Shown here in pieces: positions 1 to 64,000 of a DNA stretch of 64,000 bases (positions within the stretch are counted from its first letter, which is position 1; the number at the start of each line of letters is the position of its first letter). The position numbers were made by a program, and so were the translations under genes. The DNA lies in contig NC_134085.1 of the NCBI RefSeq assembly GCF_000715075.1, forward strand, positions 158,438,178 to 158,502,177, in the 5' to 3' direction. Source of the DNA: Nicotiana tabacum. Lineage: Eukaryota; Streptophyta; Magnoliopsida; Solanales; Solanaceae. The notes under the pieces were generated by a model. It saw nothing but the letters and a program-made list of their open reading frames with translations. It searched no databases and was not told the origin of the DNA.

Positions 1-949
1 TTCCGTATACCAACAAATAAGGAGTTACACCTATTAAAGTACGAACAGTAGTGCGATAACCCAACAATGCAAATGGTTATTTTTCATGCCATTGCCTTGA
101 ACCTTCTACCATCTTCCGAAGTATCTTCCTTATATTTTTGTTGGCTGCCTCAACTGCTCCATTCACCTTGGGACGATATGGGGTGGAATTGCGGTGTGTA
201 ATCTTAAACTGTTGACATACCTCTTTCATCAAATTGCTGTTAAGATTAGCACTATTATCCGTGATGATCACCTTTGGGATTCCAAATCTATAGATGATAT
301 GGCAGTGAACAAAATCTATCACTGCCTTCTTGGTTACTGACTTGAAAGTTGTAGCCTCAACCCACTTGGTGAAATAATCGATAGTGACCAGAATGAACCT
401 ATGACCGTTGGAAGCTGACGACTCAATCGGTCCAATGACATCCATGCCCCATGCAATAAATGGCCACGGTGCTGATATTGTATGCAATTCTGTTGGCGGA
501 GAATGAATCAAATCTCCGTGTATCTGACACTGATGGCATTTTTGCACGAAATTAATACAATCATGCTCCATAGTGATCCAATAATACCCTGTTCGAAGAA
601 TCTTCTTCGCCAATACATATCCGCTCATATGTGGCCCACAAACTCCTGCATGTACCTCTGTCATCACTGTCGTGGCTTGACCAGCATCTATACATCTCAA
701 CAATCCTAAATCTGGTATTCTTTTGTATAACACTCCTCCACTGAGGAAAAATGCATTTTCCAATCGCCGAATGGTTCTCTTTTGATCTCCGATGGCCTGC
801 TCTGGGTATATCCCCATCCTGAGGTATTCCTTGACATCATAAAACCATGGCTCGCCATCCATTTCTTCCTCTATCATGTTGCAATAAGCATGTTGATCAC
901 GAACGTGGATATGCAACGGGTCAACATGAATTTTGTCTGGGTGGTGCAA
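1..949 (-). pseudogene. Integrase of element A (truncated by window start)
   Basis: Integrase inserts the cDNA copy into chromosomal DNA. An N-terminal HHCC zinc-binding motif is visible (HxxxxxxH in HAGVCGPHMSG, then CHQC). The catalytic core follows, with Asp in WGMDVIGP, Asp in ITDNSAN and Glu in NGAVEAANKN, so the DDE triad is complete in what remains. The frame is open from the second RNase H down to a TAA at 77-79, where element B has TTA (Leu). It then continues in the same frame, recognisably as integrase (ALLGYRTTVRT), to position 1. The C-terminal domain lies outside the window. The core present here shows what element B has lost. Confidence 0.9.
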
Positions 950-1400
950 CATCGATGCTAAGGTGGCCAAAGCATCGGCAACCTCATTATGAACTCTTGG
1001 GATGTGTCTAAACTCCACTGATCGAAATCTCTTGCTCAGATCATGCGAATATTGTCGATATGGTATGAGCTTCAAATCCCTTGTTTCCCATTCACCCTGA
1101 ATCAGATGCACCAGGAGGTCCGAGTCTCCCAAGACCAAGACGTCCTGGACATCCATGTCTGCAGCTAGCCGTAGACCCAAAATGCATGCCTCATACTCAG
1201 CCATGTTGTTGGTCCAATAGAAATGCAGCTGAGCCGTAACAGGATAATGATGTCCTGTTTCAGAAATAAGTACCGCTCCTATTCCAACTCCTTTCGCATT
1301 TGCGGCTCCATCAAAAAAGAGATTCCATCCTAGTTCCTTGGTCATTTCCAACTCATCTATATGCACCACTTCTTCATCGGGAAAATACGTCCTCAAGGGC
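950..1400 (-). pseudogene. Second (archaeal-type) RNase H of element A
   Basis: This is the additional RNase H typical of Tat-lineage elements, between the RT-linked RNase H and integrase. It degrades the RNA strand of the RNA:DNA hybrid during reverse transcription. The four acidic positions are all visible in order: Asp in LFFDGAANAKG, Glu in NMAEYEACILGL, Asp in VLGDSDLLVHL and Asp in HNEVADALATLAS. The segment is in one frame with integrase (open from 1,474 to 77). By sequence alone this domain could be catalytically competent, unlike the RT-linked RNase H upstream. Confidence 0.88.
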
Positions 1401-1899
1401 TCGTATTCTTCATCAACAAGATTCTCAACCAAGTGATCAGCCAATGTTTGGGCCTTCATGGCCGTCCTCGTCACATAGACGATGTCGAATTCTGTGAGTA
1501 ATATCTGTCATTTCGCCAATCTCCCTGTGGGCATAGGCTTCTAGAAAATATACTTTAGTGTAACCAAGCATGAAATGAGATAAGTAGTATATGATGATAG
1601 ATAATGCTTCAATTTCTGGGCCACCCAAGTTAGGGTGCAACATGTCTTCTCGAGTTGAGTGCACTTAACCTCATAGCCTGCAAACTTCTTGTTGAGATAA
1701 TAGATGGCTTGCTCCTTCCTTCCTGTAATGTCGTGTTGCCCCAGTACGCAGCCAAACAAATTCTCCAGGACCGTTAAATAAAGAATTAATGGTCTTCCCG
1801 GCTTAGGTGGAACCAACACATGTGGATTTGATAAATATTCTTTGATTTGGTCAAATGCTTCCTGACATTCTGCCGTCCAGTCTACCGCAACATCTTTCT
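1401..1899 (-). pseudogene. RT-linked RNase H (degenerate) of element A
   Basis: This follows the RT thumb region. The segment LYLTVLENLFGCVLGQHD aligns with the start of the usual gypsy RNase H, but Thr stands where the first catalytic Asp is expected. Element B has the same replacement, so it looks fixed in the lineage rather than a private mutation. The end of the domain is broken: TAG where B has CAG (after YIF) and TGA where B has TGG (before QILLTEF), both near 1,505-1,545. Loss of the original RNase H activity alongside gain of a second RNase H is known for Tat elements. Confidence 0.82.
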
Positions 1900-3054
1900 T
1901 CAGTAGCCGAAATATGGGTTCACAAGTTGCTGTGAGTTGAGCAATAAACCTGCTGATATAATGTAACCTTCCCAACAGACTCATTACTTCTGTCTTGTTC
2001 TTCGGCGGTGGAAAATCTTGGATGGATTTGATCTTTGACGGGTCCAACTCAATGCATCGCCGACTGACGATGAATCCCAACAGCTTTCCAGATGGAACAC
2101 CAAATGCACATTTTGGCCGGGTTGAGCTTAATATCGTATCTTCGAAGTCTTTGGAAAAACTTCCTTAGGTCTGCTATGTGGTCTTCCTGATGCTTGGATT
2201 TTATGATCACATCATCCACGTACACCTCAATCTCTTTGTGTATCATGTCATGAAACACAGTAGTCATTACTCTCATGTACGTTGCCCCAACATTCTTCAA
2301 ACCAAATGGCATTACCCGGTAGCAATAAGTCCCCCACGGCGTAATGAAAGCTGTCTTTTCCGCATCTTCTTCATCTATCAGAATCTGATGATACCCAGTA
2401 TATCAATCCACAAAAGACCCGATCTCACATCCAGCACAATTATCGATCAAGATATGGATGTTGGGTAATGGAAAGTTGTCCTTTGGGCTTTCCCTGTTCA
2501 GATTGCAGTAATCGACACACACACCTGATCTTCCTATCTTTCTTCGGCACTGGCACCACATTAGCCAACCAATCGGGATATCGAGTGACCCGAATAACCT
2601 TTGCTTGCAGCTGCTTGGTTACTTCCTCTTTAATCTTCACACTCATATCTGTTTTGAACTTCCTCAATTTCTGCTTGACGGGAGGGCATACCGGGTTAAT
2701 GGGCAATTTGTGAACCACAAAATTCGTGCTTAACCCCGGCATGTCATCATACGACCATGCAAAAACATCTTTGAACTCAATAAGTTCTTTGATTAGTTCT
2801 TCCATGATATTCGGTGCAATGTGGATGCTTATTTTAGTTTCCCTGATATCATCTGCATCCCCTAAATTGATGGCTTTTATGTCATTTAGGTTGGGCTTGG
2901 ATTTCTCTTCAAACTGGCTTAACTCTCTGTTTATCTCTTCGAAGGCTTCATCCTCATCGTATTCCAATTCATCATCATAATCGACCTCGTGTACAATTAG
3001 TTCGGAATCAGATTGATTTTTTAGACTGGGTTGAAGATCCGTTGTGCATGCCAT
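1900..3054 (-). pseudogene. Reverse transcriptase of element A
   Basis: RNA-dependent DNA polymerase. The likely start is the ATG at 3,054 (MACTTDLQPS), matched by the ATG at 27,017 in element B; the frame is open further upstream to 3,141 by chance. An acidic N-terminal leader (many D/E) is followed by the RT fingers (KLRKFKTDMSVKIKEEV, WLANVVPVPKKD), palm motif MPFGLKNVGATYMR and the catalytic box YVDDVIIKS. Compared with B there is a frameshift near 2,510-2,525 (before the LNxxSP region), a TGA for TGT in the VDCYAGYHQ motif near 2,404, and a one-base insertion near 2,110 after KLNPAK. Not functional as it stands. Confidence 0.9.
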
Positions 3055-3249
3055 GTCATTAGAACCAATATAAAGAGAACTATTCAGAAAGAGAAAAGAA
3101 GCTAACAAAATTAGAACAAAATAAGAAGAGAAAACTTTCACTTTATTAAAATACGGGATACTAGAGTTTCACACTTTGCCGAATACAAAACAAAACTGGA
3201 TTACAACCCTGGAATAATCCAAAAAACAAGAAAGAAAATCCAGAGCCTA
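3055..3249 (-). other. Protease-RT spacer of element A (possible Ogre-type intron)
   Basis: About 195 bases separate the end of the gag-pro frame from the RT start codon. On the coding strand it is T-rich and not coding. Element B has a spacer of the same length and composition at 26,822-27,016. Ogre elements are known to carry an intron between protease and RT; the equivalent position and pyrimidine-rich end are suggestive here, but exact splice sites were not determined. Confidence 0.45.
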
Positions 3250-3747
3250 CTACCAAGACTCCCTCCGGGTAGGAAGAGGAGTAGCTGTCCAATTGTTGAT
3301 ATTGGCCCTAGGCCCCACAAACTGTATATCTGCCCTACTGGAACCTTTTCCAGCTTCTATCACATTGACGTCGGCGAACAACCTTTCAAAGCCCTGATTC
3401 AAATCTCTATCTGGCCTAATCAGTGGTCCAAGAACTTTTGGGACCAACAACTTTCTGATACCTGCTCTGACAAATGATCTGGATAGGCACGGGATTGGCT
3501 TGGAAAGGACCCAGACTCTTTTCTTCAACTTGCGGGTCTATCTCACATCCGTCGCTGTAGGCTTGAACCCCAACCCAAAGGTATCCAGATTTTTGGGCAA
3601 AGAAACCGGTTGAACAATACCCTGAAGATCAGCCCCTAAACCTTTGCCTGGCACAAACTCATTCTTCAACAACTCCGAGGCTACAATGACAGTTGCAGCT
3701 GCTATTTTGGGAAGTGGGATGTTTTCACCTTTGGGAACTTTGTCCAC
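3250..3747 (-). pseudogene. G-patch-like segment and tail of gag-pro, element A
   Basis: The segment carries FVPGKGLGADLQGIVQP, which resembles a G-patch (a glycine-rich motif that binds RNA or helicase partners). It is followed by a basic stretch (KLKKRVWVLSKPIP) and the sequence ending in LPTRRESW before the stop at 3,250. A TAG at 3,538-3,540 interrupts it where element B reads through (AADVKQARK). The same domain follows the protease in element B. A role in nucleic acid binding or helicase recruitment is inference. Confidence 0.65.
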
Positions 3748-4828
3748 TAAAACCGTATCGAAAACCTGGTAAGCCCACGGCCCCTTGTCATCGTCAGTCT
3801 CTATGAAGGGTACGATGGCATCACTTACGGCGCTTGTATTGTCTTCCCCATGTACTACAATTTCTTGTCTTCCCCATGTACTATAATCTCTTGCCTATCC
3901 CACTCGAATTTGACCATTTGATGTAATGTAGAAGGCACAACTTTGGCGGCGTGGCTCCAGGGTCGCCCCAACAGAAGATTATATGACACTGCCACGTCTA
4001 ACACTTGAAACTCCATGGTGAACTCGACTGGACCAATTGTTAATTCAAGTATGATGTCACCCACTGTGTCTGTACCACCACCATCAAACCCTCGAACATA
4101 GATGTTGTTCTTGTGAATCCTGTCACCATCGACCTTCAGTTTGTTCAATGTGGTCAAAGGACAGATATTGGCACTGGACCCATTGGCACTTGAAGGATAG
4201 AGTCTTTGCACTTCACGGTCAAATAAAGGGCTCTATTATGTTCTGTACCCTCCACAGACAACTCGTCGTTTGAAAAAGTGACCATGTTGACCTCGAAAAT
4301 CTTGTTTGCTATTTTCTCCAGATGGTTCACAAAGATCTTATCCGGAACATGGGCTTCGTTCAGAATTTTCATTAATACCCGACGGTGTTCATCTGAATGG
4401 ATCAACAAGGATAACAATGAGATCTGTGCCGGGGTCTTCCTCAACTGCTCGACAATGGAGTAATCTTGCACCTTCATTTTCTTTAAAAATTCTTCCACCT
4501 CTTCCTCGATAACTGGATTCTTTGTCGCTACTGGATTGGCCCTTCTTAACTCTGCGGGAGCAAAACATCTTCCCGAACGAGTTAACCCCTGTGCCTCACA
4601 TATTTCCTCCACAACTTCATTCCCCTTATGCATTACCATTACTTGACTGTAACTCCATGGCACAGCTTTCTCGTTGATTATCGGCAACTGCATTACTGGC
4701 TTGATACCAACTAGTCCTATGCACGCCCCCTTAACGACTACTGGCTTTCTTGATATCCTTTGCACCGTTACTTTGACCGGCTCTGGATTCTTGGCAATAT
4801 CAGACGAACTCTTCCTCATCACCACCAC
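3748..4828 (-). pseudogene. Linker and aspartic protease of element A, active site deleted
   Basis: The N-terminal part (EEFLKKMKVQDYSIVEQL, LSLLIHSDEHRR) is a conserved linker before the protease and aligns with element B. The protease body is recognised by NGSSANICPLTTL, the flap region VRGFDGGGTD and the C-terminal YNLLLGRPW. Near 4,190 about ten bases are missing relative to B, removing the segment with the catalytic Asp (DNGSS in B) and shifting the frame. Downstream, a 26-bp direct duplication (3,841-3,892) shifts the frame again. The protease would normally cut the polyprotein; this copy cannot. Confidence 0.85.
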
Positions 4829-5557
4829 TAGCTTGCCTTCTACCTTTTTCGACTATACTACTGATTTTCCATTGACCGACTTTTCCTTCGGACTGGCACG
4901 GATCATCATTACCGTCTGTGAGGGCTTCTTGAGCCTCCCTCCTTCGTGCACTAGTTCGATCATGTGGGCTTCGTGGTGTGCCGGAAACGGGTTCTGATTG
5001 ATGTTAGGCGCCTCTGGCTCCTGGACCTCGATCCTACTTGTGTCAATAAGATCTTGTACGGCAGTCTTCAACTTCCAACACTTCTCAGTATCATGCCCGG
5101 GAGCCCCCGAGCAATATTCACAGCTTATCGAGTGGTCTAGATTTTTGGGAAGGGGATTTGGCAATTTGGGCTCCACAGGACTCAATAGGCCTAACTGTCT
5201 CAATTTCTGGAACAGAGTAGTATACGTTTCTCCCAGCGGAGTGAATGTTCTCTGCCTCTACAACCTTTCATTCCTGAAAGTCTGATTCCCATGGAAACCT
5301 GGTCCCGAAGGATTCCTGTAGGCCCTTGGTAGTGGATATGTGTTTTGTGGAGGTGGATATGTGTTTTGTTGAGGTGGATATGTATTTTGTGGAGGTGGAT
5401 ATGTATTTTGGGGAGCCAGTGTACGCCATTGCGGGCAAACCGGAGGCTAGGTGTATGTTTGGGTGTGATGGACAGAGAAATGTGGCTCTTATGGTCGGTA
5501 GTAGGGTTGTGGAGGGCCGTATGGAATGTGTGTGTATTTTGAGTGATGGGGTCTAGG
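4829..5557 (-). pseudogene. Gag C-terminal region with zinc-knuckle-like motif, element A
   Basis: This is in the same frame as the upstream gag but separated by a stop at about 5,558-5,560. It is rich in Pro, Tyr, Asn and Gln (PPPQNTY repeats), followed by TFTELGETYTAL-like sequence, MRQLGLLSPVEP and the motif CEYCSGAPGHDTEKCWKLK. The last has the C-x2-C-x4-H-x4-C spacing of a zinc knuckle. Zinc knuckles of gag bind genomic RNA. A further stop lies at 4,853. The 21-bp repeat at 5,332-5,411 lies here. Confidence 0.8.
5332..5411 (-). repeat. 21-bp coding minisatellite in gag of element A
   Basis: About four tandem copies of a 21-bp unit (core GGAGGTGGATATGT on the plus strand) encode the heptad PPPQNTY on the minus strand. 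Element B has only a loose, unexpanded version of this Pro-Tyr stretch at about 24,712-24,775, so the expansion is specific to A or its subfamily. Confidence 0.85.
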
Positions 5558-6788
5558 TTAATAGTGAGGGGGGCCTCTAGATCTGGACCAAGTACCTGCC
5601 TCGACTGTTGCGACATCTTCCCTTTTCTTCTTTCCGAGCGCACCTCCCGTGCCGCTCTGAATTGCCTGAGTGGTTGCTTTAATCGCCGAATAGATCAAGA
5701 TTTTGTTGGACTTAAGTCCCTCTTCAATCATTGCGCCCATTTTTACTACTTCGTTGAAAGATTTGCCAACTGACGTCACCAGGTGACCGAAATAAGTTGG
5801 CTCCAAAGTCTGCAGAAAGTAATCCACCATCTCCCCCTCTCTCATCGGAGGATCAACTCTTGTCGCTTCCTCCCTCCAGCGGAACCCGAATTCTCTGAAG
5901 CTTTCCCCGGGCTTCTTCTCAAGTTTCAGCAATGTGAGATGGTCAGGGACGATCTCAAGGTTGTACTGAAAGTAACCTGCAAATGCTTGTGCTAGATCGT
6001 CCCAGGTGTACCACCTGCTCGGATCCTGTCTTGTGTACCATTCCAGTGCATAACCGCTCAGACTCTGACCAAAGTAAGCTATTAGCAGCTTATCTTTACC
6101 ACCTTCTCCTCTCATCTTGCTGCAAAACCCTCGCAAATGTGCCATAGGATCGTCGTGCCCCTCGTATAGATCAAACTTTGGCATCTTGAACCCTATCGGC
6201 AATTGAATGTTGGGGAATGGGCACAGATCTTTGTAGGACACACTGACTTGGTTGCCTAACCCATGGATATTCCTGAAGGACTGCTCCAGGCTTTTAAACT
6301 TTCGAAGCACTTCGTCTTGCTCTGGGCTCTTAGCCGGCTTTTCAGTCTCTACCGGGATCTCGAAGTGAGTATTATAAGTATGAGGCTCGGGTGCTTTGAA
6401 GGTTGGTTCAAGGGGGGTAATATTGGTTATCGTGAGCCTGAAATAATGGCTCGCTGGATGATCTTTGCAGCGTTGCCGGTGGGGGTGCCACGAAAACAGG
6501 AACATTTGGTGGAGGAGGGTTCTGATTGGGTTGTGAAGCTTGGGGATCATAGGCATTTCTTCCCTGATAGTATTGGTGACTGGGGAAGCTTGTCGAAGGG
6601 CCGGGGGGAGGTTATTCCGGCGTGTGTGTTGGTGGGAGAGTGGGAATAACGGGAGGGTTAGGCACTTTTTGTACCCTAGCTAAGGCCAGTTGCATTTCTT
6701 TCATCTCCTGTCTCATCTTATCCATTTCCTCCTTCAGCATTTGATTCCTCGTCCTTTCATCCTCGACACTTTGGTCTGAACTAGTCAT
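5558..6788 (-). pseudogene. Gag (capsid region) of element A
   Basis: The likely start is the ATG at 6,788, equivalent to B's 23,360. A coiled-coil-prone N-terminus (MLKEEMDKMRQEMKEMQLAL) and a proline-rich linker come first. A frameshift near 6,390 changes frame before APEPHTYNTHF. The capsid/retrotransposon-gag domain follows without interruption: FKSLEQSFRNIHGLG, MPKFDLYEGHDDPMAHLRGF, LIAYFGQSLSGYALEWYTRQ, WDDLAQAFAGYFQYNLEIVPD, KKPGESFREFGFRWREEA and EMVDYFLQTLEPTYFGHLV. It packages the element RNA into virus-like particles. In this stretch A is better preserved than B, which has three stops in the same domain. Confidence 0.9.
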
Positions 6789-7374
6789 GCTTTTTAGTAT
6801 AGGCCCTTTGGATCTTGTTTGATAATGGTAATCTGCCAGAACGTTCTAACAAACTAACTGGTTCGAAATCTATAGAAATCAACAAACTTGTTAGCGTTAG
6901 AGTTTAACACATATTGAAATTTCACGTTGGGGGATGCAATGTTCTAGGCAGTTTAACCATTTCTAACATGTCTTTGCTTCGACCGCATACGTCATTCTGG
7001 CTTACTTTGTTTGTGCCTCGTTTAAGTGTTTCTGGAACTTTTTTATCTCTCTTTTTATTTCTTTCTTTTCTTTTCTTTTATTCACTTTGCCTTTTATCTT
7101 TTTCTTTTTAGTGGTGGTCGAATCTTATGTGGATTGCCTACGTATCACGTCCCCGCATGAATCAGACCGCACGTAGTTCTGCCACAAGTGCAGAAAATAA
7201 AGACACTATTTTTGGAGTTTTCAACCTTTACTAGCAAAACGTTTTATTACAAGGCAAAACATTTTTGAAAGAAAATTGACAGACTTGATACAGACTACAG
7301 ACTTTATTCCAAAAAGGGAAATACAAACTCCGACGGACAACAGACTCTGAAGACAAGGAAAATACAGACTCAAA
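6789..7374 (-). other. ORF1-gag intergenic region of element A
   Basis: No coding sequence was recognised. On the coding strand there is a long A/G-rich tract (plus-strand pyrimidine run about 7,040-7,110) and one copy of the structured motif at 7,114-7,179. The arrangement matches 22,794-23,359 in element B. Confidence 0.7.
7114..7179 (-). other. Structured pseudoknot-type motif, copy A2
   Basis: Minus-strand copy between ORF1 and gag. The pairing elements are P1 CTACGT/ACGTAG, P2 GGTC/GACC, P3 TCATG/CGTGA (with a T-G wobble where B2 has C-G) and P4 AATC/GATT. Strand order is P1-P2-P3-P3'-P1'-P4-P4'-P2', so P2 crosses P1 as a pseudoknot. It is most similar to copy B2, which has the same position in element B. 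Function unknown. Confidence 0.6.
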
Positions 7375-9381
7375 CTATGAATGTTTCAGAGTTTTGAATT
7401 TTGGCGCCTGCGGGGCGTCGTTCGGCCTCGCCGCGGGCTTTGGTGCAAGTCCCCTTTGCAGATATTTCAAATCTTCCATGATCTGGTGGACATAAATCAT
7501 TATTGAAGCAAAGAAAGTGGTACGAGACATATCCTCACAAGCTAGGCACTTTATGGTGATGTAGTGCCCGATATCGTCGATTCTTCCCTTGATTCTGTCC
7601 CTTTCCATAAGCAATCGCTCTATTTGTTGATTCCGCGTACCCAGCATTTGCACGTTGTAAAGGAGTTAATCCCGAAACTCATTCATCTGTTTCTCCATTC
7701 GAGCCATTAGATCATAGTAGCGCTTCCTATCTGCTCTGATATCTCGGGCTTGTCTGAAGATCCGCTCTTTGAGAGTGGATATTGTTTCTCTCAATGTAGC
7801 GATGTTCCTTTCGTAGCCCCCCTTCATTTGTTGCATAGACCGTGCTCGCTCTTCTGCCTTCTTTATCCATTTCACCTAGATTCTCGCTAGACCAGCTTTA
7901 GATTTTTCCCGGTCTTCTTGATACTCGAGGACTTTCTTCTTTAAACCGTTTATGAGCCTTTCATAAGCCCGACTTCTTTTTGGGTTTCTGGTAGCTATTT
8001 TCATTTCCTGGATTTGAGCTTTGAGAACCTCGTTTTCCTGAGCTAGTTTTCTCTTTTCTCCCTCATTTGTAGCGATATGCAAATCTTTCTCAAATTTCAA
8101 ATCTATAAGTTGCTTCTCCAACTTGCCTATTGTAACCCTGTACTCGTGCTCTTTAGCCAACCAATCCCACTATTCTTGCGACGCCTTGACGAATTCCTGT
8201 AGATGGGGTCTTTTAGCCGGCCTTTCGTGCTCAAGTTCTCTCATGTACCAAGCAAGGTATCCTGGCGCCACTTTGTCTTTGGCCTGATCCTGCACGCAAG
8301 TATCTTCTTTCAAATATCGGCATTCACTCCAGATCTCAATTACTTGAGCACTAAGATCCTCCTCCTGTGGCACTGTTTGGCGTCTCCCGAGTTGTCTCAA
8401 AACCCGATATGGCGCGTAAGGCTGAATGCTCTTGAGCCCCATCAATAGAAAGTGGGTCCTAGCTGCTGGCATATGGATGACCTCGTCAACGGGCAACCAT
8501 CCTAGTGTCCACTGTATTTGGCTGGCGGTGAGGGTCCGAAAGAATGATGTCCACGCCGTAACTCCCTCGGGTAGACTGACCCCCTTGATTCTTGTGTAGA
8601 ACTCTTCTATGCAAGTTTTCTTCGAGGAACCATAACTCAAGAGCTGGGAACGATGGCAGAGATGCTCAGTCATCCATATTTGTAACAACAAGTTACACCC
8701 CTCGAAAAAATTCCCTCTGGCTTTGCAGGCTGTGAGAGCTCGGAAGATATCATATACTATCATAGGCGCAAGAGTGCTTTCATCTTGAGTGAGCAAGGTA
8801 CTGACGACCCCGGCTATTTTCAGATCAATGTTTCTGTCTTTCCTTGGAAATACCAAAAGGCCCAAAAAGGTTATCATAAAAGCCACTCGTCTATGCTCGT
8901 CCCATTTCTGACGGTTACTTTTGCTGCATAACTTGTTACCTGGGTTGTTGAATCCTCCGACATGACCGTATTTGTCGTACATGAAGCGCGGATTACAAAA
9001 ACCTGCGGCCAAATCTGGGTTATGGACCGTCCTGGGTATCTTTAACGAATCTAAAAATCGATGCACAATGACAGATCTTGGAGCAACCAGGTATTTTTGC
9101 CTCAACGGAACTTCAGCATTTCCGATGTACCCGACTATTTCCTCCAAAGTCGGAGTGAGTTCGAAATCGGAGAAGTGGAAGACATTGTGTGTCGGGTCCC
9201 AGCAGGTGACCAAAGCTCTTATGATATCCCCCCGAGGCTGGATTTCCAATAAACCCATAAGACCTTTTAGATATTTCTTAACCTCATCTTGCCCTTCACC
9301 ACCTAAATCTTCCCACCATAGCCGCAACTTGAAAGAGATTTTAGTCATTATTGAAAAAGGTTCATTTTGCATCGTGCTCAT
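7375..9381 (-). pseudogene. ORF1 of element A (plant-mobile-domain-like protein with coiled coil)
   Basis: An extra ORF 5' of gag, as in Ogre elements. Residues 1-400 resemble the plant mobile domain / DUF7745-type fold seen in transposon-derived plant proteins: LRLWWEDLG, WDPTHNVFHFSDFELTPTLEE, RRVAFMITFLGLLVFPRKD, and GNFFEGCNLLLQIWMTEHL. The C-terminal part (about 8,160 to 7,375) is a long charged coiled coil (EYRVTIGKLEKQLIDLKFEKD) ending in a Cys/Met-rich segment. One frame runs end to end with three in-frame stops: TAG at 8,170-8,172 (Gln in B), TAG at 7,876-7,878 and TAA at 7,666-7,668. The biochemical role is not known; it may be structural or chromatin-related. Confidence 0.8.
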
Positions 9382-9700
9382 CCTGCATATTTATTAAGGT
9401 GATTAAGAAATAAAATTTATTTGACTCAACAAATTGACTATTTTTTAATTTTTCACAGATTAAAAGGAAGATCTGGCTCCGCACACGACTTTTCAGCACT
9501 TTGGGAACGAAGATTTTAAAGCTGGGTGAATCAACTGGTCAAAAATCCAAAAATGACTAAAAGTTGTTGTTTATGCAAAGTCAGCCTTCCGGCGTCCCTT
9601 TCGGGAACATTTGGCTATTTTTGCCAAAAACGGCATCACGGACTTATTTATGTTGACAATTAAAATTTGACATTTTTTGGCTATTTTTGTAAAAGGGGAG

Positions 9701-9763
9701 GTTGGACCCGAAGAGGGTTGCCTACGTATCCCGCACCCTGTGAGAATCAAACAGGCGTAGTTC
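9701..9763 (-). other. Structured pseudoknot-type motif, copy A1
   Basis: Minus-strand copy in the leader upstream of ORF1. P1 is CTACG/CGTAG. P3 is a hairpin built on CAC/GTG, extended by wobble pairs. P4 is ACCC/GGGT with a 5-base loop. P2 is weaker here (GTT/AAC). It has the same position and closest sequence as copy B1 of element B. Confidence 0.55.
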
Positions 9764-10039
9764 GGATTGATAAAACAAACTTATTTTTAAAACAAGACTC
9801 TTTTCAATGGCAAATAAAACCATTTTTCATAAACAAAACCCCTTTCTTTCTTTTTTCATTTTCTCAAAAATTCGACAGAGTTTCGACGCTATTTGGACAT
9901 TGATTTTTTTTCAAAACAGGTGATTAACTACCTCTATCTCTCTTTCCTCAAAGTATTCAAAAGTCGGTCAGCATGCAAGTCCGAAGCAAACAAATGCATA
10001 GGTAGTAAGTTGGATGCATCAGGATGGTTTTTTGTCGTT

Positions 10040-10240
10040 TTGGTAAACCTGTCCTAGACAGACCCAACCCCTGTGTTGAGCCTCCAAAGTCAAATGCACA
10101 TGATGCAAACAAACGTTCCTACTAGGGATCCGGCATGAAGCTGAGTTATTCTAGGTTCGTAACCTGGGTATTTGTTCTAGACTGTGTACCCGAGCGGACA
10201 ACTCGAGTCGAGGAGGGGGCTACGTACCGGGGACCCGCGA
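10040..10240 (-). promoter_or_regulatory. Conserved leader block (candidate packaging/dimerisation region), element A
   Basis: This non-coding block aligns closely with about 19,850-20,020 of element B, including the segments around ACAACTCGAGTCGAG, TTGTTCTAGA and GGGATCCGGCATGAAG (plus-strand reading). High conservation in a leader that codes for nothing points to an RNA signal; packaging is an inference from position. Confidence 0.4.
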
Positions 10241-10509
10241 GATCGTCCGGCTTTGTAACTTGTCCGGCCTCTTTCTTATTTCAGGGTATGACACTAACAG
10301 AATAGGGAGTCTCAACTAGTAAGCACATCCCCGGAGGTGAGAAAAGAAGGGTTTTGTAGCAGTTTATATACAGTTCAGATAATATCTAAACGATAAAAGC
10401 AACACTTAGCACATTAGGCCCAAACGTGTAACAAAATCAGATAAAGCCAAATATAACAATTTATCTAAGCTCGAATTCTGAACCCTGAACCAGAGATTCT
10501 AGGTTCTTG

Positions 10510-10527
10510 TCCCCAGCGGAGTCGCCA
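10510..10527 (-). promoter_or_regulatory. Primer-binding site of element A (tRNA-Arg)
   Basis: On the minus strand TGGCGACTCCGCTGGGGA lies four bases inside the LTR end. It is complementary over 18 nt to the 3' end of a plant tRNA-Arg as I recall it (ending in AGCGGAGTCG plus CCA). tRNA-Arg priming is characteristic of Ogre-type elements. Confidence 0.85.
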
Positions 10528-12111
10528 GAGCTGTCACACCTCCTTTTTCACCCGTGCCCGCAGGGGCGTAGGCGGGGTTTTTCCAATTAAAGGACGATCG
10601 AAACGGGATTTATTTTTAATTCAGAGTCGCCACTTGGGAGATTTATGGTGTCCCAAGTCACCGGTTGAATCCCGAATCGAGGAAAAGATTGACTTTGTAT
10701 TACAGTCTGCGAACCAGAACTCCGGATAAGGAATTCGGTTAACCCGGGAGAAGGTGTTAGGCATTCCCGAGTTCCGTGGTTCTAGCACGGTCGCTCAACT
10801 GTCATATTCGGCTTATTTATCCATTTTTAATACATGTTGAACCTATGTGCAAATTTTAACTTTTTACCGCTTTATTATTTTTAATGAGAATTGCAACGTC
10901 GTGAAAACACATCTCGAACCACGTCACATCAATGCACCCGTGGTTATTGACTCATTTCAACTCTGTCGAGATTTGTATTTGGGTCACATAAATGTGCACC
11001 CGAGTTTAAGAAAGTAAATTATTAAAGGCGCGCCTAAAACAACTAGCGTATTATTAACTTTGCGGGAAGCCATGAAATTCGCTAAATGGCATGTCCCGAG
11101 GTCTAAATACTTAATGTGAACATTTGGAGAGGGCCACACGATTTGTGATTTTATTTGGCGCGGTGCACCTTATTTATTTTAAAGCCAACCTAAGGACTAT
11201 GATTTTTCTATCATATTTTGTCTCTAATAATAAGAAAAGACTCTAATTAATTAGCATGTCACTGAACCGTGATTAAGTACTCAAATAGATTTAGTTCAAT
11301 TTGATAACCAGTTCATCATGGGCCTCTGTACAGGCCTAAGTATAATCAAGGAGCCTAAATTGAGACTTCATGGTCTTAGCATGAGGCTGACATGAAGCTT
11401 CTGGGGCCTAGGCTTTGAGCCAAGGCCCAAATCGTCAGAAGGTGCAAGATGAATTATGGCAGGCCCAAGTTCAGAAGATACAGGACTCAGCGTTTGAGCT
11501 TTCAACTTGAAACAAAAGACTGAGAATGCAACGAATTTAATTTACAGGCACAGGGTTATCACATATGTAAGCAAACTGGTGATTGCTTCCAACCTAATAG
11601 TGACTATCAGCAATTAATTGATTTTTTACAAAGTAAGCAGTTCAACTCCATATAACCATGGAAAATGGTATTACTTTCATGCAGTCCTTATGATTAAAAT
11701 ACTGAAATGGCCTAGAATGTTCAAATCTTACATGTCTACCATTATTTCAAAATTAACTACAAGCCATATCATTAACAATTTCAGAATCAGATTTTTACTA
11801 CTAACTATCACAAACCTCTCATGCTAAACTATCATAGGCCAAATATCATATTTAACTACAACACGAATTAAGGAGTAAACCAAATTAAAACTGGTATTTC
11901 ATTTATTCACACAAATCAAATGAGTTTAACAATCCAACACAACCTCAAACAGTCCAATTATACAAGTGATATGAAATTCGAATAAACATAATTGCTCTAC
12001 ACTTTTGAACTAAAACAAAACATGAGGAGTCAGAAATCATTTCAAGCAACATTTTATTTCATGTCCACAAGCTTGAAGGTTACAGGATATGTACCTGGAT
12101 GTTGGAAATAT

Positions 12112-12141
12112 AAGAAGAAGAAGAAGAAGAAGAAGAAGAAA
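12112..12141. repeat. (AAG)n microsatellite in LTR A
   Basis: An uninterrupted run of about ten AAG trinucleotides inside the LTR of element A. It creates a poly-lysine stretch in a spurious short ORF. Confidence 0.9.
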
Positions 12142-13587
12142 TCAGCAGCATCAGAAATGCGAGCAACAATACAACAGCAATTCACAACAGCAATGCACCA
12201 AAAGATAACCAGCAGCGACTTAGGAAAACCAGTTAAAATTTCCAGCAATACCAACAGCAACACAAACAACCAGTAACAGACCTCAAACAGCTTGATAACA
12301 ACCAAATATCATTCAAAACACAAGCAGAAAACACCCCTAGAATTCAGTAATCAAGAAAAACTCGAGAGTACAACTCCACAGTTAAAGCTGAAGCTCTTGT
12401 CAGTTTCAATGGGATAACACTAGTTGAACTAGACTAACTCTTAAAACTGTCTTCTAGTTTTCAGAATGTTCAACACCCTTAAGATTTCCAGAATGTTTTC
12501 TTCCTAAGGTCTGCCCAAAAGAAAAGCCAGACCAGACTCCAAAAAAAGGTCCCCCCTAATTCTGTCCAGACCCCTATTTATGCCCAAACCTCAGCCCCTT
12601 TCCAACTCTAAAGAGCACTTAGCTCATTAAGAAAATATTTTTTGCCCACTACTACATGTTTTTTTTTAATTCACTTGTTCCCCACTAGAGTATGTTTTTC
12701 CCATTATCCCTTGTCCTTCCCTTTATTTAATTGTTCAAACATGTATGAGCAACATTTTATAATCAATTCCCTTTTAAGCCTTTCATACCATTAAGTTTTG
12801 TTCCCCATTAACACTAAATAATTGTATTAGTTTAATGGTACTTTATTACCCTACTGTCAGCCCATTCATCTTAAGCCATTTTCAAACCTTTTAAACCCCA
12901 AAATACCCTCCTAAAGCCCCCTGAAGTTACTGTCCTACCCAATCCCTTAATCTGTACCAAATCCATCAGCTATAACCAATTCAACTAAGTTAGAAATCCT
13001 AATAATTGACTAATTAAACACATGAAACTAACTCCCAATCAACAACAATAGGACAATTCAACAAAGCTAGATTCATACCAGAATACACTAAACAGAACAA
13101 ACAAGTAGATCCGAGTCGTTAAACTTAATCAGCAATTTAAGCTTGAAACTCAATTTAGACCAAATACCATAAAAATAAAGAATCAGTGATTAAACTAACA
13201 CACTTATAGATTAAACCTAAGCAAGAACAAATGAACATTGTCAACATACTGAATGAACCAAAAATTAAACTATTATCATGTTAATCTAACACTCAAGCAT
13301 ACCAAACTAATCGACGACACTTATTCAATCGATTACACAAATTATAACATATAACAATCGACAAAAAACAGAAGCAATAATAAAATTGGACCAAATAAAA
13401 GGTCTGATGTGGAACGACAAAATCAATCGACAAAAATTGAAAAATCAATAAAGCTACACTAAACAAAGTAAGCAGAATAAACAAACACAAAAAATGGAAC
13501 AAACAGGGAAGGGAAAATACCTCAAGAACTCGGAAACTGGACGACCCTGACTTGGACTCTGACTCGGACCTTTAATTGAGGTAGAAC

Positions 13588-13634
13588 GGACCTTAATCGA
13601 GTGTTCTCAACTGAGAACACTTCGAATAAGGTCC
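13588..13634 (-). other. Conserved LTR hairpin, element A
   Basis: The arms at 13,588-13,608 and 13,613-13,634 pair over about 20 bp with one mismatch and one bulge around the loop AACT. The inner stem is GTGTTCTC/GAGAACAC. It lies about 560 nt downstream of the TATA box in the transcribed direction, so it should be in the RNA leader. The equivalent hairpin in B has compensating changes. Confidence 0.7.
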
Positions 13635-14192
13635 AATGGACACCCAACTTCCTTTAATTCGGACCAACTCCAGCCTTTGGTTTTCTAGGGTTCTTGGGGT
13701 TTGATTTGGGGTTTGAACGGTTCTAGTCTGATTCGAACCAGGCCAAAGGTATTTTGGGCACGAGGGAGGTCAGAGGGTGTCGTGGTGTGAGTTTGGGACT
13801 GGTTGGGGTAGGTTTAGGTTCTGCTCAAATCTTCGATTGAAGATTCGAGAAGCTGGAGGTTGATTCGAGGCAAACGATCAACGGATCCATAACGAGGGTG
13901 GTCAGGGGTGTCGTGGGGTGAGTTTGGGGCTGGTTGGGGTAGTTTCAAGTTTTGCTCGAATTTTCGATTGAAGATTCGAGAAGCTACAGGCTGATTCGAG
14001 CAAAACAGGTAAGAGATTCGTGGAGAGGGTGGTTAGGTGCTCTAGGGGTGTTAGTTTCATGGTCATCGGCATTGTTGCCGCCGGGTTTATGGCGAAGGGA
14101 TTTGGTGGCGGCTAGGGTTTGGGGGGTCGTCTCTAAGAGAGAGGATGAACAGAGGTATGTCTTAGGGGGGGGTGCGAGGTGAGAGGTTGGAC

Positions 14193-14199
14193 TTATATA
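14193..14199 (-). promoter_or_regulatory. TATA box of LTR A
   Basis: Minus-strand CCGTATATAAG, 840 bp from the LTR start. Element B's LTRs carry the same CCGTATATAA core, which supports it as the real Pol II core promoter. Confidence 0.7.
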
Positions 14200-15039
14200 C
14201 GGAGGGGGTGGTTTAATCCTGGCCGTTGGATCAAGCACGATCAACGGCCTGGATCAATTCACTTAAAGGAAACGGTGATGTTTGGTCATGCCTCGAGACT
14301 GGGTCAACCCGGGTTGAAATGGACTGGGTTATAGGGAAAGCCTGGGACCGTTAGATCAAAACAAATCAATGGCTTGGATTTATTGGCCAGATACGACGTC
14401 ATTTGGATATATCTAGAGACGGACTAGACCGTTTGATCGTATGAGATTGACGGTCTAGATTCACAATGCCCAAACGATGTCGTTCTGGACTAGCCGCAGG
14501 TGGACTGGATTTGGGGCGGGTATGGGCTGACTTGGGGGTGACATTTGGGCCTGAACTTTTCCCTTTTAAACTGGCCTAGTCCTAATTTTTACCCTTCTTC
14601 TCTTGTTTCTTCTTTTCCCTTTTACTTTCTTTAATTCCTAAAAACCAAAATTCCTAAATTAAATTGTAAAACCAAGATTATTTTAAAAAGATATTAATTA
14701 ACCCTTAACAATAATTAACACACAAGATCAAATATTGATTAAAATAAAAATCACACAATTAAACAATAAAAATGACAAAGCTACCAAAAATTCATATTTT
14801 TGTGATTTAAAATAGGACGTGGTTTAATTAATTCAAAAAATGCACAATAAAATCCTAAATATGCATGCAACATGTATTTTGGTGTTTTTTAGATTAATTA
14901 AAACAAAATAAACATTTGCAGACAAAAATAATTATCCAAAATGTCACGCAAAATTCTCAAATTTGTACCCAAAGGAAATTCGTTTTATTTTTGATTTCTT
15001 TTGGAGTAGTTTTCGTGAAGCAAAAATCATGTGCTCACA

Positions 15040-15850
15040 CCCCATGGCGATGGAAATTTAATAACTTGATGCAAGGTTAAAGGAACAACATCCATTTCGT
15101 GGATCCATGGTCTCCCAAGAATCATGTTGTAAGCCATCTCCATATCTACCACCTGGAACTTTGTATCTTTAACGACTCCTTCAGCGAATGTGGTGAGTGT
15201 TACCTCTCCTTTCGTGAGGACACTAGAAATATCAAATCCTGATAGAGTATGCGCCTTTGGTATCACTTTATCCTCAGCTTGCATCTCACGTAATACTCTC
15301 AGTAAAATAATGTTCACGGAACTACCTGGATCAATCAAAACTCGTTTCATATTAGTATCATGTATAATTAAAGATATTACCAATGCGTCGTTATGAGGGG
15401 TTAATACGCCATCTGCATCTGCATCATTGAATGTAATGTTGTCTTCCTCTAAAACATGTTGCACCCGCTTCCCTTGGGTAATTGTTACTTTGGAAATTTT
15501 GTTAGCTGCAGTATATGATATACCCTTGACGTCTTCACCCCCACTTATAACGTTGATAGTTCTTTTGGGAGAAGGTGGTTTTGGAGGCTCCTGCCTGTTC
15601 TTCATGTAAGCTTTCTTGCCTTTCTCACTGAACAACTCGCTAAGGTACCCTTGTTTTAATAAATGATCAACTTGACTTTGCAAAAACCTGCAATCTGCTG
15701 TTTTATGTCTGTGGTCATTATAAAACTCGCACCAATGGTCAGGTTTGCACCTGTTTGGGTTCGATCTCATTTCCTTTGGCCATTTAACCTTATCTCTCAT
15801 GCTTCTCAAAACAGCTACGAGCTCGGAGGTGCTGACGTTGAAGTTGTAGC
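15040..15850 (-). pseudogene. Element C, left arm: gag C-terminus and protease
   Basis: This is the continuation of the gag gene at 60,401-61,722, separated from it by element B. The reading frame resumes in phase across the B insertion when one target duplication is removed. Visible are a zinc-knuckle variant (CEFYNDHRHKTADC) and a protease with active-site motif IDPGSSVNII (Pro at the usual Thr/Ser position). The protease C-terminal motif YNMILGRPWIHEMD is also present. The arm ends at 15,040 against the LTR of element A, so A also interrupts element C. Gag and protease are of the gypsy/Tat type but of a different family from A and B. Confidence 0.88.
15846..15850 (+). other. Left target-site duplication of element B
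   Basis: GTAGC directly precedes the LTR start. The right flank at 60,401-60,405 is GTAAC, a 5-bp duplication with one mismatch. Confidence 0.75.
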
Positions 15851-16387
15851 TGTAAGCACGTGATTTTTGCTTCACGGGAATTACTCCAAAAGAAAAAGAA
15901 AAATCAAAGTATATGCATAAGTGTTTTTTTTGTCATTAAGCGATTTTTATTTAATGTTAAAACTATGTGTTAATTATTGTAAGGTGTTAACCAATACTTG
16001 TGTAATTGTATTTTAAATTTTTACAATTTATTTAGGAATGTGGTTCAATTTTGTTAATTGAGGAAAGGAATAATTGTGGGAAAATCGTATTGGGCCCCAA
16101 AGAGAGGCCCAAAACCAGCACAAGGACCCAGACCAAACCAGGTCTGCCCAGGCACGGACCCAAAACGACGCCGCATAGGGCGTATGATCTGAGCCGTCCG
16201 TTCAAACTCATCCAACGGTCCACACTCACACCCATAACCCGACCTGTTTACTCGGGTCAACCCAACCCCTCACATAAACCAAAACGACCCCGTTTCCATA
16301 CCAAACGACCCCGTCCTGTCACTCACCAGTAGATCCAAGCCGTTGAGATCACTTGATCTAATGGCCCTGATCTATCTTCCCCTTCCG

Positions 16388-16395
16388 TATATAAA
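16388..16395 (+). promoter_or_regulatory. TATA box, 5' LTR of element B
   Basis: TATATAAA in the context CCGTATATAAACCC, 537 bp from the LTR start; conserved in the 3' LTR and in LTR A. Confidence 0.75.
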
Positions 16396-16834
16396 CCCTC
16401 CATCACACCCCACACCCCCTATCCAAACACCCCCGGCTTCATCGTCTCCAGAGCCCAACCCTAATATCCCAAACCCTAGCCGCCCCCCTTCACCTTCACT
16501 GTAAAGCCGGCGGCAAGGACGCCAGTGACCACCCCCTTAACACCCCTGATGCATCTCACCACCCCAAACCCAAATCTGTTACCCCCTGGCCTCGAATCAC
16601 ACTCCATCATCTCGAATCTTGATTTAAAGATTCGAGACCAAACCCCAATCTACACCAAACCAACCCAGATTCACACTGGACAACCCCTTGACCTCCCTCG
16701 TGACCAAACCAAGCTTGGTTTGGTCCGAATCTACCCACAAATCCTAGAATATCAAATCTGAAGATCCAAACCCTAGAACACAAGAACCTGGGGAATCCGG
16801 CCAGTTTTTAATAGAGGTTTGAGGTCTAATAGAC

Positions 16835-16875
16835 CTTAATCAAGGTGTTCTCGGTTGAGAACACCCCGATTAAAG
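16835..16875 (+). other. Conserved LTR hairpin, 5' LTR of element B
   Basis: The inner stem GGTGTTCTC/GAGAACACC encloses the loop GGTT, with an outer stem CTTAATC/GATTAAAG. The first inner pair is G-C here and A-T in element A. It lies about 450 nt downstream of the TATA box. Confidence 0.65.
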
Positions 16876-19528
16876 TTTGTTCGGCCTCAAATGGTCAAAT
16901 CTAATTCAGACCTGGGTCGGCTTTGGTTGAACATTTTCAGTAAGTTTTCTTTTTCTTTTCAGTTTTGTTTGAGTATTGTCTGAATTTGTTAAGCATGTTT
17001 TGTTGTAGTTGTTTGGTATTTCTGATATTTTTTCAATTTCTTCCGTCTTTGTAAAGACCTTTTATTTGGTCATTTGTTCTTCTGTGTATATGTGAATACG
17101 TCTTGTGATATACATGCTCGATGAGATTAGTCGTCGAATAGATAATTCATATGGCCTCCCAGTGATTGTGCAAAGTTGTCTGAAGCCATTCGGGACCCTG
17201 TACGTGTTGTTTATGTGATCGACTGGTTATTTCTTGTTATAATTAGTATAGTCGATTTTTTAAACATCGTCGATTACTTTTCTATGACTGAATGATCAAA
17301 TGTTCTGATAACTTCACATGACTGATCAAACTTTGTTGGTAATTGGATGCTTGACTTTGTTTGAGATTAGTTTGTAACTGCATTTGCAAAACAACTAAAA
17401 GATTCAGTCTAGGGCAGCTCTGAATTTAAATTTTCAGAAGTTCAAAATGCCCTACTGTTGCAATGGGTTATTACAGTAATAACCAGGGGCTAACAGGGGT
17501 AGTTTGGGGTTTGAAAAGAACAGAAAGGCTTAGTTTAAGTGAGCTGACAAATAGAGTACTGAATTAGGATTAAACTAATGTAATAGTGGGGAGCCAAACT
17601 TGGTAGCATGGGGCTGATTGAATAAAAAAGGGGTGCCCATGCCTTTGGGCAGAAAATACAGGCTAAAGGCCTGTCGAATGGATGGGCATGGGGAATACTT
17701 TTAGTTTAAAAAGAAGTTATGGGCAGGAAGGAGGGAAAGGGTTCAAGGCATCTTAATGCTTGCCATTTCTGCCTATAAATAGGACTATTTCAGAACATAA
17801 AAGGGGGCTGGACATTTTTAGTCTTCAGAAGGGTTTTAAGTTGAAAAAAAACTGACAGAAAGAAACATAAAGAAAATTTCAGAATACTGTAACAAAACAT
17901 TGTCTGAACACTGCATAAGAGTGCAAGCTGGTCAAGCTGTCTTTGCCAATTGTTGTTGGGTTAGTTGCCGAGCTATTTGTGACTGTTGAATTGCTGGTGC
18001 TGTTACATTGAATATTCTGGGTTTTCTGCTGTTTTACACTCTGTGTCTGGGATTGTTTGCTTGGTGCTCGACCACCTGTGGGCTTCATTATTGTTGCTGG
18101 TTGTTGTTGCTGTGTTGTTGCTGTTTGGTTTGCCTGTTGCTGACTCCTTTCTTCTTCTCCTTCTTATTGTTCAAACATCCAGGTACACGACTAATACTGT
18201 CAACGTAACTTGAAGTTGAGTATGAATACAAAAGAGAAGAGTTGAAGATTGTTTATTTTATGCATAATCTGTATATTGAATATCATGTGATGTTTAATGG
18301 TTTACATTTTTGCCTGGATACGGGAGTTAGCCCTCCTACATAGTGAATGCAAATGTGGGGTAACTTAATGTCGTATTGTGTGTGTAGGCTGATAGGCAAC
18401 AGGATTGACAGTGTAGTAGGCTATATTTTAGAAATTAGCTATGTTTGTGATTAGCATGTCCTTTAATGCATGTCAAGTATGAAACTATCCATTGTTAGTT
18501 AATTTCATTTCCTTTTGATAAATTGCCTCCTTATAATTGGCAAACCATTGCTTTAAAACAAATAGCGCAAGTCTGCACTTCTCAACCTCACGAAGGTTGA
18601 GCCCGAATCGAACGAACCCAGCAGGCTTTCATCGGAAAAGTAGTGGCCCAGGCCCAGCCGATACTATGTGGGCTGGGTTTGGGCCCATAATGTTCGATTA
18701 GCTGCCCGTGTGCATAGCCATGTTTTCTTATTCTGCAAAGGCATTCGGAATCCCGTTATAAATAACCTGCAAGCATGTAATTGAGTAGGATCATTTTACT
18801 TTCAATTAGTAGAGACAAATGCGACAAGAAAACATAGCCGCTATAGGATATCCTTTAAAAAATAAAGACGAGATGAGCCTCGACAAATAAAAGAATGTAC
18901 AAGCTGCGGGGCCCTCTAAATGTATATATAAAAGTACTTAGTTTCCAGGACGGGCCGTTTAGCAAATCTCACGGCCTTTCCCAGAAATAATAATACGCTA
19001 ATCGCTTTAGGCGCGTATTTTAATAATCTTACCTTCTTAAACTCGGATGTGCATTTCATGCGACCCAAATCCAAATCCTAAAACATTGAATAAAAATATG
19101 TTCTGGATCGCGGGTGCATTTCATGCGACGCAATCCAAAGACATGTTTTAAACGATGTTCACATTCCTTTAAAATATAATAAAAGCGGTGAAGTGTTAAA
19201 ATTGGCACATTGGTTCATAAGTGTATTTAAAATCAGATAAATAAGCCAAATATGACAGTTGAGCGACCGTGCTAGAACCACGGAACTCGGGAATGCCTAA
19301 CACCCTCTCCCGGGTTAACAGAATTCCTTATCCAGATTTCTGGTACGCAGACCGTAATATGGAGTCATTCTTTTCCTCGATTCGGGATTAAAATTGGTGA
19401 CTTGGGACACCCTAAATCTCTCAAGTGGTGACTCTGAAATAAATAAACCAATCCCGTTTCGATTGTCCTTTAATTGGAAAAAACTCCTTGTACCTTCGCG
19501 GGTACAGAAAAAGGAGGTGTGACAGCTC

Positions 19529-19546
19529 TGGCGACTCTGCTGGGGA
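19529..19546 (+). promoter_or_regulatory. Primer-binding site of element B (tRNA-Arg)
   Basis: TGGCGACTCTGCTGGGGA, four bases after the LTR end. It is identical to the primer site of element A except for one C to T change. Confidence 0.85.
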
Positions 19547-20353
19547 TTTTGATTTAACCCAGAACCACTGGTTCAGGGTTAGAAATTCGAGCTTAGATAA
19601 ATTATTATATTTGACTTTATCTGATTTTTACATGTTTGGGGTTCAATGTGCTAAATGATGTTTTTACCGCTTTGATATTATTTGAACTGTATATAAACTG
19701 TGCCGAAACCCATCTTCTCTCTGAGTCTTCTTAATCATGAAGAAGGGCGTACTTTGTACGACTTCTTTTCTGTATAGTGTCAAATCCCAATTTAGAACGA
19801 GGTTCGGACAAGTTGCTAAGCCGGTAAAGCTTCTGTATTCCCGGTACGCTGCCCCCCCTCGGCTCGAGTTGTCCGCTCGGGTAAGCCAGGTCTAGAACAA
19901 ACACCCAGGTTCTGAACCTAGAATAACTTCATGCCGGATCCCTAGTAGGAACGCTTATCTGCATCATGTGCATTTTGACTTAGGGGACTCAACACAGGGG
20001 TTGGGTCCGTCTAGGAATAGCAACCTGAAACAGAAAAGGCCATCCTGATGCATCCTGCTCACTGCTTGTGCATTTATTTACTTCGGACTTGCATGATGAC
20101 CGGTTTTGAATGTTGGGAAAATTTTTACAAAAAAAATGACAATGCTCAAATAGTGTCGGAAGAAAAAAGAAAATTTGTATATTTTGTTTTAATAGTTTGT
20201 TTTATTAAAAAAAACAAAGGAAAAGAGAAAGAAAAAAGAAAAATAGCAAGCGGAGAGTTGGGAATGAGTTTCATTTTAATTTACTTTATTTTCAAAAAAA
20301 AACGGAAAAAAAATAATATGTCTGTTTTCGAAAGGTTAGTTAGTTTATTGCCC

Positions 20354-20419
20354 GAACTACGCGGGTTTGATTCTCACCGGATGTGAATACGTAGGCAACC
20401 CTCATCGGGTCCAACCCGC
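20354..20419 (+). other. Structured pseudoknot-type motif, copy B1
   Basis: P1 CTACG (20,357-361) pairs with CGTAG (20,390-394). P2 CGGGTT (20,362-367) pairs with AACCCG (20,413-418). P3 TCAC (20,374-377, C373 bulged) pairs with GTGA (20,383-386). P4 ACCC (20,398-401) pairs with GGGT (20,407-410). P2 crosses P1. It lies upstream of ORF1. Confidence 0.6.
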
Positions 20420-20750
20420 CGTTTTGCTAAAATAGCCGAAAATAAATAAATAAATAAATAAAAAACATGTCGAAGTTTTGATTCTGTCATAAAGAAGTTG
20501 GGTGTCATTGTTTTATCAAGACATAGCCAAACGTTCCCGAAAGGGACGCCGGAAGGCTGACTTTGCATAAACAGCCACCTTTGGGTCATTTTTTAAGATT
20601 TGGTCCAGTTGACCCACACAGCCTTAAAAATCTTCGTCCCTGAAGTGCTGAAAGGCCGTATATGAACAACCAAGTCCTCCGTCTTCAAAAATCAAGAATA
20701 CACAGTTCCGTTTTGAGTTTAGTAAGAGTTTTCTTTAATTACCTTAATAA

Positions 20751-22793
20751 ATGTGCAGGATGAGCACGAATCAAAATGAACCATTCTCGGCCCTCAACGA
20801 GGTCCCTCTACAACTCCACATGTGGTGGAATGATTTGGAAGCCGATAGCAAAGAGATAGTGGGAAGAGTATTGGGAGGTTTTGTCAATTTGCTGAGTATT
20901 AAGCCAAAGACAGATATTCTTGAAGCTCTAATACCATTTTGGGACCCCACCCGCAATGTATTCCATTTTGTTGACTTTGAACTTTCACCGACACTAGAGG
21001 AAGTCGCCGGATATGCGGGATTGAATGGAAGGTTAAGAGGACAATACCTACTATCGCCAAGGCCGGTATCTCCGCACGCATTTCTGGATTTGCTAAGCAT
21101 CACTCGGAAGGTACAACATGACGATTTATCGAGAGGATGTTGTGCTCTCCAATTCTTGTATCAACGGTACGGAACTCCGCAAGGTTTCGAGGAACCAAAC
21201 CTTGGACTAACTCATGGCGGGAACAGAAACAAATGGGAAGCAAGACGTACTTTGGCTTTCATCACAGCATTCTTGGGAGTCATGGTCTGTCCACGGGAGG
21301 ATAAAAAGATAGAGATAGGCCTTGCAGGGATGGCCGACTTTGCAATCAAAAGAACCGACAGTACTATTGTTCCTTTAATTTTGTCCAAAATCTACCGAGC
21401 CTTAACGATATGCCGAGAAGGAGGCAAGTTCTTCCAGGGTTGCAATCTATTACTTCAGCTATGGATGCAAGAGCACCTCCATCACCGAGTAGGATACATG
21501 AACCACGGGTTGACCGGGAGGAATTGTATCGGTGGCTTCGAGAAGCGCATGACAGGCGTCAGATTTCTTGAAGGTGTCGAAACATGGTTTACACGATTAA
21601 GGTCAACAACAGCTAACCAAATTGAATGGGCATTCGGCTGGTTGGTTGATACTAAGGTGATATACATGGCAGCTGAAGAATGTCATGTTCTCTTAATGGG
21701 ACTTTGCAGCATCCAGCCATATGCTCCTCATCGGGTATTGCGCTAGCTGGGCAGGTTTCAAGTAATCCCTACTGATGAAGATCTGAGCAAGCACGCCATT
21801 AAGCTGAGCCCAGGAGTCATATTTCCCGAGGGAAAGATTAGAAAGCTGTGGCACGAATGTAGATTCTTGGAACCCAAGACCATGGTGCGAGAATTAGCTA
21901 AAGGGGAGGTAGACCCAAAGTACGATGCTTGGTTCGAAAGAAGGTTCCAGATTCGGCAGAGACCTGCTAAAAGAGCCCACGTCCAACAATTCACGGATGA
22001 TTCACAGGAGCAATGGGGATGGTTAAAAAGGGAGGAAGGTTACCGGGTTGAAATCGGGAGGCTAAAGCAACAAGTTGAAAGGCTTATATTTGAGAACAAC
22101 ATGCAGCTCGCCTCGGAGCAGAGCGAAAAGAACAAGCTAGCCCAAGAGAACCAGACACTAAAAGCCCACCTACGTCAAGCCAGCAAAAGTAACATTGACC
22201 GACAGAAACGTCGCTCCGAAAGATTGATAGCAAGTTTGAAAAATCAGGTCGTCCAAAGCCAAGAAGAATTAGAACAATCAGAAGCTCGCGTAGCAAGGAT
22301 GAAGGTCAGATGGGCAAAATGCACAATGGCCCGGAGGCAGCGTCTGCAACAGGTCATAAGGGATTATGAAATGAGCATCGGGATATTAAGGGAAACGAAC
22401 TCCACTCTACATGATCGGATCATCAAACAAGCACGAGATGCCCAGACCGACAGAAGACATTGTTACGATGCAATGGCTTGCATGGAAAGACAAATGGAGA
22501 TGTTCCAGGATCGACTTGCTGACAATGCTCAAGCACTGGGATTAAAGAACCGACAAATAGAGCAATTGTTCGCTGAAAGGGACAACATTCGAGGAAGGAT
22601 CGACGAGATTGGGCACTACATCTACATGAGATGCCTAGCATGCGAGCAAATGCCTCGGAGAACCCTCCTTGTTTCCATCATGGGCTGCGTCCACCGGATC
22701 ATGAATGAATTAAAAAGCTTGCAGAAATACCTCACACTTAGAGCCGCGAAAAAGCCGAATGAAGCCTTGTGGGCCCCTAAGTTGGAAAATTAG
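20751..22793 (+). pseudogene. ORF1 of element B (plant-mobile-domain-like protein with coiled coil)
   Basis: A single frame of about 680 codons with one internal TAG at 21,744-21,746, where element A has Gln (CAG). The N-terminal 330 residues resemble plant mobile domain / DUF7745-like proteins: LHMWWNDLEADSKE, FWDPTRNVFHFVDFELSPTL, RRTLAFITAFLGVMVCPRED, and GGKFFQGCNLLLQLWMQEHL. From about residue 400 there is a long charged coiled coil (YRVEIGRLKQQVERLIFENN) and a Cys/Met-rich tail (MRCLACEQMPRRTLLVSIMG). The start ATG is the second of two close ones (MCRM / MST); MST matches the start of element A's ORF1 best. The role in the retrotransposon is unknown; position 5' of gag is that of Ogre ORF1. 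Confidence 0.8.
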
Positions 22794-23359
22794 TCTTCGG
22801 TCAAGTCCTGTTCATTTGACTTTTTGCTTTCCCATATGTTGTTTTCCTTTCTTTTAGCCAAATCCAGTTAAAAACTGTGGAGTCTGTACTGCTGCTATTC
22901 TTTGTTTGAAGTAATTTGTAATAGCAAATTTTGATGATAAATTCAACGATTCCAAAAAGAATTTTGTGTGTTTTTACTTTATGGCAGAACTACGCCGGTC
23001 TGATTCACGCGGGGACGTGATACGTAGGCAATCCACATAAGATTCGACCGCCTCTAAATAAAGAAAGAAAAGAAAGAAGAAAGAAAGAAAGAAGAAAATA
23101 CAAAAATAAAATACAGGGTTTCCCAAAGTGCTTTAAAAAGACAAATGAGCAAGCCGGGATGACGCATGTTGTTTGAAGTAAAGCATGTAGAAACGGTTAA
23201 CTGCCTAGGAGCATTGCATCCTCAGTGTGTTGTTATCAAATCTGTTAATATCTAACGCTAACAAAGTTTGTTGTTGTCTGGATCCAGACAGTTAGTTGTT
23301 AAAGAATTCTGGCAACACACCCTTACCAAACCAGATCCAAAGGACCGTTAGCAACAAGC
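22794..23359 (+). other. ORF1-gag intergenic region of element B
   Basis: Non-coding. Holds structured motif copy B2 (22,987-23,052) followed immediately by a GAAA-rich purine tract (23,055-23,115). Same arrangement as in element A. Confidence 0.7.
22987..23052 (+). other. Structured pseudoknot-type motif, copy B2
   Basis: P1 CTACG (22,990-994) pairs with CGTAG (23,023-027). P2 CGGTC (22,996-23,000) pairs with GACCG (23,046-050). P3 TCACG (23,005-009) pairs with CGTGA (23,016-020). P4 AATC (23,030-033) pairs with GATT (23,041-044). All helices are intact, and P2, P3 and P4 use different bases from copy B1. Confidence 0.65.
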
Positions 23360-25009
23360 ATGACTACTTCAGAGAATAGCACCGAAGAGGAAAGGCCGAT
23401 GAGCTTGTTGTTAAAAGAAGCGATGGAAAAGATTGAAAGGATGGGACTAGAGATGAATGCAATGCAGATAGCTCTAGCCAAAGCACAAAAGAGCCTTGAG
23501 CCACTGGGGCACATGCCGGAATACCCTCACTCTGGTCCTTCAACAAGCCTCCCGAATCCCCGTTATCATCAGGAAAGAAGCCCACATGATTCCCAAGCTC
23601 CACCACCCCATCAACCTCTTCCAACCCCAAATGTGCCCACTTTTGTGGGACCCACATCAGCCACCCAACAAAGAACGACCAGCGAGCCATTATTTCAGGC
23701 TCACGATATGCAATACTATCCCCCTGAGCCCATATTCCATGCCCCCGAACCACAGGCCTACAATCCGCACTTGGAAGTACCGGCAGAAATTGAAAAGCCG
23801 GTTAAAGCCCCAGAACAAGATGAGGTATTGAGGAAGTTCAAAAGCCTGGAGCAGTCCTTTAGGAACCTGCACGGATTGGGCAACTAGGTCAGCGTGGCCT
23901 ACAAAGATCTATGCCCTTTCCCGGACGTCCAACTCCCAGCTGGGTTCAAGATGCCTAAGTTTGATTTATATGAAGGGCACGGTGATCCCATGGCGTATTT
24001 GCGAGGATTCTGTAGCAAAATGAGAGGGGCAGGCAGTAAAGATGAGTTGCTGATAGCTTATTTCGGCCAAAGTCTGAGCGGATCGGCACTAGAATGGTAT
24101 ACCAAGCAGGATTCCAGCAGATAGTACACCTGGGACGATCTGGCGTAGGCTTTCGCAGGTCATTTTCAATACAATCTCGAGATAGTCCCTGACCGTCTCA
24201 CGTTATTGAGGACCGGGAAGAAGCCCGGGGAAAGTTTTCGCGAGTACGGGTTCCGCTGGAGAGAGCAAGCGGCCAGAGTCGATCCTCCCATGAGAGAGGG
24301 AGAGATGGTGGATTACATCTTGCAAACATTGGATCCAACCTACTTTGGTCACTTGGTGACGACGGTTGGAAAATCATTCAACGAGGTAGTGAAGATAGGG
24401 GTCATGATAGAAGAAGGTCTGAGGTCTGACAAAATCCTGAATTACTCGGCACTCAAGGCCACGACCCAGGCTATTCAGAGCGGCGCGGGAGGTGCACTGG
24501 GAAGAAGGAAGAAAGAAGAAATTGCCACGATTGAGGCAAGCAGTTGGTCCAGGTCTGGCAAACCCCACTACAACCAACCCAGACCTCACAGGCCAAACTA
24601 CACATACAACCCGCCACAGCACTGCTATCCGCCTCGAGAGCCACATTGCTCCGTACACCAGGCCCAGACATACACTCAGCCTCTGGTTCGCCCGCAATGG
24701 CGCGCGCCGGCTCCCCAAAACACATATGCACCACCACCAAACACCTATCCTCCACCAGGCGCATATAGAAACCCTCCAGGGGCAGGCTTTCGGGGAAATC
24801 CAGCTGCTAGGAATGACAGGCTGCGGAAACAGAGAACGTTCACTGAGTTAGGAGAAACCTACACCGCTTTGTTCCACAAATTGAGGCAATTGGGTTTGGT
24901 TAGTCCGGTCGAGACTCGAGGGCCAAATCCCCCACCCCAAAACGTGGACCAATCAATAAGCTGTGAGTACTGCTCAGGGATATTGGGGCATGATACTGAA
25001 AAGTGTTAG
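23360..25009 (+). pseudogene. Gag of element B
   Basis: Starts at ATG 23,360 (MTTSENSTEEERPM). An N-terminal helix (LLKEAMEKIERMGLEMNAMQ) and proline-rich linker precede the capsid domain (FKSLEQSFRNLHGLGN, MPKFDLYEGHGDPMAYLRGF, LIAYFGQSLSGSALEWYTKQ, KKPGESFREYGFRWREQAA). A Pro/Tyr-rich segment and a zinc knuckle (CEYCSGILGHDTEKC) follow. In-frame stops lie at 23,885 (CAG to TAG), 24,122 (TGG to TAG), 24,146 (CAG to TAG) and 25,007 (TGG to TAG), judged against element A. There is no frameshift, so decay here is by substitution only. Confidence 0.9.
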
Positions 25010-26347
25010 AAATTGAGGCATGCCATACAGGATCTTATTGATACCAATAAGATCAAGGTCCAGACACCGGAGGCTCCCAACATCAACCAGAACCCACTGT
25101 CAGCGCACCACGAGACTCACATGATTGAGTTGGTGTATGAGGGAGGAGAGTTGAGAAAACCCTCACAAACAGTGATGATGATCCAGGCCGCTCCGAAAGA
25201 AGGATCGACCAGTGAAAGAACGGGGGTACAGTTGCGAGGAGAAGGCGTCAAACCAGTAGTGATATTGGGAAAGAGCCCGTCCGCCACAACAAGCAAACCC
25301 GAGCCAAACAAGTTGGTAATATCAGGGACTCCACCCACACCTGCAGTTGTGTTGAAAGGGGTATACAGGGAACTGGTCACCATAAAGCCTGTAGTCCAGC
25401 TGCCAATGGTTGATAGCAAGGTCGTGCCTTGGAAATACGAGAAGTCAGTGGTGATGTACAAAGGAAAACAAGTGGAGGAAGTCAGCTGTGAAGCGCAAGG
25501 GCTGACTCGATCAGGACGGTGTTTTGCTCCGGTGGAGCTGAGAAGACCCAACCCAGCTGCAACCAAGAAACCTGTGTCCAAAGAAGAGGCTGAGGAGTTC
25601 TTGAGGAAAATGAAAGTGCAGGACTACTCTGTGGTCGAACAACTGAGGAAAACACCGGCCCAGATCTCGCTGCTATCATTACTAATCCATTCTGAGGAGC
25701 ATCGCAGGGCCTTGATGAAGATATTAAACGAAGCTCATGTGCCCAACGAGATTTCTGTAAACCACCTGGAAACCATTTCCAACAAGATTTTAGAGGTGAA
25801 CAGGGTAACATTCTCAGATGATGATCTGCCGATGTAAGGTACAGAGCACAATAAAGCTCTCTACCTAACTGTCAAATGCGAAAACTCTGTAGTTGCTCGG
25901 GTATTGGTGGATAACGGTTCGAGTGCCAATATTTGTCCATTATCCACTCTGAACCAGTTAAAGATCGACCACGGAAGAATCCACAAGAATAGCATCTGTG
26001 TCCGGGGATTTGATGGAAATGGAACAGCCACTGTGGGGGATGTTGTACTTGAATTGACCATCGGTCCAGTCCTGTTCACCATGGAGTTCCAGATGCTAGA
26101 TGTCACAGTATCTTATAACCTTCTGTTAGGACGACCGTGGATTCATGCAGCCAAAGCAGTGCCCTCCACCCTCCATCAGATGGTCAAGTTCGAGTGGGAT
26201 AGGCAGGAGGTCGTACTACACGGCGAGGACACGACATGCACCATGGGTGGCGCCATTGTGCCTTTCATAGAGACCGATGATGACAAAGGTCCTTGGGTCT
26301 ACCAGATTTTTGATACAGTGTCGGCAAACAAAATTTCTGAAGGATAA
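25010..26347 (+). pseudogene. Linker and aspartic protease of element B
   Basis: Same frame as gag. The linker (EEFLRKMKVQDYSVVEQL, LSLLIHSEEHRR) is conserved with A. The protease has the active-site motif VDNGSSANICP, flap region VRGFDGNGTA and C-terminal YNLLLGRPWIHAA. Asn follows the catalytic Asp where most gypsy proteases have Thr or Ser; element C has Pro there, so this position varies among these families. Stops TAA at 25,835 and TAA at 26,345 (Glu codons in element A) break the frame. It would process the gag-pol polyprotein. Confidence 0.87.
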
Positions 26348-26821
26348 ATCATCCCGCAACCTAGGGTAGCTGCCGCAACAGTCATGATGGTCTCGGAAAT
26401 GCTGGGTAATGGATTTGTGCCGGGAAAAGGCCTGGGAGTCGAGCTTCAGGGGATTGTCCAACCTGTCTCCCTGCCTAAAAATTTGGAAACTTTCGGGTTG
26501 GGGTTCAAACCAACCGCAGCAGATGTAAAGCAAGCGCGGAAAATGAAGAAGAAAGTCTGGTATCTTCCCAAACCCGTGCCACATCTCTCAAGGTCTTTTG
26601 TCAGAGCAAGGGCCAAGGAGCCACCGGTCCCAAAGATTCTCGGACCATTGATTGGGACGGACGGGAACCTAAATCAGAGTTTCGGGAGGCTATTCGCTGA
26701 TGTCAGTATGGTAGAAGCTGGAGAAGGTTCCAGCAGAGCAGAGATACAGTTTGTGGGGCCTGAGGCCAAGACCAACAATTGGACGGTCACTCCTCTTCCT
26801 GTCCGGGGGGAGTCTTTGTAG
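26348..26821 (+). pseudogene. G-patch-like segment and tail of gag-pro, element B
   Basis: Same frame as protease. Contains GNGFVPGKGLGVELQGIV, resembling a G-patch, then FGLGFKPTAADVKQARKMKKKVW (basic) and a tail ending at the TAG at 26,819. No internal stop in this copy. Element A has the same segment, so it is a regular part of this family. Nucleic-acid or helicase binding is inferred from the motif. Confidence 0.65.
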
Positions 26822-27016
26822 TAGGCTTTGGTTTATGTTTTTGTTTGTTTTGTTTTGTTTCGGATTATTCCAGGGTGTAATCCAAATTTTACTTCTGTTT
26901 TGTAAAAGTGTGAACCCTTTTATCCCGCAAGTTTAATAAAGTTCTTTTCTTTTGTCTCATTTTAATTTTGTTTTGTTCTTTTTCTGAACAGTTCTCTTTT
27001 TACTGGTTCTACTGAC
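26822..27016 (+). other. Protease-RT spacer of element B (possible intron)
   Basis: 195 T-rich bases with no coding potential. It carries an AATAAA-like sequence near 26,933 and a pyrimidine-rich 3' end with CAG at about 26,990. Same place as the intron reported for Ogre elements. Splicing would fuse gag-pro to RT; the splice sites are not proven here. Confidence 0.45.
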
Positions 27017-28174
27017 ATGGCATGCACAACGGATCTTCGACCTAGTCTAATAAATCAATCTGAATCTGACTTAGTGATACAAGAGGTCGTTTGTGGCGAT
27101 GAATCCGAATATGACGAAGATAAGGCCTTCGAAGAAATAAACCGAGAACTGTGCCAATTTGAAGAGAAACCCAAGCCTAACCTAAATGACACTGAGGCTG
27201 TGAATCTAGGAGACGCTGATAACGCCCGAGAAACCAAAATCAGCATCCACATTGAGCAGAATATCAGGGAAGAATTGATCAAAACCCTCATGGAATTCAA
27301 AGATGTTTTTGCATGGTCATATGACGATATGTCGGGGTTAAGCACCAATTTAGTGGTTCACAAATTGCCCACTGACCCGGCATACCCTCCGGTCAGGCAA
27401 AAGTTAAGGAAATTTAAAACAGAAATGAGTGTAAAGATCAAAGAAGAGGTGATTAAACAGTTGCAGGCGAAGGTCATTCGGGTCACTCGATATCCCGAGT
27501 GGTTGGCCAATGTGGTACCAGTTCCAAAGAAGGATGGAAAAATCAGGGTGTGCATTGACTACCGCAACCTCAACAAAGCAAGTCCCAAGGACAATTTTCC
27601 ATTGCCCAACATCCATATCCTGATCGATAATTGCGCTAGGTGCGAGATCGGATCCTTTGTGGATTGTTATGCGGGTTATCATCAGATCCTAATGGAAGAG
27701 GAAGATGCGGAAAAGACAACTTTTATTACGCCATGGGGAACTTACTGCTATCGGGTAATGCCGTTCGGATTGAAGAACGTCGGGGCAACATACATGCGAG
27801 CAATGACCACCGTGTTTCACGACATGATACACAAAGAAATTGAGTTGTACGTAGATGATGTGATCATAAAATCTTGGCGTCAGGAAGACCATGTAGCAGA
27901 CCTAAGGAGATTTTTCCAAAGACTCTGAAGGTATGATATCAAGCTCAACCCGGCCAAATGCGCATTCGGGGTTCCATCAGGAAAGCTGTTAGGATTCATC
28001 GTCAGTCGACGGGGTATTGAGTTAGACCCATCCAAGATCAAATCCATCAGAGATTTGCCACCGCCAAAGAACAAAATAGAGGTAATGAGTCTGTTGGGTA
28101 GACTCAATTACATCAGCAGGTTCATCGCTCAACTCACAGCAACTTGTGAGCCCATATTTCGGCTGCTGAAAAAG
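27017..28174 (+). pseudogene. Reverse transcriptase of element B
   Basis: Starts at ATG 27,017 (MACTTDLRPS). An acidic N-terminal leader precedes the RT domain: KLRKFKTEMSVKIKEEV, WLANVVPVPKKDGKIRVCID, NKASPKDNFPLPNIHILID, VDCYAGYHQILM, ITPWGTYCYRVMPFGLKN and the catalytic YVDDVIIKS. One TGA at 27,926 (CGA in the ancestor; element A has Arg) is the only break before the thumb (KLNPAKCAFGVPSGKLLGF). Otherwise in frame and better preserved than element A. Confidence 0.92.
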
Positions 28175-28702
28175 GATGTTGCGGTAAGTTGGACGGCAGA
28201 GTGTCAAGAGGCTTTCGACCAAATCAAAGGGTATCTGTCTAATCCACCCGTGTTGGTCCCACCTAAGCCAGGGAAGCCCTTAATTCTTTATCTGACGGTC
28301 CTGGAAAATTCATTTGGTTGTGTACTGGGGCAACACGATGACACAGGAAGGAAGGAGTAGGCCATCTACTATCTTAGCAAGAAATTCACAGTATATGAGG
28401 TCAAGTACACTCAACTCGAGAAAACATGCTGCGTCCTAACTTGGGTAGCTCAGAAGTTGAAGCACTACCTGTCCTCGTATAGTACTTATCTCATATCCTG
28501 TTTGGACCCATTGAAGTATATCTTTCAGAAACCTATGACCACATGGAGGTTGGCAAAATGGCAAATTCTGCTCACAGAGTTCGATATCGTTTATGTGACG
28601 AGGACAGCCATGAAAGCCCAAGCGCTGGCCGACCATTTGGCAGAGAATCCCGTTGATGAAAAATACGAGCCTGTAAGAACGTATTTTCCGACGAAGAAGT
28701 GA
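28175..28702 (+). pseudogene. RT-linked RNase H (degenerate) of element B
   Basis: Continues in the RT frame. LILYLTVLENSFGCVLGQHD aligns to the start of the gypsy RNase H but has Thr in place of the first catalytic Asp, as in element A. The Glu of YTQLEKTCCVLTW and the Asp of ALADHLAEN remain. TAG at 28,358 replaces Gln (CAG). Near 28,690 one base is missing relative to element A (PDEEV becomes PTKK), so the frame shifts before the second RNase H. Confidence 0.82.
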
Positions 28703-29130
28703 TGCATACAAGTGAGCTGGCATTACCCGAGGAACCGGGTTGGAAGCTTTTCTTCAATGGAGCTGCAAACGCGAAAGGGGTTGGAATAGGAGCAGTACTC
28801 ATTTCTGAAACAGGACGCCATTATCCTGTTACGGCTCAACTACGCTTCTATTGCACCAATAATATGGCCGAGTATGAAGCTTGCATTTTGGGTCTGCGAT
28901 TGGCTGTGGACATGGATGTCCAAGACGTTTTGGTCTTGGGAGACTCGGACCTCTTGGTACATCAGATTCAGGGCGAATGGGAAACACGGGACTTGAAACT
29001 CATACCTTATCGACAATGCTTGCACGATCTGAGCAAGCGATTTCGATCGGTGAAGTTCAAACATATCCCGAGAGTTCATAACGAGGTTGCAGATGCATTG
29101 GCCACCCTAGCATCAATGTTGCACCACCCT
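28699..29130 (+). pseudogene. Second (archaeal-type) RNase H of element B
   Basis: Open in the +1-shifted frame. Motifs: LFFNGAANAKG, NMAEYEACILGL, VLGDSDLLVHQ, HNEVADALATLAS. The first catalytic Asp is replaced by Asn (AAT at 28,756-28,758; GAT in element A), so this domain should be inactive in this copy even without the frameshift. The domain is the Tat-lineage extra RNase H that compensates for the degenerate RT-linked one. Confidence 0.87.
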
Positions 29131-30295
29131 GACAAAATATATGTTGACCCTCTGCACATCCAGGTTTGTGATCAGCATGCTTATTGCAACGCAGTGGAAG
29201 AGGAAGTAGATGGCAAGCCCTGGTTTCATGATATCAAGGAGTACCTCAGAATGGGGATATATCCAGAACAGGCCACTGGAGACCAGAAAAGAGCCCTCCA
29301 GCGTTTGTCAAATGGTTTCTTCCTCAGCGGAGGAGTGTTATACAGAAGAACCCCGGATTTGGGACTGTTAAGATGTATAGACGCCGGTCAGACCACGACG
29401 ATCATGGCAGAGGTACATGCTGAAGTTTGTGGGCCACATATGAGCGGATATGTGTTAGCAAGGAAGATCCTTCGAGCAGGGTATTACTGGCTCACCATGG
29501 AGCATGACTGTATCACTTTCGTGAGGAAATGCCATCAGTGTCAGATACATAGAGATCTAATTCATTCTCCGCCAACAGAGTTGCATACGATGTTAGCACC
29601 CTGGCCGTTTGTTGCATGGGGCATGGACGTATGGCAACAATGGTGCGAATCTTAACACCATCTTGATGAAAGAGGTATGCCAACAATTCAAGATTACACA
29701 CCGCAATTCTACCCCATATCACCCCAAGGCGAATGGAGCGGTAGAAGCAGCCAATAAGAACATCAAGAAGATACTGCGAAAGATGGTGGAAGGATCTAGA
29801 CAATGGCACGAGAGATTACCCTTTGCTTTGTTGGGTTATCGCACTACCGTCCGGACTTCCATAGGTGCGACTCCTTATTTGTTGATGTACGGAACTGAGG
29901 CCGTAATACCAGCGGAGGTCGAAATTCCGTCCCTCCGGATTGTCGCTGAAGCCGAGATTGATGATAATGAATGGGTCAAAGCTCGATTGGAACAGTTGAT
30001 CTTGATAGACGAGAAAAGATTGGCAGCGGTATGCCATGGTCAGCTGTATCAGAAGAGAATGGCAAAGGCATACAATAAGAAGGTACGCCCCAGGAAGTTT
30101 GAAGTAGGGCAGCAGGTAGTGAAGCGGATCCTCCCGCATCAAGTCAAAGCAAAAGGCAAGTTCGCCCCAAATTGGCAAGGGCCTTATATCGTGACCAGAG
30201 TGTTGTCCAACGGTGCTTTGTGTCTGACGGATATCGAGGGAAGATGTGTCGACATGGCTATCAATTCGGATGCAGTCAAGAGATATTACGCATAA
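29131..30295 (+). pseudogene. Integrase of element B, catalytic core partly deleted
   Basis: The zinc-binding N-terminus is intact (HAEVCGPHMSG, CHQC). After WGMDV at about 29,630 some 180 bp of the core present in element A are missing, including the second catalytic Asp (TDN). The deletion also shifts frame; the sequence resumes as NLNTILMKEVCQQFKI with the catalytic Glu (NGAVEAANKN). The C-terminal region (GYRTTVRTSIGATPYLLMYG, then VGQQVVKRILPHQVKAKGKF, NWQGPYIVTRVL) follows to TAA at 30,295. Integration of this lineage must rely on enzyme from other copies. Confidence 0.9.
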
Positions 30296-30555
30296 TTTCT
30301 TTAATTATGGCAATTGTCGGTTCATTTGCTTGTATTTGGCACTTATTGGATAATGAAATGACGGAGGCAATTCTTTCTTCTATCCAAACACTTTTTACCC
30401 TTGTTTCCCCCTTTTTGAGCCTTAAGTTATTCTTTCATATCCCCCTTTTGGAATCACATAATGGAAAGATATGAAAAAAAAGAAGAAAAGAGAAAGAAAA
30501 ATTTAAAAGAAAATGAAAAAAAAAATAAAAATCACAAGAAAAACGAAACCGTTAG

Positions 30556-30613
30556 GAACTACGTTTGACCTGATTCCTCAAAGAGGATACATAGGCGCCT
30601 CACTGCTCGGTCA
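30556..30613 (+). other. Structured pseudoknot-type motif, copy B3
   Basis: P1 CTACGT pairs with ACATAG with one mismatch. P2 TGACC (30,566-570) pairs with GGTCA (30,609-613). P3 TCCTC (30,575-579) pairs with GAGGA (30,583-587). P4 is weak or absent. The helices are made of different bases from copies B1 and B2. It lies about 260 bp after the integrase stop codon. Confidence 0.55.
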
Positions 30614-31026
30614 TAGTGTGCATAGTGTACATAAGTGTGCATAATAGCACAGTGTGCGTAACGCACATAGCTCAACATAGTGTAAAAAATAAAATCCCCC
30701 AAGCAAGAAAACTGGGGCAGGGGTTATGTTTTAAAGTTCCAGCAAAAGTTTGATTCCAAAAGTTGTAGTGGCTCACCCGTCAGAGTTATTTCAAATTTTG
30801 ATAGCTTTTTTTTTGCCCCACACCAAAACCAACATCGATATCCAAAAAAGACCTCCCGATCAACCTCCAGGAGGTGCCAAGTCAGGCAGATAAAGCCGAG
30901 AATAATACACTAATCCCCGGCAAAGAAGAGGATCACGAAACTGGAAATGAATTGATAGTCCAAAGGAATCTCCAGAAGAGAGGGTCATATCGGCAACACT
31001 CCAATTCTCCTTTGAAGAAATAAAAT

Positions 31027-31215
31027 GTGAGAGTTTTGGCGGTGAAAACCTTCGCAGGCACCACAAGACGACGAAAGATGAGAGATATGAAATGAGAGAG
31101 TCTTATCGGTGAAAACCTTCACAGGCACCATAAGGCGCCGGGAGCTGAGAGAAAAGAGAGAGTCTCATTAGTGAAAACCCCTCGAAGGGCACTATGAGGC
31201 GACAAGACAGATCGA
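31027..31215 (+). repeat. Three degenerate tandem repeats in the 3' untranslated region
   Basis: Three adjacent units of about 55-65 bp share GTGAAAACC followed by CAGGCACCA-like and AGGCG(A/C)C-like blocks and GAGAGAGTCT. They resemble the seed of a minisatellite but are not expanded. Confidence 0.75.
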
Positions 31216-34200
31216 CAAAAGGGTCCACATTCGCAAAGAAATGGACACCCATTTATCCCCAGCAAGTAAGACCATCAGGCAAGATGATTGATACAAATAG
31301 GCTGGGTCGGGAATCTATGGTACACGTCATGATCATAAGGACCAGTCATGTCATCCAGATAAGTTTTTTGGTTCAGAAAGATTTTTCTCCTTTTCTACCT
31401 TTTTCATTTTCTTTCTAAAAATTTGTTTTGAAAAGGATCTTTCAAAGTTTACTACCAGAGACCGAAGGGGTCCAAAAGCAAAATACGAAAGGGATAGGCC
31501 AAAAACCGAGAATAAGACAAAAGGCGTCGGTCGCAAAACCAAAGGACGAATTGTGTAGAAAGAAGGGTGACGTAAAGAGAGCGGAAAATGACGGGTGAAG
31601 GATTTGTGGACCAAGTTCCAAGAAGGTTTCCCCGCAGAATGTTGATAAATCCCGGACCCAAATCTGAAGTGGTCAGACAGGGAAATCAATCCGGTGCAAG
31701 ATATCCCCAGGCAATGCAATTCTATGCCTTGCAATTCCGGGAGGAAATAAAACTCCTAAAGGAGTGGTTTCGGGAGGGAAGCGGACTCCCATAGTTTGAT
31801 TCTGTAAAGATAAAAGCAGAAAAGGGGATAAATGGAAAACCATCCCCATCAGGAAGGTCACCCCCAGCAAGCAACTTTGTCCACCAACCAGTTGTGGGGG
31901 CACAGAGCAAGAAAAGAGAAAGAGAGGAAAAAATCATCCCCCACCGGAAAGACACCGCTGCCCACCATGATTAAAACTAACTAAATCCTTTTTGTCTGCT
32001 GCAGGAAAATAAAGGTTGATGATGGCAAAAGGACGCGATGTTAGAAAGATCACCAAAAACGGGGCAGAAAATTTTCTGCCGTTGTCACAAATTTTCTTGG
32101 AGGAACGAGGAAACAAATCCAAATACTTTCTGTTCTAGGTCGCCCACCAGTATAATGCGGGAATACATTTCTGTTCTAGGTCGCCCACCAGTATAATGCG
32201 GGAATACTTTCTGTTCTAGGTCACCCACCAGTATAATGCGGAAATACATTTCTGTTCTAGGTCGCCCACCAGTATAATGCGGGAATACTTTCTGTTCTAG
32301 GTCGCCCACCAGTATAATGCGGGAATACTTTCTGTTCTAGGTCGCCCACCAGTATAATGCGGGAATACTTTCTGTTCTAGGTCGCCCACCAGTATAATGC
32401 GGGAATACTTTCTGTTCTAGGTCGCCCACCAGTATAATGCGGGAATACATTTCTGTTCTAGGTCGCCCACCAGTATAATGCGGGAATACATTCATGTTCT
32501 AGGTCGCCCACTAGTATAATGCGGGAATACATTTCTGTTCTAGGTCGCCCACCAGTATAATACGGGAATACTTTCTGTTCTAGGTCGCCCACCAGTATAA
32601 TGCGAGAATACATTTCTGTTCTAGGACGCCCACCAGTATAATGCGGGAATACATTTCTGTTTTAGGTCGCCCACCAGTATAATTCGGGAATACTTTCTGT
32701 TCTAGGTCGCCCGCCAGTATAATGCGGGAATACATTTCTGTTCTAGGTCGCCCACCAGTATAACGTGGGAATACTTTCTGTTCTAGGTCACCCACTAGTA
32801 TAATGCGGGAATACTTTCTGTTCTAGGTCGCCCACCAGTATAATGCGAGAATACTTTCTGTTCTAGGTCGCCCACCAGTATAATGCGGGAATACATTTCT
32901 GTTCTAGGTCGCCCACCAGTATATTGCGGGAATACTTTCTGTTCTAGGTCACCCACCAGTATAATGCGGGAATACTTTCTGTTCTAGGTCGCCCACCAGT
33001 ATAATGCGGGAATACTTTCTGTTCTAGGTCGCCCACCAGTATAATGCGGGAATACTTTCTGTTCTAGGTCGCCCACCAGTATAATGCGGGAATACTTTCT
33101 GTTCTAGGTCGCCCACCAGTATAATGCGGGAATACTTTCTGTTCTAGGTCGCCCACCAGTATAATGCGGGAATACTTTCTGTTCTAGGTCGCCCACCAGT
33201 ATAATGCGGGAATACTTTCTGTTCTAGGTCGCCCACCAGTATAATGCGGGAATACCTTTATGTTCTAGGTCGCCCACCAGTATAATGCGGGAATACATTC
33301 ATGTTCTAGGTCGCCCACTAGTATAATGCGGGAATACTTTCTGTTCTAGGTCGCCCACCAGTATAATGCGGGAATACTTTCTGTTCTAGGTCGCCCACCA
33401 GTATAATGCGGGAATACATTTCTGTTCTAGGTCGCCCACCAGTATAATGCGGGAATACATTTCTGTTTTAGGTCGCCCGCCAGTATAATTCGGGAATACT
33501 TTCTGTTCTAGGTCGCCCGCCAGTATAATGCGGGAATACATTTCTGTTCTAGGTCGCCCACCAGTATAACGTGGGAATACTTTCTATTCTAGGTCGCCCA
33601 CTAGTATAATGCGGGAATACTTTCTGTTCTAGGTCGCCCACCAGTATAATGCGGGAATACTTTCTGTTCTAGGTCGCCCACCAGTATAATGCGGGAATAC
33701 ATTTCTGTTCTAGGTCGCCCACCAGTATAATGCGGGAATACTTTCTGTTCTAGGTCGCCCACCAGTATAATGCGGGAATACTTTCTGTTCTAGGTCACCC
33801 ACCAGTATAATGCGGGAATACTTTCTGTTCTAGGTCGCCCACCAGTATAATGCGGGAATACTTTCTGTTCTAGGTCGCCCACCAGTATAATGCGGGAATA
33901 CTTTCTGTTCTAGGTCGCCCACCAGTATAATGCGGGAATACTTTCTGTTCTAGGTCACCCACCAGTATAATGCGGGAATACTTTCTGTTCTAGGTCGCCC
34001 ACCAGTATAATGCGGGAATACTTTCTGTTCTAGGTCGCCCACCAGTATAATGCGGGAATACTTTCTGTTCTAGGTCGCCCACCAGTATAATGCGGGAATA
34101 CATTTCTGTTCTAGGTCGCCCACCAGTATAATGCGGGAATACATTCTGTTCTAGGTCGCCCACCAGTATAATGCGGGAATACATTTCTGTTCTAGGTCGC

Positions 34201-35849
34201 CCACCAGTATAATGCGGGAATACTTTCTGTTCTAGGTCGCCCACCAGTATAATGCGGGAATACTTTCTGTTCTAGGTCGCCCACCAGTATAATGCGGGAA
34301 TACATTTCTGTTCTAGGTCGCCCACCAGTATAATGCGGGAATACATTTCTGTTCTAGGTCGCCCACCAGTATAATGCGGGAATACATTTCTGTTCTAGGT
34401 CGCCCACCAGTATAATGCGGGAATACATTTCTGTTCTAGGTCGCCCACCAGTATAATGCGGGAATACATTTCTGTTCTAGGTCGCCCACCAGTATAATGC
34501 GGGAATACATTTCTGTTCTAGGTCGCCCACCAGTATAATGCGGGAATACATTTCTGTTCTAGGTCGCCCACCAGTATAATGCGGGAATACATTTCTGTTC
34601 TAGGTCGCCCACCAGTATAATGCGGGAATACATTTCTGTTCTAGGTCGCCCACCAGTATAATGCGGGAATACATTTCTGTTCTAGGTCGCCCACCAGTAT
34701 AATGCAGGAATACATTTCTGTTCTAGGTCGCCCACCAGTATAATGCAGGAATACTTTCTGTTCTAGGTCGCCCGCCAGTATAATGCGGGAATACATTTCT
34801 GTTCTAGGTCGCCCACCAGTATAACGCGGGAATACTTTCTGTTCTAGGTCACCCACCAGTATAATGCGGGAATACTTTCTGTTCTAGGTCGCCCACCAAT
34901 ATAATGCGAGAATACTTTCTGTTCTAGGTCGCCCACCAGTATAATGCGGGAATACTTTCTGTTCTAGGTCGCCCACCAGTATAATGCGGGAATACATTTC
35001 TGTTTCTAGGTCGCCCACCAGTATAATGCGGGAATACATTTCTGTTCTAGGTCTCCCACCAGTATAATGCGGGAATACATTTCTGTTCTAGGTCGCCCAC
35101 CAGTATAATGCAGGAATACTTTCTGTTCTAGGTCGCCCGCCAGTATAATGCGGGAATACATTTCTATTCTAGGTCGCCCACCAGTATAACGCGGGATTAC
35201 TTTCTGTTCTAGGTCACCCACCAGTATAATGCGGGATTACTTTCTTTTCTAGGTCGCCCACCAGTATAATGCGGGAATACTTTCTGTTCTTGGTCGCCCA
35301 CCAGTATAATGCGGGAATACTTTCTGTTCTAGGTCGCCCACCAGTATAATGCAGGAATACCTTTATGTTCTAGGTCGCCCACCAGTATAATGCGGGAATA
35401 CATTCATGTTCTAGGTCGCCCACCAGTATAATGCGGGAATACATTTCTATTCTAGGTCGCCCACCAGTATAATGCGGGAATACTTTTTGTTCTAGGTCGC
35501 CCACCAGTATAATGCGGGAATACATTTCTGTTCTAGGTCGCCCACCAGTATAATGCGGGAATACTTTCTGTTCTAGGTCGCCCACCAGTATAATGCGGGA
35601 ATACTTTCTGTTCTAGGTCGCCCACTAGTATAATGCGGGAATACTTTCTGTTCTAGGTCGCCCACCAGTATAATGCGGGAATACTTTCTGTTCTAGGTCG
35701 CCCACCAGTATAATGCGGGAATACATTTCTGTTCTAGGTCGCCCACCAGTATAATGCGGGAATACTTTCTGTTCTAGGTCGCCCACCAGTATAATGCGGG
35801 AATACTTTCTGTTCTAGGTCGCCCACCAGTATAATGCGGGAATACATTT

Positions 35850-38800
35850 CTGTTCTAGGTCGCCCACCAGTATAATGCGGGAATACATTTCTGTTCTAGG
35901 TCGCCCACCAGTATAATACGAGAATACTTTCTGTTCTAGGTCGCCCACCAGTATAATGCGAGAATACTTTCTGTTTTAGGTCGCTCACCAGTATAATGTG
36001 GGAATACTTTCTGTTCTAGGTCGCCCACCAGTATAATGCGGGATTACCTTTCTGTTCTAGGTCGCCCACCAGTATAATGCGGGAATACATTTCTGTTCTA
36101 GGTCGCCCACCAGTATAATCCGGGAATACTTTCTGTTCTAGGTCGCCCACCAGTATAATGCAGGAATACATTTCTGTTCTAGGTCGCCCACCAGTATAAT
36201 GCGGGAATACTTTTCTGTTCTAGGTCGCCCGCCAGTATAATGCGGGAATACTTTTCTGTTCTAGGTCGCCCGCCAGTATAATGCGGGAATACTTTCTGTT
36301 CTAGGTCGCCCGCCAGTATAATGCGGGAATGCTTTCTGTTCTAGGTCGCCCGCCAATATAATGCGGGAATACTTTCTGTTCTAGGTCGCCCACCAGTATA
36401 ATGCGGGAATACTTTCTGTTCTAGGTCGCCCACCAGTATAATGCGGGAATACTTTCTGTTCTAGGTCGCCCACCAGTATAATGCGGGATTACCTTTCTGT
36501 TCTAGGTCGCCCACCAGTATAATGCGGGAATACATTTCTGTTCTAGGTCGCCCACCAGTATAATCCGGGAATACTTTCTGTTCTAGGTCGCCCACCAGTA
36601 TAATGCGGGAATACTTTCTGTTCTAGGTCGCCCACCAGTATAATGCGGGAATACATTTCTGTTCTAGGTCGCCCACCAGTATAATGCGGGAATACATTTC
36701 TGTTCTAGGTCGCCCACCAGTATAATGCGAGAATACTTTCTGTTCTAGGTCGCCCACCAGTATAATGCGGGAATACTTTCTGTTCTAGGTCGCTCACCAG
36801 TATAATGCGGGAATACTTTCTGTTCTAGGTCGCCCACCAGTATAATGCGGGAATACTTTCTGTTCTAGGTCGCCCACCAGTATAATGCGGGAATACTTTC
36901 TATTCTAGGTCGCCCACCAGTATAATGCGGGAATACTTTCTGTTTTAGGTCGCCCACCAGTATAATGCGGGAATACATTTCTGTTCTAGGTCGCCCACCA
37001 GTATAACGTGGAAATACTTTCTGTTCTAGGTCGCCCACTAGTATAATGCGGGAATACTTTCTGTTCTAGGTCGCCCACCAGTATAATGCGGGAATACTTT
37101 CTGTTCTAGGTCGCCCACCAGTATAATGCGGGAATACATTTCTGTTCTAGGTCGCCCACCAGTATAATGCGGGAATACTTTCTGTTCTAGGTCGCCCACC
37201 AGTATAATGCGGGAATACTTTCTGTTCTAGGTCACCCACCAGTATAATGCGGGAATACTTTCTGTTCTAGGTCGCCCACCAGTATAATGCGGGAATACTT
37301 TCTGTTCTAGGTCGCCCACCAGTATAATGCGGGAATACTTTCTGTTCTAGGTCGCCCACCAGTATAATGCGGGAATACTTTCTGTTCTAGGTCACCCACC
37401 AGTATAATGCGGGAATACTTTCTGTTCTAGGTCGCCCGCCAGTATAATGCGGGAATGCTTTCTGTTCTAGGTCGCCCGCCAGTATAATGCGGGAATACTT
37501 TCTGTTCTAGGTCGCCCGCTAGTATAATGCGGGAATACTTTATGTTCTAGGTCGCCCACCAGTATAATGCGGGAATACTTTATGTTCTAGGTCGCCCACC
37601 AGTATAATGCGAGAATACATTTCTGTTCTAGGTCGCCCACCAGTATAATGCGGGATTACTTTCTGTTCTAGGTCGCCCACCAGTATAATGCGGGAATACA
37701 TTTCTGTTCTAGGTCGCCCACCAGTATAATGCGGGAATACATTTCTGTTCTAGGTCGCCCACCAGTATAATGCGGGAATACTTTCTGTTCTAGGTCGCCC
37801 ACCAGTATAATGCGGGAATACTTTCTGTTCTAGGTCGCCCACCAGTATAATGCGGGAATACATTTCTGTTCTAGGTCGCCCACCAGTATAATGCGGGAAT
37901 ACATTTCTGTTCTAGGTCGCCCACCAGTATAATACGAGAATACTTTCTGTTCTAGGTCGCCCACCAGTATAATGCGGGAATACTTTCTGTTTTAGGTCGC
38001 TCACCAGTATAATGTGGGAATACTTTCTGTTCTAGGTCGCCCACCAGTATAATGCGGGATTACCTTTCTGTTCTAGGTCGCCCACCAGTATAATGCGGGA
38101 ATACATTTCTGTTCTAGGTCGCCCACCAGTATAATCCGGGAATACTTTCTGTTCTAGGTCGCCCACCAGTATAATGCAGGAATACATTTCTGTTCTAGGT
38201 CGCCCACCAGTATAATGCGGGAATACTTTTCTGTTCTAGGTCGCCCGCCAGTATAATGCGGGAATACTTTTCTGTTCTAGGTCGCCCGCCAGTATAATGC
38301 GGGAATACTTTCTGTTCTAGGTCGCCCGCCAGTATAATGCGGGAATGCTTTCTGTTCTAGGTCGCCCGCCAATATAATGCGGGAATACTTTCTGTTCTAG
38401 GTCGCCCACCAGTATAATGCGGGAATACTTTCTGTTCTAGGTCGCCCACCAGTATAATGCGGGAATACTTTCTGTTCTAGGTCGCCCACCAGTATAATGC
38501 GGGATTACCTTTCTGTTCTAGGTCGCCCACCAGTATAATGCGGGAATACATTTCTGTTCTAGGTCGCCCACCAGTATAATCCGGGAATACTTTCTGTTCT
38601 AGGTCGCCCACCAGTATAATCCGGGAATACTTTCTGTTCTAGGTCGCCCACCAGTATAATGCGGGAATACTTTCTGTTCTAGGTCGCCCACCAGTATAAT
38701 GCGGGAATACATTTCTGTTCTAGGTCGCCCACCAGTATAATGCGGGAATACATTTCTGTTCTAGGTCGCCCACCAGTATAATGCGAGAATACTTTCTGTT

Positions 38801-41800
38801 CTAGGTCGCCCACCAGTATAATGCGGGAATACTTTCTGTTCTAGGTCGCTCACCAGTATAATGCGGGAATACTTTCTGTTCTAGGTCGCCCACCAGTATA
38901 ATGCGGGAATACTTTCTGTTCTAGGTCGCCCACCAGTATAATGCGGGAATACTTTCTATTCTAGGTCGCCCACCAGTATAATGCGGGAATACTTTCTGTT
39001 TTAGGTCGCCCACCAGTATAATGCGGGAATACATTTCTGTTCTAGGTCGCCCACCAGTATAACGTGGAAATACTTTCTGTTCTAGGTCGCCCACTAGTAT
39101 AATGCGGGAATACTTTCTGTTCTAGGTCGCCCACCAGTATAATGCGGGAATACTTTCTGTTCTAGGTCGCCCACCAGTATAATGCGGGAATACATTTCTG
39201 TTCTAGGTCGCCCACCAGTATAATGCGGGAATACTTTCTGTTCTAGGTCGCCCACCAGTATAATGCGGGAATACTTTCTGTTCTAGGTCACCCACCAGTA
39301 TAATGCGGGAATACTTTCTGTTCTAGGTCGCCCACCAGTATAATGCGGGAATACTTTCTGTTCTAGGTCGCCCACCAGTATAATGCGGGAATACTTTCTG
39401 TTCTAGGTCGCCCACCAGTATAATGCGGGAATACTTTCTGTTCTAGGTCACCCACCAGTATAATGCGGGAATACTTTCTGTTCTAGGTCGCCCGCCAGTA
39501 TAATGCGGGAATGCTTTCTGTTCTAGGTCGCCCGCCAGTATAATGCGGGAATACTTTCTGTTCTAGGTCGCCCGCTAGTATAATGCGGGAATACTTTATG
39601 TTCTAGGTCGCCCACCAGTATAATGCGGGAATACTTTATGTTCTAGGTCGCCCACCAGTATAATGCGAGAATACATTTCTGTTCTAGGTCGCCCACCAGT
39701 ATAATGCGGGATTACTTTCTGTTCTAGGTCGCCCACCAGTATAATGCGGGAATACATTTCTGTTCTAGGTCGCCCACCAGTATAATGCGGGAATACATTT
39801 CTGTTCTAGGTCGCCCACCAGTATAATGCGGGAATACTTTCTGTTCTAGGTCGCCCACCAGTATAATGCGGGAATACTTTCTGTTCTAGGTCGCCCACCA
39901 GTATAATGCGGGAATACATTTCTGTTCTAGGTCGCCCACCAGTATAATGCGGGAATACATTTCTGTTCTAGGTCGCCCACCAGTATAATACGAGAATACT
40001 TTCTGTTCTAGGTCGCCCACCAGTATAATGCGGGAATACTTTCTGTTTTAGGTCGCTCACCAGTATAATGTGGGAATACTTTCTGTTCTAGGTCGCCCAC
40101 CAGTATAATGCGGGATTACCTTTCTGTTCTAGGTCGCCCACCAGTATAATGCGGGAATACATTTCTGTTCTAGGTCGCCCACCAGTATAATCCGGGAATA
40201 CTTTCTGTTCTAGGTCGCCCACCAGTATAATGCAGGAATACATTTCTGTTCTAGGTCGCCCACCAGTATAATGCGGGAATACTTTTCTGTTCTAGGTCGC
40301 CCGCCAGTATAATGCGGGAATACTTTTCTGTTCTAGGTCGCCCGCCAGTATAATGCGGGAATACTTTCTGTTCTAGGTCGCCCGCCAGTATAATGCGGGA
40401 ATGCTTTCTGTTCTAGGTCGCCCGCCAATATAATGCGGGAATACTTTCTGTTCTAGGTCGCCCACCAGTATAATGCGGGAATACTTTCTGTTCTAGGTCG
40501 CCCACCAGTATAATGCGGGAATACTTTCTGTTCTAGGTCGCCCACCAGTATAATGCGGGATTACCTTTCTGTTCTAGGTCGCCCACCAGTATAATGCGGG
40601 AATACATTTCTGTTCTAGGTCGCCCACCAGTATAATCCGGGAATACTTTCTGTTCTAGGTCGCCCACCAGTATAATGCGGGAATACTTTCTGTTCTAGGT
40701 CGCCCACCAGTATAATGCGGGAATACATTTCTGTTCTAGGTCGCCCACCAGTATAATGCGGGAATACATTTCTGTTCTAGGTCGCCCACCAGTATAATGC
40801 GAGAATACTTTCTGTTCTAGGTCGCCCACCAGTATAATGCGGGAATACTTTCTGTTCTAGGTCGCTCACCAGTATAATGCGGGAATACTTTCTGTTCTAG
40901 GTCGCCCACCAGTATAATGCGGGAATACTTTCTGTTCTAGGTCGCCCACCAGTATAATGCGGGAATACTTTCTATTCTAGGTCGCCCACCAGTATAATGC
41001 GGGAATACTTTCTGTTTTAGGTCGCCCACCAGTATAATGCGGGAATACATTTCTGTTCTAGGTCGCCCACCAGTATAACGTGGAAATACTTTCTGTTCTA
41101 GGTCGCCCACTAGTATAATGCGGGAATACTTTCTGTTCTAGGTCGCCCACCAGTATAATGCGGGAATACTTTCTGTTCTAGGTCGCCCACCAGTATAATG
41201 CGGGAATACATTTCTGTTCTAGGTCGCCCACCAGTATAATGCGGGAATACTTTCTGTTCTAGGTCGCCCACCAGTATAATGCGGGAATACTTTCTGTTCT
41301 AGGTCACCCACCAGTATAATGCGGGAATACTTTCTGTTCTAGGTCGCCCACCAGTATAATGCGGGAATACTTTCTGTTCTAGGTCGCCCACCAGTATAAT
41401 GCGGGAATACTTTCTGTTCTAGGTCGCCCACCAGTATAATGCGGGAATACTTTCTGTTCTAGGTCACCCACCAGTATAATGCGGGAATACTTTCTGTTCT
41501 AGGTCGCCCGCCAGTATAATGCGGGAATGCTTTCTGTTCTAGGTCGCCCGCCAGTATAATGCGGGAATACTTTCTGTTCTAGGTCGCCCGCTAGTATAAT
41601 GCGGGAATACTTTATGTTCTAGGTCGCCCACCAGTATAATGCGGGAATACTTTATGTTCTAGGTCGCCCACCAGTATAATGCGAGAATACATTTCTGTTC
41701 TAGGTCGCCCACCAGTATAATGCGGGATTACTTTCTGTTCTAGGTCGCCCACCAGTATAATGCGGGAATACATTTCTGTTCTAGGTCGCCCACCAGTATA

Positions 41801-41860
41801 ATGCGGGAATACATTTCTGTTCTAGGTCGCCCACCAGTATAATGCGGGAATACTTTCTGT
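35850..41860. repeat. Higher-order repeat block 1 (three copies, about 2.02-2.06 kb)
   Basis: The variant TCGCTCACCAGTATAATGTG recurs at 35,981, 37,997 and 40,053 (spacings 2,016 and 2,056). GTCGCCCGCTAGT recurs at 37,511, 39,567 and 41,583 (2,056 and 2,016). The 40-bp difference is one extra monomer (AATCCGGG type) in the middle copy, near 38,600. Confidence 0.85.
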
Positions 41861-42199
41861 TCTAGGTCGCCCACCAGTATAATGCGGGAATACTTTCTGT
41901 TCTAGGTCGCCCACCAGTATAATGCGGGAATACTTTCTGTTCTAGGTCGCCCACCAGTATAATGCGGGAATACTTTCTGTTCTAGGTCGCCCACCAGTAT
42001 AATGCGGGAATACTTTCTGTTCTAGGTCGCCCACCAGTATAATGCGGGAATACATTTCTGTTCTAGGTCGCCCACCAGTATAATGCGAGAATACATTTCT
42101 GTTCTAGGTCGCCCACCAGTATAATGCGGGAATACATTTCATGTTCTAGGTCGCCCACCAGTATAATGCGGGAATACTTTCTGTTCTAGGTCGCCCACC

Positions 42200-45100
42200 A
42201 GTATAATGCGGGAATACCTTTCTGTTCTAGGTCGCCCACCAGTATAATACGAGAATACATTTCTGTTCTAGGTCGCCCACCAGTATAATCCGGGAATACT
42301 TTCTGTTCTAGGTCGCCCACCAGTATAATGTCGGAATTCATTTCTATTCTAGGTCGCCCACCAGTATAATGCGGGAATACATTTCTGTTCTAGTTCGCCC
42401 GCCAGTATAATGCGGGAATACTTTCTGTTCTAGGTCGCCCGCCAGTATAATGCGGGAATGCTTTCTGTTCTAGGTCGCCCGCCAGTATAATGCGGGAATA
42501 CATTTCAGTTCTAGGTCGCCCACCAGTATAATGCGGGAATACTTTCTGTTCTAGGTCGCCCACCAGTATAATGCGGGAATACTTTCTGTTCTAGGTCGCC
42601 CACCAGTATAATGCGGGAATACTTTCTGTTCTAGGTCGCCCACCAGTATAATGCGGGAATACATTTCTGTTCTAGGTCGCCCACCAGTATAATGCGGGAA
42701 TACATTTCTGTTCTAGGTCGCCCACCAGTATAATGCGGGAATACTTTCTGTTCTAGGTCGCCCACCAGTATAATGCGGGAATACTTTCTGTTCTAGGTCG
42801 CCCACCAGTATAATGCGGGAATACATTTCTGTTCTAGGTCGCCCACCAGTATAATGCGGGAATACATTTCTGTTCTAGGTCGCCCACCAGTATAATGCGG
42901 GAATACTTTCTGTTCTAGGTCGCCCACCAGTATAATGCGGGAATACTTTCTGTTCTAGGTCGCCCACCAGTATAATGCGGGAATACTTTCTGTTCTAGGT
43001 CGCCCACCAGTATAATGCGGGAATACCTTTCTGTTCTAGGTCGCCCACCAGTATAATACGAGAATACATTTCTGTTCTAGGTCGCCCACCAGTATAATCC
43101 GGGAATACTTTCTGTTCTAGGTCGCCCACCAGTATAATGCGGGAATTCATTTCTATTCTAGGTCGCCCACCAGTATAATGCCGGAATACATTTCTGTTCT
43201 AGTTCGCCCGCCAGTATAATGCGGGAATACTTTCTGTTCTAGGTCGCCCGCCAGTATAATGCGGGAATGCTTTCTGTTCTAGGTCGCCCGCCAGTATAAT
43301 GCGGGAATACATTTCTGTTCTAGGTCGCCCACCAGTATAATGCGGGAATACTTTCTGTTCTAGGTCGCCCACCAGTATAATGCGGGAATACTTTCTGTTC
43401 TAGGTCGCCCACCAGTATAATGCGGGAATACTTTCTGTTCTAGGTCGCCCACCAGTATAATGCGGGAATACATTTCTGTTCTAGGTCGCCCACCAGTATA
43501 ATGCAGGAATACATTTCTGTTCTAGGTCGCCCACCAATATAATGCAGGAATACTTTCTGTTCTAGGTCGCCCGCCAGTATAATGCGGGAATACATTTCTG
43601 TTCTAGGTCGCCCACCAGTATAACGCGGGAATACTTTCTGTTCTAGGTCACCCACCAGTATAATGCGGGAATACTTTCTGTTCTAGGTCGCCCACCAGTA
43701 TAATGCGGGAATACTTTCTGTTCTAGGTCGCCCACCAATATAATACGGGAATACTTTCTGTTCTAGCTCGCCCACCAGTATAATGCGGGAATACATTTCT
43801 GTTCTAGGTCGCCCACCAGTATAATGCGGGAATACATTTCTGTTCTAGGTCGCCCACCAGTATAATGCGGGAATACATTTCTGTTCTAGGTCGCCCACCA
43901 GTATAATGCAGGAATACTTTCTGTTCTATGTCGCCCGCCAGTATAATGCGGGAATACATTTCTGTTCTAGGTCGCCCACCAGTATAATGCGGGAATACTT
44001 TTTGTTCTAGGTCGCCCACCAGTATAATGCGGGAATACATTTCTGTTCTAGGTCGCCCACCAGTATAATGCGGGAATACTTTCTGTTCTAGGTCGCCCAC
44101 CAGTATAATGCGGGAATACTTTCTGTTCTAGGTCGCCCACCAGTATAATGCGGGAATACTTTCTGTTCTAGGTCGCCCACCAGTATAATGCGGGAATACT
44201 TTCTGTTCTAGGTCGCCCACCAGTATAATGCGGGAATACTTTCTGTTCTAGGTCGCCCACCAGTATAATGCGGGAATACTTTCTGTTCTAGGTCGCCCAC
44301 CAGTATAATGCGGGAATACCTTTCTGTTCTAGGTCGCCCACCAGTATAATACGAGAATACATTTCTGTTCTAGGTCGCCCACCAGTATAATCCGGGAATA
44401 CTTTCTGTTCTAGGTCGCCCACCAGTATAATGTCGGAATTCATTTCTATTCTAGGTCGCCCACCAGTATAATGCGGGAATACATTTCTGTTCTAGTTCGC
44501 CCGCCAGTATAATGCGGGAATACTTTCTGTTCTAGGTCGCCCGCCAGTATAATGCGGGAATGCTTTCTGTTCTAGGTCGCCCGCCAGTATAATGCGGGAA
44601 TACATTTCAGTTCTAGGTCGCCCACCAGTATAATGCGGGAATACTTTCTGTTCTAGGTCGCCCACCAGTATAATGCGGGAATACTTTCTGTTCTAGGTCG
44701 CCCACCAGTATAATGCGGGAATACTTTCTGTTCTAGGTCGCCCACCAGTATAATGCGGGAATACATTTCTGTTCTAGGTCGCCCACCAGTATAATGCGGG
44801 AATACATTTCTGTTCTAGGTCGCCCACCAGTATAATGCGGGAATACTTTCTGTTCTAGGTCGCCCACCAGTATAATGCGGGAATACTTTCTGTTCTAGGT
44901 CGCCCACCAGTATAATGCGGGAATACATTTCTGTTCTAGGTCGCCCACCAGTATAATGCGGGAATACATTTCTGTTCTAGGTCGCCCACCAGTATAATGC
45001 GGGAATACTTTCTGTTCTAGGTCGCCCACCAGTATAATGCGGGAATACTTTCTGTTCTAGGTCGCCCACCAGTATAATGCGGGAATACTTTCTGTTCTAG

Positions 45101-48100
45101 GTCGCCCACCAGTATAATGCGGGAATACCTTTCTGTTCTAGGTCGCCCACCAGTATAATACGAGAATACATTTCTGTTCTAGGTCGCCCACCAGTATAAT
45201 CCGGGAATACTTTCTGTTCTAGGTCGCCCACCAGTATAATGCGGGAATTCATTTCTATTCTAGGTCGCCCACCAGTATAATGCCGGAATACATTTCTGTT
45301 CTAGTTCGCCCGCCAGTATAATGCGGGAATACTTTCTGTTCTAGGTCGCCCGCCAGTATAATGCGGGAATGCTTTCTGTTCTAGGTCGCCCGCCAGTATA
45401 ATGCGGGAATACATTTCTGTTCTAGGTCGCCCACCAGTATAATGCGGGAATACTTTCTGTTCTAGGTCGCCCACCAGTATAATGCGGGAATACTTTCTGT
45501 TCTAGGTCGCCCACCAGTATAATGCGGGAATACTTTCTGTTCTAGGTCGCCCACCAGTATAATGCGGGAATACATTTCTGTTCTAGGTCGCCCACCAGTA
45601 TAATGCAGGAATACATTTCTGTTCTAGGTCGCCCACCAATATAATGCAGGAATACTTTCTGTTCTAGGTCGCCCGCCAGTATAATGCGGGAATACATTTC
45701 TGTTCTAGGTCGCCCACCAGTATAACGCGGGAATACTTTCTGTTCTAGGTCACCCACCAGTATAATGCGGGAATACTTTCTGTTCTAGGTCGCCCACCAG
45801 TATAATGCGGGAATACTTTCTGTTCTAGGTCGCCCACCAATATAATACGGGAATACTTTCTGTTCTAGCTCGCCCACCAGTATAATGCGGGAATACATTT
45901 CTGTTCTAGGTCGCCCACCAGTATAATGCGGGAATACATTTCTGTTCTAGGTCGCCCACCAGTATAATGCGGGAATACATTTCTGTTCTAGGTCGCCCAC
46001 CAGTATAATGCAGGAATACTTTCTGTTCTATGTCGCCCGCCAGTATAATGCGGGAATACATTTCTGTTCTAGGTCGCCCACCAGTATAATGCGGGAATAC
46101 TTTTTGTTCTAGGTCGCCCACCAGTATAATGCGGGAATACATTTCTGTTCTAGGTCGCCCACCAGTATAATGCGGGAATACTTTCTGTTCTAGGTCGCCC
46201 ACCAGTATAATGCGGGAATACTTTCTGTTCTAGGTCGCCCACCAGTATAATGCGGGAATACTTTCTGTTCTAGGTCGCCCACCAGTATAATGCGGGAATA
46301 CTTTCTGTTCTAGGTCGCCCACCAGTATAATGCGGGAATACTTTCTGTTCTAGGTCGCCCACCAGTATAATGCGGGAATACTTTCTGTTCTAGGTCGCCC
46401 ACCAGTATAATGCGGGAATACATTTCTGTTCTAGGTCGCCCACCAGTATAATGCGGGAATACTTTCTGTTCTAGGTCGCCCACCAGTATAATGCGGGAAT
46501 ACATTTCTGTTCTAGGTCGCCCACCAGTATAATGCGGGAATACTTTCTGTTCTAGGTCGCCCACCAGTATAATGCGGGAATACTTTCTGTTCTAGGTCGC
46601 CCACCAGTATAATGCGGGAATACTTTCTGTTCTAGGTCGCCCACCAGTATAATGCGGGAATACATTTCTGTTCTAGGTCGCCCACCAGTATAATGCGGGA
46701 ATACTTTCTGTTCTAGGTCGCCCACCAGTATAATGCGGGAATACTTTCTGTTCTAGGTCGCCCACCAGTATAATGCGGGAATACTTTCTGTTCTAGGTCG
46801 CCCACCAGTATAATGCGGGAATACATTTCTGTTCTAGGTCGCCCACCAGTATAATGCGGGAATACATTTCTGTTCTAGGTCGCCCACCAGTATAATGCGG
46901 GAATACATTTCTGTTCTAGGTCGCCCACCAGTATAATGCGGGAATACTTTCTGTTCTAGGTCGCCCACCAGTATAATGCGGGAATACTTTCTGTTCTAGG
47001 TCGCCCACCAGTATAATGCGGGAATACTTTCTGTTCTAGGTCGCCCACCAGTATAATGCGGGAATACTTTCTGTTCTAGGTCGCCCACCAGTATAATGCG
47101 GGAATACTTTCTGTTCTAGGTCGCCCACCAGTATAATGCGGGAATACATTTCTGTTCTAGGTCGCCCACCAGTATAATGCGGGAATACATTTCTGTTCTA
47201 GGTCGCCCACCAGTATAATGCGGGAATACTTTCTGTTCTAGGTCGCCCACCAGTATAATGCGGGAATACTTTCTGTTCTAGGTCGCCCACCAGTATAATG
47301 CGGGAATACCTTTCTGTTCTAGGTCGCCCACCAGTATAATACGAGAATACATTTCTGTTCTAGGTCGCCCACCAGTATAATCCGGGAATACTTTCTGTTC
47401 TAGGTCGCCCACCAGTATAATGCGGGAATTCATTTCTATTCTAGGTCGCCCACCAGTATAATGCGGGAATACATTTCTGTTCTAGTTCGCCCGCCAGTAT
47501 AATGCGGGAATACTTTCTGTTCTAGGTCGCCCGCCAGTATAATGCGGGAATGCTTTCTGTTCTAGGTCGCCCGCCAGTATAATGCGGGAATACATTTCTG
47601 TTCTAGGTCGCCCACCAGTATAATGCGGGAATACTTTCTGTTCTAGGTCGCCCACCAGTATAATGCGGGAATACTTTCTGTTCTAGGTCGCCCACCAGTA
47701 TAATGCGGGAATACTTTCTGTTCTAGGTCGCCCACCAGTATAATGCGGGAATACATTTCTGTTCTAGGTCGCCCACCAGTATAATGCGGGAATACATTTC
47801 TGTTCTAGGTCGCCCACCAGTATAATGCGGGAATACTTTCTGTTCTAGGTCGCCCACCAGTATAATGCGGGAATACTTTCTGTTCTAGGTCGCCCACCAG
47901 TATAATGCGGGAATACATTTCTGTTCTAGGTCGCCCACCAGTATAATGCGGGAATACATTTCTGTTCTAGGTCGCCCACCAGTATAATGCGGGAATACTT
48001 TCTGTTCTAGGTCGCCCACCAGTATAATGCGGGAATACTTTCTGTTCTAGGTCGCCCACCAGTATAATGCGGGAATACTTTCTGTTCTAGGTCGCCCACC

Positions 48101-49150
48101 AGTATAATGCGGGAATACCTTTCTGTTCTAGGTCGCCCACCAGTATAATACGAGAATACATTTCTGTTCTAGGTCGCCCACCAGTATAATCCGGGAATAC
48201 TTTCTGTTCTAGGTCGCCCACCAGTATAATGCCGGAATTCATTTCTATTCTAGGTCGCCCACCAGTATAATGCAGGAATACATTTCTGTTCTAGTTCGCC
48301 CGCCAGTATAATGCGGGAATACTTTCTGTTCTAGGTCGCCCGCCAGTATAATGCGGGAATGCTTTCTGTTCTAGGTCGCCCGCCAGTATAATGCGGGAAT
48401 ACATTTCTGTTCTAGGTCGCCCACCAGTATAATGCGGGAATACTTTCTGTTCTAGGTCGCCCACCAGTATAATGCGGGAATACTTTCTGTTCTAGGTCGC
48501 CCACCAGTATAATGCGGGAATACTTTCTGTTCTAGGTCGCCCACCAGTATAATGCGGGAATACATTTCTGTTCTAGGTCGCCCACCAGTATAATGCAGGA
48601 ATACATTTCTGTTCTAGGTCGCCCACCAATATAATGCAGGAATACTTTCTGTTCTAGGTCGCCCGCCAGTATAATGCGGGAATACATTTCTGTTCTAGGT
48701 CGCCCACCAGTATAACGCGGGAATACTTTCTGTTCTAGGTCACCCACCAGTATAATGCGGGAATACTTTCTGTTCTAGGTCGCCCACCAGTATAATGCGG
48801 GAATACTTTCTGTTCTAGGTCGCCCACCAATATAATACGGGAATACTTTCTGTTCTAGCTCGCCCACCAGTATAATGCGGGAATACATTTCTGTTCTAGG
48901 TCGCCCACCAGTATAATGCGGGAATACATTTCTGTTCTAGGTCGCCCACCAGTATAATGCGGGAATACATTTCTGTTCTAGGTCGCCCAAGTATAATGCG
49001 GGAATACATTTCTGTTCTAGGTCGCCCACCAGTATAATGCAGGAATACTTTCTGTTCTATGTCGCCCGCCAGTATAATGCGGGAATACATTTCTGTTCTA
49101 GGTCGCCCACCAGTATAATGCGGGAATACTTTTTGTTCTAGGTCGCCCAC
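42200..49150. repeat. Higher-order repeat block 2 (2,102-bp period, third copy displaced)
   Basis: The variant GTATAATACGAGAATACA occurs at 42,242, 43,051, 44,344, 45,153, 47,334 and 48,143. Pairs are always 809 bp apart. Copies 1 and 2 are 2,102 bp apart; copy 3 is displaced by a largely homogeneous stretch of monomers at about 46,200-47,250. Confidence 0.85.
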
Positions 49151-51899
49151 CAGTATAATGCGGGAATACTTTCTGTTCTAGGTCACCCACCAGTATAATG
49201 CGGGAATACTTTCTGTTCTAAGTCGCCCACTAGTATAATGCGGGAATACTTTCTGTTATAGGTCGCCCACCAGTATAATGCGGGAATACTTTCTGTTCTA
49301 GGTCGCCCGCCAGTATAATGCGGGAATACATTTCTGTTCTAGGTCGCCCACCAGTATAATGCGGGAATACTTTCTGTTCTAGGTCGCCCACCAGTATAAT
49401 GCGGGAATACTTTCTGTTCTAGGTCGCCCACCAGTATAATGCGGGAATACTTTCTGTTCTAGGTCGCCCACCAGTATAATGCGGGAATACTTTCTGTTCT
49501 AGGTCGCCCACCAGTATAATGCGGGAATACTTTCTGTTCTAGGTCGCCCACCAGTATAATGCGGGAATACATTCATGTTCTAGGTCGCCCACCAAGTATA
49601 ATGCGGGAATACATTTCTGTTCTAGGTCGCCCACCAGTATAATGCGGGAATACTTTTTGTTCTAGGTCGCCCACCAGTATAATGCGGGAATACATTTCTG
49701 TTCTAGGTCGCCCACCAGTATAATGCGGGAATACTTTCTGTTCTAGGTCGCCCACCAGTATAATGCGGGAATACTTTCTGTTCTAGGTCGCCCACCAGTA
49801 TAATGCGGGAATACTTTCTGTTCTAGGTCGCCCACCAGTATAATGCGGGAATACTTTCTGTTCTAGGTCGCCCACCAGTATAATGCGGGAATACTTTCTG
49901 TTCTAGGTCGCCCACCAGTATAATGCGGGAATACTTTCTGTTCTAGGTCGCCCACCAGTATAATGCGGGAATACATTTCTGTTCTAGGTCGCCCACCAGT
50001 ATTAATGCGAGAATACTTTCTGTTCTAGGTCGCCCACCAGTATAATGCGGGAATACTTTCTGTTCTAGGTCGCTCACCAGTATAATGCGGGAATACTTTC
50101 TGTTCTAGGTCGCCCACCAGTATAATGCGGGAATACATTTCTGTTCTAGGTCGCCCACCAGTATAATGCGGGAATACATTTCTGTTCTAGGTCGCCCACC
50201 AGTATAATGCGGGAATACATTTCTGTTCTAGGTCGCCCACCAGTATAATGCGGGAATACATTTCTGTTCTAGGTCGCCCACCAGTATAATGCGGGAATAC
50301 ATTTCTGTTCTAGGTCGCCCACCAGTATAATGCGGGAATACATTTCTGTTCTAGGTCGCCCACCAGTATAATGCGGGAATACATTTCTGTTCTAGGTCGC
50401 CCACCAGTATAATGCGGGAATACATTTCTGTTCTAGGTCGCCCACCAGTATAATGCGGGAATACATTTCTGTTCTAGGTCGCCCACCAGTATAATGCGGG
50501 AATACATTTCTGTTCTAGGTCGCCCACCAGTATAATGCGGGAATACATTTCTGTTCTAGGTCGCCCACCAGTATAATGCGGGAATACTTTCTGTTCTAGG
50601 TCGCCCACCAGTATAATGCGGGAATACTTTCTGTTCTAGGTCGCCCACCAGTATAATGCGGGAATACATTCATGTTCTAGGTCGCCCACTAGTATAATGC
50701 GGGAATACATTTCTGTTCTAGGTCGCCCACCAGTATAATGCGGGAATACATTTCTGTTCTAGGTCGCCCACCAGTATAATGCGGGAATACATTTCTGTTC
50801 TAGGTCGCCCACCAGTATAATGCGGGAATATATTTCTGTTCTAGGTCGCCCGCCAGTATAATGCGGGAATACATTTCTGTCTTTGTCGCCCGCCAGTATA
50901 ATGCGGGAATACATTTCTGTTCTAGGTCGCCCACCAGTATAATGCGGGAATACTTTCTGTTCTAGGTCGCCCACCAGTATAATGCGGGAATACTTTCTGT
51001 TCTAGGTCGCCCACCAGTATAATGCGGGAATACTTTCTGTTCTAGGTCGCCCACCAGTATAATGCGGGAATACATTTCTGTTCTAGGTCACCCACACCAG
51101 TATAATGCGGGAATACATTTCTGTTCTAGGTCGCCCACCAGTATAATGCGGGAATACATTTCTGTTCTAGGTCGCCCACCAGTATAATGCGGAAATACAT
51201 TTCTGTTCTAGGTCGCCCGCCAGTATAATGCGGGAATACATTTCTGTTCTAGGTCGCCCACCAGTATAATGCGGGAATACTTTCTGTTCTAGGTCGCCCA
51301 CCAGTATAATGCGGGAATACATTTCTGTTCTAGGTCGCCCACCAGTATAATGCGGGAATACTTTTTGTTCTAGGTCGCCCACCAGTATAATGCGGGAATA
51401 CATTTCTGTTCTAGGTCGCCCACCAGTATAATGCGGGAATACTTTCTGTTCTAGGTCGCCCGCCAGTATAATGCGGGAATACATTTCTGTTCTAGGTCGC
51501 CCACCAGTATAACGCGGGAATACTTTCTGTTCTAGGTCACCCACCAGTATAATGCGGGAATACTTTCTGTTCTAGGTCGCCCGCCAGTATAATGCGGGAA
51601 TACATTTCTGTTCTAGGTCGCCCACCAGTATAAAGCGGGAATACTTTCTGTTCTAGGTCGCCCACCAGTATAATGCGGGAATACATTCATGTTCTAGGTC
51701 GCCCACCAGTATAATGCGGGAATACTTTCTGTTCTAGGTCGCCCACCAGTATAATGCGGGAATACTTTCTGTTCTAGGTCGCCCACCAGTATAATGCGGG
51801 AATACTTTCTGTTCTAGGTCGCCCACCAGTATAATGCGGGAATACTTTCTGTTCTAGGTCGCCCACCAGTATAATGCGGGAATACTTTCTGTTCTAGGT

Positions 51900-54800
51900 C
51901 GCCCACCAGTATAATGCGGGAATACTTTCTGTTCTAGGTCGCCCACCAGTATAATGCGGGAATACATTTCTGTTCTAGGTCGCCCACCAGTATAATGCGG
52001 GAATACTTTCTGTTCTAGGTCGCCCACCAGTATAATGCGGGAATACTTTCTGTTCTAGGTCGCCCACCAGTATAATGCGGGAATACATTTCTGTTCTAGG
52101 TCGCCCACTAATATAATGCGGGAATACATTTCTGTTCTAGGTCGCCCACCAGTATAATGCGGGAATACTTTTTGTTCTAGGTCGCCCACCAGTATAATGC
52201 GGGAATACCTTTCTGTTCTAGGTCGCCCACCAGTATAATGCGGGAATACATTCATGTTCTAGGTCGCCCACCAGTATAATGCGGGAATACTTTCTGTTCT
52301 AGGTCGCCCACCAGTATAATGCGGGAATACTTTCTGTTCTAGGTCGCCCACCAGTATAATGCGGGAATACATTTCTGTTCTAGGTCACCCACCAGTATAA
52401 TGCGGGAATACTTTCTGTTCTAGGTCGCCCACCAGTATAATGCGGGAATACTTTCTGTTCTAGGTCGCCCACCAGTATAATGCGGGAATACTTTTTGTTC
52501 TAGGTCGCCCACCAGTATAATGCGGGAATACCTTTCTGTTCTAGGTCGCCCACCAGTATAATGCGGGAATACATTCATGTTCTAGGTCGCCCACCAGTAT
52601 AATGCGGGAATACTTTCTGTTCTAGGTCGCCCACCAGTATAATGCGGGAATACTTTCTGTTCTAGGTCGCCCACCAGTATAATGCGGGAATACATTTCTG
52701 TTCTAGGTCACCCACCAGTATAATGCGGGAATACTTTCTGTTCTAGGTCGCCCACCAGTATAATGCGGGAATACTTTCTGTTCTAGGTCGCCCACCAGTA
52801 TAATGCGGGAATACATTTCTGTTCTAGGTCGCCCACCAGTATAATGCGGGAATACTTTCTGTTCTAGGTCGCCCACCAGTATAATGCGGGAATACTTTCT
52901 GTTCTAAGTCGCCCACCAGTATAATGCGGGAATACTTTCTGTTCTAGGTCTCCCACCAGTATAATGCGGGAATACATTTCTATTCTAGGTCGCCCACCAG
53001 TATAATGCGGGAATACTTTCTGTTCTAGGTCGCCCACCAGTATAATGCAGGAATACTTTCTGTTCTAGGTCGCCCACCATTATAATGCGGGAATACATTT
53101 CTGTTCTAGGTCGCCCACCAGTATAATGCGGGAATACTTTCTGTTCTAGGTCGCCCACCAGTATAATGCGGGAATACTTTCTGTTCTAGGTCGCCCACCA
53201 GTATAATGCGGGAATACTTTCTGTTCTAGGTCACCCACCAGTATAATGCGGGAATACTTTCTGTTCTAGGTCACCCACCAGTATAATGCGGGAATACTTT
53301 CTGTTCTAAGTCGCCCACTAGTATAATGCGGGAATACTTTCTGTTATAGGTCGCCCACCAGTATAATGCGGGAATACTTTCTGTTCTAGGTCGCCCACCA
53401 GTATAATGCAGGAATACATTTGTGTTCTAGGTCGCCCACCAGTATAATGTGGGAAGTATAATGCGGGAATACATTTCTGTTCTAGGTCGCCCGCCAGTAT
53501 AATGCGGGAATACTTTCTGTTCTAGGTCGCCCGCCAGTATAATGCGGGAATACTTTCTGTTCTAGGTCGCCCGCCAGTATAATGCGGGAATATTTCCTAT
53601 TCTAGGTCGCCCACCAGTATAATGCGGGAATACTTTCTGTTCTAGGTCGCCCACCAGTATAATGCGGGAATACTTTCTGTTCTAGGTCGCCCACCAGTAT
53701 AATGCGGGAATACTTTCTGTTCTAGGTCGCCCACCAGTATAATGCGGGAATACTTTCTGTTCTAGGTCGCCCACCAGTATAATGCGGGAATACTTTCTGT
53801 TCTAGGTCGCCCACCAGTATAATGCGGGAATACATTTCTGTTCTAGGTCGCCCACCAGTATAATGCGGGAATACTTTCTGTTCTAGGTCGCCCACCAGTA
53901 TAATGCGGGAATACTTTCTGTTCTAGGTCGCCCACCAGTATAATGCGGGAATACATTTCTGTTCTAGGTCGCCCACTAATATAATGCGGGAATACATTTC
54001 TGTTCTAGGTCGCCCACCAGTATAATGCGGGAATACTTTTTGTTCTAGGTCGCCCACCAGTATAATGCGGGAATACCTTTCTGTTCTAGGTCGCCCACCA
54101 GTATAATGCGGGAATACATTCATGTTCTAGGTCGCCCACCAGTATAATGCGGGAATACTTTCTGTTCTAGGTCGCCCACCAGTATAATGCGGGAATACTT
54201 TCTGTTCTAGGTCGCCCACCAGTATAATGCGGGAATACATTTCTGTTCTAGGTCACCCACCAGTATAATGCGGGAATACTTTCTGTTCTAGGTCGCCCAC
54301 CAGTATAATGCGGGAATACTTTCTGTTCTAGGTCGCCCACCAGTATAATGCGGGAATACTTTTTGTTCTAGGTCGCCCACCAGTATAATGCGGGAATACC
54401 TTTCTGTTCTAGGTCGCCCACCAGTATAATGCGGGAATACATTCATGTTCTAGGTCGCCCACCAGTATAATGCGGGAATACTTTCTGTTCTAGGTCGCCC
54501 ACCAGTATAATGCGGGAATACTTTCTGTTCTAGGTCGCCCACCAGTATAATGCGGGAATACATTTCTGTTCTAGGTCACCCACCAGTATAATGCGGGAAT
54601 ACTTTCTGTTCTAGGTCGCCCACCAGTATAATGCGGGAATACTTTCTGTTCTAGGTCGCCCACCAGTATAATGCAGGAATACATTTCTGTTCTAGGTCGC
54701 CCACCAGTATAATGCGTGAATATTTTCTGTTCTAGGTCGCCCACCAGTATAATGCGGGAATACTTTCTGTTCTAAGTCGCCCACCAGTATAATGCGGGAA

Positions 54801-55560
54801 TACTTTCTGTTCTAGGTCTCCCACCAGTATAATGCGGGAATACATTTCTATTCTAGGTCGCCCACCAGTATAATGCGGGAATACTTTCTGTTCTAGGTCG
54901 CCCACCAGTATAATGCAGGAATACTTTCTGTTCTAGGTCGCCCACCATTATAATGCGGGAATACATTTCTGTTCTAGGTCGCCCACCAGTATAATGCGGG
55001 AATACATTTTTGTTCTAGGTCACCCACCAGTATAATGCGGGAATACTTTCTGTTCTAGGTCGCCCACCAGTATAATGCGGGAATACTTTCTGTTCTAGGT
55101 CGCCCACCAGTATAATGCGGGAATACTTTCTGTTCTAGGTCACCCACCAGTATAATGCGGGAATACTTTCTGTTCTAAGTCGCCCACTAGTATAATGCGG
55201 GAATACTTTCTGTTATAGGTCGCCCACCAGTATAATGCGGGAATACTTTCTGTTCTAGGTCGCCCACCAGTATAATGCAGGAATACATTTGTGTTCTAGG
55301 TCGCCCACCAGTATAATGCGGGAAGTATAATGCGGGAATACATTTCTGTTCTAGGTCGCCCGCCAGTATAATGCGGGAATACTTTCTGTTCTAGGTCGCC
55401 CGCCAGTATAATGCGGGAATACTTTCTGTTCTAGGTCGCCCGCCAGTATAATGCGGGAATATTTCCTATTCTAGGTCGCCCACCAGTATAATGCGGGAAT
55501 ACTTCCTGTTCTAGGTCGCCCACATGTATAATGCGGGAATACTTTCTGTTCTAGGTCGCC
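51900..55560. repeat. Higher-order repeat block 3 (two copies, about 1.87 kb)
   Basis: The truncated-unit junction GGGAAGTATAATGCGGG recurs at 53,451 and 55,320 (1,869 bp apart). The variant CGCCCACTAATATAATG at about 52,108 recurs at about 53,976 (1,868 bp). Confidence 0.8.
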
Positions 55561-56565
55561 CACCAGCATAATGCGGGAATACCTTTCTGTTCTAGGTCGC
55601 CCACCAGTATAATGCGGGAACACATTTCTGTTCTAGGTCGCCCACCAGTATAATGCGGGAACACATTTCTGTTCTAGGTCGCCCACCAGTATAATGCGAG
55701 AATACTTTCTGTTCTAGGTCGCCCACCAATATAATGCGGGAATACTTTCTGTTCTAGGTCGCCCACCAGTATAATGCGGGAATACTTTTTGTTCTAGGTC
55801 GTCCACCAGTATAATGCGGGAATACTTTCTGTTCTAGGTCGCCCACCAGTATAATGCGGGAATACTTTCTGTTCTAGGTCGCCCACCAGTATAATGTGGG
55901 AATGCTTTCAGTTCTAGGTCGCCCACCAGTATAATGCGGGAGTACATTTATGTTTTACATTCAGGCGCCCACCTGTACAACAAGAGGAATACTTTTTAGT
56001 CTTATGCTGCAGACTTTGAAATCAGTAACCCCACCGGAAGGTAGAAGGTTACAACAGGAATCCCCAGCAGAAAACAATAAAAATCTCCAACACCAAGAAG
56101 CAGAAGATTGCAGACTCAAGTGAATGTGTCAAAAGGAAGAAAGGACGCGTCTTGAAAGAAGCGGCTTGTAAACATTAAATCATGCCCAGCATAGCAAACT
56201 GATGAAGAGAACTGTACCACCGGATGAACCACTGAAAAGCTTAATAAAGAAAGCCATGTCCCCAGCGGGACAAGCAAAATAATGAAAACTGGCATTCAGA
56301 AAGGCAAAGGACCAGTGTCGTCCCCGAAGTTCACAAAATAAAGGCATCGGAGGAAAACGCAAGCCGACAAGAAATCAAGGCGACAAGAACAAGTTGAAGA
56401 TAGATAAGATCTTATGATCCATAGGCTAGCCTAGCTTCTTGTTTTCTTTTTAGCACAATGTAACAAGGAGATTGGTAAGCGGTAACATCCTCTAGCAGCA
56501 TGTGACAGCACACAACAGCAGCAAACACTACAGTCACACGGTAGTCCCAGCTACCAAAACTTCCC

Positions 56566-56635
56566 GAACTACATTGACCTGATTCCTGTTCAGCCCAGGA
56601 TATGTAGGAAACCTCTGAAGCAAAGGTTCGATCAA
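56566..56635 (+). other. Structured pseudoknot-type motif, copy B4
   Basis: P1 CTACAT (56,569-574) pairs with ATGTAG (56,602-607). P3 TCCTG (56,584-588) pairs with CAGGA (56,596-600). P4 AACC pairs with GGTT. P2 TTGA pairs with TCAA. The P1 change G to A on one side is matched by C to T on the other, compared with B1 and B2. It lies 91 bp before the polypurine tract. Confidence 0.6.
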
Positions 56636-56725
56636 ATCTTTTTCAAAAATGCTTCACACGGAGTACTCGGACGAGCAAAAATCGCCCGCTTTATCTTTGC
56701 GCGAAAACCCTTTGTATCTTCGGGC

Positions 56726-56738
56726 AAAGAGGGGCAGC
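56726..56738 (+). promoter_or_regulatory. Polypurine tract of element B
   Basis: AAAGAGGGGCAGC directly precedes the 3' LTR. This is the expected position of the RNase H-resistant primer for plus-strand DNA synthesis. Confidence 0.8.
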
Positions 56739-57273
56739 TGTAAGCACGTGATTTTTGCTTCACGGGAATTACTCCAAAAGAAAAAAAAATCAAAGTATAT
56801 GCATAAGTGTTTTTTTTGTCATTAAGCAATTTTTATTTAATGTTAAAACTATGTGTTAATTATTGTAAGGTGTTAACCAATACTTGTGTAATTGTATTTT
56901 AAATTTTTACAATTTATTTAGGAATGTGGTTCAATTTTGTTAATTGAGGAAAGGAATAATTGTGGGAAAATCGTATTGGGCCCCAAAGAGAGGCCCAAAA
57001 CCAGAACAAGGACCCAGACCAAACCAGGCCTGCCCAGGCACGGACCCAAAACGACGCCGCATAGGGTGTCTGATCTGAGCCGTCCGTTCAAACTCATCCA
57101 ACTGTCCACACTCACACCCATAACCCGACCTGTTTACTCGGGTCAACCCAACCCCTCACTTAAACCAAAACGACCCTGTTTCCATACCAAATGACCCCAT
57201 CCTGTCACTCACCAGTAGATCCAAGCCGTTGAGATCACTTGATCTAACGGCCCTGATCTATCTTCCTCTTCCG

Positions 57274-57281
57274 TATATAAA
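57274..57281 (+). promoter_or_regulatory. TATA box, 3' LTR of element B
   Basis: TATATAAA in the same context as in the 5' LTR. This copy could drive transcription rightwards out of the element into element C. Confidence 0.7.
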
Positions 57282-57720
57282 CCCTTCATCACACCCCACG
57301 CCCCTATCCAAACACCCCCCGGCTTCATCGTCTCCAGATCCCAACCCTAATATCCCAAACCCTAGCCGCCCCCCTTCACTTTCACTGTAAAGTCGGCGGC
57401 AAGGACGCCGGTGACCACCCCCTTAACACCCCTGATGCATCTCACCACCCCAACCCCAAATCTGTTACCCCCTGGCCTCGAATCACACTCCATCATCTCG
57501 AATCTTGATTTGAAGATTCGAGACCAAACCCCGATCTACACCAAACCAACCCAGATTCACACTGGACAACCCCTTGACCTCCCTCGTGACCAAACCAAGC
57601 TTGGTTTGGTCCGAATCTACCCACAAATCCTAGAATCTCAAATCTGAAGATCCAAACCCCAGAACACAAGAACCTGGGGAATCCGGCCAGTTTTTAATAG
57701 AGGTTTGAGGTCTAATAGAC

Positions 57721-57761
57721 CTTAATCAAGGTGTTCTCGGTTGAGAACACCCCGATTAAAG
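57721..57761 (+). other. Conserved LTR hairpin, 3' LTR of element B
   Basis: Identical to the hairpin at 16,835-16,875. Confidence 0.65.
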
Positions 57762-60400
57762 TTTGTTCGGCCTCAAATGGTCAAATCTAATTCAGACCTG
57801 GGTCGGCTTTGGTTGAACATTTTCAGTAAGTTTTCTTTTTCTTTTCAGTTTTGTTTGAGTATTGTCTGAATTTGTTAAGCATGTTTTGTTGTAGTTGTTT
57901 GGTATTTCTGATATTTTTTCAATTTCTTCCGTCTTTGTAAAGACCTTTTATTTGGTCATTTGTTCTTCTGTGTATATGTGAATACGTCTTGTGATATACA
58001 TGCTCGATGAGATTAGTCGTCGAATAGATAATTCATATGGCCTCCCAGTGATTGTGCAAAGTTGTCTGAAGCCATTCGGGACCCTGTACGTGTTGTTTAT
58101 GTGATCGACAGGTTATTTCTTGTTATAATTAGTATAGTTGATTTGATAAACATCGCCGATTAGTTTTCTATGACTGAATGATCAAATGTTCTGATAACTT
58201 CACATGACTGATCGAACTTTGTTGTTAATTGGATGCTTGACTTTGTTTGAGATTAGTTTGTAACTACATTTGCAAAACAACTAAAAGATTCAGTCTAGGG
58301 CAGCTCTGAATTTAAACTTTCAGAAGTTCAAAATGCCCTACTGTTGCAATGGGTTAATACAGTAATAACCAGGGGCTAACAGGGGTAGTTTGGGGTTTGA
58401 AAAGAATAGAAAGGCTTAGTTTAAGTGAGCTGACAAATAGAGTACTGAATTAGGATTAAACTAATGTAATAGTGGGGAGCCAAACTTGGTAGCATGGGGC
58501 TGATTGAATAAAAAAGGGGTGCCCGTGCTTTTGGGCAGAAAATACAGGCTAAAGGCCTGTCGAATGGATGGGCATGGGGAATACTTTTAGTTTAAAAAGA
58601 AGTTATGGGCAGGAAGGAGGGAAAGGGTTCAAGGCATCTTAATGCTTGCCATTTCTGCCTATAAATAGGACTGTTTCAGAACATAAAAGGGGGCTGGACA
58701 TTTTTAGTCTTCAGAAGGGTTTTAAGTTGAAAAAAAAACTGACAGAAAGAAACATATAGAAAATTTCAGAATACTATAACAAAACATTATCTGAACACTG
58801 CATAAGAGTGCAAGCTGGTCAAGCTGTCTTTGCCAATTGTTGTTGGGTTAGTTGCCGAGCTGTTTGTGACTATTGAACTGCTGGTGCTGTTACATTGAAT
58901 ATTCTGGGTTTTCTGCTGTTTTACACTCTGTGTCTGAGATTGTTTGCTTGGTGCTCGACCACCTGTGGGCTTCATTATTGTTGCTGGTTGTTGTTGCTGT
59001 TTGGTTGCCTGTTGCTGACTCCTTTCTTCTTCTCCTTCTTATTGTTCAAACATCCAGGTACACGACTAATACTGTCAACGTAACTTGAAGTTGAGTATGA
59101 ATACAAAAGAGAAGAGTTGAAGATTGTTTATTTTATGCATAATCTGTATATTGAATATCATGTGATGTTTAATGGTTTACATTTTTGCCTGGATACGGGA
59201 GTTAGCCCTCCTACATAGTGAATGCAAATATGGGGTAACTTAATGTCGTATTGTGTGTGTAGGCTGATAGGCAACAGGATTGACAGTGTAGTAGGTTATA
59301 TTTTAGAAATTAGCTATGTTTGTGATTAGCATGTCCTTTAATGCATGTCAAGTATGAAACTATCCATTGTTAGTTAATTTCATTTCCTTTTGATAAATTG
59401 CCTCCTTATAATTGGCAAACCATTGCTTTAAAACAAACAGCGCAAGTCTGCACTTCTCAACCTCACGAAGGTTGAGCCCGAATCGAACGAACCCAGCAGG
59501 CTTTCATCGGAAAAGCAGTGGCCCAGGCCCAGCCGATACTGTGTGGGCTGGGTTTGGGCCCATAATGTTCGATTAGCTGCCCGTGTGCATAGCCATGTTT
59601 TCTTATTCTGCAAAGGCATTCGGAATCCCGTTATAAATAACCTGCAAGCATGTAATTGAGTAGGATCATTTTACTTTCAATTAGTAGAGACAAATGCGAC
59701 AAGAAAACATAGCCGCTATAGGATATCCTTCTAAAAAATAAAGATGAGATGAGCCTCGACAAATAAATATGCACAAGCTGCGGGGCCCTCGTTAAATGTA
59801 TATATAAAAGTACTTAGTTTCCAGGACGGGCCGTTTAGCAAATCTCACGGCCTTTCCCAGAAATAATAATACGCTAATCGCTTTAGGCGCGTATTTTAAT
59901 AATCTTACCTTCTTAAACTCGGATGTGCATTTCATGCGACCCAAATCCAAATCCTAAAACATTGAATAAAAATATGTTCCGGATCGCGGGTGCATTTCAT
60001 GCGACGCAATCCAAAGACATGTTTTAAACGATGTTCACATTCCTTTAAAATATAATAAAAGCGGTGAAGTGTTAAAATTGGCACATCGGTTCATAATTCT
60101 ATTTAAAATCAGATAAATAAGCCGAATATGACAGTTGAGCGACAGTGCTAGAACCACGGAACTCGGGAATGCCTAACACCTTCTCCCGGGTTAATAGAAT
60201 TCCTTATCCGGATTTCTGGTACGCAGACTGTAATATGGAGTCATTCTTTTCCTCGATTCGGGATTAAAATTGGTGACTTGGGACACCCTAAATATCTCAA
60301 GTGGCGAATCTGAAATAAATAAACCAATCCCGTTTCGATTGTCCTTTAATTGGAAAAAACTCATTGTACCTTCGCGGGTGTGGAAAATGGAGGTGTGACA

Positions 60401-60405
60401 GTAAC
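60401..60405 (+). other. Right target-site duplication of element B
   Basis: GTAAC directly after the 3' LTR end; pairs with GTAGC at 15,846-15,850 with one mismatch. Confidence 0.75.
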
Positions 60406-61722
60406 CACCGAATTTCGCTTTTAAATTTTTATCATCATCTCGTGACTCATAGTTATTTCGCTCATTCCTGAATCTTGATGAAGAACCTGATTCTCTGTTT
60501 CTTGATCTGTGATCGTACTTTTGATTATCTTGCTTTGACCGTGAATCCTTTCCCGTAGGTCCCATGTAAGGCTCGTACCTGTTTTTACTGGATCTTTTTT
60601 CGGTCTCCACATGTCTCGAACTTAACTTTTCTTCTTTTTGAAATCGTGGAACAGTATATTCCTCAATCCTCAATTTCGTGCTATACCTGTTATAAACATC
60701 GTTCCACGTTGTAGCAGGGAATTCTTGAAGGCTTTCCTTGAGCCTCCTTGTAGCTTCCGAGCCTTTTTCGTTCAAATTACTTGTGAAAGCTATAGCTGCC
60801 CAATTGTCAGGTACACGCGGCAATGTCATTCTTTCTCGTTGAAATCTGTCCACGAATTCTCTAAGCAGTTCTGAGTCCCCTTGCTTGATTTTGAAAATAT
60901 CCTCCATTCTTTTCTCTACTTTTTGAGCTCCCGAGTGTGCTTTGATGAAAGAATCTGCAAGCTCAAAAAAAGAATTTATAGAATTTTTGGGTAAAAGAGA
61001 ATACCATGTTAGCGCTCCTTTGGTGAGCGTTTCACTAAATTTTTTGACTAATACTGACTCAATCTCCTGCTTAGTCAAATCGTTGCCTTTTACACCCGTC
61101 GTGAATGCAGTCACGTGATTTCGTGGGTCTATCGTTCCATCATATTTTGGAATATCAGGCATTTTGAACTTTTTTGGAATTGGGAGTAGAGTAGCACTAG
61201 GCTTCCAGGGTTGTTATGAATATCTTTCCATATCTACCCCTTCGATTATTGGCGGCACCCAGGGTATCTGCTCTATGCGCTCACTTTGCTCCTTGAGCTG
61301 TTTGTGCAAAGTTAGTACCAAGTTTTGTAAATTTGAATTAACTAAATTACCTGGTTCTCCATCCTGCAATTCACTGGGGGTTACACCGCTGCCTGAATTA
61401 ACAAGCCCGAAACGAGGGTTCTCCAGAGTGTTGTTATTTGGAGTAGGTGTGGGGGGTACAATAGGCAACTGGATAACCAAGGCCTGAACGACTTTATTGA
61501 CTTGTGCTGAATAAGTTTTTGCAAAGCCTCATCCATAGCTTCAACATTTTCGAATTGAGCCTGTCCATCAGTATGAGATCCCTCAGGAGTGCCTTCACGA
61601 GATCGCCAAGGAGAGCCTTGTGGAGAAATAATCAGTGCGTTATGACCCTGAAGGTTTCTCTGAAGTTGTTGGTTTATCTGGTTTTCTTGGTTTCCTTGGA
61701 TGTTGTCATTGTTGTTCGACAT
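60401..61722 (-). pseudogene. Element C, right arm: gag N-terminus and capsid domain, split by element B
   Basis: Gag of a different gypsy family. The likely start is the ATG at 61,722 (MSNNNDNIQGNQENQ). A Gln-rich N-terminus is broken by a frameshift near 61,490 and a TAA near 61,214-61,216. The capsid domain is then open: MPDIPKYDGTIDPRNHVTAF, KFSETLTKGALTWYSLLPKN, FIKAHSGAQKVEKRMEDIF, LREFVDRFQRERMTLPRVPD and NDVYNRYSTKLRIEEY. A basic Arg/Ser-rich tail follows up to the B insertion at 60,400. The same reading frame continues at 15,850, which proves the order of insertion: C first, then B. Confidence 0.9.
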
Positions 61723-61769
61723 AGTTGATGCAACAAGGAAAGTTAAGCGGAAAAAAAAATGGATTATCA

Positions 61770-61789
61770 GATTCTCGGTAACGGAACCA
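61770..61789 (-). promoter_or_regulatory. Possible primer-binding site of element C (tRNA-Glu-like)
   Basis: Minus-strand TGGTTCCGTTACCGAGAATC is close to the complement of a plant tRNA-Glu 3' end as I remember it, with two mismatches. It stands about 50 bp upstream of gag. No clean LTR end abuts it. Confidence 0.4.
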
Positions 61790-61972
61790 ATTTCTTTAAC
61801 CAAAAAATAAAATTTTAGTCAAAGCTAGAATTTAGAAGAACACGAGTCACTGATAATCAAAAGAGTGTATAAAAGGAAGTAATTTAGGTAACAAGAGAGT
61901 AATCAAGAGAAAAACAAGTAAATCAAAGTTTATATCAATAGTATTTCGTGTCCTTACAATTGATCAGATGTC

Positions 61973-61984
61973 TCCCTTTTATAG
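61973..61984 (-). promoter_or_regulatory. TATA box of element C LTR
   Basis: Minus-strand CTATAAAAGGGA, about 250 bp upstream of gag, followed by a leader-like sequence. Confidence 0.55.
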
Positions 61985-62400
61985 ATATCTTGGAGATATA
62001 CGTTTTGTCCAAATCATAATGAGGCTATTATGAGTAATTAAAAACATTTAATGCTACGTTACATAATCATTATATTCAATACAAATTCTCTAACGTATTC
62101 CACATTTAATGCCTATTAAATGCCGTATCTGCACTCTTTTCTAACGTCATATTCATTCCTTTTGATTCTCGAACATAAATGACTTGGATAGGTACGGGTG
62201 CTGGGTTATTTATATTCCTGCCCGTGCTTCTTCCTCTGTTATTTGCTTGTATCTGTTGCAACTCGTGTCTCTTAGCTAATTGTAACTCTTTGACCATTTG
62301 ACCAGTCTACGTGTTTCGACACGCATTCGTCATGTCACCTTTATATTTAAATACAATTTTCCTAATACACAAAGTACCTTGTGTTAAAATTTCCTCAAAC

Positions 62401-62952
62401 ATGAATGGTGACCGTAAGGGCCAATGGGAAATATTTATTTGACGAACAATTATAATGAAGTGTCAGTTGCTTTTTTAATCTTCCTTTTTTTATGTCTCAG
62501 TTTTCCTTCAGTGAATCAGAGATGCAAACACTGGGGATATGATGATTCAAGCCAGTTCTCTATATGACAATTCACTACCTATTTATTGCTGTTATTAATT
62601 GTACTTGTATTTGTCATCTAATACTATAATAATTGTACTAATCTGTATGCCCTATACTTAATCTATTGCTTCTAGCACTAATGCAGTTATGGCTGTGTGA
62701 GAAAATAAAAAAAAAAACTTACCTACACCTAGTTTTTTTTAAACCAAAACTACATTAGTTTACCATGATTAATTACAAAATCGGCTGAGAAAGTGTATTA
62801 AATAACCATATCTAACTAATAACAGCTTATATAAAAACTGATGTCAGGTATTTATACATTGAATATTGGGCCAATGTGAATAAGCATATTTTCATACTCT
62901 TGCCAGAAAACCTAGCTATATATTTGAGTTTTAGCCTACAACTTGTGGTGAG

Positions 62953-63010
<58 letters not shown>

Positions 63011-63574
63011 GAACAATAATACGAAAATTTATAAGCAATTTATATATTTGAGTTTTAACCTACAACTTGTGGTGAGAAGAGGGTAAATAATAATAATAAT
63101 AATACGAAAATTTATAAGCAATTTACCTTTGTCTATAGTACAGTTTAATTCTGAAATTTTCTTAAAACACATGCAAAATCATCATATTACGACGTTCAAT
63201 TAAATTAATAACAAAAAATAGCTCAATTCCTTAAATCTTTAGCTTTCTTTGTAAACATTAATTCTCTATATGCTGAATCGTTTGTACATGATTAATGTCA
63301 ATTGATATACTAATAGGAGTAAGAATTTTGAGACTTTCTATCTTCACTCAAAATGTAAAAATACAACTACAGGACAATTCAGACCATTGATTGGTATTGA
63401 ACATTGTTGGGCTTTGTCTTTGTCTAAGTCCAGCCTGTTCTTGAAGCTCATTCAGTCTTAAAACGTGAAACTATACATTTGATCCAGCCCCCACAAACAA
63501 AAAATTGTCCTCCTTACTATGTACTAGTATGAGTAGTTTTCGATTATAAGTTACAAAACATTTGAATATGACAT
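62401..63574. other. AT-rich flank, no gene recognised
   Basis: Outside the recognised retroelements. It contains the AAT microsatellite and a local duplication described separately. No ORF with plausible coding character on either strand. Confidence 0.6.
62917..63125. repeat. Local duplication around an (AAT)n microsatellite
   Basis: (AAT)n, about 19 units, at about 62,953-63,009. The flanks TATATATTTGAGTTTTA and CTACAACTTGTGGTGAG on the left, and ATACGAAAATTTATAAGC on the right, occur twice (about 62,920 and about 63,044). The second copy has only a short AAT run, so the whole locus was duplicated in tandem and one copy expanded or contracted. Confidence 0.85.
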
Positions 63575-63585
63575 CTAGGATAAAA

Positions 63586-63775
63586 CCACCAAAGGGAGTG
63601 GTAAGTAGATGGGGTTATTTTTCCCCTAACCAGAAATCTCGCGTTCGAGCTATGTGTATGGAAAAATCTTTGATAGAGAATGCTATTTCCGAATAAGGCT
63701 CTATGTAGCACGAATCCGGATATAGTCGTACTCCAATACAGGTGTGGATACTGAATGGGAAACCAAAAAAGACAC
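63586..63775 (+). mobile_element. Decayed tRNA-derived SINE (TS/SolS-like)
   Basis: About 190 bp with an A-box-like TGGTAAGTAGA (63,599-63,609), a B-box-like GCGTTCGAGCT (63,641-63,651), and the body typical of Solanaceae SINEs (GCACGAATCCGGATATAGTC, then CTGAATGGGAAACC). It has a short A-rich 3' end. Flanks CTAGGATAAAA (63,575-63,585) and CTTGGATAAAA (63,776-63,786) form a target-site duplication with one mismatch. Family assignment is from memory of SINE sequences. Confidence 0.8.
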
Positions 63776-63786
63776 CTTGGATAAAA

Positions 63787-64000
63787 ATATCGTTTTCATT
63801 TGTGAAAGATTAAAAGACAGTGGCGTAAAGCCGTAAAGTGAAACAAAATTTTACTTTTCTTTTCCTTTTACTAAGGCTCCATTTGGACTCATTAATTTGG
63901 AAACTCATGCTATTGCACACAAAATTGCTAACTACAAAGGTTTTTTTATTTAACCAGAAAATTCTGCTGTTAGCATGCATCTCTGTGGTTGATGAATTTC
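63787..64000. other. AT-rich flank, nothing recognised
   Basis: Short AT-rich tail after the SINE; no gene, repeat or signal seen. Confidence 0.5.

Follow-up and report, generated by a model that had tools for sequence, protein, structure and literature searches.

A recurrent RNA motif with a predicted pseudoknot fold at the non-coding junctions of giant LTR retrotransposons in tobacco

Results

The window analyzed here (the whole 64,000-nt stretch of Nicotiana tabacum DNA) contains two related elements, A and B, the internal region of A being 74% identical to that of B by BLAST (Table 1). In ORF1 of element B, the first open stretch matches the plant mobile domain PF10536 and DUF7745, and the gag-pol region includes an RVT_3 domain that we take to be an archaeal-type RNase H. 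On these sequence features (LTRs, an archaeal-type RNase H, an extra ORF with a plant mobile domain, and 3′ tandem repeats), which it shares with Ogre/Tat elements of the OTA clade, the host of the motif described below is an Ogre/Tat-type Ty3 LTR retrotransposon. The lineage features are as given in parts of PMC6317226 and PMC7004042, and those parts make no mention of the present motif. Element B differs from the surveyed elements, which span 4.4 to 24.1 kb in that portion of PMC6317226, by its length of ~44.5 kb and its 23.8-kb array.

Table 1. Features of the window, with scores of the motif copies against covariance model R1
Feature	Position	Strand	Description	R1 score (bits)	E value
Element A	1..11231	-	left window edge cuts element		
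Motif copy A2	7114..7179	-	element A	72	3.2e-13
Motif copy A1	9698..9763	-	element A	66.5	4.2e-12
Element B 5′ LTR	15848..19525	+	BLAST pair with 56736-60401, 97.5% identity, 3683 columns		
Motif copy B1	20354..20418	+	between 5′ LTR and ORF1	64.2	1.3e-11
ORF1	20751..22793	+	one frame, two open stretches split by stop		
Motif copy B2	22987..23051	+	between ORF1 and gag	76.2	4.2e-14
gag-pol region	23303..30474	+	stop-broken; RT, RVT_3, integrase zinc finger		
Motif copy B3	30556..30614	+	after pol, before tandem array	56.1	6.2e-10
Tandem array	32122..55954	+	40-bp unit, about 589 copies		
Motif copy B4	56566..56635	+	between tandem array and 3′ LTR	63.5	1.8e-11
Element B 3′ LTR	56736..60401	+	BLAST partner of 5′ LTR		

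A preliminary description of this DNA had reported six copies of a motif at the non-coding junctions of both elements, and rechecking of the sequence located all six at those places and strands, in the sense orientation of their element. Covariance model R1, derived from 81 copies lying outside the window, recovered precisely these six (E = 4.2e-14 to 6.2e-10), with no seventh match in the window up to E = 10. The string GAACTAC occurs seven times in the window, in the six motifs and at 15319; all six occurrences of ATAyrTAGG lie within motifs.

Comparative analysis indicates that the motif, ~60 to 80 nt long (about 65), is an H-type pseudoknot in which P1 crosses P2, with a P3 hairpin in the second loop and a P4 hairpin in the third. 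The proposed covarying helices, in strand order P1-P2-P3-P3′-P1′-P4-P4′-P2′, were supported by pairing, RNAalifold, and stem tests. Across 80 distinct copies, 92.8% of 1,520 cells in the drawn helices were paired, compared to at most 41.1% when one strand was slid. Covariation in this set was 0.481 versus 0.233 after shuffling (0 of 500 shuffles as high), and 13 pairs had changed on both sides, a number reached by 12 of 500 shuffles. RNAalifold, unaided, recovered P2, P3, and P4. In a Watson-Crick-only test of 1,431 stems, P2 ranked 1, P3 2 to 3, and P1 5, each exceeding all 200 phylogeny-based null maxima; P4 failed this test, its value being reached by 196 of the 200 null maxima, and both P1 and P4 failed when G-U pairs were allowed. 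Double changes on single tree branches numbered 6 in P2, 13 in P3, and 5 in P4 versus null maxima of 4, 6, and 4, and the frequency of pair-breaking changes was about equal to the null. In a base-agnostic test, five predicted pairs topped 1,770 column pairs, each being weak against the phylogenetic null (0.05 to 0.75 expected per alignment), and P1 pair 5 ranked 10th. Support is stronger for P2 and P3 than for P4 and P1.

P1 is nearly invariant; it rests on constant complementarity plus few double changes and is tested only weakly by covariation. Its fifth pair as G-C gave 47,716 genome-wide matches (control, 0), and of the 47 rows scored for a sixth pair, 19 had one. For the six copies, nested folding energies did not surpass those of shuffles (z = −0.79 to 0.81); z was −2.2 for a copy on a mixed plant/bacterial contig (L004). 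The weak points conceded at the outset hold: P1 has five to six pairs, P4 is weak in B3, and P2 is weak in A1. B3 also carries one C·A mismatch in P1 (TACATAGG), absent from the original list, and B1 has an odd P3 end, GTGAATACG, which is mostly GTGAGATACG in relatives of its class. The start of P3 usually falls within TGATTC, giving TGAT-[TC....GA]-TA. Among 12 class-3 rows, P4 was GCC/GGC in 5 and paired with G-U in 2 more, the rest, including B3, being mismatched. P1 of B4 takes the A-U form CUACAU/AUGUAG.

The joints GAA, UGAU, and UA, the G that follows P1′, and the C that precedes P2′ are near-constant, the constancy of GAA, UGAU, and UA being due in part to the search pattern, which required them. 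As first described, a conserved C stands directly 5′ of the 3′ strand of P2 (80 of 87 rows). Conservation within the motif was 0.91 to 0.95, a value raised by the selection of classes by their P3 letters. In the flanks it was 0.20 to 0.60 in three of five classes; the flanks of class 4 (0.46 to 0.95) and of small autonomous class 2 (0.54 to 0.93; n = 3) were conserved too. The onset of conservation was abrupt at G1 in class 1, non-autonomous class 2, and class 3. Helices that vary yet stay paired, together with constant joints, suggest that the shape is fixed and that its surface is sequence-specific.

The core pattern had 81,884 exact matches in the 4.0-Gb genome from which the window comes (41,551 and 40,333 on the two strands), and the reversed pattern had 0 on either. 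In relatives of the elements, 13 of the 16 intervals between adjacent copies lacked any match to the window's element proteins, and one stretch (L038/L039) had five copies, all sense, without any coding match. Where a matching ORF1 was lacking, copies still flanked its place on both sides. Within L038, a near-identical motif copy is present twice, with dissimilar flanks. The intervals without protein matches and the L038/L039 copies make ORF translation or separation unlikely as the only role, and the earlier proposal, taken as a role confined to the translation of ORF1 and gag-pol or to their separation, is not supported, as copies are retained in relatives without matching ORFs.

One clean copy (L110), from another plant, was associated with a second transposon type: it lay 52 nt 3′ of the stop codon that ends a hAT transposase ORF of plant type, on a single contig that is chimeric with bacterial DNA. 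It scored 50.5 bits against a covariance model built without it. The sequence upstream matched Dimer_Tnp_hAT (1.9e-21) and the hAT RNase-H fold (2e-9), and the transposase has named relatives in Dipteronia, Acer, Xanthoceras, and other plants. No transposon ends were found on this contig, where plant DNA gives way to bacterial sequence on the 3′ side. In the window's own genome, 0 of 18 stretches lying 3′ of distant hAT genes carried the motif (best partial match, E = 1.8). If real, the hAT copy would rule out packaging as a general role and raises the question of whether an RNA module is common to unrelated transposons.

Searches of Rfam 15 matched the motif to no family, save one unrelated weak match in one search. 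In a viral collection, 2 stretches matched a strict pattern, 0 a second, and 3 a third, the last resembling GIY-YIG-type coding DNA by eye. Two looser patterns gave 10 and at least 120 stretches; 89 loci from these yielded four weak R1 matches (best, 18.7 bits, E = 0.41), which we take as chance, and no pol relative was confirmed in this collection. A scan of bacterial genomes returned L004 as a clean copy and L003 (about 19 bits, E = 0.04), the latter put down to chance since, by eye, neither P1 nor P2 pairs. A literature text search for the core letters listed no match that was a retrotransposon RNA by title; one was a maize actin primer. In the journal literature on Ogre elements, ribozymes of LTR/Ty3 retrotransposons, pseudoknots, and xrRNA, the motif was not described in the titles or abstract openings among the matches listed; PMC12513839 is, in the part available, unrelated. 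One genome has over 80,000 core matches of a motif to which our searches matched no Rfam 15 family.

Discussion

We favor, with moderate confidence, the view that the motif is a new structured, non-catalytic RNA handle through which a protein sets what becomes of transposon transcripts. In such a mechanism, the ~60- to 80-nt structured RNA would act in cis within the transcript, a host or element protein would bind it, and the bound protein would decide RNA export, stability, or packaging, among which we make no firm choice. Multiple copies per transcript may strengthen the effect, and elements devoid of genes would keep the motif because they need the same handling.

Self-cleavage was suggested by the resemblance to hepatitis delta virus (HDV) ribozymes, and a new ribozyme class of HDV topology, with its cut close to the 5′ G of GAACUAC, seems to us fairly unlikely. 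HDV-like ribozymes (Rfam RF00094; HDV-like examples, L1Tc/SIDER and R2) have the strand order P1-P2-P3-P3′-P1′-P4-P4′-P2′, a P1 that is about 7 bp long and begins at the cleavage site, a P1.1 formed between pyrimidines of L3 and G letters that follow P1′, and a J4/2 with the catalytic C followed by A-rich letters. The motif shares the strand order, the occurrence in retroelements, and the C between P4 and P2′; short helices joined by constant letters and the abrupt start of conservation at G1 also fit cleavage. However, P1 has 5 bp with the three conserved letters GAA lying 5′ of it, and P1.1 is not conserved: L3 has CC in 37 of 87 rows and any of CC/CT/TC/TT in 46, a generous count as one class-1 C may pair in P3, and is AAA in most class-3 rows. 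J4/2 is too short, one or two bases, with P2′ directly after the C (the last two letters before P2′ being TC in 51 of 87 rows and CC in 26). The proposed comparison with ribozyme models, made through the Rfam searches, returned neither an HDV family nor any other ribozyme; the strand order of the original idea stands, and family membership is not supported beyond it. The motif is also unlike HDV-like ribozymes in its constant UGAU and UA joints and its several copies per element, and it resides in an LTR element, whereas the examples first invoked are in non-LTR elements. Four cutting sites would moreover break up the genomic RNA on which reverse transcription depends, and cleavage in a transposase 3′ UTR would strip the poly(A) tail. 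Precedents exist in HDV-like ribozymes of trypanosomatid retrotransposons, for which P1.1 is named (PMC4035085, in part), and in the hammerheads of plant retrozymes (PMC4918200, in part), which are likewise structured RNAs of non-autonomous plant LTR elements; the hammerhead, however, has another fold and lies in the LTRs, and our motif lies in internal regions.

An exonuclease-resistant RNA resembling xrRNAs, which would halt 5′-3′ decay and leave stable downstream RNAs, is unlikely. The compact pseudoknot and the retention of copies without coding regions agree with it; known xrRNAs have a strand order other than that of the motif, and no Rfam xrRNA matched. The motif lies ahead of ORFs and in 3′ regions, much like the pseudoknotted intergenic and 3′ xrRNA_D of Tombusviridae and Luteoviridae, a different family, of which the intergenic ones may leave stable downstream RNAs (PMC6299227, in part). 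An element for internal entry or reinitiation of translation at ORF1 and gag-pol, suggested by the position of the first two copies before ORFs, is improbable: no ORF of 200 codons follows copies 3 and 4 on their strand, the hAT copy is 3′ of an ORF, and relatives keep copies where no ORF was matched. Least probable, to the point of being remote, is conserved DNA (a protein site or a signal for recombination or replication) in which the pairing arose by chance. The strongly conserved core and the twice-present L038 copy would suit it, but it is already disfavored by covariation, given the double changes on single branches and the slid and shuffled controls.

The retention of the motif by relatives without matching genes suggests that very abundant plant retrotransposons require it in cis. 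The broadest claim is that of a new self-cleaving ribozyme class, or of another functional RNA that is just as autonomous, with tens of thousands of copies in a single plant genome, several of them per transcript, and found in both the LTR retrotransposons and the hAT DNA transposons of distantly related flowering plants; we regard it as doubtful. If the motif proves to be a ribozyme or an exonuclease block, the view of RNA processing in plant retrotransposons would change; if it is a protein-bound handle, as we favor, it would offer a direct route to fishing out the factor.

Motif copies and their host elements

All six copies of the ~65-nt candidate pseudoknot RNA reported in the preliminary description were located, all in sense orientation relative to the retrotransposon that carries them, element A or B (see the table). 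A covariance model of helices P2, P3, and P4 (R1), trained on 81 copies from outside the window, recovered all six, with scores between 56.1 and 76.2 bits and E-values between 4.2e-14 and 6.2e-10, and no further match in the window up to E = 10. At gathering scores, Rfam 15 matched nothing in the window or in the hAT-linked copy L004; up to E = 10, it gave no match for copy B2 or for 20 short one-copy loci; a lncRNA matched weakly (E = 1.9) at a site that overlaps the end of B1. In the tobacco genome (3,996,098,646 bases), the core pattern had 41,551 + 40,333 exact matches and its reversed control 0 + 0. A freer pattern, which fixes no 5′ letter of P1 and just its last 3′ letter, matched 30,727 + 31,700 times (control, 5 + 8).

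Element B spans about 44.5 kb from one outer LTR edge to the other. Matches to the plant mobile domain and DUF7745 were obtained for ORF1, and the pol region, interrupted by stops, contains reverse transcriptase, RVT_3 (which we take to be archaeal-type RNase H), and an integrase zinc finger; an integrase core was detected in element A. In PMC6317226 and PMC7004042, such LTRs, RNase H, extra ORF, and tandem repeats characterize the Ogre/Tat lineage, to which these features assign element B. The element is longer than the 4.4- to 24.1-kb range given for surveyed elements in PMC6317226. The motif lies at four sites in element B (5′ LTR/ORF1, ORF1/gag, after pol, and tandem array/3′ LTR). Element A, on the minus strand and truncated by the left window edge, is 74% identical to element B internally and has the motif at the first two junctions (5′ LTR/ORF1 and ORF1/gag), in agreement with the earlier placement at non-coding junctions. 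Units of a 131-bp tandem repeat resemble parts of the element B LTRs in inverse orientation. An open frame with Retrotrans_gag, which overlaps the 3′ LTR end of element B and extends past it, is probably part of another retrotransposon; the R1 search of the window found no motif copy near it.

Coordinates of elements, motif copies, and associated features
Feature	Sequence	Position	Strand	Remarks
Element B	window	15848-60401	+	
Element B LTRs	window	15848-19525 and 56736-60401	+	97.5% identical
Element B tandem array	window	32122-55954		40-bp unit, about 589 units, 23.8 kb
Motif copies B1, B2, B3, B4	window	20354, 22987, 30556, 56566 (starts)	+	
Motif copy A1	window	9763-9698	-	
Motif copy A2	window	7179-7114	-	
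131-bp tandem repeat	window	13760-14057		
Retrotrans_gag frame	window	60191-61162	-	
First-class motif pair	L038	1939-2004 and 2168-2233		229 bp apart
L110	G001 contig 163	7600-9923		plant hAT transposase region upstream of the L004 motif

Covariation of the helices

The fetched loci held 114 copies (102 distinct); removal of 8 for shifted parsing left 94 (87 distinct rows). Their layout is GAA, P1 (CUACG or CUACA), P2, UGAU, P3 hairpin (UC...GA), UA, P1′, G, P4 hairpin, YC, P2′. In a structure-blind MAFFT alignment of 81 non-window copies, 92.8% of 1,520 helix cells paired, against at most 41.1% when one strand was slid by 1 to 3 columns. Covariation was 0.481 versus 0.233 after shuffling (reached by 0 of 500 shuffles), and 13 of 19 pairs changed on both sides, a count that 12 of 500 shuffles reached. 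RNAalifold, supplied with no structure, predicted P2, P3, and P4.

A scan of 1,431 stems was compared with 200 null alignments in which substitutions were re-dealt along a tree. With Watson-Crick pairs only, P2 (rank 1), P3 (ranks 2 and 3), and the inner four pairs of P1 (rank 5) scored above all null maxima; the four outer pairs of P1 ranked 7, a score that 71 of 200 null maxima reached, and P4 failed at rank 10, or 9 if one column was shifted (196 of 200). With G-U allowed, P2 passed (0 of 200), P3 nearly did (3 and 11 of 200), and P1 (168 and 200 of 200) and P4 (108 of 200) failed. Counted by branch, pair-keeping double changes numbered 6 in P2 (null mean, 0.67; maximum, 4), 13 in P3 (0.96; 6), 5 in P4 (0.70; 4), and 1 in P1 (0.12; 1). 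Changes that break a pair occurred at roughly the null frequency, which would be expected with many dead copies in the sample. Of the four helices proposed to covary, P2 and P3 are more strongly supported than P4 and P1.

The first sample was selected by P1 letters, so the invariance of P1 there is partly built in, likewise that of UGAUUC and AUA. Among the 100 freer-pattern places listed, all five P1 pairs formed in 87 (G-U allowed), with one mismatch in 12 and two in 1. Pair 5 was G-C in 77, A-U in 12, G-U in 6, A-C in 3, and U-C in 2; pair 4 had one double change, to U-A. On these counts, P1 is a probable helix that covaries little. The P2 5′ strand can pair with the P4 3′ side in many copies if G-U is allowed, and these stems ranked 2 to 4 in the G-U scan, which makes an alternative pairing possible, and with it a switch of the RNA between two conformations.

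Conservation beyond the element's genes

Within the position classes, motif identity was 0.91 to 0.95, a value that owes something to the search pattern and to the choice of classes on P3 letters. Flank identity was 0.20 to 0.60 in class 1, non-autonomous class 2, and class 3; flanks were also conserved in class 4 (0.46 to 0.95) and in the small autonomous class 2 (n = 3; 0.54 to 0.93). When 16 hand-picked intervals between neighboring copies in the fetched loci were compared with the window proteins, 13 had no match, although distant proteins may escape this comparison; ORF1 matched in L074 and L076 and gag in L087, and all five control loci matched. The L038/L039 stretch has five motif copies, all sense, and shares an LTR end and non-coding junctions with element B, with no coding match to the window proteins. 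The motif is thus kept where the element's genes were not found. Two first-class copies in L038 are nearly identical with dissimilar flanks; the motif there may have been duplicated as a whole.

A hAT-linked copy

A scan of bacterial genomes returned copy L004, whose contig is assigned to a Bacilli MAG obtained from the jejunum of roe deer. In the upstream region, L110, an open frame of 656 codons or more encodes hAT domains; 52 nt separate the end of its stop codon from the motif. Among named relatives of this frame, the closest belong to Dipteronia and others to Acer and Xanthoceras, which identifies L110 as plant DNA, probably from food. These data come from one contig, which runs on into ssb and further genes of bacterial type (named by eye) and is an assembly or binning chimera; no ends of the transposon were found. 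All four helices can be paired by eye in L004: P1, P2 (GGCCUU/AAGGCC), P3, and P4, the last with seven pairs. A blind model of 52 tobacco copies, picked from 80 others in the alignment, scored it at 50.5 bits (E = 9.9e-9), compared with 19.1 and 11.6 bits for decoys L003 and L001. In the tobacco genome, none of 18 stretches 3′ of distant hAT genes (28 to 32% identical; 18 of the 67 listed) held the motif.

Candidate roles

The proposed kinship with HDV ribozymes goes no further than helix strand order, which is the same; family membership fails on P1 length, P1.1, and J4/2, and the Rfam searches gave no HDV match. A new ribozyme class appears unlikely, and an xrRNA-like block about equally so; being cut at four places would damage the genomic RNA. 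A description of the motif was not found among the open-licence PMC papers listed, mostly by title and abstract start, and may have been published elsewhere. Persistence without matching genes argues against separation or translation of the ORF1 and gag-pol messages, as suggested earlier, being the only role.

Constant joining letters beside varying helices suggest a fixed shape that is read by something. On balance, we lean towards a protein-read handle. If the hAT copy is real, it counts against packaging as the general role. Such a candidate handle would set the fate of the transposon RNA, be it export, stability, or packaging.
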